Part shown: in pieces, positions 1-48,358 of the stretch | How the letters are laid out: every line of letters starts with the position of its first letter | How positions within the stretch are numbered: position 1 is the first letter of the stretch | IMG/VR virus record: IMGVR_UViG_3300006916_000075 | Location: 1 to 48,358 of that record | DNA from: a virus | Reading direction: 5' to 3' (one strand) | Length of the DNA stretch: 48,358 bases | Program-made: the position numbers and the translations under genes | The notes under the pieces: model-generated | Told to the model about the DNA's origin: nothing | Database searches by the model: none | Seen by the model: the letters and a program-made list of their open reading frames with translations, nothing else

Positions 1-2398
1 CAAACATGCCACCTATTGCACTACCAATCACATTACCTGCGGCCATACCTATAGCACCACCTAATGGTCCTAAGAAAAATCCTAATGCTCCGAGGCCTCC
101 ACCAACTAGTCCGCCAATGTTACTGCCTGTTGCTCCACCGTCTGTACCAGCAACTACATCATAACCATCTTTGGCAACCATAACACCTGACAATACTGCA
201 CCGCCTCTAACTAAATTTGTAGGATTAAGAAATTTACTGGCACCTTTTGGTGCTCCAGGACTTGGAGGACCCACAAATGGTACTCCTCCTGCACCAGTAG
301 TCATCATGCCCAGCCTTGCCATAAGGCCGGCCCATGACGTAGTCATCCAGGTTGAAAACCCTGTCCACCAGGTGGTCATTCCAGCACTTAAGGCCATAGA
401 CGCTGTAGGCATCATTCGGCCAAAGAAAGACAGTATCATTCCTGACGCACTGGTTATTAATGCACTTACTACTGCCTTAGCGGCAAATAATCCTATTATG
501 GAAATGGCCAAAACACCAGTAGATTCCGAAAACAACATACCTAAACCTTTTGCCAGTGCTATCCCTATAATTTTTAGAGCTTGGACTCCCACAAAGGCAA
601 TAGTATCGGCCGCATAATTTATAATGCCCTTTCCAATTTGTAATTGATTATCTTTGTCTAAAAATCCGTTTAGTATATTTTCTAAATATGTGTTAAAGTT
701 TTTTCCAAACGTAGCAATGCTGTCAATAACTTTAGTCAGTCCTTCTTCAAAATTGCCGCCACCGAGTTTTTCTAGAAATTCACCTAATGTATTACCAATA
801 TCCATTCCTATTTTTTGTATAACTCCACCAAATCTTTTAAGAAGGTCGTTTACTTGACCCTGATTCTTAAAAAAGTCAGTAAATGATTTAGAAAGTCCTG
901 TTACGATACCTAACTGAAGTGTTCCTGCTGTTGCTGACAATTTTTTAATTATATTTTGAACACCAGTTAATGCCTTTTGAACATCATCATATCTGTCCTT
1001 GGTATCTAATCCCAAAGTTTGCATTTGTTGTTGTATGTTTTGCTGAGCATTAATGGCACTTTGTGATGAATTAATATAAGCCTGTGCCATGTTTTGTAAA
1101 TCTCCACCTACATCACTGGCTAATAAACTTAAAAATTTGGTTGGATCAGATGTACTGAACTCGCTTAATATATCGTTTAATATAGACGGAACCTCATCTA
1201 GAGAAAATGCCCCGTCTCTTAACCTCATAGCAATATTAACAAATTCTTCTCTTAATCCACTGTCTATGGTGCCTAGTTGATTTAAGAAATTACTAGCACC
1301 AGAGGCGCCTACAGTTGCTACTTCTAAAATTCCCTGTATAAAATTATCATCTACTTCTGCCCCTTGTAGGCCGCCAACTAAATTTTCAATTGCCGCTTGA
1401 ACTTCTGGTCCTCTGGAACCAAAATTTCTGATCAAACTAGTAATACCTGCATTGCCTTCAAGCAGATTTCTTGAACTCTGTCTTAGTTCATCCGTACTAA
1501 TACCCAATGCTGTAGAGAATAACCTTAAATTTTGAATAGATCTAAAAGACAGGTCTGCATTTCTGGCTTCATTAAATTGGTTACGAGTTAATGTCCTGGC
1601 TCTAAAATCCAGATCTTCCTGGAACAATTGAGTAGCATCATCCAATGTTACACCAAGATCTTGCCCGTAATTTGTTAATTCTAAAAACTGTTTGTTTAAA
1701 TCAGTAAGACCTTTTTGTCCTAATACTGATGCTGTTCTACTAAAAGTTGACAATGTAGTTGTAGCCTGATCAACTGTTATACCCATTCTGGTAAATGCCT
1801 GAATAGTTTGCAGAGTTGTTTGATTACTTTTTCCAGTTGTATCACCAAATGCCTGACCTACGTCTGTTAAACTTTTTAGAGCCTCTCCTGTGTTACCAAC
1901 ACTGGCTACAAGATAGCCACCAGTAATAGTACCAAATGACACTAACGATTTAAACACAAAGTCAAATGCATTTAGTGTAAAGATCATGTCTTTACTAAAC
2001 TGAGCTGTCATTCTGCCTAATGCATTTTTTTCTTGTGCTATACGTTTGTTTAAATCATCTAGGTTTTCTTGGGATTGGCCCAGTTTTTCTGTTGCACCTT
2101 TTGTTGCCTCTCCAAAAGTTTCTAATTCTTCATTTACCTCTTTGGTTTTGGTCTCAGTTGTATCCTTGCTGTCTTCAATAGTTTCTATTAAGTCTTTAAC
2201 TGCATCAGATAATTCACCATTATCCATTTTTTTAGCAACTGCTACAAGATATTTGTCTAGGTTTGTTTTTAATGCCTGATTGTTTTTTAATAGATCCTGC
2301 AGAGTGCTATCCATTGCCAGAGGTGGTATAAAAACTGAACCTCTTCCACTACCGTCCTCAGGAAGTTCAAATTCTATTCTTTTATCTTTGTCAGCCAA
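1..2398 (-). CDS. Tail tape-measure-like protein (partial, C-terminus beyond left edge)
   Basis: An open frame runs on the minus strand from a TTG at 2398 to the window edge, about 799 residues without a stop. TTG is chosen because a GGAG ribosome site lies seven bases upstream and the frame is closed by TAA just before it. The N-terminal 120 residues are charged and coiled-coil-like. The middle is helical and rich in Gln, Asn and Ser. From about residue 600 come hydrophobic helices, and the visible end is Gly/Ala-rich with many GxxxG spacings, as in tape-measure proteins that insert into the host membrane. Established: T4 uses gp29 (590 residues) as tape measure. Inference: this larger protein sets tail length here; clear gp29 similarity cannot be shown by eye. 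It diverges from gp26, and a late promoter lies 65 bases upstream. Confidence 0.65.
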   Translation of the reverse strand, partial: MADKDKRIEFELPEDGSGRGSVFIPPLAMDSTLQDLLKNNQALKTNLDKYLVAVAKKMDNGELSDAVKDLIETIEDSKDTTETKTKEVNEELETFGEATKGATEKLGQSQENLDDLNKRIAQEKNALGRMTAQFSKDMIFTLNAFDFVFKSLVSFGTITGGYLVASVGNTGEALKSLTDVGQAFGDTTGKSNQTTLQTIQAFTRMGITVDQATTTLSTFSRTASVLGQKGLTDLNKQFLELTNYGQDLGVTLDDATQLFQEDLDFRARTLTRNQFNEARNADLSFRSIQNLRLFSTALGISTDELRQSSRNLLEGNAGITSLIRNFGSRGPEVQAAIENLVGGLQGAEVDDNFIQGILEVATVGASGASNFLNQLGTIDSGLREEFVNIAMRLRDGAFSLDEVPSILNDILSEFSTSDPTKFLSLLASDVGGDLQNMAQAYINSSQSAINAQQNIQQQMQTLGLDTKDRYDDVQKALTGVQNIIKKLSATAGTLQLGIVTGLSKSFTDFFKNQGQVNDLLKRFGGVIQKIGMDIGNTLGEFLEKLGGGNFEEGLTKVIDSIATFGKNFNTYLENILNGFLDKDNQLQIGKGIINYAADTIAFVGVQALKIIGIALAKGLGMLFSESTGVLAISIIGLFAAKAVVSALITSASGMILSFFGRMMPTASMALSAGMTTWWTGFSTWMTTSWAGLMARLGMMTTGAGGVPFVGPPSPGAPKGASKFLNPTNLVRGGAVLSGVMVAKDGYDVVAGTDGGATGSNIGGLVGGGLGALGFFLGPLGGAIGMAAGNVIGSAIGGMF

Positions 2399-2430
2399 CC
2401 GGTTTCTCCATTAAGTGCGTATTTTATGGT

Positions 2431-2438
2431 GATAAATA
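2431..2438 (+). promoter_or_regulatory. Late promoter for gp26
   Basis: GATAAATA on the plus strand, matching the late elements before the tube-cap, gp25, 40943 and 43504 genes. The predicted start is near 2444, with ATG at 2495 and a ribosome site ACAGGAG in between. Confidence 0.65.
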
Positions 2439-2462
2439 TTATCTGATAAATCACTTATAACA

Positions 2463-2470
2463 TATTTATC
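2463..2470 (-). promoter_or_regulatory. Late promoter for the tape-measure-like gene
   Basis: The minus strand reads GATAAATA, one base from the T4 late element TATAAATA. By the T4 rule (element at -13 to -6) transcription would start near 2457, leaving a leader of about 59 bases before the TTG at 2398. It forms one arm of a 10-bp inverted repeat with the plus-strand promoter at 2431. Confidence 0.6.
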
Positions 2471-2494
2471 ATTTTAATTAACAGGAGTTTTAAT

Positions 2495-3376
2495 ATGTCC
2501 AATACAAATAACCCTCTAGTAGGTCACTTTAGGACACCAAAAATATATTCTAGTTTACCTTCAAACGGAGTATTTTATGACGAAAGCATTATAGATATGC
2601 CTTCAACCAATGAACTACCTATATATCCAATGACTGCAAAAGATGAAATCATGATGAAAAATCCTGATGCATTGTTAAATGGAGAAGCAGTTGCACAAGT
2701 TATTCAAAGTTGTGTACCCAATGTCAAGCAACCCAGAAAATTAATTGCTAATGATGTAGATGCACTTTTAGTTGCTATCCAAGGTGCAACTTTTGGAGAC
2801 GAGTTAGATGTTAATGCATCATGTACTCAGTGTGGAGAACAAGCAAGTGCTATTATCAGTGTTGAAGTTGTTCTTTCAAATATGGAACCTATAGACAGTA
2901 AATATGAATTCAGCACAGAAAATGGTCTTTTAATTACTATGAGACCTTTTAGTTATGAAACTTCTGTAAAAGCCGGTGTGGCAAATTTTAGAAGTGAAAG
3001 AAGTTTGCAGAGCATTGCAGAAATCTCAGATGAGGTAGAAAAGTTAAGAGCTTTTAATAGTAATTTTATAGAACTTGCAAATCTTAATTTTGATATACTT
3101 GTTGATTCCATAAGTTCTATTATTATACCAGCAACCAAAGAAAGCGAGGCTATTGTTGTTACTGAATATGCACACATAAAAGAATTTTTAGAAAACTGTG
3201 ATGCAAGTATTGGAAAAGAGTTGGAAAAATTTATTACAGAAATGGGTAATAAAGGTGTGCAAAAAACAATGCAAATGACATGTGAGCCCTGTAGTGAAAA
3301 ATTACCAGAAGGAGAAGAGTTTACATTTGAAAGTATTGTAAACTTTAATACAGTAAATTTTTTCACGGCTTCCTAG
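2495..3376 (+). CDS. 26: T4 gp26-like baseplate hub assembly protein
   Basis: A 293-residue protein of the T4 baseplate gp26 family type, which acts in assembly of the central hub of the baseplate. Supporting traits are the N-terminal proline-rich stretch leading to a YPMTAKDE-like motif, the NDVDALL segment, and two CxxC pairs (Cys110/113 and Cys263/266) that could form a four-cysteine zinc ribbon. It is longer than T4 gp26 (208 residues). The start has a good ribosome site (ACAGGAG) and a late promoter. The gene ends in an A-AAT-TTT-TTC stretch followed by a stable stem, in phase for a -1 frameshift into the frame that continues to 3597. The frameshifted product would be 367 residues. Family assignment is by motif recall, not alignment. 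Confidence 0.8.
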   Translation: MSNTNNPLVGHFRTPKIYSSLPSNGVFYDESIIDMPSTNELPIYPMTAKDEIMMKNPDALLNGEAVAQVIQSCVPNVKQPRKLIANDVDALLVAIQGATFGDELDVNASCTQCGEQASAIISVEVVLSNMEPIDSKYEFSTENGLLITMRPFSYETSVKAGVANFRSERSLQSIAEISDEVEKLRAFNSNFIELANLNFDILVDSISSIIIPATKESEAIVVTEYAHIKEFLENCDASIGKELEKFITEMGNKGVQKTMQMTCEPCSEKLPEGEEFTFESIVNFNTVNFFTAS

Positions 3377-3418
3377 CTCGTGCAGAGCCTGAGGAGGTAG
3401 TGGCATACCTTAGGAAGC
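3353..3418 (+). promoter_or_regulatory. Candidate programmed -1 frameshift site
   Basis: In the gp26 frame the codons are GTA AAT TTT TTC ACG GCT TCC TAG. Two slippery heptamers of the X-XXY-YYZ form overlap: A-AAT-TTT at 3355-3361 and T-TTT-TTC at 3358-3364. Six bases after the first begins an 8-bp stem, GCTTCCTA (3368-3375) with TAGGAAGC (3411-3418), whose loop holds a smaller hairpin GCTC/GAGC (3376-3388). A slip at either heptamer gives the same protein, continuing FFHGFLARAEPEEVVAYL into the next frame. Not experimentally shown. Confidence 0.6.
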
Positions 3419-3597
3419 TCAATGAAGATTCAGATGCCATTAACAAAGAAGTAACCGAAATGGTTATCTATGCACAAGGTAGTCTGAGTTTTGCAGACGT
3501 TTGGACTATGAGTTTACCTCAAAGGCAATTAGTAGCAAAAACTATCAATAATTATTTTAAAGCAAAAGCAGGTAAACCAGTATCAGAAGATATGTAA
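3400..3597 (+). CDS. gp51-position reading frame, probable -1 frameshift extension of gp26
   Basis: Read as a separate gene this starts with GTG at 3400 and gives 65 residues. The only ribosome site, GAGGAGG at 3391-3397, sits two bases from the GTG, too close for normal initiation. The frame is open further upstream and overlaps the end of gp26 in the -1 frame, so it is better explained as the C-terminal part of a gp26 fusion of 367 residues. The sequence is helical and amphipathic, with a segment ending SLPQRQLVAKTINNYFKAK. Its position next to gp26 recalls T4 gene 51 (hub assembly catalyst, 249 residues), but it is much shorter and I see no sequence proof of homology. Its stop overlaps the next ATG (TAATG). 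Confidence 0.6.
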   Translation: MAYLRKLNEDSDAINKEVTEMVIYAQGSLSFADVWTMSLPQRQLVAKTINNYFKAKAGKPVSEDM

Positions 3598-4019
3598 TGA
3601 GTTGGTATTATAAAGACAAAGAAATATCAGAACTTCCAGATGATTGTGAGGCGTTTGTATATTTAATTACAAACCTTACAAACGACATGAAATATGTTGG
3701 AAAAAAATTAGCAAAATTCAAAACAACCAAACCTCCATTAAAAGGCAGAAAAAATAAAAGACGTGGCACAAAAGAAAGCGACTGGCGTACTTATTGGGGG
3801 AGTAGCGATCATTTAAACAACGATGTAATAGAATTAGGAGAAGAAAATTTCCGTAGAGAAATATTATATTTTTGTCCTACAAGAGGAGTTGCAAGTTACT
3901 TGGAAGCCAGAGAGCAATTCGAAAGGCGAGTACTTGAAACAGATGATTATTATAATGGAATTATCAACGTAAGGGTTGGTGGTTCTAAAATCCTTAAAGA
4001 GACCTTAAAAGACTACTAA
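3597..4019 (+). CDS. GIY-YIG endonuclease (phage homing-endonuclease type)
   Basis: 140 residues. The N-terminus carries a degenerate GIY-YIG signature: VYL at residues 21-23 and YVG at 33-35, a basic loop (about 38-58), then YWGSS at 66-70 and a GEENFRREIL helix (81-90). An EAREQFERRVL helix from about 103 probably supplies the catalytic Glu. The end, YYNGIINVRVGG, is typical of phage Hef-like endonucleases. Such enzymes cut DNA at specific sites and often spread with their own gene. The ATG overlaps the stop of the upstream frame, so it is translated with the hub genes and is not inside a visible intron. A 500-base non-coding, G+C-rich stretch follows directly. The target site is unknown. 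Confidence 0.75.
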   Translation: MSWYYKDKEISELPDDCEAFVYLITNLTNDMKYVGKKLAKFKTTKPPLKGRKNKRRGTKESDWRTYWGSSDHLNNDVIELGEENFRREILYFCPTRGVASYLEAREQFERRVLETDDYYNGIINVRVGGSKILKETLKDY

Positions 4020-4516
4020 GTAGGTGTGTTAAGACGAAAGTTAGAACACAATTCACATCAAGGCACAAACACAGGCAATACATAGGACTATACACCGGCC
4101 CCAACAGAGGCAAATTAAATCTGGCTCCTTGACAATCCGGCAATGGCAACACCCGGTGCGAGATACTGGAGATGTATAGCGGCAAATGAGATACAAACAC
4201 GACAAACAGTATTAAACGATTCAGGCTCTGAGAACAAGCAACCTGAGAATCAGTATAACTAAACTCATCTAGGTTATACAGGTTTCCGTGGGACACCAGT
4301 GACGGTAGTGTATGAGGAGTAAAGGCCCACCGCTTCTTAACAGCACCCGAGATTGAGATGATGAAGACTTCACATGATGACATCATTGTTCACCTGTAAC
4401 AGGTGAATTATGACTCCAACTTACATGATAACGGCTTTAAAAAAAAATTACAAACAAATGAAAGAGTTGAGTGAAACGAAACGATTGAATGTAGTTTGTA
4501 AAGACACGAAGTGTCT
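4020..4516 (+). ncRNA. Candidate structured non-coding RNA, family not recognised
   Basis: No credible gene lies here; the short frames on both strands look like chance. By hand count 4081-4380 is 46% G+C, against about one third around it. Perfect inverted repeats include TGTGTT/AACACA (4025-4030, 4045-4050) closing an inner helix with a GAAA tetraloop, TCAGG/CCTGA (4221-4225, 4242-4246), GTATAAC/GTTATAC (4253-4259, 4273-4279), GTGGG/CCCAC (4288-4292, 4326-4330), ATGATG/CATCAT (4358-4363, 4381-4386), TTCACCTG/CAGGTGAA (4389-4396, 4400-4407) and TTACAAAC/GTTTGTAA (4448-4455, 4494-4501). The GNRA loop and G-U pairs favour the plus strand. I could not match it to tmRNA, RNase P RNA, a tRNA or a group I intron core. 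Ends are approximate. Confidence 0.5.
4502..4516 (-). terminator. Hairpin terminator after the sulfotransferase gene
   Basis: A perfect 6-bp stem AGACAC/GTGTCT starts right after the minus-strand stop at 4518. The minus-strand loop is TTC inside C-G, similar to the UUCG-type terminators common in T4. The following T tract is weak (TTTAC), so it may be a processing hairpin, or the 3' end of the plus-strand RNA candidate. Confidence 0.45.
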
Positions 4517-4517
4517 G

Positions 4518-5099
4518 TTAAGTTTTAAACAATTCAGTAATATTAAAATCTTGAATAATTGGTTCGCTAGACCATTTAATAGGTCTTATATACTTTTCGT
4601 TAGTATCGGTATGAAAAGGTAATTCAGAAAAATCTATTAATTTACACTCAAACTTTTTAAAGTATTCTGACAAATGCATATAACCATCTTTCAGATGCCA
4701 TGTCCAATAGTCAAATTTATTCTGGTCAAGTGTTAGTGTTTCCGGCTTTTGTGGTGAACCATCCCAGACACCAGTTTCCTGTGCTATATAAAAACTTTTA
4801 ATTTGACTGTGAAAATCGTTGCGGGTCAAAATATGGATTTCATCAGCCAGTTTAAATAAATTGTGTTCTAAAAATCCTGCTCTGATAAAATTATTACGGA
4901 TATTTTTAATGTGCCAGGGAAAACATTTAAACACTACATCCGGATTGTCTGTCAGATATTCTAACTTTTGATTTTGATCTAATAAATTATATTCATATTT
5001 GCCAAAATACTCATCCAGATTTTCCAGCGAATGCTGTTTTGCTAGATATTCACAGTACCAGGTACTACCTGTTCTGGGAGTGGTAAGAATTAAAATCAT
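4518..5099 (-). CDS. Sulfotransferase-family protein
   Basis: 193 residues. The N-terminus is a hydrophobic strand followed by PRTGSTW (residues 8-14), the 5'-phosphosulfate loop of PAPS-dependent sulfotransferases. A second conserved element, the 3'-phosphate region, is plausible around the ILTRNDFHSQIKS segment, where Arg and Ser follow a hydrophobic strand. The protein is shorter than most carbohydrate sulfotransferases, so it may be a minimal domain. The ATG overlaps the gp46 stop (TGATG), making it the last gene of the gp55-gp47-gp46 operon. The acceptor is unknown; sugar or lipid of the host surface, or a virion glycan, are guesses. A hairpin terminator follows. Confidence 0.7.
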   Translation of the reverse strand: MILILTTPRTGSTWYCEYLAKQHSLENLDEYFGKYEYNLLDQNQKLEYLTDNPDVVFKCFPWHIKNIRNNFIRAGFLEHNLFKLADEIHILTRNDFHSQIKSFYIAQETGVWDGSPQKPETLTLDQNKFDYWTWHLKDGYMHLSEYFKKFECKLIDFSELPFHTDTNEKYIRPIKWSSEPIIQDFNITELFKT

Positions 5100-6865
5100 C
5101 AGTTGACATAGTCTGTGTCTGTGTTATAAGCCGTAAAGCCTCCTTCTTTAACAACTGTTAATACGTTGTTTACACGACCAACTAATTCCTCTTTGTGTGA
5201 TATCAGCATGATGTTTTTACCTTGTTCACGATGCATTTTTTTCAGTATCGCCAAAGCATTTTCCACACCCATGGTATCCATTCCGGAATCCACAAGTTCA
5301 TCAATGCAGAGCAAGTTCATGGGCCTGTTTAAACTTTCATACATGTCTCTGAATGCCCAACTTAAACCAAGTATAAGTCTGTTACGTTCACCTCTACTCA
5401 AATTATCAAAGTCTAAATCTCTGCCATACTCTGTAATCTCTACACTTAGATCACTGCTAAATTTAACATCATGTGGTAAGCCTAATTTTTCCAGATAATA
5501 TGCTAGTCTGTGATTTAAATAGGCTATGTTTTGATCAATAATTTTCTTTCTGATAAAACTGTCTTTGCTTGTGAGCAATTTGTATAAAAAGTCCTGATGC
5601 TCTTGCAGATATGTGAGCTCATTCATGGTCTCAAAACTGATTTCCTGAATACCTGTAGTTTGTAAACCTTCAATTTGTTCAATATAAGGATTATCTTCCT
5701 GAGCCTTTTCTTCCAGTTGGGACATCATGGATTCCAGATTGTGTTTGTGTTGTAAAGCATCTGCCAGATTGCTATAAGCAGTATCTGGTTCTTGCGGTAA
5801 TTCACCAAACTCAGATAATTTACCTTCCAGTTCTTGCACTCTGGTATACAGTTCATCATAGTATGTTTGCTCAGTGTCTATTTTGTCTTTTAATTCTTCT
5901 GTATAATCTTCGTGTGTTTCCAGATGTGCTGTATCTTGCCCACAAGCAGGACAAACACCCTCTTTGGCACTTTCTAAATTGCTTTTAAGTTCATCAATTT
6001 TTTCCATACTTCTCTTTAGTGAAACCGATGTTCTGCTTAATTCAGATTCTGTGGTGGATTTCAGTTGAAGTTGATCTTTGAGGGTAGATTTTATTTTGTG
6101 ATTGTCTAATTCATCATCAATATTAATAGTTTCTAGTTTTACAATAGCATTGCCAAGTTCTTGTATTTTGGTATTTTTATTGGCTTCCCAAGCCTTACTG
6201 CGACTTTCTATCTCTTTGATATTTTTTTCTATACGTTTATTGCTTTCTTCCACAGCATTTATGCGTATTTCTTCCTCTTTAATTGATTCTTTAGTGTTTT
6301 TTTGTCTTTCTTTTAACACTTCTGCTTTACGTGATAACTCAGTTATACCCAGTAATTGCTCTATCATGTCCCTTTGATCATTGTTTTTCATGCTCAGGAA
6401 AGGCTCGGTATAAGTGTTTAGTGCAATCAAATGCTTAAACATATTATGAGGAAAACCAATAATTTTTTCTATTTCTTTCTGTGTTTCTCTGCTGTCGCCT
6501 TGTTGTTCATTATCTAATGCATCTTGGCCATCTATAGAAAATTTAAGTATATTAGGACGTCTGCCACGTTCTATTCTGTATTGTTTTCCTTTAATTTCAA
6601 ACTCCACAGTAACAATCATGCCTTTACCGTTTGTTTTGTTTATTAGGTTGTCTTTGCGAATATTTGTTAAGGCATCTCCATAAAGAGCATAACTGAGAGC
6701 ATTTATTATAGTAGTTTTACCTGTACCATTCCTGCTACCATCTCCTCCCATATCCAGGTTATGTCCTAGCACAAGAGTAAGTTGACAGTTGTCAAAATTG
6801 ACTGCCTGTGTGTTGTTGCCAACACTCATAAAATTCTTTGCTGATACGTTTTTAATTTTTAACAC
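5099..6865 (-). CDS. 46: Recombination endonuclease subunit gp46 (Rad50/SbcC-like ATPase)
   Basis: 588 residues, close to T4 gp46. It is the SMC-like ATPase that works with gp47 to resect DNA ends for recombination-dependent replication. Visible parts are Walker A (GTGKTT, about residues 47-52), a long coiled coil interrupted near residue 305 by the zinc hook CPAC, the ABC signature LSRGERNRL near residue 488, and Walker B (LLCIDE) followed by a D-loop-like segment. The start is GTG, overlapping the gp47 stop (TAGTG), so the two are translationally coupled as expected for a 2:2 complex. All key motifs look intact. Confidence 0.95.
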   Translation of the reverse strand: MLKIKNVSAKNFMSVGNNTQAVNFDNCQLTLVLGHNLDMGGDGSRNGTGKTTIINALSYALYGDALTNIRKDNLINKTNGKGMIVTVEFEIKGKQYRIERGRRPNILKFSIDGQDALDNEQQGDSRETQKEIEKIIGFPHNMFKHLIALNTYTEPFLSMKNNDQRDMIEQLLGITELSRKAEVLKERQKNTKESIKEEEIRINAVEESNKRIEKNIKEIESRSKAWEANKNTKIQELGNAIVKLETINIDDELDNHKIKSTLKDQLQLKSTTESELSRTSVSLKRSMEKIDELKSNLESAKEGVCPACGQDTAHLETHEDYTEELKDKIDTEQTYYDELYTRVQELEGKLSEFGELPQEPDTAYSNLADALQHKHNLESMMSQLEEKAQEDNPYIEQIEGLQTTGIQEISFETMNELTYLQEHQDFLYKLLTSKDSFIRKKIIDQNIAYLNHRLAYYLEKLGLPHDVKFSSDLSVEITEYGRDLDFDNLSRGERNRLILGLSWAFRDMYESLNRPMNLLCIDELVDSGMDTMGVENALAILKKMHREQGKNIMLISHKEELVGRVNNVLTVVKEGGFTAYNTDTDYVN

Positions 6866-7881
6866 TATTCGATCTCTATGCTATTGTAAATGTTTATTAA
6901 TTTTTCTTTTTCAACTGTTTTACTTTCTATAGTTTCTAATTGCTGTATAACTATTTGATCAACACTTTCAAAACTTATTTCTCCGCCTTCAAATTCTTCT
7001 TCTTCCTTTACAGGTAATAATTGAAGTTCACGGACTTTATATTGTTCTGCAAACTTTTCTCTAATAAAATTTGCTTCTTCATAACTAATGCTGATGTCCA
7101 ATTTAACTCTAGCATAAGTATATTCGTCTAATAAATTTTGGTGATCGTCCAATAACTGTTTTAGTGTAAAAACTCTGTACTTAGGGCACTCAGTCCAGTT
7201 TACATATTGAGGTTCTTCTCCCCATGTTAGGAACATTGCACCACGTTGGTCATCGTCCACATCTGCGTAATTATGTGGGAAAGCATTTCCTATATAATGT
7301 ATATTATTTTTATATTGACGTTTATGGAAATGACCACTAAACACATATTCAGGACCACTCAACATTTTGTCGTTTATACCGCCGTGGTCTGGCATCTCTA
7401 CCATTGCATTCATTTTAAAATAAGGTAATTCAAAATGCCCAAACATATATTTGACATCCATCTTTGCTACTTGTTTGTGTTCATCTCCCACTAGCCAAGG
7501 TATAATAGCAACATCATCTTGTACAAAATGTTCATCTACCATAACAAAGTTAGATAGGTCTCTTGCATATTCAATACTGTTTAAATCACGTTTTTCTCTG
7601 TAATATAAATCGTGATTGCCTGTTATAAAGTAAACAGTTTCAAATGCTTCATTTATTTTTTTAAGATCTCTGATGGTTGCATTCATCGTGGCAACATTGA
7701 CACTTGCTCTGTGATGATGCCAGTCACCAAGAAATATACAAGTTTCTGCATTTCTGGCTTTTGCTTCAGCAATAAACCAATCCACATATCTGTGACAATC
7801 TTCTAAATGTAAACGGCTGTTTTGCTTTAATCCGTAATGAATATCAGTGAAACATGCCGCTGTTTTAAACAGTTGGGACAT
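6865..7881 (-). CDS. 47: Recombination endonuclease subunit gp47 (Mre11/SbcD-like nuclease)
   Basis: 338 residues, like T4 gp47. It is the metal-dependent phosphoesterase partner of gp46. The metal-binding motifs occur in the usual order: DIH at residues 13-15, GDWHH at 52-56, GNHD at 88-91, GHFE at 148-151 and GHFH at 183-186. The C-terminal third is acidic and helical and would contact the gp46 coiled coil. The gene lies seven bases downstream of gp55 and overlaps gp46 by one base, in the order gp55-gp47-gp46 that is conserved in marine T4-like phages. Transcription is most likely from the promoter upstream of gp55. Confidence 0.95.
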   Translation of the reverse strand: MSQLFKTAACFTDIHYGLKQNSRLHLEDCHRYVDWFIAEAKARNAETCIFLGDWHHHRASVNVATMNATIRDLKKINEAFETVYFITGNHDLYYREKRDLNSIEYARDLSNFVMVDEHFVQDDVAIIPWLVGDEHKQVAKMDVKYMFGHFELPYFKMNAMVEMPDHGGINDKMLSGPEYVFSGHFHKRQYKNNIHYIGNAFPHNYADVDDDQRGAMFLTWGEEPQYVNWTECPKYRVFTLKQLLDDHQNLLDEYTYARVKLDISISYEEANFIREKFAEQYKVRELQLLPVKEEEEFEGGEISFESVDQIVIQQLETIESKTVEKEKLINIYNSIEIE

Positions 7882-7887
7882 ATTTAA

Positions 7888-8748
7888 TTAAGTGTTGATA
7901 TCTGTTTGATCTGCTTGTTCACGCATGATTTTCATTTCGTTCTCATGCTGTATTTGTCTACCATAACTTGGTAAATGACCTTGCTCAATCAATATATCAT
8001 CTCTGATAGTCTGGTTCCTTTTTTCCAGGTTAAGTATTCTTGTAAAACTATTATTAACTGCGGCAGTATAATATGCAAATGGATTATCTGATTTCATCTC
8101 ATTAAATTGTAATCCAATATAACTTAATTGCACTAATGCCTGGCCTCTCATTTCATCAATATAAGTATAACCTCTCCAGTTAGCTCTGTGACTATATCTT
8201 TCCACAAGTTTTAAGAACATATGGCCTAACTTGTTAGTGATTTTACCATGCTTACAATTAAATTGACCATTACTCAAGCCACCTTCCCAATGACTTCTAG
8301 CAACTTCTTTGACTTCATCTGACACATAGGCATAATGTTTAAAAGGAGGAAAATTTACCTTTGCTAAGAATTCTGCTTCTGTTTTGGGATTTTTCTTCCT
8401 GCCAGGTTCTTCTGGGATATGTTCCATGGTCATAACACGGAATACCAAATCCTCTACAGGAATACTTTTTGGGTCTACAGCAAATTCTTTCTGCTTGGGT
8501 TTGTTCTTATAATCCTTAGGATCATGAACTGCCATTGCGGCCTGATAAGCCTCTGATTGCATTTTTGCGGCTTTGTTTTCTCTTGCGGATTTTATACTGT
8601 TTCTGTTAATTTTTTTAACATCTTGCAGTATGATATCAAAATCTGCATATTTGTCATCTGCTAACCAGCAGTAACTCATTTTGCTTTTGTGAATTTCTTT
8701 TAGAATATCTTTATTATTAAGATAGTTTACTTTTTTAGGCTGTGCCAT
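7888..8748 (-). CDS. 55: Late-transcription sigma factor gp55
   Basis: 286 residues, longer than T4 gp55 (185). It would direct host RNA polymerase to the GATAAATA late promoters. The N-terminal VNYLNNKDILKEIHKSK matches the start of T4 gp55 (YNYVNNKELL). The region-2-like core lies at about residues 165-255, including the segment from ITNKLGHMFLKLVERYS to NPFAYYTAAVNNSFTRIL. An extra basic segment of about 100 residues lies between the two. The start has a GGAG ribosome site eight bases upstream. A host-type promoter with an operator-like dyad lies at 8790-8817, which fits a gene that must act before the late genes. Confidence 0.92.
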   Translation of the reverse strand: MAQPKKVNYLNNKDILKEIHKSKMSYCWLADDKYADFDIILQDVKKINRNSIKSARENKAAKMQSEAYQAAMAVHDPKDYKNKPKQKEFAVDPKSIPVEDLVFRVMTMEHIPEEPGRKKNPKTEAEFLAKVNFPPFKHYAYVSDEVKEVARSHWEGGLSNGQFNCKHGKITNKLGHMFLKLVERYSHRANWRGYTYIDEMRGQALVQLSYIGLQFNEMKSDNPFAYYTAAVNNSFTRILNLEKRNQTIRDDILIEQGHLPSYGRQIQHENEMKIMREQADQTDINT

Positions 8749-8789
8749 TAATAACTCTCCTCAAAATTATCGTTCATTTATATTGTGTT

Positions 8790-8817
8790 ATTATACACAT
8801 TACCTGTGTATTGTCAA
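8790..8817 (-). promoter_or_regulatory. Sigma70-type promoter of the gp55-gp47-gp46 operon
   Basis: On the minus strand TTGACA (8817-8812) and TATAAT (8795-8790) are separated by 16 bases, both perfect consensus hexamers. The predicted start is near 8783, giving a leader of about 35 bases with a GGAG ribosome site before the gp55 ATG at 8748. This predicts early or middle expression by the unmodified host polymerase. Confidence 0.75.
8794..8810 (-). promoter_or_regulatory. Operator-like dyad inside the gp55 promoter
   Basis: A perfect inverted repeat TACACA-N5-TGTGTA fills the spacer and overlaps the first bases of the -10 hexamer. A protein bound here would block the polymerase. No regulator gene is identified in the window, and a chance 6-bp repeat is possible. 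Confidence 0.4.
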
Positions 8818-8864
8818 TTAATATTTAGTAAAAGTGGCCAATTAAAATATGTTTTAATGAAACA

Positions 8865-8872
8865 GATAAATA
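8865..8872 (+). promoter_or_regulatory. Late promoter for the tube-cap/gp53/hub block
   Basis: GATAAATA, with predicted start near 8878 and an AGGAG ribosome site before ATG 8891. It faces away from the gp55 promoter, so this intergenic region separates early from late transcription. Confidence 0.7.
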
Positions 8873-8890
8873 CTAACACAGGAGATTTGT

Positions 8891-9772
8891 ATGGCAGACT
8901 TTTTTAAAGCAGTAAACAGTAAAATTAATAACAAAATCGGCAAGGAGATGGGGAAACTTGATCCCAGACTTCAATCCATTGTGGGTGCCTTTTTTCCTGG
9001 TTTAGGTGGTGGAATAGAAAACTATCAGGATAATTCCTTTATGAGCTTAATGACTAATAGAGCTAATGAACTAAATCAGTCTGTTAATAATGCTGGTAAT
9101 ATAAAAGTTGTGTCTCCCGAAGGCTCCAAGCCAGGTAATGTCGATTGGAGAGCAAGACTTAGACCTAAAGATGCAGGTAGGGATAAAATTTACCAAACTG
9201 ATACAAATGGTTTGTTAGGTCCTCTTAAGAAAACAGGTGGTCTGGTTTGGCAAGAAACACCTCTAATTTTCTTAGCAGGGTTAAACGAATATAATGAACA
9301 TCTAATGCATGGAATGAATTATCCTGTAGTAACATATAACCATAGTAGACCTCCTATGCTACCAGTTACTGCTGATTTTTTTGCTAATGATGTGTATGAA
9401 GCACAATATCTATTAGCAGTTATACATTTTTGTAGAGCAGTGACCAAAGCATATTTTGGTGAAGCGGCAATTAATGATGGTGGATATGGTACACCACCGC
9501 CAGTTTTAATATTTGAATATATGGGAGACCATGGTTTTAATAAAGTACCAGTAGTTGTTAGAGACTACAACCTGCAATTACCAAATGACGTTGACTATAT
9601 ACCTGTAAAATCTAAAACAGCAGGTGGTGAAGGAGAACAAACAACGTATGTGCCAGTAAGATTTAATTTACAAATAAACTTAACACCAGCATATACACCT
9701 AAAAAGGTTAGACAGAAATTTGATGTTGAAGCATTTAGAAATGGAAAACTTTATAAGGATGGATTTATCTAA
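8891..9772 (+). CDS. 48: Baseplate tail-tube cap/junction protein (gp48-like, or gp54)
   Basis: 293 residues. Recognisable traits of the marine T4-like tube-cap family are WRARLRPK near residue 85, a central block with EAQYLLAVIHFCRAVTKAYFG, the PPPVLIFEYMG strand, and the C-terminal half with VPVRFNLQINLTPAYTPKKV followed by a conserved end. In T4, gp48 and gp54 form the platform on the baseplate on which the tail tube polymerises. Position directly before gp53 and the hub genes fits. I cannot separate gp48 from gp54 by eye; only one such gene is seen in this block. The stop overlaps the gp53 ATG (TAATG). Confidence 0.6.
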   Translation: MADFFKAVNSKINNKIGKEMGKLDPRLQSIVGAFFPGLGGGIENYQDNSFMSLMTNRANELNQSVNNAGNIKVVSPEGSKPGNVDWRARLRPKDAGRDKIYQTDTNGLLGPLKKTGGLVWQETPLIFLAGLNEYNEHLMHGMNYPVVTYNHSRPPMLPVTADFFANDVYEAQYLLAVIHFCRAVTKAYFGEAAINDGGYGTPPPVLIFEYMGDHGFNKVPVVVRDYNLQLPNDVDYIPVKSKTAGGEGEQTTYVPVRFNLQINLTPAYTPKKVRQKFDVEAFRNGKLYKDGFI

Positions 9773-10068
9773 TGGCAAAATATAGCAGAAATTCATTTAT
9801 ACAAAATCCTAGAATTAGTGATAAACAATTTTTGGATATTAATACCATTCCAAAAATAACACCTTCAGTAAATGATAGTGTCTACACCATAGAACCAGAT
9901 TATGATGAACGTCCTGATTTATTGGCATTTAAATTGTATGGCAGTTCAGAATTATGGTGGGTATTTGCCGTAAGAAATACTGATGTATTATACGATCCAA
10001 TAAGAGATTTTAAAGCAGGTACAGATATTGTTTTACCATCAGAAGAATCTGTTATGAAAAGACTTTAA
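9772..10068 (+). CDS. 53: Baseplate wedge protein gp53
   Basis: 98 residues, shorter than T4 gp53 (196) and probably equal to its core. The hallmark is ERPDLLAFKLYGSSELWWVF (about residues 46-65), followed by a strand pair and a conserved DPIRDFKAGTDIVLPS end. This segment resembles a LysM-like fold used in gp53 to bind neighbouring wedges at the final step of baseplate assembly. It is translationally coupled to the tube-cap gene and lies five bases before the large hub gene. Confidence 0.85.
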   Translation: MAKYSRNSFIQNPRISDKQFLDINTIPKITPSVNDSVYTIEPDYDERPDLLAFKLYGSSELWWVFAVRNTDVLYDPIRDFKAGTDIVLPSEESVMKRL

Positions 10069-10073
10069 AGATT

Positions 10074-13000
10074 ATGCCTACATTTAGACCTACACAATCA
10101 GAACTTTTATCCGCCCAACAAAGTTATCAAGAAACGGTAAGTGGATTAAGAGATTCCTATCAATCTGCTAGAGAAACTGTATTTAATAATGTGGATAATT
10201 TGCGAAGTTTATCTGACGCACAAGACTTTTTAAAAAATAATTCGGAATTATTTAACGTTTTAGGAAACGATGATATTGCTGAAATACAGAAGATATTTAA
10301 AAGTAAAACATCAGATTTTACACAATCAGCACTTGAAGATTTAGAATTAAGGAATAGTTTAGACGAGCTTGATCCACAAAATAATGAATCTGAGTATTTG
10401 GCGGCCGCCCAGCAAGGACAATATTTGCCTAACAGAGTTTCCGGTAATATTTTAGACAAGTATCATACACCAAATTATCATATCAGATTATTCATGATAG
10501 ATAAACAAAAAGTTATCGAAATGCACAACACACCTAATGACGATCCAAAAAATACTATTGGCTTCGACATTGCCCTTCAAGACCCTAGTAATGAAGTAGT
10601 TATAGCACAAACAGGTGTTACTGATTTAACTATTGATAATTTAAATCTAGAGCATTTCAACAATGATGGCACAGAATATGATGTTAATAAAAACAGAAGT
10701 GTTGCAACAACGGTAACATTTGACATAACAGAGCCAGGGTCTGTATCATTTTTAGACAGACTTGCGGCCGCAAAAGTTTATTGTGGGTATACAGAAACTA
10801 TAGTAGACACAGCAGAAGGCCAATCACTTGGTCTTTCTGGTTCAACTGATCCTTCACAAGCAGTATCAAGTAATATACCTTTCTATTTAGAGATCACATT
10901 TAAAGGTTATCCTGATGAGACAATTGATGATGCACCTAATAATAAACCTAGTGATCCGCATATGATAGGTCGTCCATTCGTGTATGAATTAGGATATTTG
11001 AAATTCGATATGGAAATAACTCCAGAAGGTTCCACGTATCATTGCTCTGCTCACATCATGGACAATGTTGCACAATTTAAAAAATATCATACATTTCAAA
11101 CAGAAATAGTAATTTCTGGAGGTACTATTACGGAACTGTTAGAAGCCCTACAGAGATCATTAAATAACCAATTAACTACAGAAAATAATACTGAAGGAAC
11201 ATCAGGATCTACAAACACAGATAATTCTGGAAATACAACTGATGATACTCTGTCCAAAGCAAAAACTGAATATATTATAAACTATGAGGATATGTTTTAT
11301 AAAAAAGATTTTAAAGCCGGAGAAGGAGATAATCCTGATAATGCTCAAGATCAAAGAACTACTACAGGAAGATATTTAGACAGAATCTATATAGATCCAG
11401 ACAGAGTTACACCTATAAATTTTGCAGACGCACCAGAATCCTATCAAACAAAATTTGCAGACAGATTTGGTGGCCAGGATGCGCCAACAAAACCACAAGA
11501 TAGTTCTACTTTCGGTTCTTATACTCCACCAGATGGTTTGGCCGGTGGTGACATATTTTTAGATGATCCATTAAGCGGTGACCAAATTGCTAATACAGAC
11601 ATAAGCCAATTAGATGAAAGAAATATGGATAGAGTTAGAACAATCTTGTCTGATAAATCTTCAGTTTCCTTAAGGTTTCCTAAAGGTAATAATGTTCAAG
11701 ATGCCTTGATAACAATTATGGGTCTGAGTTACGATTTTATGCAAAATGCCACCAGACTAAAGGATTTAGAAAACCCCGAAAAGGGTGTTGACATGAAGAA
11801 AACTTTTGTAGGTTGGTTTACTATAGGCAATTCTATAAATTTTGACTATAGCAAATTTGATCCTAAAAAAAGACAATATAAAGCCAGAGTTGAATATAGT
11901 CTTTTACGAGTTCAATCTCCCAGGACAGACATAGGATTGACTTCTAGTTGTATGGCACCACTTACAAATTTAGAAATTGTAACAGACAGAATTACCGAAT
12001 TAAAAATTCAAAAAGAATATCTTTATATGTTTACAGGCTTAAATGACCAAATAAAAAGTTTAGATCTTAAATTTGATGAGGCCTTTGCATTAAGAGTACC
12101 ATATTATGGATTAAGAAATCCTGTAGCTCAATTGGCTTATGCTCATGCTAACAGCAAAACATTAGATGAAGCAGAAAAAGAAAATCCGCTTTTAACAAGT
12201 CCTAATGAAAAACAAAAAGCAGAAGCTCAAAAAGCCACAATAATAGATTTTTTAAATGATGTAAAATCACAAATAGATAGTGGAAAAGATATCCTACAAA
12301 CTGCTATAGGTAATGTAGTAGATGGTTCTACTGGAAGTGGTTTTACAAGGGAGTTTGTGGAAAGTGCATTAAGCGGACAAAATGCGGCAAACGAAGATGC
12401 GTTGGTCGAAGCCATTGCGGCTGATGAGGTATTTAGAGAAGCAATAAATCAGGAACTGGTCAGAAACAGAATTGCTTCACAAACTGGAACTCCCACAGAA
12501 AGTGATACACAGGAAAGTACGCAAGAAGAAGACGAAAGAGATATTAATATACCTGTATTTTCTTCACAATTGGTACCGGGTCTAGAAGGTCCAGGTGACG
12601 ACTCCAGAATCGCAGAAAGATTTGCATCTTTTATGAACGCTCAAGAAGTATTTGACTCTAGAGCTTTAGTTTCAGGAGCCACATCAACAATTAATGTTGA
12701 TACTACATCAACAAATCAAAAAAGTTACTCTCAGGCAGTTGAACGTGGTTCTATTAGAGCTATGGCATTCTCACATTTAATGTCTCAACATGCTGGTGCT
12801 AGTAGCAGTATGCAATTGGTTATGGAAATAAGGGGTGATCCTTGGTGGTGGGGTAAGAAAAATTTTTATGATCTAGATAAAACAGCAGACAGCAACGAAT
12901 ATATTTCAGATCTAGAAGGCGCCTATGCAGACAGTGGTGGACCTGTAATTTTATTAATGATAGAATCTCCAAGGAAATTAGACTTTAATGTAGATGACGA

Positions 13001-13418
13001 AGACGCAAATACTGGACTATATAATTTTGGTCACTTAAATTACACTATGAGCGGTGTGTATCGTTGTACACGATGTGAATCAACATTGGCTAACGGTGAA
13101 TTTTATCAGACATTGAGTTTGGTTAAAGCTCAAGAGTATGATGTATCTAAAATAGAACAAGTTAGCACTTTGGTTCAGGCCAGAATAGATGAATGGGCAG
13201 ATACTATTCAAAATACAGACGGTGGAGCACCTGGAACTTTGTCTGGTGTTTTAAACTCTTCAGGTATTGAAGGTGTTGATATGCCAACAGGAAGTGATTT
13301 ACTGAATCCTGATTTTAACCCTTTTGCAGATGTACAAGTACAAGCCATACCAGTAGATAACAGATCAGGATTACAAAAAGGATTGATTTATAGTCCAATC
13401 ACAGGAAGAAAATATTAA
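10074..13418 (+). CDS. VrlC-like large baseplate hub protein
   Basis: 1114 residues. The first 110 residues are helical. Residues about 130-330 hold beta-rich segments such as YHIRLFMID, GVTDLTIDNLNLEHF and PFYLEITFKGYPD, which read like the ring domains of hub proteins (T4 gp27 type). A Ser/Thr/Asn linker follows near residues 365-390. The C-terminal third contains MQLVMEIRGDPWWWGKKNFY and ends in flexible sequence. In other marine T4-like phages a large protein annotated VrlC lies between gp53 and gp5; position and size match. Inference: it replaces T4 gp27 as the hub that holds the spike. Twice in this gene GCGGCCGC encodes an Ala triplet. Confidence 0.55.
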   Translation: MPTFRPTQSELLSAQQSYQETVSGLRDSYQSARETVFNNVDNLRSLSDAQDFLKNNSELFNVLGNDDIAEIQKIFKSKTSDFTQSALEDLELRNSLDELDPQNNESEYLAAAQQGQYLPNRVSGNILDKYHTPNYHIRLFMIDKQKVIEMHNTPNDDPKNTIGFDIALQDPSNEVVIAQTGVTDLTIDNLNLEHFNNDGTEYDVNKNRSVATTVTFDITEPGSVSFLDRLAAAKVYCGYTETIVDTAEGQSLGLSGSTDPSQAVSSNIPFYLEITFKGYPDETIDDAPNNKPSDPHMIGRPFVYELGYLKFDMEITPEGSTYHCSAHIMDNVAQFKKYHTFQTEIVISGGTITELLEALQRSLNNQLTTENNTEGTSGSTNTDNSGNTTDDTLSKAKTEYIINYEDMFYKKDFKAGEGDNPDNAQDQRTTTGRYLDRIYIDPDRVTPINFADAPESYQTKFADRFGGQDAPTKPQDSSTFGSYTPPDGLAGGDIFLDDPLSGDQIANTDISQLDERNMDRVRTILSDKSSVSLRFPKGNNVQDALITIMGLSYDFMQNATRLKDLENPEKGVDMKKTFVGWFTIGNSINFDYSKFDPKKRQYKARVEYSLLRVQSPRTDIGLTSSCMAPLTNLEIVTDRITELKIQKEYLYMFTGLNDQIKSLDLKFDEAFALRVPYYGLRNPVAQLAYAHANSKTLDEAEKENPLLTSPNEKQKAEAQKATIIDFLNDVKSQIDSGKDILQTAIGNVVDGSTGSGFTREFVESALSGQNAANEDALVEAIAADEVFREAINQELVRNRIASQTGTPTESDTQESTQEEDERDINIPVFSSQLVPGLEGPGDDSRIAERFASFMNAQEVFDSRALVSGATSTINVDTTSTNQKSYSQAVERGSIRAMAFSHLMSQHAGASSSMQLVMEIRGDPWWWGKKNFYDLDKTADSNEYISDLEGAYADSGGPVILLMIESPRKLDFNVDDEDANTGLYNFGHLNYTMSGVYRCTRCESTLANGEFYQTLSLVKAQEYDVSKIEQVSTLVQARIDEWADTIQNTDGGAPGTLSGVLNSSGIEGVDMPTGSDLLNPDFNPFADVQVQAIPVDNRSGLQKGLIYSPITGRKY

Positions 13419-13450
13419 ACATGTGTGTAAATACGCATGGAGGAAAATAA

Positions 13451-15775
13451 ATGGGAAATTCATATGAAGATAGTGGAGGAGCAGGAGATTATAAACTTGC
13501 TGAAACTGTTAAAGATTTAGAATTTTCCGGCATATATTCAGGTGTAATCAGAGATACTGCTGACTATCACAGACAAGGAAAGCTCAAAGTTTTTGTATCA
13601 GCCTTGGGTGCAGAAATGACTTCCAAAGCAGATTCATCAAGCACACTAGGTCCTGGTGAAGTAATGGCAAAATGGTCCTCACCATTTTTAGGAAAAACAG
13701 AAGAAGTAGGTGGATCAGATCTAGATCATAGATCATATGAGCAAACATCTAAATCATACGGCATGTGGATGGCACCACCAGATAGAGGTGTGCTGGTTCT
13801 GGTTGCATTTGTAAACCATAATCCAGATGATGCTTATATTTTATCCTGCATAGGCGGTACAGAATGGCAAGGACATATGATGCCTTCTATACCAGGGAGT
13901 TTACTAAATTACGGCAAAGGTGGTGCAGGTATCAATTTACCTGTAGCAGAAAAATCCACCATAGACCCAGTAACAGGCCAGGAGGGTACAGATACACCTA
14001 GACCTGTTCATCATGACTTAGCAGAAGCATTAGTAAAACAGGGTTTAATTACTGACAAAGTCAGAGGTACTGCAAGACGTGGAGTTAGGTCGTCAGATAC
14101 ATCAACAACATACGGAATTTTAACACCAGGCCCATTAGTAAATTCTGAAGAAGAAGGAAAAGGAAACCCAAAACACAGAATGGGCGGACATACATTTGTA
14201 ATGGACGACAGTCGTGATAGTAGACATATAAGATTAAGAAGTGCAGGTGGCAATCAGATATTATTAGATGACAATGAGGGTATAGTTTATATTATTAACA
14301 AACCTGGAACTGCATGGGTAGAGCTTTCTAAAAATGGCGGTATAAGTATTTTTGGAGAAGCCGATATAAGTTTAAGATCCAAAGGAAACTTCAATTTAAG
14401 AGCAGACAAAAATGTAAACATAGAAGCAGGAAAAAATATTAGACTTAAAGCCGCAGGTGATATGAAAGAAGGTGAATATGTAGGCATGCCAGAAGGTTAT
14501 GCCTCTGGAATTCATAAAGGTCCTGCTGGTGTTGGTGGTGATATAAGATTAGAGTCTGTTGGAGCAACATCTGTTTTAGCAGGAACAAACACAGTTTTAA
14601 ATGCTAAAAACGGTGATGCCAGTGTTAAAGGTGCAAATAAAATAAATCTAGATGCTAGAAAAATTAATATAGTATCTACAGTTAGACCTGCTCCTGTAGG
14701 AGACCCAGATGTCTTTGGCGGTGTAACAATAGAAGCATTGGGTGGTCCATTGGGATTATTAGGAACTACTGGTTTAAACCTGGTTGGTACAGCAGGTATA
14801 GGACTAGCAGGTGTGCCTATATTATTAAACTCTCCACCAGGTGTTGCAGGTATACCTCCACTTAAAGGAACACCAGGTCCGTCTCTTAAACCATTAAACA
14901 TGCAGGATTTAACAGATTTATCCAGTACACCACCTGAATATGATCGTGACGGTGAAAATATTTTGCCAGGTGGTGGTATAAGAGAGGACGGTGCAACTAT
15001 TAGCACTATTGTAGGAGAAATGCTTACAGCAGAACCATACGCAGGTCATTATAAGTCCGATGCGGCCGCAGATGCTAATCAGTACGGAATGAGTGAAGAC
15101 TCGTCTGCAGACACAGACCCAAATGCACAGCCTCCAGGAGACAGCAACGACCCATTTGCAGGCTATAAAGCAGAAGTAAAACAGATCATGAACGAAGTTG
15201 TGCAAAAACGTGTTCAGGATGATCAGAAAAAACTTGATGATCTTTTAGGTAGTTTTCCATTTCCTATACCTGGTCTTGAGGCACTTAAAGAACAGGCAGG
15301 TGATAAAGCAAATGAAATAATGAGTAATTTTAATGTTGCAGGACTTAAAGGAAATTTAAATGCATTATTAAATTACGAAGAATATCTCAAAGGTTTAATT
15401 ATGCCAAGTTTTAGTTTTGATATACCCACATTATCAGATTTACTAGCAGGAAAATTTGGTTATGCATTACAATTACCAGATTGGATGGCTGAAACAAAAG
15501 CAATGATTTTAGATGTACAGAATAGACTGACCGAATTGCAAAAATACATGCAAAATCCAGCCGCCGCTTTAGGTAATATGGCCAACCAAGCAATAGGAGA
15601 AGTTTCTGGTGAATTAGGATTAGATAATATGAACAGTATAGGTGATGTGAGTGGCCTAGCAAGTAATGTTATGAAACAAACAGGATTAACAACCGGCCAA
15701 TTAAATCAAAAGGTTAGTGATATTGCAAATAGCATAACCAAAGGTGCAAACGAAAATGAGGGAGGTGGTGGCTAA
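13451..15775 (+). CDS. 5: Central tail spike gp5-like, without lysozyme domain
   Basis: 774 residues. Residues about 25-140 form an OB-fold-like domain (YSGVIRDTADYHRQGKLKVF through PPDRGVLVLVAFVNHNPDDA) as in T4 gp5 and VgrG. Residues about 240-460 form a beta-helix-type repeat (GNFNLRADKNVNIEAGKNI and similar eight-residue steps) that would make the membrane-piercing needle. The T4 lysozyme insert expected between the two is absent; about 90 Gly/Pro-rich residues stand there instead. From about 560 to the end an extra helical region occurs. A GGAGG ribosome site precedes ATG. The stop overlaps the ATG of the next gene, which encodes a lysozyme-like domain. Confidence 0.8.
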   Translation: MGNSYEDSGGAGDYKLAETVKDLEFSGIYSGVIRDTADYHRQGKLKVFVSALGAEMTSKADSSSTLGPGEVMAKWSSPFLGKTEEVGGSDLDHRSYEQTSKSYGMWMAPPDRGVLVLVAFVNHNPDDAYILSCIGGTEWQGHMMPSIPGSLLNYGKGGAGINLPVAEKSTIDPVTGQEGTDTPRPVHHDLAEALVKQGLITDKVRGTARRGVRSSDTSTTYGILTPGPLVNSEEEGKGNPKHRMGGHTFVMDDSRDSRHIRLRSAGGNQILLDDNEGIVYIINKPGTAWVELSKNGGISIFGEADISLRSKGNFNLRADKNVNIEAGKNIRLKAAGDMKEGEYVGMPEGYASGIHKGPAGVGGDIRLESVGATSVLAGTNTVLNAKNGDASVKGANKINLDARKINIVSTVRPAPVGDPDVFGGVTIEALGGPLGLLGTTGLNLVGTAGIGLAGVPILLNSPPGVAGIPPLKGTPGPSLKPLNMQDLTDLSSTPPEYDRDGENILPGGGIREDGATISTIVGEMLTAEPYAGHYKSDAAADANQYGMSEDSSADTDPNAQPPGDSNDPFAGYKAEVKQIMNEVVQKRVQDDQKKLDDLLGSFPFPIPGLEALKEQAGDKANEIMSNFNVAGLKGNLNALLNYEEYLKGLIMPSFSFDIPTLSDLLAGKFGYALQLPDWMAETKAMILDVQNRLTELQKYMQNPAAALGNMANQAIGEVSGELGLDNMNSIGDVSGLASNVMKQTGLTTGQLNQKVSDIANSITKGANENEGGGG

Positions 15776-16440
15776 TGAGCGGTCCTGGAAAATTAGAAAT
15801 ATTAGAAAAAATAATTACAAAATTTGTAGAAAAAGGAATAACTCCTGTGTTTGATGGTCCTAGCATTATATTAATAGACAAATCAGGAAATAAACTAGTA
15901 GATTTCACAAATGGTTTGGGACCTATAGGTTCCGATTTAACAATGATGACCAAATTAGAAGAAGCATCAAGTGTTGTGAAGGCATTAGTTAGAGTACCGC
16001 TAAGTGATAATCAAATGTTAGCAATAACAAGTTTTTGCAGTCATATAGGTGGCGAAAATTTTGGTAGAAGTGGTGTTTTGCGTCAACTTAATAATAAAAA
16101 TTATGTGTTAGTACCAGAAGCATTACTACGATGGAGAGTGGGCTCTGCAAATCCTAACGAACCAGCAGAAGTAAGACTGGATTTTCAACACAGAAGAGAG
16201 TTCGAATCAGAACTGTTTACAACACCAGATATTGTAAAAATAGATTTTAACATAGAAGGTGAAAACAAAGCAACATGGAAACAACTTACTGCCAGGTTAA
16301 AAAAGAGAAAACGAGAAGCAATGGGTGTTTTATTAGAAGGTCAGGTTAAAGGAAATTATTTGGAGTTTGGTGACTTGTCAAAACTTATAAACAATGGCCC
16401 TTCAGACCTAACAGGTAAAAGTCAAGACACTGATAATTAA
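15775..16440 (+). CDS. Lysozyme-like (GH24 fold) protein, active site degenerate
   Basis: 221 residues. The middle, LSDNQMLAITSFCSHIGGEN then RSGVLRQLNNKNYVLVPEALLRW and later RLDFQHRREFESELF, follows the GH24 pattern 'LsdnQ..AL.SF.fN.G...f..StLl..lN......a...f..W ... RR..E..L'. The T4 lysozyme Glu11-Asp20-Thr26 triad is not clearly present in the N-terminal 60 residues, so it may be inactive or use other residues. Together with the lysozyme-less gp5 encoded upstream (overlap TAATG), this suggests that the gp5 lysozyme module exists here as a separate subunit of the hub. Its 3' end overlaps the convergent coiled-coil gene by four bases. Confidence 0.6.
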   Translation: MSGPGKLEILEKIITKFVEKGITPVFDGPSIILIDKSGNKLVDFTNGLGPIGSDLTMMTKLEEASSVVKALVRVPLSDNQMLAITSFCSHIGGENFGRSGVLRQLNNKNYVLVPEALLRWRVGSANPNEPAEVRLDFQHRREFESELFTTPDIVKIDFNIEGENKATWKQLTARLKKRKREAMGVLLEGQVKGNYLEFGDLSKLINNGPSDLTGKSQDTDN

Positions 16441-16628
16441 TCTTTTATAAATTTTTTAAGATCAGCATTTTCAACAAGTAATCTGTACTTTTGTTCTTGT
16501 TCTTCAGCAACTGCTTTTTCCAATAATTCAATATGAGCTCTTAGAGAGGCACATTCATTATTTTTATTAACTAGCATAACTCTTAGTTCTTCTTCTAGTG
16601 TGTTATTTAAACTATGTACTACTTCCAT
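16437..16628 (-). CDS. Small coiled-coil protein, unknown function
   Basis: 63 residues from ATG 16628, chosen because GAGGA lies at good distance upstream; an in-frame ATG at 16640 would add four residues but lies inside the hydrolase gene. The sequence is one long amphipathic helix with heptad spacing (LEEELRVMLVNKNNECASL and onward) rich in Glu and Leu, with no membrane segment. It follows the alpha/beta hydrolase by one base and shares its promoter. It may be a partner or regulator of that enzyme, which is a guess. Confidence 0.6.
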   Translation of the reverse strand: MEVVHSLNNTLEEELRVMLVNKNNECASLRAHIELLEKAVAEEQEQKYRLLVENADLKKFIKD

Positions 16629-16629
16629 A

Positions 16630-17238
16630 TTATTCCTCAAATATTATTTTTTGTAATAAGTTTGTTACGTTGTTATTTAACAAAACAGCACTATGTCCTG
16701 CTTCTATAAACGTATTTTCAGACATTTTGAATTTAGGTGGAGTTGCACTTTGACTATCACAATCTATCATACCGTCATTTGCCTTACCGCCTAAACCTGC
16801 TACAGGGTTGGCACCTTTTGTACATACTATATTAGTATGGGCTCCTGCATACCTTTTTTCCTGTAAGAGTGCTAAAACTTCTGCACCAGGTCTGGTATTC
16901 TGAAACATTTTGGAGTTTCTCCAAAAATATCCAAAAATTCTTGCTACAGGAGTGCCCATCCAGGGAGTTGCTATTGTAATTAAATGCTTAATTTTGTTTG
17001 GATATACACTAACATACCAGGCCGCCAGTAACCCTCCAAAACTATGCCCTACAAAATACACTGGTTCTTTGCCGAATTCACGTTCTTTTTGTAGCCTGAT
17101 CATTTCTACTACATCGAAGGGATCATCTTCCATACTGTATTCTGGTGTTAAAATCCTATGTTCTGGTAATTTTAGTGTGTAATAATTAAAATTATCAGCA
17201 CAAGCATTAGCACCATGTATGTAAATCACGTTTTTCAT
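16630..17238 (-). CDS. Alpha/beta-hydrolase (lipase/esterase-like)
   Basis: 202 residues, cytoplasmic by sequence (no signal peptide). The protein begins directly with the first beta strand and the oxyanion motif IHGA (residues 7-10). The nucleophile elbow is GHSFGG (64-69, Ser66). TPWMGTP (91-97) is typical of lipase-type esterases. The acid is Asp155 or Asp159 in NDGMIDCDS, and the base is His182 in AGHSAV, so a full Ser-Asp-His triad is present. The substrate cannot be inferred; lipid, ester or acyl-glycan are possible. It is transcribed opposite to the tail genes from its own consensus sigma70 promoter, which places the mRNA start at or next to the A of its ATG. This suggests early expression and a non-structural role. 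Confidence 0.75.
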   Translation of the reverse strand: MKNVIYIHGANACADNFNYYTLKLPEHRILTPEYSMEDDPFDVVEMIRLQKEREFGKEPVYFVGHSFGGLLAAWYVSVYPNKIKHLITIATPWMGTPVARIFGYFWRNSKMFQNTRPGAEVLALLQEKRYAGAHTNIVCTKGANPVAGLGGKANDGMIDCDSQSATPPKFKMSENTFIEAGHSAVLLNNNVTNLLQKIIFEE

Positions 17239-17244
17239 ATTGCC

Positions 17245-17273
17245 ATTATATACTACATTTTTTTCTTTGTCAA
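17245..17273 (-). promoter_or_regulatory. Consensus sigma70 promoter for the hydrolase gene
   Basis: Minus strand TTGACA (17273-17268), 17-base spacer, TATAAT (17250-17245): a full match to the bacterial consensus in hexamers and spacing. The usual start seven bases past the -10 falls on 17238, the A of the hydrolase ATG, so the mRNA would have no leader. Confidence 0.8.
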
Positions 17274-17300
17274 GCCATTATAACTTGTTTTAATGAATAT

Positions 17301-17308
17301 GATAAATA
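17301..17308 (+). promoter_or_regulatory. Late promoter for gp25/gp6/giant gene
   Basis: GATAAATA, then five bases (AAGGT), then ATG at 17314. By the T4 rule transcription begins on the A of this ATG. It is the only late element seen upstream of the 27-kb structural block that starts with gp25. Confidence 0.7.
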
Positions 17309-17313
17309 AAGGT

Positions 17314-17685
17314 ATGGCGACAACATTCAGAGGATTTAATACTGTAGACAATATTAGAGCACCTTACTCATTGTATGATGTTGAGTTAGTTAAGAGGGAT
17401 CTCCTTAATGAGTTTTATACTAGGCAGGGAGAAAGATTAATGAGACCAAACTTTGGTAGCATTATATGGGACCTTTTAATGGAGCCCGAAGACGAAGCAA
17501 CTGAAGAAGACATCAAAGCAGACATTGAAAGAATAGTTGCAAAGGATCCTAGAGTGGAGTTAAAAAGCACAGTATTATATATTTCAGACCATACAATAAG
17601 GGCAGAAGTAATTTTAAACTATGTGCAAACTAATACAGACGACATGTTGTTTTTAGAGTTTGTAAATAATAGTGGTATCGAGTAA
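17314..17685 (+). CDS. 25: Baseplate wedge protein gp25
   Basis: 123 residues, close to T4 gp25 (132). The GERLMRPNFGSIIWDLLMEP segment (about residues 43-62) is the gp25 signature, a lysozyme-unrelated sheath-initiator fold shared with contractile injection systems. It forms the baseplate core bundle with gp6 and gp53. The frame could start at 17293, but that ATG lies before the late promoter element, has no ribosome site, and known marine gp25 proteins start MATT-like, so 17314 is preferred. The AAGG next to the ATG is too close to act as a normal ribosome site. Confidence 0.85.
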   Translation: MATTFRGFNTVDNIRAPYSLYDVELVKRDLLNEFYTRQGERLMRPNFGSIIWDLLMEPEDEATEEDIKADIERIVAKDPRVELKSTVLYISDHTIRAEVILNYVQTNTDDMLFLEFVNNSGIE

Positions 17686-17687
17686 AA

Positions 17688-20600
17688 ATGGCATATTCAG
17701 AAAGACAAAATAATTTATTTGCCGCGGAAGATTGGAAAGTTGCATATAAAGTATTCTCTAATATAGATTTTACTTCATATGATTTTAATACTTTACGCCT
17801 GTCAATGGTAAGTTATATCAAACAAAATTATCCAGAAAATTTTAATGACTATATAGAAAGTTCAGAGTTTATTGCAATTATAGAATTGTTGGCTTTTGTG
17901 GCTCAATCATTAGCATTTAGAATGGACCTTAACAGTAGAGAAAACTTTTTAGAAACTGCTGAAAGAAGAGATTCAGTATTTAAACTAGCAAGGATGTTAG
18001 GGTATTCACCAAGAAGAAGAATACCAGCGTCTGGACTCGCAAAAATAGTTGCCATTAGTACATCAGAACCTATTACAGATAGCCTAGGCAATAATTTGGC
18101 AGGTAAACCTATTTTTTGGGCAGACGCCAATAATGCTGATGCTTATGAGCAATTTATTACAGTATTAAATAGTGCTTTGTCTACTTCTAATAGATTTACT
18201 TCACCTGCAAAAGAAGGCACAGTTGGTGGTATTAAAACTGAAGTATATAGGATATTAAAAAGTTTAAACAGTCCTTTAGCATTTGGCTTTACTTCACAAG
18301 TAGCAGGTTCAAGCAGAAATTTTGAAATTGTAGATGCTGATTTTTACGATAACCAATACTTTTATGAAAGGCATCCTGACCCCATAAACAGTTTTGGATT
18401 AATTTACAGAAACGATGGTAAAGGTCAAAACAGTATAAATTCTGGATTTTTTATGATGTTTAAACAGGGTCAACTTAAATCCAAAGACTTTAATTTTACA
18501 GCACCATTACCAAACAGAAGTCAGGATGTAGGTGTAGTTGGCATCAACCAAACAGATTTATGGGTGCAAGAAATAAGAACATCAGGTTCTATTATAAACA
18601 AATGGTCTAGAATTCAAAATACAGTAGGACAAACAATAAATTTTAATGCTCAACAGCAAAACACTAGAAATTTATATGCGGCAGAAACATTACCTAACGA
18701 TGATGTTAGGTTAAAATTTACTGACGGTAATTTTGGTAAAATACCCACAGGTGTTTATAGAGTATGGTACAGAACTAGCGACGGTGAAAACTATGCTATT
18801 AGACCAGCAGACATGGATAGAAGAACTGTAACAATTCCTTATGAAAACAAAGAAGGAAAAATTTACAATTTAACAGTCACATTTAGTTTACAATCAACTG
18901 TAAACAATGGACTTCCTACTGAAACTGTAGGAAACATAAAAAGAAATGCTTCGCAAATCTATTATACACAAAACAGAATGGTTAGTGCTCAGGACTATAA
19001 TGTTTTTCCATTTAGTAAAAGTAGTAACATTCAAAAGTTAAAAGCAGTTAATAAAACACATGCAGGTCATAGCAGATACATTGACATCAATGACCCTACT
19101 GGAACTGTTCAAAACATTGAATTATATGGAGACGATGGATATCTTTATAAAGAATACAGTACAACCTCCTCAACAACTGTAGTAAGCCCTAATAATACTG
19201 CTAATAATTTTGTGGTAAATAAACTGCCTGAATTGCTTAAAAATCAGGCATTAAATAATTTCTTATATGAAACTGCTAGAAAAAATTGGGTTGATTTTAA
19301 AAACAATTCCTTTGATTTAGAAAGTTTGGATATTACATGGAGGCCACTACCAGTAACTAATGAAGGTGCCACAGGTTATATGACTGAAACAACCAGTGTA
19401 ACATCGTCTGGTTCAGAGTCTGTTTTAACAAATAACTATCTAACATTTAAACAAATTCAGGAAAACAACTTTATTAAATGGGTAAATCCAGACAATGTTG
19501 CTGACTATAAATGGGTAAGAATTACCAGAGAAGAAAATGCTGGATTACTTACAAGTGGTTTAAGTACAGCGGTAGGCCCATGGACCTTAAGTGCAAGTAT
19601 TCCTGCAGGATGGAAAGCACATGAAGTAATTGTGTCATTAAGAAAAGAACTTCAGGGAACTGAAATTATAAGTGTTCAATCACAAATAGAAAACAAGAAA
19701 ACATTTGGATTAGGATATTCTCCTGCTTATGTAGATACTAATTTATCTGCAGATACTTGGTATATAATAGAAAACGAAAATTTAGATAAAACATCAGACT
19801 ATGATGCAGTTGATACAGGAAAAACCACAGGTAATCCTATTGACAGTAGTTGGTTATTATTATTTACATTTGTGCCTATTAATGAAAGTTCTTACAAATA
19901 TGAAATAACCCTAAGAGGTGAAAATTATATTCTTCAAAGTAATAGCGATATAAAATTTTACAATATTAATAATGTAAAAGTTGTTGATACAAATAATAAA
20001 TCCAATATGGATAAAATTAGTATCACAACACTTAATAATAAACCAGGAAGTACTGAAAGATTTAGGTGGTATAATAGTAATCCTAGTTTTGATAGTTTGA
20101 ATGATTCTTGGTATAGTGAAGAAACTGGAGCATTTACAACACCAACTGCTAGTTCATATAACATAGGACTACCATTAAGGTCTAGAGATACCAAATGGTT
20201 TGATGTTGGATTCCAATGGGAAAGTAATTTTGGTATAATGAGAGTACCAACAAACAATACTCCAACAGATATTATAAACTTAGATACTTTTGTAAACGAT
20301 ACTAAAATTACACTAAACACATATTATGATGATGGTACTGCGGCCGCCCTTACAACTAATGTAACCATTGCAAATAACATAGGTACAGTATCTAAAATAC
20401 CTGGCAATATTACGATACCATTTACAAATACAACATTTGGTTATAATATTATTAACAGTGAAGGTAACGTAATGTATAAACAATACAATACGGGTACAGC
20501 AACAGTAGAAATTTTCCATGCCAACAGCAGTGGTGTTACACACAGTTTTGGAGTAGGCGGAGCAAGTCATAATGCAAGTTCACTTGGAAGATTAATTTTA

Positions 20601-22169
20601 GCAAACGTGGACGTTAATACACAATCAGGTAATTTAGTATATACCGAACTACAAAATCAAAATTATCTAAATGCTACAGACAGTAGCGGAAAAACTTTTG
20701 TAGATAAAATAGTAGTAAGTTATGAAAATTATAAAGACAGATTAGATAGAAATATTGATTGGCATATTATAGGTACATATAAAGAACCAGACGGGTTTAC
20801 TGACAATTCAAAGGTACTTGTAGCACCATACGATACTGATAACGACTTAGTACCAGATAGACCGTTACAATTTTCTGAATTCGTAGACTCTAACGATTTA
20901 GTATTTTTTGAAAAATACGATGATTTTGATGGCTATACTTACGAAAGATCTTCTAAAGGTGAAATATTAGACTACAGAGGAGAAACTGTTTTAATTAGAG
21001 AAGATAATAATAATACTTTAAGCCCAGATACATACGATAATCCTCAATCATTTACAAATACATCCTGGATAGTAGTTGACAATTATGATATGGTTACCTC
21101 TTACCTGCAAAATAATACAACAAAATTATCAGGTGTTAAGGTATATGTTGTTAATGAAAACAAAGTATATATAATGACGCCTAATAGCACAAACGTAAGC
21201 CAAATTAGGCCAGTACTAACTGACAAATATTCTGTAAAACAAGGCAGAGGTGAATCACAGAATACACTTTTAACTGAACAAACACCAATGGTATTTAAAT
21301 GGAATCATGTGGCTGATAAAGATGTCAGAATAGACCCAAGTATTAGCAATGTTATAGAAATGACTGTTTTAACAAAAACATATAATACAGAAATTAACAA
21401 ATATTTAAATGTTCCAGGTACTCCATATCCTACACCCCCTTCAGCATATGAATTAAGTGTACAGTTTAGTGAACTCAACGAGTTTAAAAGTGCAAGTGAC
21501 AGTTTAATATTTAAAAGTGCAAAATTTAAAAAATTATTTGGTGCAGACGCTGATCCAGAATTACAAGCAAAATTTAGAGTGGTAAAACTTTCAGAAAATG
21601 TGAGCGATAACGAAATTAAATCTAAAATTATTTCAGCATTTAACACTTATTTTGACCCTTCAAATTGGGATTTCGGAGAAACTTTTTACTTCACAGAATT
21701 AAGCACATACGTTCATCAACAATTAAAAGGAATGGTTGGTAGTATTGTGATCTTGCCTAAACAGGGAAACAGTAAATTTGGAGATTTATTTAGTGTAAAA
21801 CCAGAATCAAATGAATTATTTTTAAGTACAGCAAAAGTATCAGATATAGAAATAATTAGTAAATTAACAAGATCAACAATTAATATAGATAATGCTTCTA
21901 ATGTTGTTATAGCCAATGATGCAATAGAATCCGCAGGGCCTTATGCAATTAACGGATATTATCCTTTATATGCAGACGAAGTTCTTGCAAATGCGGCTGG
22001 CGACGGCACTAGTCATATACACAGATTTTATGGACAAGTATTTTACATGCCTAATGGCCTAGTTATGAACAAAACAATGTTCCATGGTAATTACACAGGA
22101 ACAATAGGTAATGACAGCAGTTCATCAAATTCAGGTTCAACTGGTTCAGGTTCTAGTGGTGGATATTAA
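17688..22169 (+). CDS. 6: Baseplate wedge protein gp6, enlarged
   Basis: 1493 residues against 660 in T4. The first 490 residues are gp6-like: a conserved N-terminus with FIAIIELLAFVAQSLAFRMD and SRENFLETAERRDSVFKLAR, and later RMVSAQDYNVFPF and HSRYIDINDPTGT. The C-terminal 270 residues are also typical, with FKKLFGADADPELQAKFRVV, WDFGETFYFTELSTYVHQQL and GNSKFGDLFSV. Between them lie about 730 extra residues of beta-rich, Asn/Thr-rich sequence, and the C-terminus ends in a short Ser/Gly tail. In T4, gp6 dimers clip neighbouring wedges together into the ring. The insert probably decorates or thickens the baseplate. Its stop overlaps the ATG of the giant gene. Confidence 0.85.
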   Translation: MAYSERQNNLFAAEDWKVAYKVFSNIDFTSYDFNTLRLSMVSYIKQNYPENFNDYIESSEFIAIIELLAFVAQSLAFRMDLNSRENFLETAERRDSVFKLARMLGYSPRRRIPASGLAKIVAISTSEPITDSLGNNLAGKPIFWADANNADAYEQFITVLNSALSTSNRFTSPAKEGTVGGIKTEVYRILKSLNSPLAFGFTSQVAGSSRNFEIVDADFYDNQYFYERHPDPINSFGLIYRNDGKGQNSINSGFFMMFKQGQLKSKDFNFTAPLPNRSQDVGVVGINQTDLWVQEIRTSGSIINKWSRIQNTVGQTINFNAQQQNTRNLYAAETLPNDDVRLKFTDGNFGKIPTGVYRVWYRTSDGENYAIRPADMDRRTVTIPYENKEGKIYNLTVTFSLQSTVNNGLPTETVGNIKRNASQIYYTQNRMVSAQDYNVFPFSKSSNIQKLKAVNKTHAGHSRYIDINDPTGTVQNIELYGDDGYLYKEYSTTSSTTVVSPNNTANNFVVNKLPELLKNQALNNFLYETARKNWVDFKNNSFDLESLDITWRPLPVTNEGATGYMTETTSVTSSGSESVLTNNYLTFKQIQENNFIKWVNPDNVADYKWVRITREENAGLLTSGLSTAVGPWTLSASIPAGWKAHEVIVSLRKELQGTEIISVQSQIENKKTFGLGYSPAYVDTNLSADTWYIIENENLDKTSDYDAVDTGKTTGNPIDSSWLLLFTFVPINESSYKYEITLRGENYILQSNSDIKFYNINNVKVVDTNNKSNMDKISITTLNNKPGSTERFRWYNSNPSFDSLNDSWYSEETGAFTTPTASSYNIGLPLRSRDTKWFDVGFQWESNFGIMRVPTNNTPTDIINLDTFVNDTKITLNTYYDDGTAAALTTNVTIANNIGTVSKIPGNITIPFTNTTFGYNIINSEGNVMYKQYNTGTATVEIFHANSSGVTHSFGVGGASHNASSLGRLILANVDVNTQSGNLVYTELQNQNYLNATDSSGKTFVDKIVVSYENYKDRLDRNIDWHIIGTYKEPDGFTDNSKVLVAPYDTDNDLVPDRPLQFSEFVDSNDLVFFEKYDDFDGYTYERSSKGEILDYRGETVLIREDNNNTLSPDTYDNPQSFTNTSWIVVDNYDMVTSYLQNNTTKLSGVKVYVVNENKVYIMTPNSTNVSQIRPVLTDKYSVKQGRGESQNTLLTEQTPMVFKWNHVADKDVRIDPSISNVIEMTVLTKTYNTEINKYLNVPGTPYPTPPSAYELSVQFSELNEFKSASDSLIFKSAKFKKLFGADADPELQAKFRVVKLSENVSDNEIKSKIISAFNTYFDPSNWDFGETFYFTELSTYVHQQLKGMVGSIVILPKQGNSKFGDLFSVKPESNELFLSTAKVSDIEIISKLTRSTINIDNASNVVIANDAIESAGPYAINGYYPLYADEVLANAAGDGTSHIHRFYGQVFYMPNGLVMNKTMFHGNYTGTIGNDSSSSNSGSTGSGSSGGY

Positions 22170-25100
22170 TGGCGGATAAACTTTACAATAAATTACCCAA
22201 CGTATTGCAAACTACGGCTGTAAAGAATTTCTTTGACAGTACAGTAGAACAACTTTTTAGTCCAGCAAATGTAGAAGTCATAAATGGATTTATTGGTAAG
22301 CAAGACAGTGACCAATTTAATGTACTAGGCAGTTTTTTACGAGAAACTTCAGCAAACAGACATCATTATTCTTTAACTCCTGCGGTGAATACTTTAAATT
22401 TAGAAACAGGAGAAAGTGAGAACTTTGTTTTTTATGATGAGGTAGTTGACAAATTAAAAGTTTATGGTGTAGACACAAAAGATCATAACAGGATTTTTAG
22501 TACAAATTATACATCATTTTTACCTCCAATAGATATTGACAAATTTATAAATTATCAGGAATACTTTTGGAGCAATAATGATTTAAGAGCAATTACAGTT
22601 ACAGGCTCATTGTCTAATCCAATTGATATAGATACTGATATTATAGGTAAAAAATCATTCACATCCGCAAATAATGTAACATTTAAAAATGGAATGGTTG
22701 TTAATTTTTCAGGTGAATTTGTAATACCATCAAATAGATCAGGAATAGACTATTATATTGAAGGTGTTGGTGACTCCATAAGACTTATACCTAGAAACCA
22801 AAACGTAGCAACAGGTTATTCTACAGCAGTTTTAAACACATGGGATAATACTGTATTTACAGAATTAGATACTAATGTTAAACATACAGCAGGAAATATT
22901 ACTGGTGTAATAATTGATAATCCTGGTATAGGTTATTTAGAACCAGTTATATCTTTTACTGGAGCAAATACAACATTAGCAACAGCAACAGCAAATTCTA
23001 ATGTAAGTGGAAGTATTACTGACGTAACTGTTACAGCAAATGGAACAGGTTATAGTGCGCCTATTGGATTAACAATTACAGGTACAGAAGTCTTTACAAC
23101 ACTTAATGTTGCAAATACTATGGTGTCATTTTATAATGCTGACAAAAGTACTAGAGAATATTCTTATAATAAATTAGCACTTGATGACAGCAGTAATATT
23201 TTTATAGGTCAAAATGTTTTAATAAGTGGCACAGAAAATGCTACTGTTGAAAGTTTAACAAATACATCTATTGTATCTATTGAAAATATTTCTAATAGTT
23301 TTGATACAAGCAGAACACCTGGAATATATACTACATCTGGTACCACTAGTGGTAGTGGTATAAATCAAAACTTTAGAGTTACAGTTTTTGATGAAACAGA
23401 AATACAAACTATTGTAAACATTGACGACCAAAAAGCAGTATGGCAAGGTAATGCTACAATATCAACTGCTAGAACAAATATAACAAAAACAGGATTAAGT
23501 GCCACAGGTGGTACAGGTACTGGTGCAACATTTGATATTGAGTATGACGGAAGCCAAAATGTTACTGTTACTATTAATAATGCTGGTAGTGGCTATCGCA
23601 GAGCAGAACTGCTTACAATAGCAGGTAATGATATAGATGGTGTAAGTGGTCCTGATTTAACTTTTAATGTTTTAGAAATAGAAAAACCTCAAGGCATATT
23701 TGAACTAGGAAATATCACACTCAGTAATGTGTCAGTTTCAGATACATCATTTTTAGTGGACATGTTAGACGTCCCCACAGCAGGAAACATAGCAACATCA
23801 GGTTCAGGTAATGATGCAATATTTAACGTTAATATAAGTTCAGGTACTGTTAGTATTGATATTAATGATGGAGGTATAGACTTTTCAGAAGGAGACACAT
23901 TTACAATTTATGGAAATCTTTTTGGAAGTGCAAACTTAGACACAATTACATTCACAATAGATAATGTTCTCGAGCCAGGCGACAGTTTTATAGAATTTTT
24001 AAACGGTGGTACAGGACATGCTGTAGGTGATACTATCACAATAACAGATGCTGAGTTAGGTTCAGGTGGGGGTTCAGATTTAACATTTGATGTAGCCAGA
24101 GAGGGAGATATTTTAAAAATATCTCATGATGTATTATTAAACCAAGGTTCAAATTTAAGTGTAATTTTTAACGGTACAGGATTTGTGGGTACTGTGAGAA
24201 CAGACATGTACTCATTTACATCCAATGCAAGTGGTACATTTACTACTGGTATTTCAGATATGGCACTTAGTGGAGTTGACCCAAACACTGGAGACTTTTA
24301 TTTAGGTGGTGCTCCTGATAGTTCTACTGACTATGGTTGGGATATAGACAATGATGGCGATGGAAATGGAGATGCTGTTTGGGGAGGTAGAACTTCACAG
24401 GGAAATCCAGACTATAATGTTTTAAAAAGAGGATCATCTAATAGAAATGTTTGGAGTAGGGTAAACTTTTGGCATCATAAACAAAACTACATTGATGCTG
24501 GTATGGATATACCCGGTAAAGAATATAGAGCAAAAAGACCAATTATAGAATTTGACCATGACATAGAATTATACAACCATGGCAAAAATTTTATTGGTGA
24601 GGTTTTGGTAGTTGAACCAGTAAGGAAAAAATCAGAAATAGAAGGACAGGCAGTTAGTATACTAATTGATGGATCACCTTTACCAGTTGGCGGAACTATA
24701 ATTTTTCCAAATGAATCAGAAAGCATTTCTAAATACATTTACAAAGTAGGCCATTCAAATGCAACCATATCATTATCAAGAGTTGCAAATTTAAATGAAA
24801 ATCCTACAGGTGCAGAAGATGGTGATGCAAATTTTGTTGCATTAGAGTTTACAGAAGGTGCAGTAGTTAATATTAAAGCAGGTGAACAAAATATAGGTTC
24901 AGAATGGCACTGGAAGAATAATATTTTACAAAAGGCACAATCTAAATTAAACCTACACCAAGCACCATTGTTTAATATCTATAATGATGAGGGATCATTT
25001 TTAGGGGACACTTCAATATATCCTAATACAGATTTTGTTGGAAATAAGATATTTAATTATAAGATAGGTACAGGTACTAAAGATTCTATACTTAATTTTC

Positions 25101-28100
25101 CTTTATCATACAAGCAATTTTATAAGTCAAGTGAAATACAATTTGAAAACTTTTTAGAAAATTATACGGTAAAATATTCGAAAGACAATGCAAGTACTTC
25201 TATACCTGGATATTTTTATTATAAAAAAGATAAACTTGTGCCTGAATTTCATAATACCTGGAAAGAAGGCAATAACAAATCAAAACAATCAGTAAAAACA
25301 TTTTATTATATTAATAGATTTGATTTAGACAATAAGTCTCTAGTTTATTTTATAGGCTGTGAGCCTGAAGAAAATTCAAATTTTTCAAGTGGTTATAATA
25401 TTGTTGTTAAAGTAAATGACAAAATTGTCACAAATTATGTTTATACAGAAAAAGGTTTAATAAAATTTGATAGTTTTGATTTTAACGATAAAGATGTGAT
25501 TGAAATAATAGCTCACACTAAAAACGGGTTAATTTCAGAACGAAGTATTAGTAAATATGATGTACCAATAACATGGGATAGAAACATACAAAAACTAGAT
25601 ATAACAAATATATCTAAACCAGAATATTTAGAGCATTTTTCTAATTTAATAAAAAATACATCGGGTATTACGGGTGATGCTTTAGGTAATAATAATTTTA
25701 AAGATTTAAAAGCCAACCCTTCAGATGCAAAAGATATTGTAAAAGCAGATGAGGATTTAATTCTAGGAACATTCCTATTAGACGAAGCACCGCACAATTT
25801 AGTAGATGCTATAAATTTTTGCCATAAAGAATATGTTGGTTATAAGAATAGACTTGTTTTTGAAATAGAAAAATATTTAAACTCTACAGATGCAGATAAT
25901 TACACCAATGAATTTATTTTAGACAATGTTTTACGGAATGTAATTTCCTTTAGTGTGGGTAAAGATGTTTTTCAAAGAACATATACTATACCGTTTGGTG
26001 ATAATTATATTACTGAAGAAAAAATTATAAACACATTAAATGATACTAGTTATACTCCTGCAAAATATATAGATCTTAGCAAAATTGAAAATAGTATTCT
26101 TGTTTACAAAGTAAGAGGAACACAGACTGATTTATTAGAAATAGATAAAGACTATACCTTAACATCAACGACAACAAGCAATACATTTACACCAACATCT
26201 CATTTAGATTTAGCCTTAGCAGACAAACTTGTATTTAAAATATATGATAAAGAACGTGATAGTGCAGAATGTCCTCCAACACCAAGTGTTTTAGGTTTAT
26301 ATCCCCTTACTCAACCTGTAATAGAAAGTGACACTAGTTTCCAAGAAGCAGTTTCAGTAATTATAGGTCATGATGGAAGTAAAATACCAACAAAAGGCAC
26401 AAGAGAAGACCAAATACTATTAGAATTTGAAATCAGAATTTATAATAGTGCTAAAAAAGAATTTAGAGATGCAAATAGTTTACCAGAATTAAGTGTATTT
26501 AATGTAAGATCAGGTAAATTTAGAAATACTAATTTTTCTAATGATGAATGGTATGATTTAATGCGTACCAATTTTAACACATGGAATTTAAAAAACAAAA
26601 CTGATTTTGTAACAAATGAATTTTATGATAGCAATAACGAGTGGACTTGGAACTATAGAGGAGCATCTTCTGTACCAGGACACTGGAGAGGCTGGTATGA
26701 ATACTATTATGACACAGTAAGACCTAATACACATCCTTGGGAAATGTTAGGATTTACAGAAAAACCAACATGGTGGGATAGCCAATATATCACAACTACA
26801 TATACAGATTACAGTAGTAATAATACACCTATGTGGCAAGATTTAGAACTTGGATTAATTAGACAGGGCTCTAGAGAAAATTTAAGTGGTAATGAATACA
26901 AAGATTTAGAAAATAACCCATGTGCTAGACCTGGTTTGAAAGATGTTTTACCAGTAGATAGTAGTGGAAATCTAAAATCTCCTTATGATATAGATAGCAC
27001 AGGTTCAACCACTATAACAAAAACATATAATGAAACAGTTTCTAACACCAGTTTAGATTACAAAACTACCAGTTACTTATTGACTGACGGATTAAGTGTT
27101 TATTTTGATAATGCTAATGTATATGTAAGCAGTAAAAATATTCCAAACTATAATACAGATAAAATTGGAACACTTGCTGGAGAACAGCCTATAAAACCAA
27201 TTACATCTGCATACAGTATACCACAAGTAAATTTAAATTCAATAACTTTGTCAAATACCAGTATGCAAGATGGTGCAATTGGTGTTTTAGTAAATGGACA
27301 GCCTATTTATAACCCTTCTAATGCAACAACATTTGAAGATGAGGGTAACTGGACATATAATGCAGGATTTTTAGAAAAAAATGGAAGAGATGAAGGAATA
27401 ATTGCTCATACTGACAATAACGGGCTTGTTCATACACATGTTCCTACTGAAGAAATGAGTAATACAGAAGTCTGGGGTAATAGCACTACACACTCTGGAA
27501 TTGTTGGCTGGGCATTTGATGGATTACCAATTTATGGCCCATATGGATACAATTCTTATCATGCAAATGGTATTGTAGACGATAACAGCATAACAAATGT
27601 AAAAAGTAGTTTTGAATTAAAGCCTGGTTCAAGAAGTAGCCACCCAGGTGGTGCTCACACAGGCTTATTCCTTGAAGATTATCAATATAGTGCAAGTTTA
27701 GCCTTACAAAACGGTACAGCAGGTAAATTTAACACAAGATATGGTGTTACCCCTGAATCTTCAAGCACACCTATACGTTTTTATGTGGTAACAATAGATG
27801 ATGATGGTGCTCCTATGTTCCCTTATGCTATTGGAGGTGGCACAAAAACCGATAATACATATAATAGTGAGTTTTTTGCTACTCCACAAGACCTAAGTAA
27901 CAATAGAAAAGGTATAGCACCAACACCTTCCAGTGTAACCACTGCAATTAGAAGTACTTATACAGAAACACAAACACAAGATAATACTCAAAATGCAGAA
28001 TGGAGAATTGGCGATGGTGCTCCGGTAGAAAATGCATGGAAATATAGTTCATCATATCCTTTTGCTGTTATTCGTTCTTTACTTTTAGCAAAACCTGGAA

Positions 28101-31100
28101 AATTTGCAAGAGCTTTTGCAGACCCAATAGCCTTAGTAAAAACTACTGTTGGTCCTAAATCATTCAGGGTAAGCAAAACAACTAGAAAAACATGGAATTA
28201 TAAAAATGATGATGACTTTAGAATTCATGGAACATATGATAGCGAAAATCAGTTTGTTTCTAATATTGGGTACTCACAATTTATAAAATCTTGGCTTAAA
28301 TTTCAAGATTATGATATAACTAATAATTTTAAAGAAAAATTAAAAACTTTAAATACAAAAATTTCTCATAGAATGGCAGGTTTTGTTGACAGTGATACTG
28401 CAACAATAAAAACAGACCAATATAGTACAACAGGAAATGCTTCAAGTATAATAATACCGGTTGAAAATAGAAAAGTCACAATACACGACAGTGGAAACAA
28501 GTCTAGAAACAATTACACTGGTGTAATTATTGAAAAAACTATAAATGGTTATAAAATAAAAGGTTTTGATACCTCATTATCTTATTTTAACATATTAGAA
28601 AGTGATAAACAAAAAGAATCACAATCAATTACTAGAGGCGGAAAACCAGTTTCATATATTAATTGGGCATCTAATAAAGAATATCCATTAGGAACTATAG
28701 TAAACTATTTAGGCAGTTATTACATGTCCAGAATGAATGTGCCATCAAATAGTACATTTATTTCTGATCAATGGGATAGATTACCTTCACTTCCTCAACA
28801 AGGTGGTGCTAAAGGAATAATTTACAAAGAATCTACAGGTATTATAAAAAGAATAGATTATAATAAAGAGTTTACCTCTGTACAAGAAGTGTTTGACCTA
28901 CTTATAAGTTTAGGAAGGTATCAAGAATCAATAGGATTTAACTTTGGAGAGTATGACGACAGTATAGGTAATGTTAAAAATTGGAATTATGCCGCAGAGC
29001 AATTTCTTTTCTGGGTCACAGGCGGCTGGGAAGTAGGAAATACATTAGAACTTTCTCCAGGTGCAGGTAGTATTGAATTTTTAAAACAAAACGAAGCAGT
29101 TTCTGAAATAAAACGTGTATATAGAGATCAATTTAGTATATTAGACCAAAATGGTGCTGTAATTGACCCTAAAGAATGTGAAATAATCAGAGACGCAAAC
29201 AGATTGCAAATTAAACCACCAGTTGGCTCTCAGATTTATAGTATTACATTATACACAAAACAATTAGAACATGTTTTAAGCATTGATAATGTATCTGACT
29301 TTAATGATACTTACTATAACGATTTACTAAACCAAAGAATTAAAAGATTAAACTTTAAAGGTAAAAGAACATTAGGTTGGGACGGAAGATTTAGTTCTGA
29401 AGGGTTCATTATTGACGAAGGGGAATTACAGCCTAACTTAGATAATATTACATCTACAATGGCAAATTACCACACAATTGGTTTTGTTCCTGTAGATAAA
29501 CAATTATATAATGCATCAAGAAATTTAATAGGATTTGAAAACAAGTCTTATCTAACAGAATTAGGAATTACTGACGATGATCAAGTAGAATTTTACAAAG
29601 GTGCTATACAATCTAAAGGTACATTAAATTCTATAAGTAAAATACTTAATAGTAATTCAATTGTCCAGGGTAATGTAAACATATATGATGAATGGGCATT
29701 AAAAACTGGGTCATTTGGTGATTTAGATAACAATCAAAGTATTGAGTTAAAACTTTCTAAACAGGATATTGTGCAAGACCCACAATTATTCCAACTGGAA
29801 TTTCCTGAAGACATAACTGGGTTAGTAAAAGAGATAGTAATAACAGAAAGAAATGCAAGTTATTATGAAACACCATTAATAGAGTTAGGTGCTCCAACTA
29901 ATTCACCTAAAAAACAAGCCACAGCAGTAGCAACACTAAGTTCAGATGGTACTATTAACAGTATAAGCATTACAGAACCTGGAACAGGGTATGTAGAAGC
30001 AAATACAACACTAACAGTTTTAACATCTAACCTTAATGTTACAAGTAATACATATACATTTAATTATGTATCTGCTGTAAGTGAAAGTTTATTCCCACAA
30101 TCTAACATATCAGGTATAGCAAACATAACAATAGCAGACCATTTTGCTAGTAATACATCTGCACAAACTATTGATTTAAGTAGTGTAACAGAGGTAGCAA
30201 ATGTTGTGACAGCAATTAATACTGATAGTGTAACAAATGCAAATATTGTTGCCACAGCAATAGAAACTTTTGATTCAAATGCAAACTCCAGTAGTTTTGT
30301 ATTACAGATTACAGGATCAGATTTTACATTAGGTGGCTCAGGATTAGCAAATTTAAATTTAACAGCACAAAGATATCAACCTAGACAGAGATTTGGGTTT
30401 ACTATTGCTAATAACACAACTGTAGACAATATTATTGTGTCAGTAGACGATACATTGGTACCAAGAATTGATGGAAATGTAACTTATTGGGAATACGATG
30501 CTGGAGATAGATTCCAAACAACAACTTCCACATTGACGACAAGTGGACCATATGATGTAAACATAGCATCACTAACTGGAATGATAAATTCTAGCAGTAT
30601 TATTGCAAACGAAAACACAGCTCTTGTAGAAGGGATTTATTCTTATGTAGATGTTTATGTAAATGGTACAAAATTAGAAAACACAGTTGATCAAAGTCAA
30701 TATTCAGTTCCTAATAACACTACTGTAAGAATTTTAGATGTAACTAATTTACCAGAAGGTAATATTGCTCCTAATTCAAACATTTACATAGTAGAAAAAG
30801 CAACTATAGACTTTACTGATGACTATCAGGGAGATATTCCTACAAGCAATTTAAGTATAAAAGTTCAGAGTAACGAAGGATTTAGTGTACAAATTGCAAG
30901 TAAAAGAATTTTTGACATTACTCCTGATATTAAGAATGATGAAATTATAACTTTAGATATAGATGACAAAAACAGGTTCCTTAAAAAGCCAAATGGAATA
31001 AGAACAAACGAAATTTGGCCACTTGTTTCAAATGTAGATTATACAGGTGTTAAAGATATTGAGTTTACTCAAATACCTAATGCGGGTTATGTTGACAGAA

Positions 31101-34100
31101 AACATGTAAACTATCAGAGTTTCGGTGTTATTGATATGCCAGACCTATTTGGTGCTGACAGAGTTTATAAGCCTAGTAAAAATGAATTAATTCATATAGC
31201 AAAAAGTGAAAATAATGACTGGAATGTTTACAAACTCAGAGAGCCTGAAGATTTAGGTGTAACTTTTATAGAACAAGATGGTACACCTGGAGCATATTTA
31301 TATACTACTGCTGATTTATTTGACTATGTAGATAGTAATCAATTACAACAAAATGATTTATCTAGATTTTTAGATTACACACTTGTTATAAAACGTGCTA
31401 GAACTTCACAAGATGTAGTATTATGGACCAACCAAGAAGTTGTTGATAAAAAATCAGCACTTATAAGAGACTTTGGTGCTATAACAATGTTACAAGCGAA
31501 CATAGATACTATTGGAGTTGGAGCATCTTCAACCTTCTATCATGACTTTAGTAATATTTCTCCAGCACAAAGATCTAAAATTGTAGGTGATGTTGTACAA
31601 GCAGATGCAAATGGCACCGTAATTATGACTGCAAATGGTGGTAGCACAATACAAAACGGTGATCAAATTTTCCTTATAGACCCAGCACATACTCTAGTGA
31701 CTCACTCTGCAACTAGTTTATTACATTCAGATACAGCAAATGCTACTAGTGGTAGTGCTAATGCAATTTATGATAGTAAAATTACTATTACAGCAAGTAA
31801 TCCAGCAAATGTAACTAACATCGTGGGTAACATCACAATGATTGATTTGACTTTCTCAGGAAGTAATGTAGGTGACTTTACTCCAAGTGAAGTAACCAGT
31901 TTAAGATATACAGCAAGTAATGTAGATTATGTAGCAGGTACATTTGATATACACACAGATGATTCCACATTCCAATCTTATTTTGGTAACGTGGCGAACA
32001 CAACCATTACAAGTGTTACTAATTCTTTAACAAGTGTACAATTTACTGTACATGAACATAGTAACGTTCATTTACAAACAGTTACAGCAAGTAATGTAAA
32101 TTTAAATAATGGTACTTTTACATTTAATCAGAGTAATGTTACTGCAAATGCTAGTAACATGGTGGGTAGACTGCTAACAAAATGTGAACTTACAGTTCCA
32201 GATCACGGTCTATATATTGGTGAGATAGTAAAAGTTTTATCAAATAATATAAGAGGGTATTATCAGGTAGAATCAGCAACACAAAACAGTTTTGTTATTA
32301 ATGCTCCTTATCATGCAAATTTAGATGTCACAGGACAAGTTTTAACCAGAGGGTTACATATAAAAACATCAGAGCCACACAATTTACCTGTAGGCTATAA
32401 TGGAAAACGTGTTATGGTTCACCAGGCACAAAACCCTTACTACAACCAAACTTATAATGTAGGTTATGTAAAAAGCAATACAGAAATTATTATTGAAGAT
32501 GTGTTTGCCTGGAATGCTACAGAAGACGATGTGTCGCCTTCTTTTAATGCAGTAGTAGACGGTTCAGTTGTAAATTCTAACAGTATAAAATTATCAAGCC
32601 CACCAATTGAAATAGGTAGAAAATTTATAGTAACAGGCTCAGGAATCACAGAAAGAGTTAGAGTTACCGACATCAGTAAAATGAATGTTACTGGTGTAAT
32701 AAAATTAGACAAAAAAGTTTCAGTAGCAGACGGTGTCACACTTACTTTTGAAAAAGAATGTGTGCTTACAACATTAGATCATGATGTAATTAAATTAAAT
32801 AATACAAGTTTTAGAATAGATGATACAACTACTCCACAGGGTATAGTAGAGTCATTTAACAATACTCAGGCCATAAAAGCAGGATTAATAAACAAAAAAG
32901 GAAATACATTTGGTCTAGGTATTCCAATGTTGAAAAAACCATACTTGCCAGATGGTACTCCATACAGAGCATACGCAGGTAAATCTCCTTATGTAAGAAA
33001 TGAAGAATTAGATGAAAACTTGTCTGCTGGTATGGATAAAATGGGTCATATTAAATTTAAAAACCCAGCAAATGCAGGATACAAGCCGTTTAATAAAAAC
33101 CCTGTTCAAAGTTATATAGATCCTAACTCACCATTAAGCGGTGCATATGGTTCAGGAGTGAAAACACCATACAACAATTATTTGGCAACTCCACAATACT
33201 TTGGTACAGGAGGAAGTATTACAGGAGGCCCTGATGTTAATGTAGGAAACACTTATGCTGACCAAGGACCAATAAGCAATGGTGTTGTTGACGTACCTGT
33301 GTGGACACCTAAAATTAATCAAAACAGCTCACTTAACGATATTGGACCTGGTGCTCCTGTATTCACAGGACAGGCCTTACAAGGTGCTCCAGAAAAACGT
33401 TGTGGGCCAGACGCATGTGCTTCAACAAATAGAGCAGGTAGAGGAATACCTCATAGTATTATTAGAGGAAATGGCCCTTTAACCTGGAACTCACAAAATT
33501 GTGCTATAGAAAGTACAGGCACTATTACAGTATCGGGAACGGTATCAGGTACAGGACATGGAAAAAGAAAGTGGGGCGGCGACTATTCAGGATATTACAG
33601 TCCAACAGGACAAACAGGTGGTGGTGCTATAGACTTTAAGAAGAGAGCGGCCGCAGGTGCTGTAACATGGTCAGATAATGGTAGTACCCAGTCCTTTAGA
33701 GTTCCATTTAAGGTAACTCAAAGTGGTAAAATTTATGTACACGGATACCAATCTGGTAAATCAGGTAGAGACACAACCACAATATCAGTAAGTGTAGTAT
33801 CAGGTAATGCAACCATAGTAGGTGCAAGTACTATAAAATGTAAGTATATGGGACCGGGATACACTTCACCAAATGGTGCAGGTGCAGTTATACAAGTAGA
33901 TATGCAGGCCGATTCAGAAATTTTAATTACAGGTACATGTAAAGGTGGAAGTAATCATTGGCATTGTTGTGAAATGCATGTGTCAGGATCTAAATCTGCT
34001 CTTAACCGAACAAGTGAAAGAATTGTAAAAAATACACAAACTAATACAGGAGGACAAACAGGTGCTCAAAGTGGAAATGGTGAATATGTAATATTTGATT

Positions 34101-37100
34101 ATAGTGACAAGCAAGGAGCAAACAAAACAGAAGAGTTCCATTTCGAATCACCAGGATCTGGCACCGCTACAATATTGTTTAACAATTACAGTGGTTCAGA
34201 CGGAATACAAGTGTTAGCAGGCCCACAAAAAGGAAATGAAATTAATTTACTTGCAGAGTCTACTTGGGGTAATATAAGAAGACTAACAAATAATGAAAGA
34301 CAAGAATTAAGAAACAAATATGTTGTATCAAGTACAGGTGCTTCAAACTCCAATTACGCAAATAGGAATTTCGATGATCATCGCTCTAACAATAGTTCAC
34401 CCAAATCCAATTTATCTAATCAGTTAATTGGTGTAACCGATGCAGGTGCAATGGACTTTAACATACCTGCAGGTGGCGATTATAGATATATTAAAGTAAT
34501 AATTCCAAAGGCAAGTTATATCTTTGACCATATTTTAAAATTACCAAATGCTACTCCTCCACCTAATAATCCTGCAACTGATCCCAATCCAACTGTGCCT
34601 TGTGGACAACAAACACAAATGCCTACAGGTAATAATTCCAGCAGTGGCGGAAGTGCAAGTTCAGGCCCAGGTGCAAATACATCAGGAACAGGTTCAAGTT
34701 CAAGTAATAACAACACTGGATCTTCTACATCAGGAACTAATCCTGGTGGTTCCGGCAGTACTAATAACACGAATCGAAATGCAAGTACTGGCGGAGGATC
34801 AGGAACAAATAGCAGTTCAGGTGGAACAAACAACACCAAGTCTATAGGTTCAGGTAATGCTGGGTCTTACCAATACACCACAAATTACGGAAATGCAGTA
34901 AAGGCGGCAGTAGCCAAATATCATCAGATAGTTACAAATAAAGGAAGTTTACCTACGCCTAAATGGCCTTACATTAATATAGCTCAAACATCTGGCTTCT
35001 ATAGGGCACCAATGACAGGGTTAAGTTTTATACCTAGCATTTACAGAAAATCTGTCAAAATGGTTGCTAACACAGGATACGGATCTCCAATATCTTTAGG
35101 TAGTGGTAGATATGTAAACAATCAAGTACAAAAAATTAGTGGTGGGTTTGTGGTACCATTAGCACAAAGATTAACAAAAAATATTCCACTAAAAGCAAGA
35201 CCTTTAAGAAATTTAGATGCGGCAGAATTGCCTTACTACAATGTATTAGATGCTAATAAATCAGCATTTGAACAAGGTGGTATGTTCTATAATTGGAATC
35301 CTAAAAAGATCAGAGGAGATATTAAATTAGATGATGGTACTTTCTTAGATATAACTGGTGCTACTTTAACCGGTGCAGATGTAGGATTAGGATTAGGGAA
35401 TTTACTATACTATAGTGACCCATATAACGGTGCAAGTATAGGTGGAGATGATCCGGTAGATACTATGCCAGTATCTCCACCAGAAGAATTAGCAGAAGGC
35501 CCAGTTGTATTAGAGGACGATGATGTAAATTGGAACCCAAATTTTCAGATTACATTTCAACCTAAATTTAGAGGTGCATCTGCAGGTCCTAAAATTGTTA
35601 TACCATTGTATAAACCAGTACCAGGTCACACTATTGATACAAGCAATTTGTCAGGATTAAATCCAGAAGACACAATAAACATTAATGGCAGAACAATAGG
35701 ACCATTTAAAGGTACTAGCCCAGAAGCAATACTAAAAGCGATAAATTGTGTTGATGCAACAGGATTTGAAGCAAAACCATTAAGCGGTGATTTAATTAGA
35801 ATAAGCAGTTGTAGTAATGTTCCTCTGACAGTAAAAGAAGGCTGTTCAGGTGGATTATATAAAGAAGTATTAGATTTCCATATTAACAGAGCTTTTGTGG
35901 CACAGGAAGTCAGTAACACATCTACAGTATCCGCAACCACAAACATATTAGATTCATCTGGTTCATTGGTAGATACTGCTGTAAGTTATGCTCACTTAGA
36001 TGTAACTGGTGGAGTAAATGGTTACTCAAATGTAAGTGCTAGCCAAGGTTTTGTGACATCAAGTAATGTTGTACAAACTGGTGGTAGTGGCTACTCTATT
36101 GGAGACAGATTGAGAGTAGTTGGTGGTACGCCAATTAAAGATCCATTTACTGGTGTTAAAGAAATTTGTATTAAAAATCCAGGTGCTGGATACAGTTTAC
36201 CAGAAAATATTGTTGTTACAATAGGAGACGGTTCTACTCCAGGAAGAAATGCATTAGTTAAAAATGTAGTGTTTGATGCAAATAACGGTATTAAAAAAGT
36301 AAATCTATACTCAGGTGGTGAAGAATTTGATGTTAATAGACCACCAAGAGTTACAATAACAGACACGGGTTCCATACCTCAACCATCAGACTATTCAAAT
36401 GCTCTTGTTAGAGGTGATTTTGTAAAATATATGATTTTTGAAATTAGTGCTATCGACTCAGTAGGATCTGTAGCAAACAGTATTCCGGTAGGAAATACTA
36501 TAATAGACATAAATCAAGAAGGTGTAACTGTTACTGATAATGCCAATAAGATAGATGGTATAAACGCCAGACTTAAAGTTATTGTAACAGAAAATGATGC
36601 AGGTGTCAAGTCCGCCACAGTAGAAGTAAGAAAAGGTGGAAGACATTGGCAAGTAGGACAAACATTTAGTGTAAGACCTGATGTATTAGGCGGTACGTTT
36701 AGTGATAGTCCTTTAACATTCCAGGTAGGTAATGTAAATCCATTATTACTAAGGTATGCTCAACTTAATAAAAATGCCGCAGGAGTAGACACCTTAGGTG
36801 ATGCATTAAGAGAAGGAATATTGACATTCAAGAGCGGATTCCTACAACCTCAACAAGCAGAATTAGAAGCAGTATTGGATAACAAACCTGGAGGCAGGGT
36901 GCCTAGAGTTGCTAAATTTGAGGTTACAAGTATTGACTATTACGGCACAATTACAAGTGTTAAAATTTTAGATAGGGGAATTTATAAAGTATTCCCAAGT
37001 GATTTAACAAACGGTTTACCTTTAGAATATGATCATGTATTACTTGGAGATGAGGCAGGTTGGAATAACGCAGGTACAGAATATGTTGGCGGTTCAGGTT

Positions 37101-40100
37101 TAGGACAATTTGATCCTGTAACACTGGATAATTTAGGCTCACCAGGTGGGTATGACCCAATTAACAACAAATTACTAGGTGGTGCAGGTGCCAAAATATT
37201 CCTTACAGCAAGTGAAATACCAGATTGCTCACAACCAGGTAGTGCCAAAAGAGCATTAGGTTTACCTGATGTTATTGCTGATATAGACGCAGTGGCAGAT
37301 TTAGGTTCAGCAATACAGGGTGCTATAGGTGATGCAGGGTACGGTCCAGACGACTTTAACATTGATATTACACCTATCAACGATTTAATTTCTCAAATAG
37401 ATATATCTAGTCCAATATTTGATGGATTAGAAATTGGTGAAACTACACCTGGTGTATTGGATTCCTTAGGGTTACCACCAGGCGATTATAATATTGCTTC
37501 GCTTTGTGTACATGCAATAGTAGAAACAAAATTAAAAGATGAAAATCCAGTTGTTGCAAATAAAATGAATCAACTAGTTGATAATTTAGGCCTAGGTTTA
37601 GATACCTCAGGCCCAATAGATGTTATAAAATTACTTTGTGTAGACACTATTGGTGATGATGATGACGATAATGGACAAGACGGTATTAGTATATTTGGTG
37701 ACGGAAAGGTAGAGTTTTTAAGAGATTTATATCAGTATGAATTAAGAAGCATTACAGGAGACCCTGTAACACTATTAAGTTCTGGTGTTTCACAAGAAGC
37801 AGATATACTTTATTTAGAAAGTCAAAGATATAGTGGTAACACACAAATAAGTTCTGCTAATACAAATTATCCTGAAATTTCTGGAAATATTAATTCCTAT
37901 GCAAATATATGGATCGACAATTATAATGATACTGGTAAATGGGCATATTTAGAAAACGGTGACGTTATAAGAGAACAACAAGATTTAACTGACACCAGAT
38001 TTATTAACAAAATTATTACATATAATAATGAAACCGGTATAAAACAAAACGATATCCATCTTTATGATCCATTCAAAGGTATTTTACCTGGATTTATAGA
38101 AAATGAAATACATTTTATAGGTGAAAACGATCCTGTAGTTTATGATAGTGCAAGAAGTAATTTTTGTGATCCTAAAATGGTTGGTAAAGTTTGGTGGGAT
38201 ACTAGTACAGTAAGATATAACTGGTACGAACAAGGAACATCTAGAGAAAGATGGCTAAATTGGGGTAGCACATTCCCAGGAAGTAATATATCAGTTTATG
38301 AATGGGTACGCTCTAATCAGCCACCTACTTCATGGGCATTAACAGGAACACCAAGATCTCAATACATAGTAAAATCAGAGCTTAATCCAGTTTCAAATAA
38401 ATTACAGGATTATTATTACTTCTGGGTAAGGAATACAAAAGCATTAATTCCTTTTGCTGTACAGCAACACGGAAGAGAGTTAAGTACATTTGACATAGCA
38501 AAATATCTAGCAAATCCTATTGGATATGGATTAAACTTAATAAGTTTTATAGATAATAAATCTTTTGTAATGAGTAATATTGCAAATATTTTAAGCGATG
38601 ACAATGATAATTTACAAATTAATTTTAGTAGAAATCAAAATCCAAATGGTAAAAAACATGACTCATGGTTACTAGCCAGAAAAGGTGATAATAATAGTAA
38701 TATACCTGAAGACTTATCACAAAAACTTATAGATAGTTTATGTGGTTATGATAAAACAGGAAAAGAAGTACCTGATAAAAATCTTAGTGAAGTACAAAAA
38801 TTTGGTTCAGCATTTAGGCCAAGACAAACATTCTTTAAAGATGTAAAAGGTGCTAGAAAAGTTGCATATGATTTTATAAACACTTTATTTAAATCATTAA
38901 AAATGAACACTGAATTCGAAGATTGGGATAGTGATTTAGTAACCTCAAGAACTTATTTTAAAACAGAAAATTGGTATGGTGTTAAATCTGTAGATAATGT
39001 AACTAAATTAATTAACTATTATGATGATTCATACAAACCTGTTTATAGAGTCAATAGTTTTACCGAATTAAATTCACTTAAAAATATTAGAGACGGTGTT
39101 GTAGTACAGATTAAAGGCAGTGACTCAGATAGAAGTCAACTGTATCAATACGATGGAAATTTAAGAAAATATAATCTTATCAGTATAGAAAATGAGATAA
39201 TTCAATTAAACGAAACATTTTATTCCGATAACACTAACACAATGTTAGACAGAGAATTAAGAAGTATTTTAAACACAATTAAAGATAATAAATTTAATAA
39301 TGCATCTTACTGGAATATATTCTTCTTTACATTATTAGAATATGCTTATGCAGAACAAAGCGGACTTAGTTGGGCATTTAAAACAAGTTATGTATTTGTG
39401 GAAAAAGAAGAAACAGATCTTATTAAATTTGCTGGATTTAAACCAGACAATTTTGATAAAGTTTTAGAATACATGAACGAATTTAAACCTTATTCAAGTA
39501 AAATTAGAGAGTATAAAGATGGTAAGCAACCACCATTTGAATACATTAAAGATCAAATGATAAGTGATTTTGATAAACCACCTTATGCCGATTTTGCACA
39601 AGGTACTATTAGAATACTTGATGAAAATGTAGAATCTGATAGCCAGTTTATGGCAAATACAGCCGAATATGTTAAGTATCATAGCATATCAAACAAAAGT
39701 CTATCACCTATTAGGCAAACAAAAACAAGCCTTGTATTTGACAGAACAAACTGGCAATCAACACAATTCCAGTGGAACCCAAGTTCAGAAAGTGCTAACA
39801 GTAGTATAGCAACAAATATAGCATGGATTAAATCAGCAAGTAATTCAGATGTAAGTGGTAATGCTAATGTAAGATCTATAGACAGGATTATAAAATTTGA
39901 TACTGATGTTAATACTAAATTTACAAATGAAATGGAAATTTATCTAACAGGGCAAGGATATGTTGCAGGTTCTAGTGCAAATACTACTTTAATAAGTAAT
40001 GCTACAATATTGCTAAATGCCATTGAGGCAGGATCATTAGACGGTACTTTAAATAGTGCTAGAAATAAAGTTGGTGGAAACTTTATAGGTGATATTTTAG

Positions 40101-40906
40101 ACGCAAATGTGTTTAGTAAAGTTGTTGAAGGATATGATCCGTCACTGGATTATCAGGAATTCTTCGGATATGATTCAGAAGCATTTGATACCACAGCAAG
40201 TGATATAAGTATAGAAGTAATTAACTATTCAGGTACATTTGATAGTTCATTAGTAAACTTCAGAAGAAACGATATCACTTATGAAGGTTTCGATGGTGTA
40301 TCATTTAGCAGAATGTTATATGGAGAAGATAGACCAGAAGAATTAATACAAATAGATCCACAAGAAAACTTTGTACTTACTGTTACAACAAGCCCTTATG
40401 CTAATGCTGATTCAAGTAGTAATATTGTGGTAGCAAATGCACTGCCTGTTACTTATAGAGTACATAGAGCAATGGATGGCGAAAGTCACTTCCTTAGAGT
40501 ACGATCAAGTACTACATTAAGTGCTAATCTGTTATTAAGCGACAGAAGTATTACAGTAGCAAATGCTAGTGTGCTACCAAGACCAACATTAGGAACACCT
40601 GGTGTTATGTGGATCGAGTCAGAAAGAATTACATATAAAGAAAGAGATACTGTTAATAATATTATAAGTGGTATTACAAGAGGAACAAAAGGTACTACTG
40701 CTGAAAACTGGTATGTAACTGATGAAGCAGGAGCAAATGTTATATTAAATGTATATGATGGTTCCAGAGACCAAGAATTTACAGACTTGGTAGGTGCTCC
40801 AGAGTCTAATACATTCTTAGACACAGGTGCAGTAAGTTTAGCAGATTACGATAGTGCTAATGCAAGTAGTGTAACAAGCATAATGAAGTTTTTACATGAC
40901 AAATAA
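22169..40906 (+). CDS. Giant virion/baseplate structural protein (gp7 position)
   Basis: One uninterrupted frame of 6245 residues, about 39% of the window. It starts at an ATG overlapping the gp6 stop. The N-terminus (LPNVLQTTAVKNFFDSTVEQ) and the middle segment THPWEMLGF are familiar from large unnamed structural proteins beside gp6 in marine T4-like phages. Visible parts: beta-rich repeats with GxGY turns (from about residues 250, 290, 470, 2600, 4630); a YHYH domain (about 1690-1890); a Cys/Gly-rich segment near 3740-3950; a Ser/Gly/Asn linker (about 4150-4230); an acidic segment (about 5160-5190); and a conserved helical part near 5700-5800. No catalytic motif was recognised. Inference: a wedge protein replacing T4 gp7 (1032 residues), perhaps fused with adhesin modules. 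Confidence 0.8.
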   Translation: MADKLYNKLPNVLQTTAVKNFFDSTVEQLFSPANVEVINGFIGKQDSDQFNVLGSFLRETSANRHHYSLTPAVNTLNLETGESENFVFYDEVVDKLKVYGVDTKDHNRIFSTNYTSFLPPIDIDKFINYQEYFWSNNDLRAITVTGSLSNPIDIDTDIIGKKSFTSANNVTFKNGMVVNFSGEFVIPSNRSGIDYYIEGVGDSIRLIPRNQNVATGYSTAVLNTWDNTVFTELDTNVKHTAGNITGVIIDNPGIGYLEPVISFTGANTTLATATANSNVSGSITDVTVTANGTGYSAPIGLTITGTEVFTTLNVANTMVSFYNADKSTREYSYNKLALDDSSNIFIGQNVLISGTENATVESLTNTSIVSIENISNSFDTSRTPGIYTTSGTTSGSGINQNFRVTVFDETEIQTIVNIDDQKAVWQGNATISTARTNITKTGLSATGGTGTGATFDIEYDGSQNVTVTINNAGSGYRRAELLTIAGNDIDGVSGPDLTFNVLEIEKPQGIFELGNITLSNVSVSDTSFLVDMLDVPTAGNIATSGSGNDAIFNVNISSGTVSIDINDGGIDFSEGDTFTIYGNLFGSANLDTITFTIDNVLEPGDSFIEFLNGGTGHAVGDTITITDAELGSGGGSDLTFDVAREGDILKISHDVLLNQGSNLSVIFNGTGFVGTVRTDMYSFTSNASGTFTTGISDMALSGVDPNTGDFYLGGAPDSSTDYGWDIDNDGDGNGDAVWGGRTSQGNPDYNVLKRGSSNRNVWSRVNFWHHKQNYIDAGMDIPGKEYRAKRPIIEFDHDIELYNHGKNFIGEVLVVEPVRKKSEIEGQAVSILIDGSPLPVGGTIIFPNESESISKYIYKVGHSNATISLSRVANLNENPTGAEDGDANFVALEFTEGAVVNIKAGEQNIGSEWHWKNNILQKAQSKLNLHQAPLFNIYNDEGSFLGDTSIYPNTDFVGNKIFNYKIGTGTKDSILNFPLSYKQFYKSSEIQFENFLENYTVKYSKDNASTSIPGYFYYKKDKLVPEFHNTWKEGNNKSKQSVKTFYYINRFDLDNKSLVYFIGCEPEENSNFSSGYNIVVKVNDKIVTNYVYTEKGLIKFDSFDFNDKDVIEIIAHTKNGLISERSISKYDVPITWDRNIQKLDITNISKPEYLEHFSNLIKNTSGITGDALGNNNFKDLKANPSDAKDIVKADEDLILGTFLLDEAPHNLVDAINFCHKEYVGYKNRLVFEIEKYLNSTDADNYTNEFILDNVLRNVISFSVGKDVFQRTYTIPFGDNYITEEKIINTLNDTSYTPAKYIDLSKIENSILVYKVRGTQTDLLEIDKDYTLTSTTTSNTFTPTSHLDLALADKLVFKIYDKERDSAECPPTPSVLGLYPLTQPVIESDTSFQEAVSVIIGHDGSKIPTKGTREDQILLEFEIRIYNSAKKEFRDANSLPELSVFNVRSGKFRNTNFSNDEWYDLMRTNFNTWNLKNKTDFVTNEFYDSNNEWTWNYRGASSVPGHWRGWYEYYYDTVRPNTHPWEMLGFTEKPTWWDSQYITTTYTDYSSNNTPMWQDLELGLIRQGSRENLSGNEYKDLENNPCARPGLKDVLPVDSSGNLKSPYDIDSTGSTTITKTYNETVSNTSLDYKTTSYLLTDGLSVYFDNANVYVSSKNIPNYNTDKIGTLAGEQPIKPITSAYSIPQVNLNSITLSNTSMQDGAIGVLVNGQPIYNPSNATTFEDEGNWTYNAGFLEKNGRDEGIIAHTDNNGLVHTHVPTEEMSNTEVWGNSTTHSGIVGWAFDGLPIYGPYGYNSYHANGIVDDNSITNVKSSFELKPGSRSSHPGGAHTGLFLEDYQYSASLALQNGTAGKFNTRYGVTPESSSTPIRFYVVTIDDDGAPMFPYAIGGGTKTDNTYNSEFFATPQDLSNNRKGIAPTPSSVTTAIRSTYTETQTQDNTQNAEWRIGDGAPVENAWKYSSSYPFAVIRSLLLAKPGKFARAFADPIALVKTTVGPKSFRVSKTTRKTWNYKNDDDFRIHGTYDSENQFVSNIGYSQFIKSWLKFQDYDITNNFKEKLKTLNTKISHRMAGFVDSDTATIKTDQYSTTGNASSIIIPVENRKVTIHDSGNKSRNNYTGVIIEKTINGYKIKGFDTSLSYFNILESDKQKESQSITRGGKPVSYINWASNKEYPLGTIVNYLGSYYMSRMNVPSNSTFISDQWDRLPSLPQQGGAKGIIYKESTGIIKRIDYNKEFTSVQEVFDLLISLGRYQESIGFNFGEYDDSIGNVKNWNYAAEQFLFWVTGGWEVGNTLELSPGAGSIEFLKQNEAVSEIKRVYRDQFSILDQNGAVIDPKECEIIRDANRLQIKPPVGSQIYSITLYTKQLEHVLSIDNVSDFNDTYYNDLLNQRIKRLNFKGKRTLGWDGRFSSEGFIIDEGELQPNLDNITSTMANYHTIGFVPVDKQLYNASRNLIGFENKSYLTELGITDDDQVEFYKGAIQSKGTLNSISKILNSNSIVQGNVNIYDEWALKTGSFGDLDNNQSIELKLSKQDIVQDPQLFQLEFPEDITGLVKEIVITERNASYYETPLIELGAPTNSPKKQATAVATLSSDGTINSISITEPGTGYVEANTTLTVLTSNLNVTSNTYTFNYVSAVSESLFPQSNISGIANITIADHFASNTSAQTIDLSSVTEVANVVTAINTDSVTNANIVATAIETFDSNANSSSFVLQITGSDFTLGGSGLANLNLTAQRYQPRQRFGFTIANNTTVDNIIVSVDDTLVPRIDGNVTYWEYDAGDRFQTTTSTLTTSGPYDVNIASLTGMINSSSIIANENTALVEGIYSYVDVYVNGTKLENTVDQSQYSVPNNTTVRILDVTNLPEGNIAPNSNIYIVEKATIDFTDDYQGDIPTSNLSIKVQSNEGFSVQIASKRIFDITPDIKNDEIITLDIDDKNRFLKKPNGIRTNEIWPLVSNVDYTGVKDIEFTQIPNAGYVDRKHVNYQSFGVIDMPDLFGADRVYKPSKNELIHIAKSENNDWNVYKLREPEDLGVTFIEQDGTPGAYLYTTADLFDYVDSNQLQQNDLSRFLDYTLVIKRARTSQDVVLWTNQEVVDKKSALIRDFGAITMLQANIDTIGVGASSTFYHDFSNISPAQRSKIVGDVVQADANGTVIMTANGGSTIQNGDQIFLIDPAHTLVTHSATSLLHSDTANATSGSANAIYDSKITITASNPANVTNIVGNITMIDLTFSGSNVGDFTPSEVTSLRYTASNVDYVAGTFDIHTDDSTFQSYFGNVANTTITSVTNSLTSVQFTVHEHSNVHLQTVTASNVNLNNGTFTFNQSNVTANASNMVGRLLTKCELTVPDHGLYIGEIVKVLSNNIRGYYQVESATQNSFVINAPYHANLDVTGQVLTRGLHIKTSEPHNLPVGYNGKRVMVHQAQNPYYNQTYNVGYVKSNTEIIIEDVFAWNATEDDVSPSFNAVVDGSVVNSNSIKLSSPPIEIGRKFIVTGSGITERVRVTDISKMNVTGVIKLDKKVSVADGVTLTFEKECVLTTLDHDVIKLNNTSFRIDDTTTPQGIVESFNNTQAIKAGLINKKGNTFGLGIPMLKKPYLPDGTPYRAYAGKSPYVRNEELDENLSAGMDKMGHIKFKNPANAGYKPFNKNPVQSYIDPNSPLSGAYGSGVKTPYNNYLATPQYFGTGGSITGGPDVNVGNTYADQGPISNGVVDVPVWTPKINQNSSLNDIGPGAPVFTGQALQGAPEKRCGPDACASTNRAGRGIPHSIIRGNGPLTWNSQNCAIESTGTITVSGTVSGTGHGKRKWGGDYSGYYSPTGQTGGGAIDFKKRAAAGAVTWSDNGSTQSFRVPFKVTQSGKIYVHGYQSGKSGRDTTTISVSVVSGNATIVGASTIKCKYMGPGYTSPNGAGAVIQVDMQADSEILITGTCKGGSNHWHCCEMHVSGSKSALNRTSERIVKNTQTNTGGQTGAQSGNGEYVIFDYSDKQGANKTEEFHFESPGSGTATILFNNYSGSDGIQVLAGPQKGNEINLLAESTWGNIRRLTNNERQELRNKYVVSSTGASNSNYANRNFDDHRSNNSSPKSNLSNQLIGVTDAGAMDFNIPAGGDYRYIKVIIPKASYIFDHILKLPNATPPPNNPATDPNPTVPCGQQTQMPTGNNSSSGGSASSGPGANTSGTGSSSSNNNTGSSTSGTNPGGSGSTNNTNRNASTGGGSGTNSSSGGTNNTKSIGSGNAGSYQYTTNYGNAVKAAVAKYHQIVTNKGSLPTPKWPYINIAQTSGFYRAPMTGLSFIPSIYRKSVKMVANTGYGSPISLGSGRYVNNQVQKISGGFVVPLAQRLTKNIPLKARPLRNLDAAELPYYNVLDANKSAFEQGGMFYNWNPKKIRGDIKLDDGTFLDITGATLTGADVGLGLGNLLYYSDPYNGASIGGDDPVDTMPVSPPEELAEGPVVLEDDDVNWNPNFQITFQPKFRGASAGPKIVIPLYKPVPGHTIDTSNLSGLNPEDTININGRTIGPFKGTSPEAILKAINCVDATGFEAKPLSGDLIRISSCSNVPLTVKEGCSGGLYKEVLDFHINRAFVAQEVSNTSTVSATTNILDSSGSLVDTAVSYAHLDVTGGVNGYSNVSASQGFVTSSNVVQTGGSGYSIGDRLRVVGGTPIKDPFTGVKEICIKNPGAGYSLPENIVVTIGDGSTPGRNALVKNVVFDANNGIKKVNLYSGGEEFDVNRPPRVTITDTGSIPQPSDYSNALVRGDFVKYMIFEISAIDSVGSVANSIPVGNTIIDINQEGVTVTDNANKIDGINARLKVIVTENDAGVKSATVEVRKGGRHWQVGQTFSVRPDVLGGTFSDSPLTFQVGNVNPLLLRYAQLNKNAAGVDTLGDALREGILTFKSGFLQPQQAELEAVLDNKPGGRVPRVAKFEVTSIDYYGTITSVKILDRGIYKVFPSDLTNGLPLEYDHVLLGDEAGWNNAGTEYVGGSGLGQFDPVTLDNLGSPGGYDPINNKLLGGAGAKIFLTASEIPDCSQPGSAKRALGLPDVIADIDAVADLGSAIQGAIGDAGYGPDDFNIDITPINDLISQIDISSPIFDGLEIGETTPGVLDSLGLPPGDYNIASLCVHAIVETKLKDENPVVANKMNQLVDNLGLGLDTSGPIDVIKLLCVDTIGDDDDDNGQDGISIFGDGKVEFLRDLYQYELRSITGDPVTLLSSGVSQEADILYLESQRYSGNTQISSANTNYPEISGNINSYANIWIDNYNDTGKWAYLENGDVIREQQDLTDTRFINKIITYNNETGIKQNDIHLYDPFKGILPGFIENEIHFIGENDPVVYDSARSNFCDPKMVGKVWWDTSTVRYNWYEQGTSRERWLNWGSTFPGSNISVYEWVRSNQPPTSWALTGTPRSQYIVKSELNPVSNKLQDYYYFWVRNTKALIPFAVQQHGRELSTFDIAKYLANPIGYGLNLISFIDNKSFVMSNIANILSDDNDNLQINFSRNQNPNGKKHDSWLLARKGDNNSNIPEDLSQKLIDSLCGYDKTGKEVPDKNLSEVQKFGSAFRPRQTFFKDVKGARKVAYDFINTLFKSLKMNTEFEDWDSDLVTSRTYFKTENWYGVKSVDNVTKLINYYDDSYKPVYRVNSFTELNSLKNIRDGVVVQIKGSDSDRSQLYQYDGNLRKYNLISIENEIIQLNETFYSDNTNTMLDRELRSILNTIKDNKFNNASYWNIFFFTLLEYAYAEQSGLSWAFKTSYVFVEKEETDLIKFAGFKPDNFDKVLEYMNEFKPYSSKIREYKDGKQPPFEYIKDQMISDFDKPPYADFAQGTIRILDENVESDSQFMANTAEYVKYHSISNKSLSPIRQTKTSLVFDRTNWQSTQFQWNPSSESANSSIATNIAWIKSASNSDVSGNANVRSIDRIIKFDTDVNTKFTNEMEIYLTGQGYVAGSSANTTLISNATILLNAIEAGSLDGTLNSARNKVGGNFIGDILDANVFSKVVEGYDPSLDYQEFFGYDSEAFDTTASDISIEVINYSGTFDSSLVNFRRNDITYEGFDGVSFSRMLYGEDRPEELIQIDPQENFVLTVTTSPYANADSSSNIVVANALPVTYRVHRAMDGESHFLRVRSSTTLSANLLLSDRSITVANASVLPRPTLGTPGVMWIESERITYKERDTVNNIISGITRGTKGTTAENWYVTDEAGANVILNVYDGSRDQEFTDLVGAPESNTFLDTGAVSLADYDSANASSVTSIMKFLHDK
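27235..27840 (+). other. YHYH domain within the giant protein
   Basis: Residues about 1690-1890 of the giant protein contain GWAFDGLPIYGPYGY, then GAHTGLFLEDYQYS, then a Pro-rich step and FYVVTIDDDGAPMFPYAIGG. This order of motifs, including the Gly-Pro-Tyr and Tyr/His signatures, matches the YHYH domain family of unknown function found in many marine bacterial secreted proteins. The domain is complete as far as can be judged. Confidence 0.7.
34620..34858 (+). repeat. Ser/Gly/Asn low-complexity linker in the giant protein
   Basis: About 80 residues (roughly 4150-4230) made almost only of Ser, Gly, Asn and Thr, encoded by irregular AGC/AGT/TCA/GGA codons with no exact nucleotide repeat. It probably separates two folded parts of the giant protein. 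Confidence 0.75.
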
Positions 40907-40929
40907 TAAAACTAGTTATTTGCAAAAGT

Positions 40930-40937
40930 GATAAATA
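40930..40937 (+). promoter_or_regulatory. Late promoter before the 40943 gene
   Basis: GATAAATA, five bases (GTTAG), then ATG at 40943. Same spacing as at gp25 and (with CATAAATA) at 44616, predicting a leaderless mRNA. Confidence 0.7.
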
Positions 40938-40942
40938 GTTAG

Positions 40943-41587
40943 ATGAGCAATGATATGAACCAAAAAACAGAAAAAGAAAACGACATGACTGAAAGCCAAA
41001 CAATTGATAATCTTGGTTTAAACGTCAGTGGTCATATTGTGATAAAAGATTTAGAAACAGGTGAAGAGCTTGTAAATAAAAGAAATGCTATACACTATGG
41101 AAACATGGCGTATATTGTAGCACAGGCCTTAAATGCCTTTAATACAGAAAATGCCTTTATAGACAGAATTGCATTTGGTAATGGTGCTACTAGTGTTGAT
41201 ACAGCAGGAAAAATTCTATATAAAACACCCAGAGTTTCAGAAAGTTATGAAAACTCAGCAGGTTTATATAGTAGAACTTTTGATAAAAGATTAAATCCAG
41301 GCACAACAGATACGTCTATAACAACAGTTGTAGGTTCCTCACACACAGATATTAAGGTTACTTGTACTTTAGGGTATAATGAACCAAACGACGCAGACTT
41401 ATTTGATACAGCAACAAACAACGAAGGTGACTATGTATTTGATGAATTAGGTTTATTTACATACCCAACAGATGGTAGTAGTATAGATACTAGCACAATG
41501 CTTACTCATGTAGTATTTCACCCTGTACAAAAAAGTCAAAACAGAAAAATTGAAATAGTTTATACTGTAAGAGTTCAGTTAAGTTAG
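40943..41587 (+). CDS. Baseplate/tail structural protein, unassigned
   Basis: 214 residues. After a polar N-terminal tail of about 28 residues comes LNVSGHIVIKDLETGEELVN, then RNAIHYGNMAYIVAQAL and FIDRIAFGNGATSVDTAGKI. I recognise this pattern from unnamed structural proteins between the baseplate and fibre genes of marine T4-like phages. The rest is beta-rich, ending in a strand (IEIVYTVRVQLS). It may connect fibres to the baseplate, as gp8/gp9/gp10 do in T4, but sequence similarity to those is not evident. The start at 40943 is supported by promoter spacing; ATG at 40985 is an alternative. Confidence 0.55.
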   Translation: MSNDMNQKTEKENDMTESQTIDNLGLNVSGHIVIKDLETGEELVNKRNAIHYGNMAYIVAQALNAFNTENAFIDRIAFGNGATSVDTAGKILYKTPRVSESYENSAGLYSRTFDKRLNPGTTDTSITTVVGSSHTDIKVTCTLGYNEPNDADLFDTATNNEGDYVFDELGLFTYPTDGSSIDTSTMLTHVVFHPVQKSQNRKIEIVYTVRVQLS

Positions 41588-41597
41588 AGGATAAAAG

Positions 41598-43448
41598 ATG
41601 GCATATACAATAACAAATTCAGATAATAGTAGGACAATAACAGTCCAAGATACTACTGTCGATACCACCTATGCCTTAAAGTTAATCGGAAGAAACGTAT
41701 CAGGATATGGCCAGTATTTTGTAGAAAATACAGTAAGACATCTTGAAAACTTCGCTAGTACCACATCACCATCGGGTGAGAAATTAACTGGGCAACTTTG
41801 GTATGATAAAAGTGAAAGTATCTTAAAATACTGGAATGGATCTACATGGAAAAGAGCTACAAATATAATTGTAAACTCTAGTGCTCCAAGTACTTCCAAT
41901 ACAGGTGATGCATGGTTTGATACCGGTAACCAAAAGTTATACATTTATAATGGTACAACATATAAACCAGCCGCATACTCAGGTGAAGTTACAAATGAAT
42001 ACTCGAATGATTCAAGTGTAGGGTCTCCTAGTAATTACGGTACAAAATTAAGAAATATTTATTTAACAGACTCAGGTGGTAATCCTAAGCCTGTTTTAGG
42101 TTTAGTTTACGTTAGTGATGGTACAGTTAATGGTGGTGCAACAACTACAACTGACGGTAAAGAAACATTGATGGCTGTGTTCAGTGACCATCCAGAATTT
42201 GTTGCTGGAAGTACAGACAGTAAATCAGACGGTCAAAATATAAATTACTTCACAGAATTAAGTTCAACTGGAGGCATAGGAACAACTATTAAACCAGGTA
42301 TGAATCTTAGAGACGAGTATGCCGCAACAGCAGTTGCATTGGCAGAAAGAGCATACAAGGCCGATACAGCATATAAAATTAATTTAGGTAATATAGGTTC
42401 ACCAGGATCAAACATTGATGCTGGTTCTATTATAACAACACTAGGAAGTTATATACCAACAACTGATGATGCATTTACATTGGGTAGTGCAAGTTTAAAA
42501 TTTGCAGAAACATATACTGGAACTATAACAATAGGTGATGGTTCAACAGGATTAATAAGTGCGAATGGTAGTGTGGATTTAGGTGAGTCAGGAACAAGAT
42601 TTGCAAACGGTTACTTTACAAATATAGATGTAAGTGGTAACGTAACATTTGGTGCTGGTACACAAAACTTAGGAACAAGTGGAGCACCAGTTGAAAACTT
42701 CTTTAGTGCAAACGCAAGTATTACATCCAGTTTAACATTAGGTACAAGTGGTACAGCATACTCATTACCAATCACAGACGGTAGTACCGACCAGGCACTT
42801 ATCACAGACGGATCAGGTTCTGTAAGGTTTGCCAATGTTGCATTAAGTACAACCACACTCACAGCAGGTAATGGTTTGACAGGTGGTGGTACCCTTGCTA
42901 GTGATAGAACATTTAACGTTGGAGCAGGTAGTTATATAATTGTAAATGCTGACAGTATAGAAGCAGACGCAACAACGGCCTCAACAGCAAACAAACTGGT
43001 TGCCAGAGATGGTGCTGGTAACGTGGCGGCAAATTATTTTGTTGGTACAGCAACAGCGGCTCAATATGCTGACTTGGCTGAGAAATATTTAGCAGACGCC
43101 AGTTACGAACCAGGCACAGTTGTTGTTATTGGTGGTAGTGCTGAAGTAACAGTTTCAAATAAAGAAAATGATCCAAGCATAGCAGGTATTGTTAGTACAG
43201 CACCAGCACATTTAATGAATGAAGGCTTGGAAGGTGATAACGTAGTAGCAGTGGCACTTAGAGGACGTGTTCCTTGTAAAGTGGTAGGTGTTGTGAGAAA
43301 AGGTGATGTTCTTATTCAGAGTTCAACTGAGGGACATGCCAAAGCGGCACCATTCAGAGGCTATCAGGCACCAGCGGCATGTATTGTGGGTAAATCATTA
43401 GAAGATAAATCAACACCAGACGCAGGTGTAATTGAAGTATTAGTTTAA
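41598..43448 (+). CDS. Tail fibre protein
   Basis: 616 residues. The N-terminal half has tail-fibre repeats of the form 'GQLWYDKSESILKYWNGSTW' and 'GDAWFDTGNQKLYIYNGTTY', which mark baseplate-bound fibre segments. The middle is a Gly/Ser/Thr-rich beta repeat (SLTLGTSGTAYSLP and similar). The last 120 residues, from DLAEKYLADASYEPGTVVVI to the end, match the C-terminal domain seen on many phage fibres, which may act as an intramolecular chaperone or trimerisation head; no Ser-Lys cleavage site can be confirmed by eye. GAGG lies upstream of ATG. Probable role: receptor binding. Confidence 0.8.
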   Translation: MAYTITNSDNSRTITVQDTTVDTTYALKLIGRNVSGYGQYFVENTVRHLENFASTTSPSGEKLTGQLWYDKSESILKYWNGSTWKRATNIIVNSSAPSTSNTGDAWFDTGNQKLYIYNGTTYKPAAYSGEVTNEYSNDSSVGSPSNYGTKLRNIYLTDSGGNPKPVLGLVYVSDGTVNGGATTTTDGKETLMAVFSDHPEFVAGSTDSKSDGQNINYFTELSSTGGIGTTIKPGMNLRDEYAATAVALAERAYKADTAYKINLGNIGSPGSNIDAGSIITTLGSYIPTTDDAFTLGSASLKFAETYTGTITIGDGSTGLISANGSVDLGESGTRFANGYFTNIDVSGNVTFGAGTQNLGTSGAPVENFFSANASITSSLTLGTSGTAYSLPITDGSTDQALITDGSGSVRFANVALSTTTLTAGNGLTGGGTLASDRTFNVGAGSYIIVNADSIEADATTASTANKLVARDGAGNVAANYFVGTATAAQYADLAEKYLADASYEPGTVVVIGGSAEVTVSNKENDPSIAGIVSTAPAHLMNEGLEGDNVVAVALRGRVPCKVVGVVRKGDVLIQSSTEGHAKAAPFRGYQAPAACIVGKSLEDKSTPDAGVIEVLV

Positions 43449-43464
43449 TATAATACTGCAAAAA

Positions 43465-43472
43465 GATAAATA
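43465..43472 (+). promoter_or_regulatory. Late promoter for the 43504 gene
   Basis: GATAAATA; predicted start near 43478, then a 26-base leader with an AGGAG ribosome site. Unlike at 17314, 40943 and 44616, the leader is normal, which shows that both layouts exist in this genome. Confidence 0.7.
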
Positions 43473-43503
43473 CAGGTATAGAATACTTATTTAGGAGAAC
43501 ATA

Positions 43504-44550
43504 ATGGCATCAGGTTCAACAGTAACAATTAGTGGTGGTACTAATATGACACAAGTTGTAGCAGGAGATATTATTGATGACTTGGATTTCAATAATGCTA
43601 GAACAAACGTAAACACTCTATTAGGCACAGCCGCAGATGTAACATTTGGAAATGGCACAATGCCTGCCACAACAGGTATTTACGGTTACGGCCAGGGCGG
43701 AGCAGGTGTAAATGCCGCTTCAGCAGGTGGTTTAGTATATGCCGATAATGCCACAGGCGGATTTAAAAGATTACAAGACGATGTACAGGCCCTTTGTGCA
43801 TTTTTAGGACAATCAGTTAGAACAAACGTTGGATCAGACGTAGGAACATCAACAGTTATTGATGACACAACTTGGTCTAACCTCATGCTTAATATTAAAG
43901 ATTGCTGGGACAACAGATGGTCTCCAGCAGGTAGAACAAGTTCAACAGGCGATAGTGCTTCAAGAACATCAGCATGGACAACAAGTTTAGTTGAAGAAAC
44001 AACATTTACATGGGCTAACGAAGGCTTGTTAAGAGCTTTCTTTAATGGTGGTGGAAGAATTGGCATGAGTGCTAGTAGATCTGGTGGTAGTTCAACTACA
44101 CAGAACACTGACTGGACAAACTTATTAAGTGCAATGGGTGATGTTTATATTGATTATCAAACAGCAGGTGGTAGTTCAGGAACAAATGCTGGTATAGGTG
44201 CTTATGAATTAGGTACAGGTTACCGATTAATTTGGACTAAATTAGGTTCAGGTGCTTATGCTTCAAACTATTTTAAAATGTATGGTAAAGTAAATTCAAC
44301 TTCTAACCCTACAGTTATTACACTTAAAGCAGAATTAAGTGATCCTTATACAGCGGCCGCGGCCGCGGCGGCAGATGGTGCCGTTGGTCCTGACGGTGTG
44401 CCAAGTACTGGTGATGATGCGGCAGGATATACAGATAGTATTGACGGAACATTAACAATTAATGGAAGACGTCATATACCAAATGCATCTGGTTCAGGAT
44501 TTAGTTTTACAAATCCAACTACAAGTTCAGGTGCTATAAGCGGATCATAA
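43504..44550 (+). CDS. Fibre-associated structural protein
   Basis: 348 residues. The segment TFTWANEGLLRAFFNGGGRI then GMSASRSGGSSTTQNTDWTN is a pattern I recognise from virion proteins near fibre genes of marine myophages. The N-terminal 90 residues are Gly/Thr-rich. Near residue 285 an Ala run of seven codons (44354-44374) alternates GCG and GCC, giving 21 G+C-only or nearly G+C-only bases in an A+T-rich gene. It has its own late promoter and ribosome site, and a strong terminator follows, so it is likely a separately controlled and abundant product. Function in adhesion is inferred only from position. Confidence 0.6.
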   Translation: MASGSTVTISGGTNMTQVVAGDIIDDLDFNNARTNVNTLLGTAADVTFGNGTMPATTGIYGYGQGGAGVNAASAGGLVYADNATGGFKRLQDDVQALCAFLGQSVRTNVGSDVGTSTVIDDTTWSNLMLNIKDCWDNRWSPAGRTSSTGDSASRTSAWTTSLVEETTFTWANEGLLRAFFNGGGRIGMSASRSGGSSTTQNTDWTNLLSAMGDVYIDYQTAGGSSGTNAGIGAYELGTGYRLIWTKLGSGAYASNYFKMYGKVNSTSNPTVITLKAELSDPYTAAAAAAADGAVGPDGVPSTGDDAAGYTDSIDGTLTINGRRHIPNASGSGFSFTNPTTSSGAISGS

Positions 44551-44566
44551 TAAAAATAACATTTTT

Positions 44567-44596
44567 AAAAGCCAGTTCACAGTAACTGGCTTTTTT
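44567..44596 (+). terminator. Rho-independent terminator
   Basis: AAAAGCCAGTT, a six-base loop, then AACTGGCTTTTTT: an 11-bp stem with a run of six T. It ends the tail-fibre block just before the late promoter at 44603. Confidence 0.9.
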
Positions 44597-44602
44597 ATGG
44601 CT

Positions 44603-44610
44603 CATAAATA
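44603..44610 (+). promoter_or_regulatory. Late promoter (CATAAATA) for the 44616 operon
   Basis: CATAAATA, five bases (TTGAT), then ATG 44616. Directly downstream of a terminator, which supports a new transcript. One base from the common GATAAATA. Confidence 0.65.
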
Positions 44611-44615
44611 TTGAT

Positions 44616-44975
44616 ATGAGTACACGTTTGACAAAAGCATTGGAATTTGCTAATTATCGTACCACGTTAAATAATCAGCAGGCTCAATTAAAAGCAAAAA
44701 CTCAAAGTCTTTTGAGTTACAGTATTAATGGCGGAACATTTACCATTGATATTCCATTAATAACATTCTGTAAACAACTGTTAGATGAAGGTCAAAAACA
44801 GGTTGTACTCTTGGATATATACAACAATCCCATTCAGATTGAAATAGAAAGTTTTTACGAAGAAATACAAAGTAGATATTTTGAAGTAACAAACGATTAT
44901 TATGCTGAATATGAAAAATTGCGAAAATCAAGGAAAGTACACAAAGTATTAGACCTAAATGAAGACGGAACTTAA
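44616..44975 (+). CDS. Conserved small phage protein, unknown function
   Basis: 119 residues, mostly helical, with a beta segment NGGTFTIDIPLITF and VVLLDIYNNPIQIEI in the middle and a charged C-terminal helix (YYAEYEKLRKSRKVHKVLDL). I recognise the general pattern from unnamed proteins beside fibre genes in marine T4-like phages. No enzyme motif is visible. It overlaps the start of the phosphomannomutase-like gene by 17 bases, so the two are probably co-translated. The predicted mRNA begins at its own ATG. Confidence 0.65.
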   Translation: MSTRLTKALEFANYRTTLNNQQAQLKAKTQSLLSYSINGGTFTIDIPLITFCKQLLDEGQKQVVLLDIYNNPIQIEIESFYEEIQSRYFEVTNDYYAEYEKLRKSRKVHKVLDLNEDGT

Positions 44976-45657
44976 TTATCTATTTGATGTAGACGGCACT
45001 CTTACACCCAGCAGAGGTGTAATAGATGACGATTTCAAAAAGTGGCTTATAAATTTTTCCTTAAAACATAATATAGTATTAGTTACAGGCAGTGACAGAC
45101 CTAAAACAATAGAACAAATAGGCACCACATTATACAACAAATGTAGACGTGTTTATAATTGTAGTGGTAATGATGTATACGAAAAAGAAAATCAAATTAA
45201 GTTTAACGATTGGAAACTACCAGCAGAAGCGGAAAAGTTTTTAACAGAAAAATTAACAAACAGTAAATTTACTACTAGAACAGGCTTACACATTGAACAC
45301 AGGATAGGCATGATAAATTTTAGTGTGGTTGGCAGAAACGCAAACACAGAGCAAAGAAAAGTATATCATGAATGGGATAAAATTGTTAATGAAAGAATTG
45401 ATATAGCCAAACAATTTAATGAAACATTTCCAGATCTTTCAGCCAAAGTAGGTGGTGAAACAGGAATAGATATTTTTGCCAAAGGTTGTGATAAAAGCCA
45501 AGTAGTACATGATTATGATATTTCCAGTATAAGATTTTTTGGTGACCGATGTGATGAAGCAGGTAATGATTATCCTGTAGCAAATCTTTTAGAGCCACAT
45601 CAGGTATTTCATATTAAAGATTGGAAACATTGTTGGGAGTTATTAAAAAATGTCTAG
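44959..45657 (+). CDS. HAD phosphatase, eukaryote-type phosphomannomutase-like
   Basis: 232 residues. LFDVDGTLTPSR (residues 8-19) holds the HAD nucleophile Asp10 and general acid Asp12. VTGSDRPKTIEQIG is motif II. A cap region with GLHIEHRIGMINFSVVGRNA aligns with the cap of eukaryotic phosphomannomutases (PMM2 type), and FFGDRCDEAGNDY near residue 194 is the metal-binding motif. Eukaryotic-type PMM interconverts mannose-6-phosphate and mannose-1-phosphate, which leads to GDP-mannose. The order of all motifs fits PMM better than a simple sugar phosphatase, but activity cannot be proved. It stands before two sugar-transfer genes, so a role in glycan synthesis is likely. Confidence 0.7.
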   Translation: MKTELNYLFDVDGTLTPSRGVIDDDFKKWLINFSLKHNIVLVTGSDRPKTIEQIGTTLYNKCRRVYNCSGNDVYEKENQIKFNDWKLPAEAEKFLTEKLTNSKFTTRTGLHIEHRIGMINFSVVGRNANTEQRKVYHEWDKIVNERIDIAKQFNETFPDLSAKVGGETGIDIFAKGCDKSQVVHDYDISSIRFFGDRCDEAGNDYPVANLLEPHQVFHIKDWKHCWELLKNV

Positions 45658-46534
45658 AGGTATATTGATGTTTGCTCATAACAATGAGGAAATAGATTAT
45701 ATAAAATTAGCAGTTGTAAATGCTTTACTAATACAAAAAAATTTAGGCATAAAAGATATTACAGTAGTAACAGATCCGTTCAGTTTAAAACATGCAGAAA
45801 AAACACTAGGCAAAAGACTACTTAAAAAAGCAATTAGTAATATAATTATAATCGAAAAAGATAAAAAATTTAAAAATACAAATGTTAGATTATACAAAGA
45901 CACTAGTCATAGTGTTAAAAATTTACCATTTTATAATGTAAACAGGTGCGATGCTTACGATATCTCACCTTATGATGAAACAATATTACTTGATGTTGAT
46001 TATTTAATATTAAGTGATACACTAAATCAATGTTGGGGTCATAATAACGAACTTATGATGAACTGGAACTTTCAAGACATTATGTTTGAAAGGAAAGACC
46101 CCTCATTAAATAGGTTAAACCATTTAGGTATAACAATGTACTGGGCAACTGTGGTTTATTTCCGCAAAACAGAATATGCTGAAAGTTTTTTTAACTTCGT
46201 CAAACATGTAAAAAATAATCCGCAATATTATCGTGACTTATACAAGTGGCAAGGTACTCTATACAGAAACGATTACAGTTTCTCTATTGCCGCTCATATG
46301 ATGTCAGGTTTTACTGATAAAGGAATACCACAGTTGCCTACTACTCTGTATAAAAGTTTTGATACTGACGATATACATAGTGCTGTAGACAAAAACACTA
46401 TTATAATGTATTTGGAAAAGCCTAAAAGTCCTGGAGATTTTATTTTAACAAAATGGAAAGACATTGATTTACATGTTATGAACAAATGGGCCATAAACAG
46501 AGTAAGTAAGGAATTATTGGATTATGTCAGATAA
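45650..46534 (+). CDS. Glycosyltransferase-like protein (GT-A fold, DxD)
   Basis: 294 residues. The N-terminal MSRGILMFAHNNEEIDYIKL and later DETILLDVDYLIL (DVD about 114-116) are typical of a GT-A domain with the metal-binding DxD. The C-terminal third has the pattern MMSGFTDKGIPQLPTTLYKS. The gene overlaps both neighbours by a few bases. A second gene starting at 48001 has the same beginning (MSRG) and the same spacing of YDETVILDTD, so the two are paralogues. The donor and acceptor are unknown. Confidence 0.65.
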   Translation: MSRGILMFAHNNEEIDYIKLAVVNALLIQKNLGIKDITVVTDPFSLKHAEKTLGKRLLKKAISNIIIIEKDKKFKNTNVRLYKDTSHSVKNLPFYNVNRCDAYDISPYDETILLDVDYLILSDTLNQCWGHNNELMMNWNFQDIMFERKDPSLNRLNHLGITMYWATVVYFRKTEYAESFFNFVKHVKNNPQYYRDLYKWQGTLYRNDYSFSIAAHMMSGFTDKGIPQLPTTLYKSFDTDDIHSAVDKNTIIMYLEKPKSPGDFILTKWKDIDLHVMNKWAINRVSKELLDYVR

Positions 46535-47603
46535 TATATGTGTAATTCATGCTCAAGAGCATTATGATTTCCAAAATACACTAAAAGGTAGAATTGCTAT
46601 GTGTAATGGTCGAGAAGCCCATTTGCTACACAGTGGAGAAGGAGGTATATATCCTAGAGGATCGAGGGAAGATTATTGTGCTGTAAATCATATAGATTTC
46701 TTTACACTTATACATAAACATTGTGAAGATGTAAACTTTCCTCCTAATAAATTAAATTTATGGTGGGGGAATACAAACGGTGCAGAATTATATGAGCAAT
46801 GGTGTGAAAGAAATAATCCAATAAAAAAATTTAAATCAGTAAATTATCACCCTCTTTGGTTAGGTATGCTCATGGACAACACTGACGATCATAGCGATAA
46901 TTATGAGAAAGGAAAAACAAATTTAAAAGAAAAATATTTTACTTTTTTATCTGGTGTTCCTAAACATCACAGAGTTAAGACTATTAATTTTTTATGTGAA
47001 AATAATTTACTTGACTTAATAGAATGGAGTTGGGTATCCAGGTATGAAGTAGACCCTTTAAATAAAAATCTAGATCCTAAACTGATTAATTTAATTCCTA
47101 AATCTTTTGAAGGTCATACAAACATAAAAGATCGTCCTACAAAGCATAATCCAGGACCCGCATTTTTTGAAATTTATTATAACACATATTTTGACCTGGT
47201 TACAGAAACATATTACGAACATGAATACGAACATATAGAAAAATTTAATTGGTGGGAACCAGTCTTTTTTAGTGAAAAAATTTGGCGTAGTATTTATAAT
47301 AAAAGGCCTTTTATAATTATAGGTCAGAAAAATTCTATAAAAGAGTTACAAAAGTTAGGGTTTAAAACATTCCCACACATTTTTGATGAAAGTTATGATA
47401 GCATGGAAGATGATAAAAGGATTTATCATGTATTAAATCAATTAACTAGTTTTACTTGTGAAAAACTACACAATAAAATATACACACAAGAAACTGAATT
47501 AATATTAGAACATAATTATGATCTTGCTAAGGAAATAATTAATCAATCTGCAGAAATTTATCCAGCAAATAAAAATAAGGATAATTATATTCATATAAGA
47601 TGA
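46524..47603 (+). CDS. Putative glycosyltransferase (exostosin-like)
   Basis: 359 residues. The C-terminal part contains FDLVTETYYEHEYEH, then FFSEKIWRSIYNKRPFIIIG and LGFKTFPHIFDESYDS. This arrangement (acidic ET, then SEK followed by a P-F-I-I-G strand, then GFKTF) is what I recall from exostosin/GT47-like domains in large marine viruses. The N-terminal third has no clear match. It overlaps the previous gene by 11 bases and lies in the same operon. Likely role: transfer of a sugar onto a phage or host glycan. Confidence 0.55.
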   Translation: MSDNICVIHAQEHYDFQNTLKGRIAMCNGREAHLLHSGEGGIYPRGSREDYCAVNHIDFFTLIHKHCEDVNFPPNKLNLWWGNTNGAELYEQWCERNNPIKKFKSVNYHPLWLGMLMDNTDDHSDNYEKGKTNLKEKYFTFLSGVPKHHRVKTINFLCENNLLDLIEWSWVSRYEVDPLNKNLDPKLINLIPKSFEGHTNIKDRPTKHNPGPAFFEIYYNTYFDLVTETYYEHEYEHIEKFNWWEPVFFSEKIWRSIYNKRPFIIIGQKNSIKELQKLGFKTFPHIFDESYDSMEDDKRIYHVLNQLTSFTCEKLHNKIYTQETELILEHNYDLAKEIINQSAEIYPANKNKDNYIHIR

Positions 47604-47610
47604 GGAAAAT

Positions 47611-47838
47611 ATGGCAAAAAAATATATACATGTAAACATGCACAAGATTCGTGCAAATAAAAAACACGGAACTAACGAGCCTGTGATTACAGTCAAGGAA
47701 GGACGTAGTAATACATATGGACATAGTGTAGAAATACACGGGCCTAGTAAAATTGTTTATGGTGGTAACGACAAGCCATTGCTACCATGTGGTGCTAGAG
47801 TTGTAATAGAAACAGAAGCAGAGGTAACCATTGAGTAA
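47611..47838 (+). CDS. Conserved small protein, unknown function
   Basis: 75 residues. YIHVNMHKIRANKKHGTNEP then GRSNTYGHSVEIHGPSKIVY and LPCGARVVIETEAEV resemble a small protein that is common in marine T4-like phages. The TGAGGA ribosome site is within the preceding stop region. No domain is recognised; the composition is beta-rich and basic. Confidence 0.7.
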   Translation: MAKKYIHVNMHKIRANKKHGTNEPVITVKEGRSNTYGHSVEIHGPSKIVYGGNDKPLLPCGARVVIETEAEVTIE

Positions 47839-48004
47839 AAGTAAACAGCCTAAACTAGGAGATAGAATACTACATAAAGAACCCGCCTTTGGCAGACAAA
47901 ACGAAGGAGTTGTTGTAGAAATATTGGGTATGCAATTTATGTATAAAACAGATAGTGGCGAAGAACGTTATTGTCTGTTTAGAGAGGATTGGAAAAAACT
48001 ATGA
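47831..48004 (+). CDS. Small beta-barrel-like protein, TTG start
   Basis: A 57-residue frame starting TTG at 47831 with GAGG six bases upstream, overlapping the previous gene by eight bases and the next ATG (ATGA) by four. The protein is charged (SKSKQPKLGDRILH, then VVVEILGMQFMYKTDSG) and resembles a KOW/SH3-like beta barrel, but that is only a composition-based impression. Tight overlaps at both ends support that it is real. Function unknown. Confidence 0.6.
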   Translation: MSKSKQPKLGDRILHKEPAFGRQNEGVVVEILGMQFMYKTDSGEERYCLFREDWKKL

Positions 48005-48358
48005 GTAGAGGCTATATAGTAATAGCACAGAACAACGATACTGTTGATTATCTAGAGCAGGCGTATGCCCTTGCCTTGAATTTAAAACTAACACAGAGCA
48101 AGGTCAACAGTCTGACAGTATGCGTAGACCCTAAAACTAAAAAACAAATCAAAGCCAAACACAGAAAAGTATTTGATAATATTATAGATATTCCCTGGCA
48201 AGACGACGCCGCAGATGCAGAATGGAAAATTAATAACAAGTGGAAGTATTACTATATGACTCCATACGATGAAACAGTAATACTTGATACTGATATGATA
48301 TTTCTTACCGATGTAAGTCACTGGTGGGACATAATGTCACAACGTGACATATGGGCGA
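48001..48358 (+). CDS. Glycosyltransferase-like protein, paralogue of 45650 gene (partial)
   Basis: The frame runs off the right edge after 119 residues. It starts MSRGYIVIAQNNDTVDYLEQ and has YDETVILDTDMIFL with DxD at about residues 95-97. Both fit the N-terminus and DxD of the protein encoded at 45650, so this is likely the same GT-A family after a tandem duplication. The start overlaps the stop of the small upstream gene (ATGA). The C-terminal part is not in the window. Confidence 0.6.
   Translation, partial: MSRGYIVIAQNNDTVDYLEQAYALALNLKLTQSKVNSLTVCVDPKTKKQIKAKHRKVFDNIIDIPWQDDAADAEWKINNKWKYYYMTPYDETVILDTDMIFLTDVSHWWDIMSQRDIWA

Follow-up and report, generated by a model that had tools for sequence, protein, structure and literature searches.

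The stretch of DNA analyzed here (hereafter, the window) is a 48-kb fragment (IMGVR_UViG_3300006916_000075; 48,358 nt) from a large marine phage related to T4. It carries a gp26-type gene, an open -1 reading frame that overlaps the end of this gene, an endonuclease gene and a putative structured RNA, preceded by a divergent gene for a probable tail protein (Table 1). The start codon of the endonuclease gene shares the last base of the -1 frame (T-frame) stop codon (TAATG). Elsewhere in the window, a single ORF of 6245 aa occupies positions 22169-40906, in the baseplate region.

Table 1. Features of the gp26 locus (window coordinates).
Feature	Coordinates	Strand	Comment
Divergent neighbor, probable tape-measure or tail protein	2-2398	-	cut by the window end; phrog_1047 (tail), 2.9e-5
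gp26-type short tail assembly chaperone, zero frame	2495-3376	+	293 aa, 32.3 kDa
Slippery heptamer 1, A AAT TTT	3355-3361	+	in phase with gp26; 36/36 marine loci
Slippery heptamer 2, T TTT TTC	3358-3364	+	in phase with gp26; 31/36 marine loci
-1 frame domain (T-like)	3355-3597	+	80 codons from the heptamer; would be reached by frameshifting
5' arm of stimulatory stem, GGCTTCCTAG	3367-3376	+	overlaps the gp26 stop codon (3374-3376); predicted to pair with 3410-3419
Inner hairpin within the stem	3380-3406	+	predicted fold; details not conserved
GTG able to open a 65-aa ORF, unlikely start	3400-3402	+	GAGGAGG two bases upstream; not conserved
3' arm of stimulatory stem	3410-3419	+	90% of stem cells paired; beats synonymous shuffles in the window clade
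SegE-type GIY-YIG endonuclease	3597-4019		PF19835, 5e-33; between chaperone and ncRNA
Putative ncRNA, ~450 nt	about 4020-4510	+	strongly covarying

The gp26 product belongs to the T4_baseplate family (PF12322; 4e-16, 59.8 bits, against a curated cut-off of 24.5) and matches phrog_150 in a profile search (6.5e-18). Where the BFVD matches of the predicted fold (pLDDT 81) carry names, these are baseplate-hub and hub-assembly proteins; in the PDB, the model has no significant match. The gene ends with GTA AAT TTT TTC ACG GCT TCC TAG, where, in agreement with the preliminary description of this DNA, two overlapping heptamers of the canonical X-XXY-YYZ form lie in phase; an additional in-phase AAATTTT, at 2983, lies within gp26, distant from the stop. 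The -1 frame contains no stops from 3355 to the stop codon ending at 3597, and the fusion (2495-3597) comprises 367 aa (40.7 kDa), the length and the junction peptide (VNFFHGFLAR) being those given previously. Either heptamer as the slip point yields the identical product. The -1 domain is modeled as helical (pLDDT 91), without a significant Foldseek match for the model or a Pfam or PHROGs family match for the sequence.

Scans of IMG/VR recovered 14 loci with gp26 as the query and 74 with the -1 product, and all 74 show the same frame relation, with the zero frame ending at TAG and a homologous domain in the -1 frame. A one-base change would join the two frames, as expected if a sequencing or assembly indel divided one gene; this reading, to which we assign a negligible probability, is refuted by the conservation of the frame relation and the zero-frame stop across dozens of independent contigs and in many finished genomes of cultured phages.

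The marine relatives were reduced to 36 non-redundant loci, in which identity to the window falls as low as 46% in gp26 and 35% in the -1 domain. The GTA, AAT and TTT codons are invariant in this set despite the synonymous options at the third position. Heptamer 2 is lost only where heptamer 1 is kept: in five loci, TTC is replaced by TCC, which breaks heptamer 2 and leaves heptamer 1 intact. Only T4-type phages, which possess a separate full-length gp51, retain the genes without either heptamer. The site includes a run of six T, on which the RNA polymerase rather than the ribosome might slip to produce a fusion mRNA. However, six is a short run for polymerase slippage, and five lineages that keep A-AAT-TTT have only five T. 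The heptamer is also conserved in phase and followed by a stem, both of which favor the ribosome, so that transcriptional slippage is highly improbable.

Between the zero-frame stop and any start codon, pairwise differences among the -1 codons amount to 1201, 629 and 2849 at positions 1, 2 and 3, respectively. Because variation is concentrated at the third position, this stretch appears to be translated in the -1 frame. The third-position excess is seen before position 3400, where the preliminary description had proposed to look for protein-level selection; the -1 frame is under such selection there, and none of the relatives contains a stop in the -1 frame before that point. The GTG at 3400, previously described as poorly spaced from its ribosome-binding site, is indeed so, and there is no conserved start for the second frame among the relatives; in about 10 marine loci, none of the codons ATG, GTG, TTG and CTG occurs within the first 150 nt of this frame. 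The extension is conserved as protein and lacks a start of its own, as in a lambda-type G/GT gene.

These observations bear on an alternative in which the second frame forms a small gene of its own, initiated independently or by ribosomes that terminate at the gp26 stop and reinitiate. Annotators do call distinct ORFs in CBB, GAP32, Kaldavass, Moby, KVP40 and Phosso, and a few relatives have an ATG overlapping or close to the gp26 stop, among them Phosso, Atu_ph07 and KVP40, in which separate initiation could occur. Nevertheless, the marine loci without a usable start, the onset of the conserved protein sequence upstream of any start codon, the conservation of the heptamer independently of the amino acids, and the in-frame fusion of the same domain in T4 gp51 all speak against a separate gene, which we regard as unlikely.

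The 8-bp stem described previously (3368-3375/3411-3418) is present, inside a predicted 10-bp stem, and this core starts six bases past heptamer 1 and three bases past heptamer 2. In comparison with synonymous-codon shuffles, the window stem has a z-score of -2.4, with 3% of the shuffles as stable. When -1 codons were resampled synonymously, the z-scores were -5.7 in L119, -4.7 in L123, -4.4 in Atu_ph07 and -2.9 in Phosso, with no folding excess in L150, L163, Kaldavass and RaK2; the mean was -1.6 for the marine loci and -1.2 for the cultured phages, the native fold being the stronger. Across 27 distinct sequences, 90% of the stem cells are paired, compared to 31-69% when the pairing is slid. 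Covariation of this stem is uninformative because the 5' arm is dual-coding and hardly varies. In the TTCTTAG lineages (L149, L157, L165, L169 and L170), the 5' arm pairs with AAGAAGCC farther downstream, a relocation of the 3' arm that is only suggestive given the modest support from synonymous shuffles. Of the two elements whose conservation was at issue, a heptamer is retained in all marine loci and cultured jumbo phages compared, whereas the stem is stronger than shuffles in the window, Atu_ph07 and Phosso, and weak or absent in several lineages. As judged from these alignments, the slippery site is the constant part of the signal and the stem is lineage-specific.

The slippery site extends well beyond the marine clade. 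All 12 cultured jumbo phages checked (Atu_ph07, SCTP-2, PA5oct, Phosso, CBB, GAP32, Kaldavass, RaK2, XaC1, Vibrio 2.275, fEgEco12 and pEa_SNUABM_19) have T-TTT-TTC at the gp26 FF motif, followed by an open, homologous -1 frame, and retain the heptamer even though the residue preceding FF varies (N/H/D/S/Y/R). These phages lack A-AAT-TTT at this place unless TTT is preceded by AAT. T-TTT-TTC is also found in 38/38 cyanophage-like and 2/2 KVP40-type contigs (40/40), and the site is present in Moby, KVP40 and a cyanophage. Rhizobium phage RL2RES carries the variant T-TTT-TTG, and Ackermannvirus 2050H1 possibly has G-GTT-TTC. For 17 genes from diverse phages, the chance of encoding T-TTT-TTC given the amino acids and codon usage is 0.09-0.20 each, and all 17 have it; the joint log10 probability, -14 if the genes are independent, is overstated, the lineages being related. 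In one 13.9-kb contig (L061; IMGVR_UViG_3300017909_003416), the 24-base frameshift motif occurs twice in opposite orientations (8727-8750, + strand; 11087-11110, - strand), reflecting either an inverted duplication or a chimeric assembly.

Annotation of the -1 piece across T4-superfamily genomes is inconsistent: it is called as a separate gene or missed (NC_026924 5571-5666; KVP40.0327; Moby gp055; CBB_249; intergenic in PA5oct and RaK2). In the jumbo phages, the piece appears as a separate hypothetical gene, a truncated gene or nothing at all, and a 32-aa 'gp51' annotated in a cyanophage is a fragment of the -1 frame.

In T4 itself, gp26 and gp51 both match PF12322 (gp51 over residues 1-201 of 249) and align with each other by single-pair BLASTP, that is, they are paralogues. 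Gene 25 follows gene 26, and gene 51 is divergent from it. The fusion of the cyanophage/KVP40 type aligns with the gp51 set (T4 and relatives) over 239 columns (hhalign probability 99.3, E 8e-21), colinearly into the C-terminus. The -1 domain alone matches the gp51 C-terminus with an E-value of 2e-9, against 0.04 to 0.4 in column-shuffled controls. The window clade is connected by a chain of hhalign comparisons, to the cultured jumbo phages (4e-20 for the -1 domain and 7e-84 for the fusion) and from these to the cyanophage fusion (9e-18); directly, its -1 domain matches the gp51 C-terminus weakly (5e-4), and the fusion family matched gp51 only marginally (P 0.02) before the cyanophage and KVP40 bridges were added. 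Through the jumbo phage and cyanophage bridges, the fusion has the layout of gp51, a gp26-like domain with a homologous C-terminal extension. The original idea that gp26 and gp51 form a G/GT-like pair holds, with corrections, one being that the 65-80-aa piece is not gp51 itself: it is the whole fusion that T4 gp51 matches.

The number of PF12322 genes differs accordingly. T4, Melin, VP8, CfP1 and two other T4-type genomes have two, whereas the frameshift genomes tested have one; these include the marine contigs L105 (250 kb) and L130 (122 kb), which lack the T4-type gp26 and gp51 gene pair, with the caveat that marine contigs may be incomplete. The PF12322 gene of SCTP-2 was missed by the profile and recovered by tblastn. 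In the four T4-type gp26 genes inspected, the FF position lacks a poly-T heptamer, and an equivalent -1 frame is absent. By sequence comparison, the slippery site accompanies a single PF12322 gene in the tested genomes and is missing where there are two. A record named Staphylococcus phage SAJK-IND (MG010123.1, 24584-25207) contains a gp26 98.6% identical to that of T4 and is probably mis-assigned or contaminated.

This alternation between one gene with a slippery site and two genes without it, together with the homology of gp51 to the fusion, the conserved in-phase signal and the selection on the -1 frame, points to a -1 programmed ribosomal frameshift that makes a short (gp26) and a long (gp51-type) tail assembly chaperone, a reading that we hold with a probability of about 0.92. 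Most ribosomes would stop at 3376 and release gp26, the short chaperone; a minority, we infer, would slip back by one base on A-AAU-UUU/U-UUU-UUC, helped in this lineage by the stem downstream, and read on to 3597, yielding the 367-aa long form. The extra helical domain of the latter may act as the lambda T domain does and, by the same analogy, the tape measure protein would be coated by a large number of short and a small number of long copies, which would recruit the tube subunits. T4 has no slip; there, the long form comes from the separate gene 51. It seems somewhat more probable than the opposite that the gp26 frameshift is ancestral in the T4 superfamily, that Straboviridae exchanged it for a duplication with an in-frame fused gp51, and that, in the marine clade, A-AAU-UUU took over as the slip site from U-UUU-UUC, which it overlaps, and the 3' arm of the stem changed position in some lineages.

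Several known systems resemble this arrangement. Among them are the cyanophages, KVP40 and the jumbo T4 relatives (PA5oct, RaK2, CBB and 121Q-like phages), which share with the window T-TTT-TTC at the gp26 FF motif and the homologous -1 domain; the marine clade differs in the additional overlapping A-AAT-TTT, invariant there. T4 gp26 (short) and gp51 (long) are, like the products predicted here, PF12322 proteins, the long one with a C-terminal extension, but T4-type phages encode them in two paralogous genes with no heptamer, in contrast to the single gene and -1 slip of the window. Lambda gpG/gpGT likewise combines a short chaperone with a frameshift-extended form; the heptamer is different, and the likeness is recognized without a sequence relation. 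In Vandenendeviridae and Andersonviridae (phage Adele), a poly-T -1 signal ends the short chaperone gene of a myovirus (PMC12846349). That motif, GTTTTT, differs from the heptamers of the window, and the likeness considered here is one of signal and position.

The preliminary description also placed gp26 beside the tape measure gene, as in lambda. The neighbor is a probable tape measure, going by the annotations of its relatives and weak similarity; however, it is divergent and upstream, whereas the lambda tape measure gene lies directly downstream. The neighbor in the window, which has no direct tape-measure profile match, joins those of the marine relatives and, through L170, gene 88 of RaK2 and a protein of fEgEco12 by weak transitive BLAST similarity; these two are annotated as tape-measure-like and pb2-like, respectively.

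In the marine clade, a second structured RNA, the putative ncRNA, follows the frameshift site within ~0.3-2 kb and occurs in either orientation (for example, L111:3319-3770, - strand; L101:3666-4151, + strand). The query region matched 160 loci (73 distinct matches). In the alignment of 39 copies, there are 74 consensus pairs, with 99.2% of the cells paired compared to 35-40% when slid; 195 cells carry double changes, against 54 ± 7 in shuffles, and 22 pairs have double-sided changes. The element ends in a terminator-like sequence, AGACACGAAGTGTCT. Rfam 15 contains no relevant match, the best two being below-threshold eukaryotic snoRNAs (E 1.7 and 2.9) located downstream of the ncRNA, and BLAST found no match in the cultured phages searched. 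With a covariance model, 13 cultured genomes gave no hit, and three marine contigs (104-250 kb) gave one copy each. The element is possibly a new family of phage ncRNA.

The class of mechanism and the identity of the chaperones are already known, and the literature already mentions poly-T slippery sites in T4-like relatives; what is added here is the overlapping double heptamer and the contrast to the two genes of T4. The idea that gp26 and gp51 are chaperones reportedly goes back to a 2022 Virology paper. In our literature search, no paper was found to describe frameshifting at gp26 in jumbo phages, though the scope of that paper may reach them. Both gp26 and gp51 of T4 have been listed as hub assembly chaperones, the latter being essential without forming part of the final particle (PMC3004832). 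G-T frameshifting has been described as conserved in long-tailed phages 'except T4' (PMC5009743). The present findings would qualify this textbook exception: most of the T4 relatives examined keep the slip, and T4 uses a second gene instead. They also show that many sequenced jumbo phage and cyanophage genomes have the long form annotated wrongly or not at all. The T4 superfamily would offer a natural experiment in which a recoding signal was exchanged for a duplicated gene, and the comparison supports reading the essential, poorly understood gp51 of T4 as the long form of the chaperone.

Follow-up and report, generated by a model that had tools for sequence, protein, structure and literature searches.

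The window analysed here is a viral DNA stretch of 48,358 nucleotides (IMG/VR record IMGVR_UViG_3300006916_000075), of which positions 4020-4516 lie between the end of a SegE-type gene at 4019 on the plus strand and the start of a sulfotransferase gene at 4518 on the minus strand (Table 1). The preliminary description, made from the letters alone, had taken these roughly 500 bases as a gene-free, G+C-rich stretch following an endonuclease gene, and all three points have been confirmed. The upstream gene is indeed of the SegE-type GIY-YIG endonuclease family and ends directly before the stretch, and the G+C content amounts to 0.43-0.47 at about 4000-4400 against about 0.30-0.37 in most flanking segments of 150 bases. 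Two open reading frames enter the region, an antisense one at 3994-4386 (130 aa) and a plus-strand one at 4410-4622 (70 aa), and neither matches a Pfam or PHROG family at E 0.1; given these familyless frames and the many insertions and deletions among relatives, a coding region has been ruled out. Translational bypass is known from T4 gene 60. Such a bypass has also been considered here and rejected, as spacing and hairpin are alike, yet no reading frame could be recognised by eye. The genes on the plus-strand side are a gp26-like gene, a small gene at the gp51 position and SegE, and those on the minus-strand side are the sulfotransferase, gp46, gp47 and a gp55-like sigma factor gene. The names gp46, gp47 and gp51 position follow the gene order of T4, and that of gp46 is additionally backed by named relatives. 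Two side observations concern the neighbours. The SegE family (3597-4019) corresponds to PHROG 447, which is labelled NAD synthetase, while Pfam gives a GIY-YIG endonuclease, and the former label has been copied into many phage records. The interval 4518-5099 and its equivalent between gp51 and gp46 in relatives form a cargo site whose gene content differs by phage, comprising sulfotransferase, radical-SAM-like, oxygenase-like, methyltransferase-like and acyl-CoA-dehydrogenase-like genes (most named by eye from sequence).

Table 1. Features of the 4020-4516 RNA and its upstream border (positions in the window)
Feature	Position	Strand	Basis and remarks
SegE-type GIY-YIG endonuclease gene	3597-4019	+	Pfam PF19835, E 5e-33; neighbour, outside the RNA
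ATAA[CG]TA-like conserved element overlapping the SegE stop	4014-4020	+	alignment; possible late-type promoter, inferred
GAAA-loop hairpin	4028-4046	+	alignment; only part of the family
A/C-rich leader, variable in length, containing GGCA repeats	4045-4080	+	alignment of relatives
Core with closing stem 4081-4085/4408-4412	4081-4412	+	helix 1, nearly invariant
5' domain, helices 4088-94/4173-79, 4105-08/4120-23, 4125-28/4168-71, 4129-40/4153-61	4088-4179	+	helices 2-5, covariation
Hairpin 4190-94/4209-13	4190-4213	+	helix 6
Hairpin with conserved loop GCUCUGAGAAnAAGCAAC	4221-4246	+	helix 7; most conserved sequence in aquatic members
Stem of 13 pairs	4248-4284	+	helix 8; 13/13 pairs double-sided; A-A at 4252/4280 in the window
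Pseudoknot 1, loop 4264-4269 with 4351-4357	4264-4357	+	helix 9
Pseudoknot 2, 4288-4292 with 4326-4330	4288-4330	+	helix 10; CC-X5 ... X5'-CGC motif, common to jumbo phages
Stems 4303-05/4347-49 and 4308-11/4343-46, hairpin 4313-19/4333-39	4303-4349	+	helices 11, 12
Direct repeat copy 1, ACTTCACATGATGAC	4367-4381	+	identity covariation
Hairpin between both repeat copies	4389-4407	+	helix 13
Direct repeat copy 2, ACTTACATGATAAC	4419-4432	+	identity covariation
Long 3' hairpin	4448-4501	+	helix 14; 7/8 pairs double-sided
Terminator-like end hairpin	4502-4516	+	helix 15

Relatives have been collected in several ways. SegE, sulfotransferase and gp26 protein queries led to 95 IMG/VR loci, a nucleotide search with 4020-4516 returned 46 loci at E below 1e-20 (35 distinct sequences), and a sequence pattern taken from the RNA alone added further loci. 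Copy counts from both pattern searches of the collection are lower bounds, and the locus tallies overlap, some contigs being present more than once. A profile search matched at least 174 of 216 loci, among the matches listed. At least 141 near-full-length copies are available, 91 of them distinct; removal at 96% identity has left 69 sequences with a mean pairwise identity of 64%, and structure counts have been made on 54 of these, chosen at below 90% identity. Comparison of the RNAs of the window and of two relatives (L024, L293) with named non-jumbo phages by blastn gave chance matches only. The core 19-mer is present in 14 bacterial genome stretches among the matches listed, which have been rejected as family members and read as chance, none of the 14 adjoining gp46, gp26 or SegE.

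The proposed structure has been drawn from helices found by conservation and covariation, without any structure given beforehand, and comprises 99 base pairs including two pseudoknots. Over the 54 sequences 95.1% of cells pair and 62 of the 99 pairs change on both sides, whereas controls in which the 3' partners were shifted by 1-3 columns have reached only 35-42% pairing cells and 18-27 double-sided pairs. Changes on both sides are found in all six pairs of pseudoknot 1 and in three of the five of pseudoknot 2. A custom R-scape-like script with a tree-based null for the 69 sequences has yielded 14 column pairs at E below 0.05, eight Watson-Crick and six not. G-U cells in paired columns number 509 against 67 A-C cells, which implies selection on the plus-strand RNA and not on the DNA. 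Both the inverted repeats and the plus-strand G-U pairs noted before are thereby real, and the compensatory changes in homologues that had been suggested as a check have been obtained. The reported GAAA hairpin near 4031-4044 exists as well, but only part of the relatives carry it. Two helices remain less well supported: only 70.5% of cells are paired in the poorly aligned hairpin at 4389-4407, in our opinion because the alignment slips there, and the closing stem is nearly invariant, so that covariation cannot test it. The fold energy of 4020-4516, for its part, is unremarkable (z -0.85), with 18 of 100 shuffles folding equally well, and the minus strand is likewise no better than its shuffles. 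Such a result had been set in advance as refuting the RNA, and this check has gone against it; we consider it outweighed by the covariation. The criterion for a conserved structured RNA, compensatory changes above controls, is met, and 4020-4516 is beyond reasonable doubt a real structured RNA on the plus strand. As a separate observation, columns 279 and 386 (4300 and 4404 in the window), outside the main repeats, covary as identity (TT 49, AA 20 of 69), which is unexplained.

With respect to known classes, 4227 Rfam 15 families, including GOLLD, ROOL, OLE, HEARO, group I and II introns and tmRNA, have given no match at the gathering threshold in the window, in six divergent loci and in four jumbo-phage loci. 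Relaxing the search of the window to E 5 produced two snoRNA models only, both outside the RNA. ARAGORN found no tRNA or tmRNA gene in the window, and the tmRNA criterion is not met. That for a group I intron is not met either, as there is no Rfam match and the flanking genes are not split. Group I introns have a P3/P7 topology, and the helix order of the RNA does not fit it. The preliminary claims that the element matches no recognisable RNA class and represents an undescribed structured plus-strand RNA have thus survived the covariance search and the covariation analysis, and that the RNA belongs to a new structured RNA class appears to us nearly certain. Novelty is claimed for the class alone; as a loose kind, large ornate phage RNAs are already known.

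As far as the relationships of the neighbouring genes can tell, gp46 and gp26 point to jumbo phages. The named phages closest in gp46 are PA5oct, Paride and their kin at 52% identity, followed by Phosso and Atu_ph07, and gp26 matches the same group. A convergent arrangement of gp46 and gp26 around an unannotated gap is likewise found in PA5oct, CBB and others, and the CBB gap sequence recurs at 162 places spread over 41 phage records. CBB itself contains five copies, which share one strand. There are five each in pEa_SNUABM_44 and Kaldavass, four each in 121Q and Hallingskeid, four plus a partial fifth (a short match) in 7t3, two clear copies plus fragments in RaK2, three in PA5oct, and one in an aquatic contig of 268 kb. 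A set of 19 distinct RaK2-like copies was chosen by the pseudoknot-2 motif itself; in these, the pseudoknot forms via CC-X5/X5'-CGC with varying letters, and the repeats match within each copy (CGTCAG, CGTCAAG, CGTCAA, CTTCAAG or GTGTCA, partly by eye); a re-scan omitted one of the 19, which the hairpin pattern had missed. The three PA5oct copies carry three different repeats (by eye), the match being loose in the 76 kb copy. The motif together with a hairpin flanked by matched repeats is accordingly met in 19 RaK2-like and three PA5oct copies (repeats partly by eye). A covariance model built from 24 aquatic sequences (R1) has found 45 matches in 49 divergent loci, a count that is partly circular since the loci were picked by a 19-mer inside the model, and no match in 17 jumbo-phage loci. 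A second model built from these 45 matches (R2) has given five matches at E 10 or better in the same 17 loci, all with weak scores, the best four of the five falling on the candidate copies of RaK2, CBB, PA5oct and Paride (E 0.0081, 0.039, 0.13 and 0.13). Based on the shared position, the shared motif, the repeats and these weak scores, it is highly probable that the aquatic and jumbo-phage RNAs form one family. No RNA has been recognised in Agrobacterium phage Atu_ph07, whose corresponding interval is full of short genes, and one unannotated 1 kb gap in Phosso shows no clear match.

Further elements have been seen beside the jumbo-phage copies. A hairpin-like element near 76950-77005 of NC_071039.1 (locus L310), next to the 76 kb copy of PA5oct, has a counterpart near the 246 kb copy, the two sharing an exact match of 32 bases. 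Several RaK2-like copies (4400-4470 in locus L313, and others) carry a hairpin with a T run that follows repeat copy 1 and precedes the main 3' hairpin; such an element would make a short and a long transcript possible. This has been seen by eye, and the terminator scan does not list the one in CBB.

The most unusual feature of the RNA is a sequence of 14-15 bases that occurs twice near the 3' end, with one copy on each side of a hairpin, and whose copies co-vary. Columns 350/404 (A or T) and 352/406 (A, G or T) are identical in 69 of 69 rows each. On a tree computed without the repeat columns these have changed about 10 and 12 times, and independent pairs are concordant in 8 of 8 (p 0.008) and 10 of 10 cases (p 0.002), respectively. 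Fixed differences between the copies, an additional C in copy 1 and a G in copy 1 that is A in copy 2, exclude simple gene conversion. The same architecture with different letters has been recognised by eye in five further loci (L075, L293, L279, L243, L258), the divergent aquatic members L279 and L258 carrying CTCATATGAAGTG/TCTATATGAAATG and CTCTGGTAATGAG/ATCTTGGTAATAAG. Loci of the L033/L030/L065 type contain matched repeats CTCACATGAAG/ATCTACATGAAG by eye only and match neither R1 nor R2. Identity covariation, in which segments are kept equal and not complementary, is a rare signal, and it predicts a single partner for both copies. Within the aquatic alignment no RNA column covaries with the repeats as their complement, the flanks contain no third copy or complement above a motif-swapped control, and 11 longer but incomplete records have no 12-of-13 match that tracks the repeat motif. 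Three contigs (L042, L160, L162), searched using CTTTCTTGATAAC, have a 12-of-13 match to their own motif about 23 kb upstream on the same strand. As a partner this match has been discarded in favour of conserved sequence, because contigs with other motifs lack such a match at one mismatch; this is a judgement only, without further test. The SegE protein has been rejected as repeat partner too, the association of its residues with the repeats being weak and phylogeny-like (z up to about 6 against 22 for a control pair).

We propose that the region is the gene for a noncoding RNA of roughly 0.5 kb, of a new class in an aquatic phage lineage, which by likely homology would extend to PA5oct-like and RaK2-like jumbo phages. 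The RNA is inferred to be independent, and an action in trans is probable, its function being unproven. The pseudoknotted core would serve as a scaffold displaying the two matched copies, and both may be docking sites for one common partner strand, an unidentified RNA or single-stranded DNA. The G of copy 1 against the A of copy 2 is what pairing with a common U would tolerate. Binding of one common partner through base pairing is nevertheless a tentative assumption, and no partner has been found. A self-assembling structural RNA, in which the repeats take part in the subunit contacts of an RNA-only oligomer, would equally be large, pseudoknotted and phage-borne, and GOLLD and ROOL form RNA cages according to the accessible part of the source (PMC12286853). 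The present RNA, however, has no Rfam match to GOLLD, ROOL or OLE, contacts would require complementary and not identical segments, and only some repeat variants look self-complementary (by eye), which leaves such an assembly possible but unlikely.

The regular presence of SegE suggests another reading, in which the RNA is the functional partner of the endonuclease and the two make up a single mobile unit, a homing element that bears an RNA. Among the matches listed, 165 of 174 loci have SegE upstream of the RNA on the same strand, usually directly before it, and the remaining nine have at most 254 upstream bases. The genes gp26/gp51 and gp46 converge on the RNA, which can have either orientation; the SegE-RNA pair runs with gp26/gp51 in at least 58 and with gp46/gp47 in at least 109 of the overlapping loci, with seven undecided. 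Its orientation relative to the flanking genes has switched at least eight times among 67 oriented sequences, at least five times on well supported branches alone, and the mutual order of SegE and RNA has stayed constant throughout. Against a module of this kind, nine of 79 new viral loci from the second pattern search (among the matches listed) show no SegE match in over 2 kb of upstream sequence and two carry SegE on the other strand, no SegE gene is annotated next to the CBB and PA5oct copies, and the weak residue-repeat association offers no help. SegE is thus not obligatory for the RNA, and we regard a joint element as improbable. The closest relative of the window's SegE, at 76%, belongs to Methylophilales phage Melnitz, where it lies behind ribonucleotide reductase and the RNA is absent; Melnitz, P-HM1, S-SRM01 and phiN3 all possess SegE without a comparable gap behind it.

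A further reading takes the structure as a cis-acting 3' element for termination, processing or stability between convergent operons. In its favour, the aquatic RNA ends a transcription unit that faces a convergent gene, and an end hairpin is present. A hairpin terminator had been proposed in the preliminary description; the hairpin at 4502-4516 does pass a loose terminator scan, but its T run is weak or broken, so that only a terminator-like structure is retained. On the plus strand of the window no sigma-70 site has been reported before the RNA, and there the RNA could be a 3' part of the SegE transcript. The conserved ATAA[CG]TA element, identified by alignment only, may represent a late promoter. 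A pseudoknotted structure of about 400 bases with matched repeats is, however, more than a 3' element needs, and the jumbo-phage copies stand at several places with promoter-like sites ahead. A TTGACA-17-N6 match precedes all three PA5oct copies (two 12/12, the third 10/12), that of Paride is 12/12, and all five CBB copies have a 10/12 match with exact TATAAT, which for single copies is equalled by 12-19 of 200 shuffles. The -35 of the CBB copies resembles the TGAAACG class described for CBB in the part of the source available (PMC5259590). The PA5oct copy near 246 kb has been deposited as putative lncRNA ncRNA004 (NC_071039.1 246116-246734), based on RNA-Seq; the other two copies have no ncRNA annotation in the record. 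We regard a cis-acting role as improbable.

Within each jumbo-phage genome the copies are co-oriented, and the RaK2-like ones are rather evenly spaced, with a CV of 0.15-0.17 and nominal P of 0.0008-0.0017 in four five-copy genomes, P of 0.027 in 121Q and 0.06 in Hallingskeid (custom script; CBB computed without its terminal repeat, the fifth 7t3 copy being a short match). As these genomes are related, this equals one or two observations and is suggestive only, and PA5oct is not even (P 0.37). A DNA-level element such as a replication origin, packaging or recombination site with an incidental transcript, to which the even co-oriented spacing and the iteron-like direct repeats might point, is very improbable in view of the G-U over A-C asymmetry, the RNA-Seq based annotation, the small number of independent spacing observations and the uneven spacing in PA5oct.

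The explanation preferred here, a new-class RNA gene whose scaffold shows two docking sites for one partner, stands as a whole at about an even balance between right and wrong. The preliminary description had missed the reach of the family into jumbo phages, the occurrence without SegE, the two core pseudoknots and the matched direct repeats. A more speculative extension, which we hold to be rather doubtful, is that these phage RNAs are of a new kind, each with a pseudoknotted scaffold that shows one short address twice, and that the addressed RNAs bind matching partner strands. If so, each paralogue in a genome could carry its own address, and the four or five RaK2-like copies may, for instance, organise or mark the giant genome or capture particular transcripts. 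A large RNA class has apparently been overlooked in culturable phages of Escherichia, Salmonella, Klebsiella, Erwinia, Pectobacterium and Pseudomonas, and with phages such as 121Q or PA5oct the question can be put to the test.

No paper on such an RNA has been found in a literature search, in which most subscription papers were out of reach, and the accessible portions of PMC9004378, PMC7029224, PMC2988022, PMC12286853, PMC13282480, PMC6892783, PMC10215021, PMC5259590 and PMC7760394 do not describe it. Like GOLLD and ROOL, as portrayed in what is accessible of PMC12286853, the RNA is large, noncoding, pseudoknotted, phage-encoded and of unknown function. Unlike them, it has no Rfam match, lies by gp46/gp26 instead of in a tRNA island, and has matched repeats flanking a 3' hairpin. 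PA5oct ncRNA004, annotated from RNA-Seq, likely belongs to the same family, and its record is silent on structure, family and any relation to other phages. HEARO and OMEGA-type RNAs are structured RNAs next to a nuclease gene. The same arrangement is met here, but with another class of nuclease, without an Rfam match, and with an RNA that also occurs without the nuclease. The T4 Seg genes have hairpins at ribosome-binding sites and not a large downstream RNA, as far as the accessible part of PMC2988022 goes; what the locus has in common with the T4 Seg homing modules is the SegE-family GIY-YIG gene that adjoins this RNA.

Follow-up and report, generated by a model that had tools for sequence, protein, structure and literature searches.

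Late promoter elements five bases before the start codon suggest a class of leaderless late mRNAs in a T4-like virus and its relatives

Introduction

Can a T4-type late promoter lie so close to a gene that its transcript begins on the start codon itself? The question is raised by a virus sequence of 48,358 nucleotides from IMG/VR (IMGVR_UViG_3300006916_000075), analysed here over its whole length and referred to as the window, in which a preliminary description had pointed to three late genes with a promoter element immediately before the ATG. T4 late transcription is a textbook system, and its late genes have leaders and ribosome sites. The T4 late TATA box begins at -13, about one turn before the transcription start (PMC2988020). 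From the T4 rule, the preliminary description had placed the +1 base of all three genes on the A of the start codon, and it had proposed two classes of late mRNA, one of them leaderless.

Materials and methods

Spacing is given as the number of bases between the late element and the ATG. In the IMG/VR survey, the distance from ATAAATA to the ATG of an ORF of at least 60 codons was recorded in 201 related loci centred on the three query genes. Because these loci were centred on the query genes, whole genomes were tested next. Expected counts at spacing 5 came from permuted motifs and amounted to 0.1–0.5 per genome. Start codons were assigned by rule and checked by N-terminal conservation in the three gene families and, for several isolate genes, by comparison with their annotation. 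In a motif-free scan, every hexamer at every offset before ATG was scored for position specificity.

Results

Gene content of the window

The window encodes gp25, a gp6-like wedge protein and gp46/gp47-like SbcC/SbcD proteins, and a single ORF of 6245 codons (22169–40906), flanked by the gp6-like and 40943 genes, takes up 39% of its length. The ORF at 3597–4019, which matches phrog_447 (labelled NAD synthetase) as well as two homing endonuclease families, is possibly a mobile endonuclease gene. Close relatives of the window are IMG/VR contigs. Among annotated isolates, jumbo phages of the 121Q, RaK2, GAP32 and PA5oct groups come nearest when gp25 and the 40943 protein are compared, with less than 60% identity. 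The 44616 gene has more than 200 matches in IMG/VR and no match among isolates.

Three late elements at the same distance from ATG

Direct inspection of the window confirmed that exactly five bases separate NATAAATA from the ATG at 17314, 40943 and 44616 (Table 1), namely AAGGT, GTTAG and TTGAT, respectively. Counting both strands, the window has 11 copies of ATAAATA. Three of them precede an ORF of 50 aa or more at spacing 5, where permuted motifs would give 0.04 (Poisson p about 1e-5). A usable Shine-Dalgarno sequence is absent at all three sites, as had been claimed, the sole candidate being an AAGG one base from the ATG at 17314. The normal leaders and AGGAG-type sites previously described for genes 2495, 8891 and 43504 were also recovered. 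Gene 2495 has AGGAG and a GATAAATA element at 2431, 56 bases upstream, together with a one-mismatch copy at spacing 42.

Table 1. Late promoter elements, the genes behind them and related features of the window
Feature	Coordinates	Strand	Remarks
Late sigma factor, gp55-like, phrog_12791	7888..8748	-	E 8e-97; presumed reader of the late element
Leadered late promoter GATAAATA of gene 8891	8865..8872	+	Spacing 18, AGGAG
gp25 late promoter element GATAAATA	17301..17308	+	Predicted -13 to -6; spacing 5 kept in relatives
gp25 baseplate wedge gene	17314..17685	+	Predicted +1 = A17314, leaderless
Late promoter element GATAAATA of the 40943 gene	40930..40937	+	Spacing 5
phrog_11259 gene	40943..41587	+	Predicted leaderless
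Leadered late promoter GATAAATA of gene 43504	43465..43472	+	Spacing 31, AGGAG
Terminator-like hairpin AAAAGCCAGTTCACAGTAACTGGCTTTTTT	44567..44596	+	From sequence and folding; ends a few bases before the 44603 element
Late promoter element CATAAATA of the 44616 gene	44603..44610	+	Spacing 5
Short late gene, 119 aa, without family match	44616..44975	+	Predicted leaderless

An esterase-like gene (16630–17238, -) diverges from gp25 and lies only 75 bases upstream, so that no co-directional gene directly precedes gp25. The hairpin adjoins the 44603 element, so that an upstream leader would have little space; its 3' arm and T-tract are kept ahead of the element in many relatives. Thus, leaders derived from upstream mRNAs are unlikely for gp25 and the 44616 gene. 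The 40943 gene starts 37 bases past a co-directional gene ending at 40906, and readthrough from this gene could be another route to its expression, which counts against a leaderless reading.

Conservation in the three gene families

Among the relatives of gp25, the element stands at spacing 5 in all 16 distinct sequences, and the spacer itself varies in sequence. Of 62 distinct relatives in the 40943 family, 40 have spacing 5, with spacings 6 and 8 found in seven each. Twelve relatives of the 44616 gene carry the exact element at spacing 5 and many more have [GT]TAAATA at the same spacing; members of a distant clade (44–54% identity) have GGAGG-type ribosome sites instead, often with the element at 18–19.

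Mechanical gene calling opens the gp25 ORF at the ATG at 17293, but the conserved N-termini (MATTFRGF...) open at 17314 in all relatives, which makes 17314 the better start. Starts at 17293 or 17299 were rejected because the conserved N-terminus sets in at 17314 and some relatives lack the upstream ATG. With two in-frame ATGs at 17293–17313, 5' of the conserved start and overlapping the promoter, this is a region where an ORF caller would start gp25 too early.

Spacing across relatives and whole genomes

The spacing check proposed in the preliminary description was carried out on relatives and whole genomes, and the distribution is not flat. Across the 201 IMG/VR loci, 83 sites lie at spacing 5 and 10 at spacing 6, with almost none at 0–4 and 9–13. 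The distribution is bimodal, with a spike at 5 followed by a broad class from about 17 upwards, whereas twenty permuted motifs gave a flat curve over the same loci.

Whole genomes gave the same picture, and over all the data the leadered class, which has Shine-Dalgarno sites, sets in at about 14–17. A 250-kb relative (IMGVR 3300020360_000085, hereafter G001) has 26 sites at spacing 5 and none at 4 or 6, an excess over permuted motifs with p 1e-37. Spacing 5 occurs 17 times and spacing 6 seven times in a 340-kb relative (3300024228_000554, G002), and two further relatives have 13 (G004) and 12 (G006) sites at spacing 5 plus a smaller peak at 8 (eight sites in G004). Among cultured phages, the SAR11 phages HTVC008M and Mosig have nine and six such sites, Stenotrophomonas phage CM1 has seven, and PA5oct shows a weak signal of four. 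Reversed-pattern controls agree with these counts. With ORFs of 50 aa or more counted, T4, 121Q and Syn9 have no site at spacing 5, and no clear excess was found in one-pattern counts for RaK2, GAP32, KVP40, P-SSM2, Cr30, phiM12 and Phosso. The arrangement recurs in several relatives and isolates, which are mostly marine, but a general trait of T4-like phages is rejected by its absence from T4, Syn9 and 121Q. A simple tie to alphaproteobacterial hosts found no support either: the Caulobacter phage Cr30 and the Sinorhizobium phages phiM12 and Phosso gave no hits, whereas the Stenotrophomonas phage did.

In the motif-free scan, TAAATA at spacing 5 was the top hexamer in G001, G002 and HTVC008M, ranking above the Shine-Dalgarno hexamers, which rank first in T4. 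It was not the top hexamer in Mosig and CM1, where it is too rare to rank.

Sequence character and the predicted transcription start

Genes with spacing 5 differ from leadered genes in their ribosome sites. GGAG or GAGG is found in 2 of 90 spacing-5 genes and 69 of 186 leadered genes (p 5e-12), and with a wider Shine-Dalgarno definition the counts are 11 of 90 and 147 of 186. The sequences thus support the proposed two classes of late mRNA, with a spacing-5 class lacking Shine-Dalgarno sites beside a leadered one. When ATG, GTG, TTG and CTG are all allowed, the starts at spacing 5 are nearly always ATG (26/29 in G001, 17/17 in G002, 9/9 in HTVC008M). The base at -1 is T or C in 88 of the 90 genes, and G at -13 is enriched in both classes. 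Neither a -35 element nor any conserved position 5' of -13 was found in 83 sites, with at most 0.15 bits anywhere from -50 to -14. Downstream A-richness was discarded as a leaderless-specific signal, as it does not differ between spacing-5 and leadered genes (0.45 vs. 0.44).

The leadered promoters offer a separate view of the +1 position. Leadered promoters of G001, G002 and HTVC008M have A as the sixth base after the element in 64% of cases and T just before it in 55%, and in 121Q, PA5oct, Syn9 and T4 this sixth base is A or G in 79%. This supports the sixth base as the likely +1 expected from the T4 rule, which in spacing-5 genes would be the A of the ATG, in line with the original proposal. 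Annotated CDS starts coincide with the predicted +1 at sites in HTVC008M, Mosig and RAS14, including gp25 (HTVC008M), the DNA end protector (HTVC008M and Mosig), the tail tube cap and others; one CM1 site matches a start annotated in the near-identical relative RAS14.

Genes in the two classes

In G001, genes predicted to be leaderless are, among others, those for gp25, the terminase large subunit, a gp13-like neck protein, a ferredoxin-like protein and a PAAR protein, and genes with leaders include those for the tail sheath and portal. A Shine-Dalgarno sequence precedes the major capsid gene, and no element lies within 250 bases upstream of it in any of five genomes. Possibly, abundant products are leadered and scarcer ones leaderless. 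In G001, the esterase-like gene opposite gp25 also has ATAAATA-N5-ATG, so that two predicted leaderless promoters (128678, -, and 128738, +) diverge from a short intergenic region; the copy of this gene in the window (17238, -) lacks an exact element.

Discussion

Promoter or translation signal

Very probably, these sites are T4-type late promoters read by a gp55-like sigma factor, with transcription starting on the A of the AUG and yielding leaderless late mRNAs. The sigma factor would read a late element placed just before the start codon, and the phage would make two kinds of late mRNA, one with a leader and Shine-Dalgarno sequence (sheath, portal and similar genes) and one with none or 1–3 bases before the AUG (gp25, terminase large subunit, gp13-like neck protein and others). 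The low counts at spacings 6 and 8 suggest that leaders of 1–3 bases occur beside the true leaderless ones. As reviewed for other leaderless mRNAs (PMC9031893), 70S ribosomes would bind the 5'-terminal AUG directly. What the sequences show is the exact spacing and its conservation, the lack of Shine-Dalgarno sites, a promoter-like sequence context and the +1 position suggested by the leadered class; the 5' ends, the dependence on gp55 and this mode of ribosome entry are what we infer.

The element is AU-rich and adjoins the AUG, and could instead be a translation signal within a longer mRNA, for example one bound by ribosomal protein S1 or by a regulator resembling RegA, with transcription starting further upstream. 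The co-directional gene only 37 bases before the 40943 gene would fit such an arrangement, but the same heptamer, again preceded by G, forms the late promoters of leadered genes in these genomes, the spacing never departs from an exact value with a pyrimidine at -1 and A at +1 in the spacing-5 class, and the 44603 element and gp25 are preceded by a terminator-like hairpin and a divergent neighbour, respectively. We consider a translation signal very improbable. Transcription might also begin one or a few bases away from the assumed position, giving leaders of 1–5 bases that would be functionally near-leaderless, but not strictly so. Spacings 6 and 8 do occur (seven at 6 in G002, eight at 8 in G004, seven of each in the 40943 family), and T4 late starts are given only as about one turn downstream (PMC2988020); however, the counts rise sharply at exactly 5, in agreement with the A-rich +1 of the leadered promoters, and we consider a general offset very improbable. 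Three sites alone in an AT-rich window could seem accidental or an artefact of annotation. The permuted motifs (p 1e-5 in the window to 1e-37 in G001), the reversed-pattern control, the conservation in 16 gp25 relatives and the motif-free scan refute this, leaving practically no chance that it is correct.

Relation to known systems

With leaderless transcription from late promoters as the preferred reading, the system resembles the late promoters of T4 (TATAAATA, gp55/gp33/gp45) and of cyanophages (NATAAATA) in its element, the lack of a -35 box, the predicted distance to +1 and a gp55-like sigma factor (PMC2988020, PMC2984593), but the elements of T4, Syn9 and 121Q are nearly always at least 10 bases from the ATG and have leaders. 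The nearest cellular parallel is the -10 motif adjoining ORFs in Deinococcus-Thermus, where leaderless genes likewise have a -10 element a few bases before ATG, a fixed spacing and no ribosome site (PMC12340547). There, the motif is a host sigma-70-type TANNNT, whereas here it is the element of a phage late sigma factor in a viral developmental programme with a leadered class alongside. The lambda cI mRNA also opens at its own AUG and is translated without a leader (PMC9031893), but cI is a single regulatory gene, and here 6–26 late genes per genome, structural genes included, are predicted to be leaderless. Gene 25 of T4 also has non-standard translation initiation, with a split ribosome site in which a hairpin brings a distant Shine-Dalgarno sequence close (PMC3014915); none is present at gp25 here.

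T4 late promoters and leaderless mRNAs are each known already, and what is new, as far as we found, is their union as a regular class of late genes. No earlier report of such a class was found in the freely available literature searched, which is weak evidence of novelty; in the Melnitz paper, 'leaderless' stands only inside the title of a cited gene-finder reference.

Phage translation factors

HTVC008M, Mosig and PA5oct have a bS21 gene, as do five of six large marine relatives; the gene is absent from T4, 121Q, RaK2, GAP32, KVP40, Syn9 and P-SSM2. It lies directly 3' of a phage IF3-like gene in IMG/VR relatives (G004 275072–275656, G006 181826–182360; loci L371, L373, L374); an IF3-like gene also occurs in 121Q and RaK2, which lack bS21. 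The pair is a possible translation-initiation module of the phage. Most phages with the leaderless class have bS21, and few without the class do. CM1 and the possibly incomplete G001 are exceptions, with a leaderless class and no bS21, as is Phosso, with bS21 and no leaderless class. Since the genomes are few and related, the association is a lead only. We consider it unlikely that translation factors of phage origin retune the ribosome for the leaderless late mRNAs. If they did, the leaderless class would be a translational switch favouring late phage messages over those of the host.

Implications

The class would be found both in marine phages that are abundant and in isolates kept in culture (HTVC008M, Mosig, CM1/RAS14), which makes it directly testable. 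ATAAATA-N5-ATG would mark the likely true start of a gene and aid start-codon annotation. If the leaderless reading is true, essential structural proteins of these phages would be made by a second mode of translation initiation, from a whole class of late genes to which gp25 and the terminase belong.
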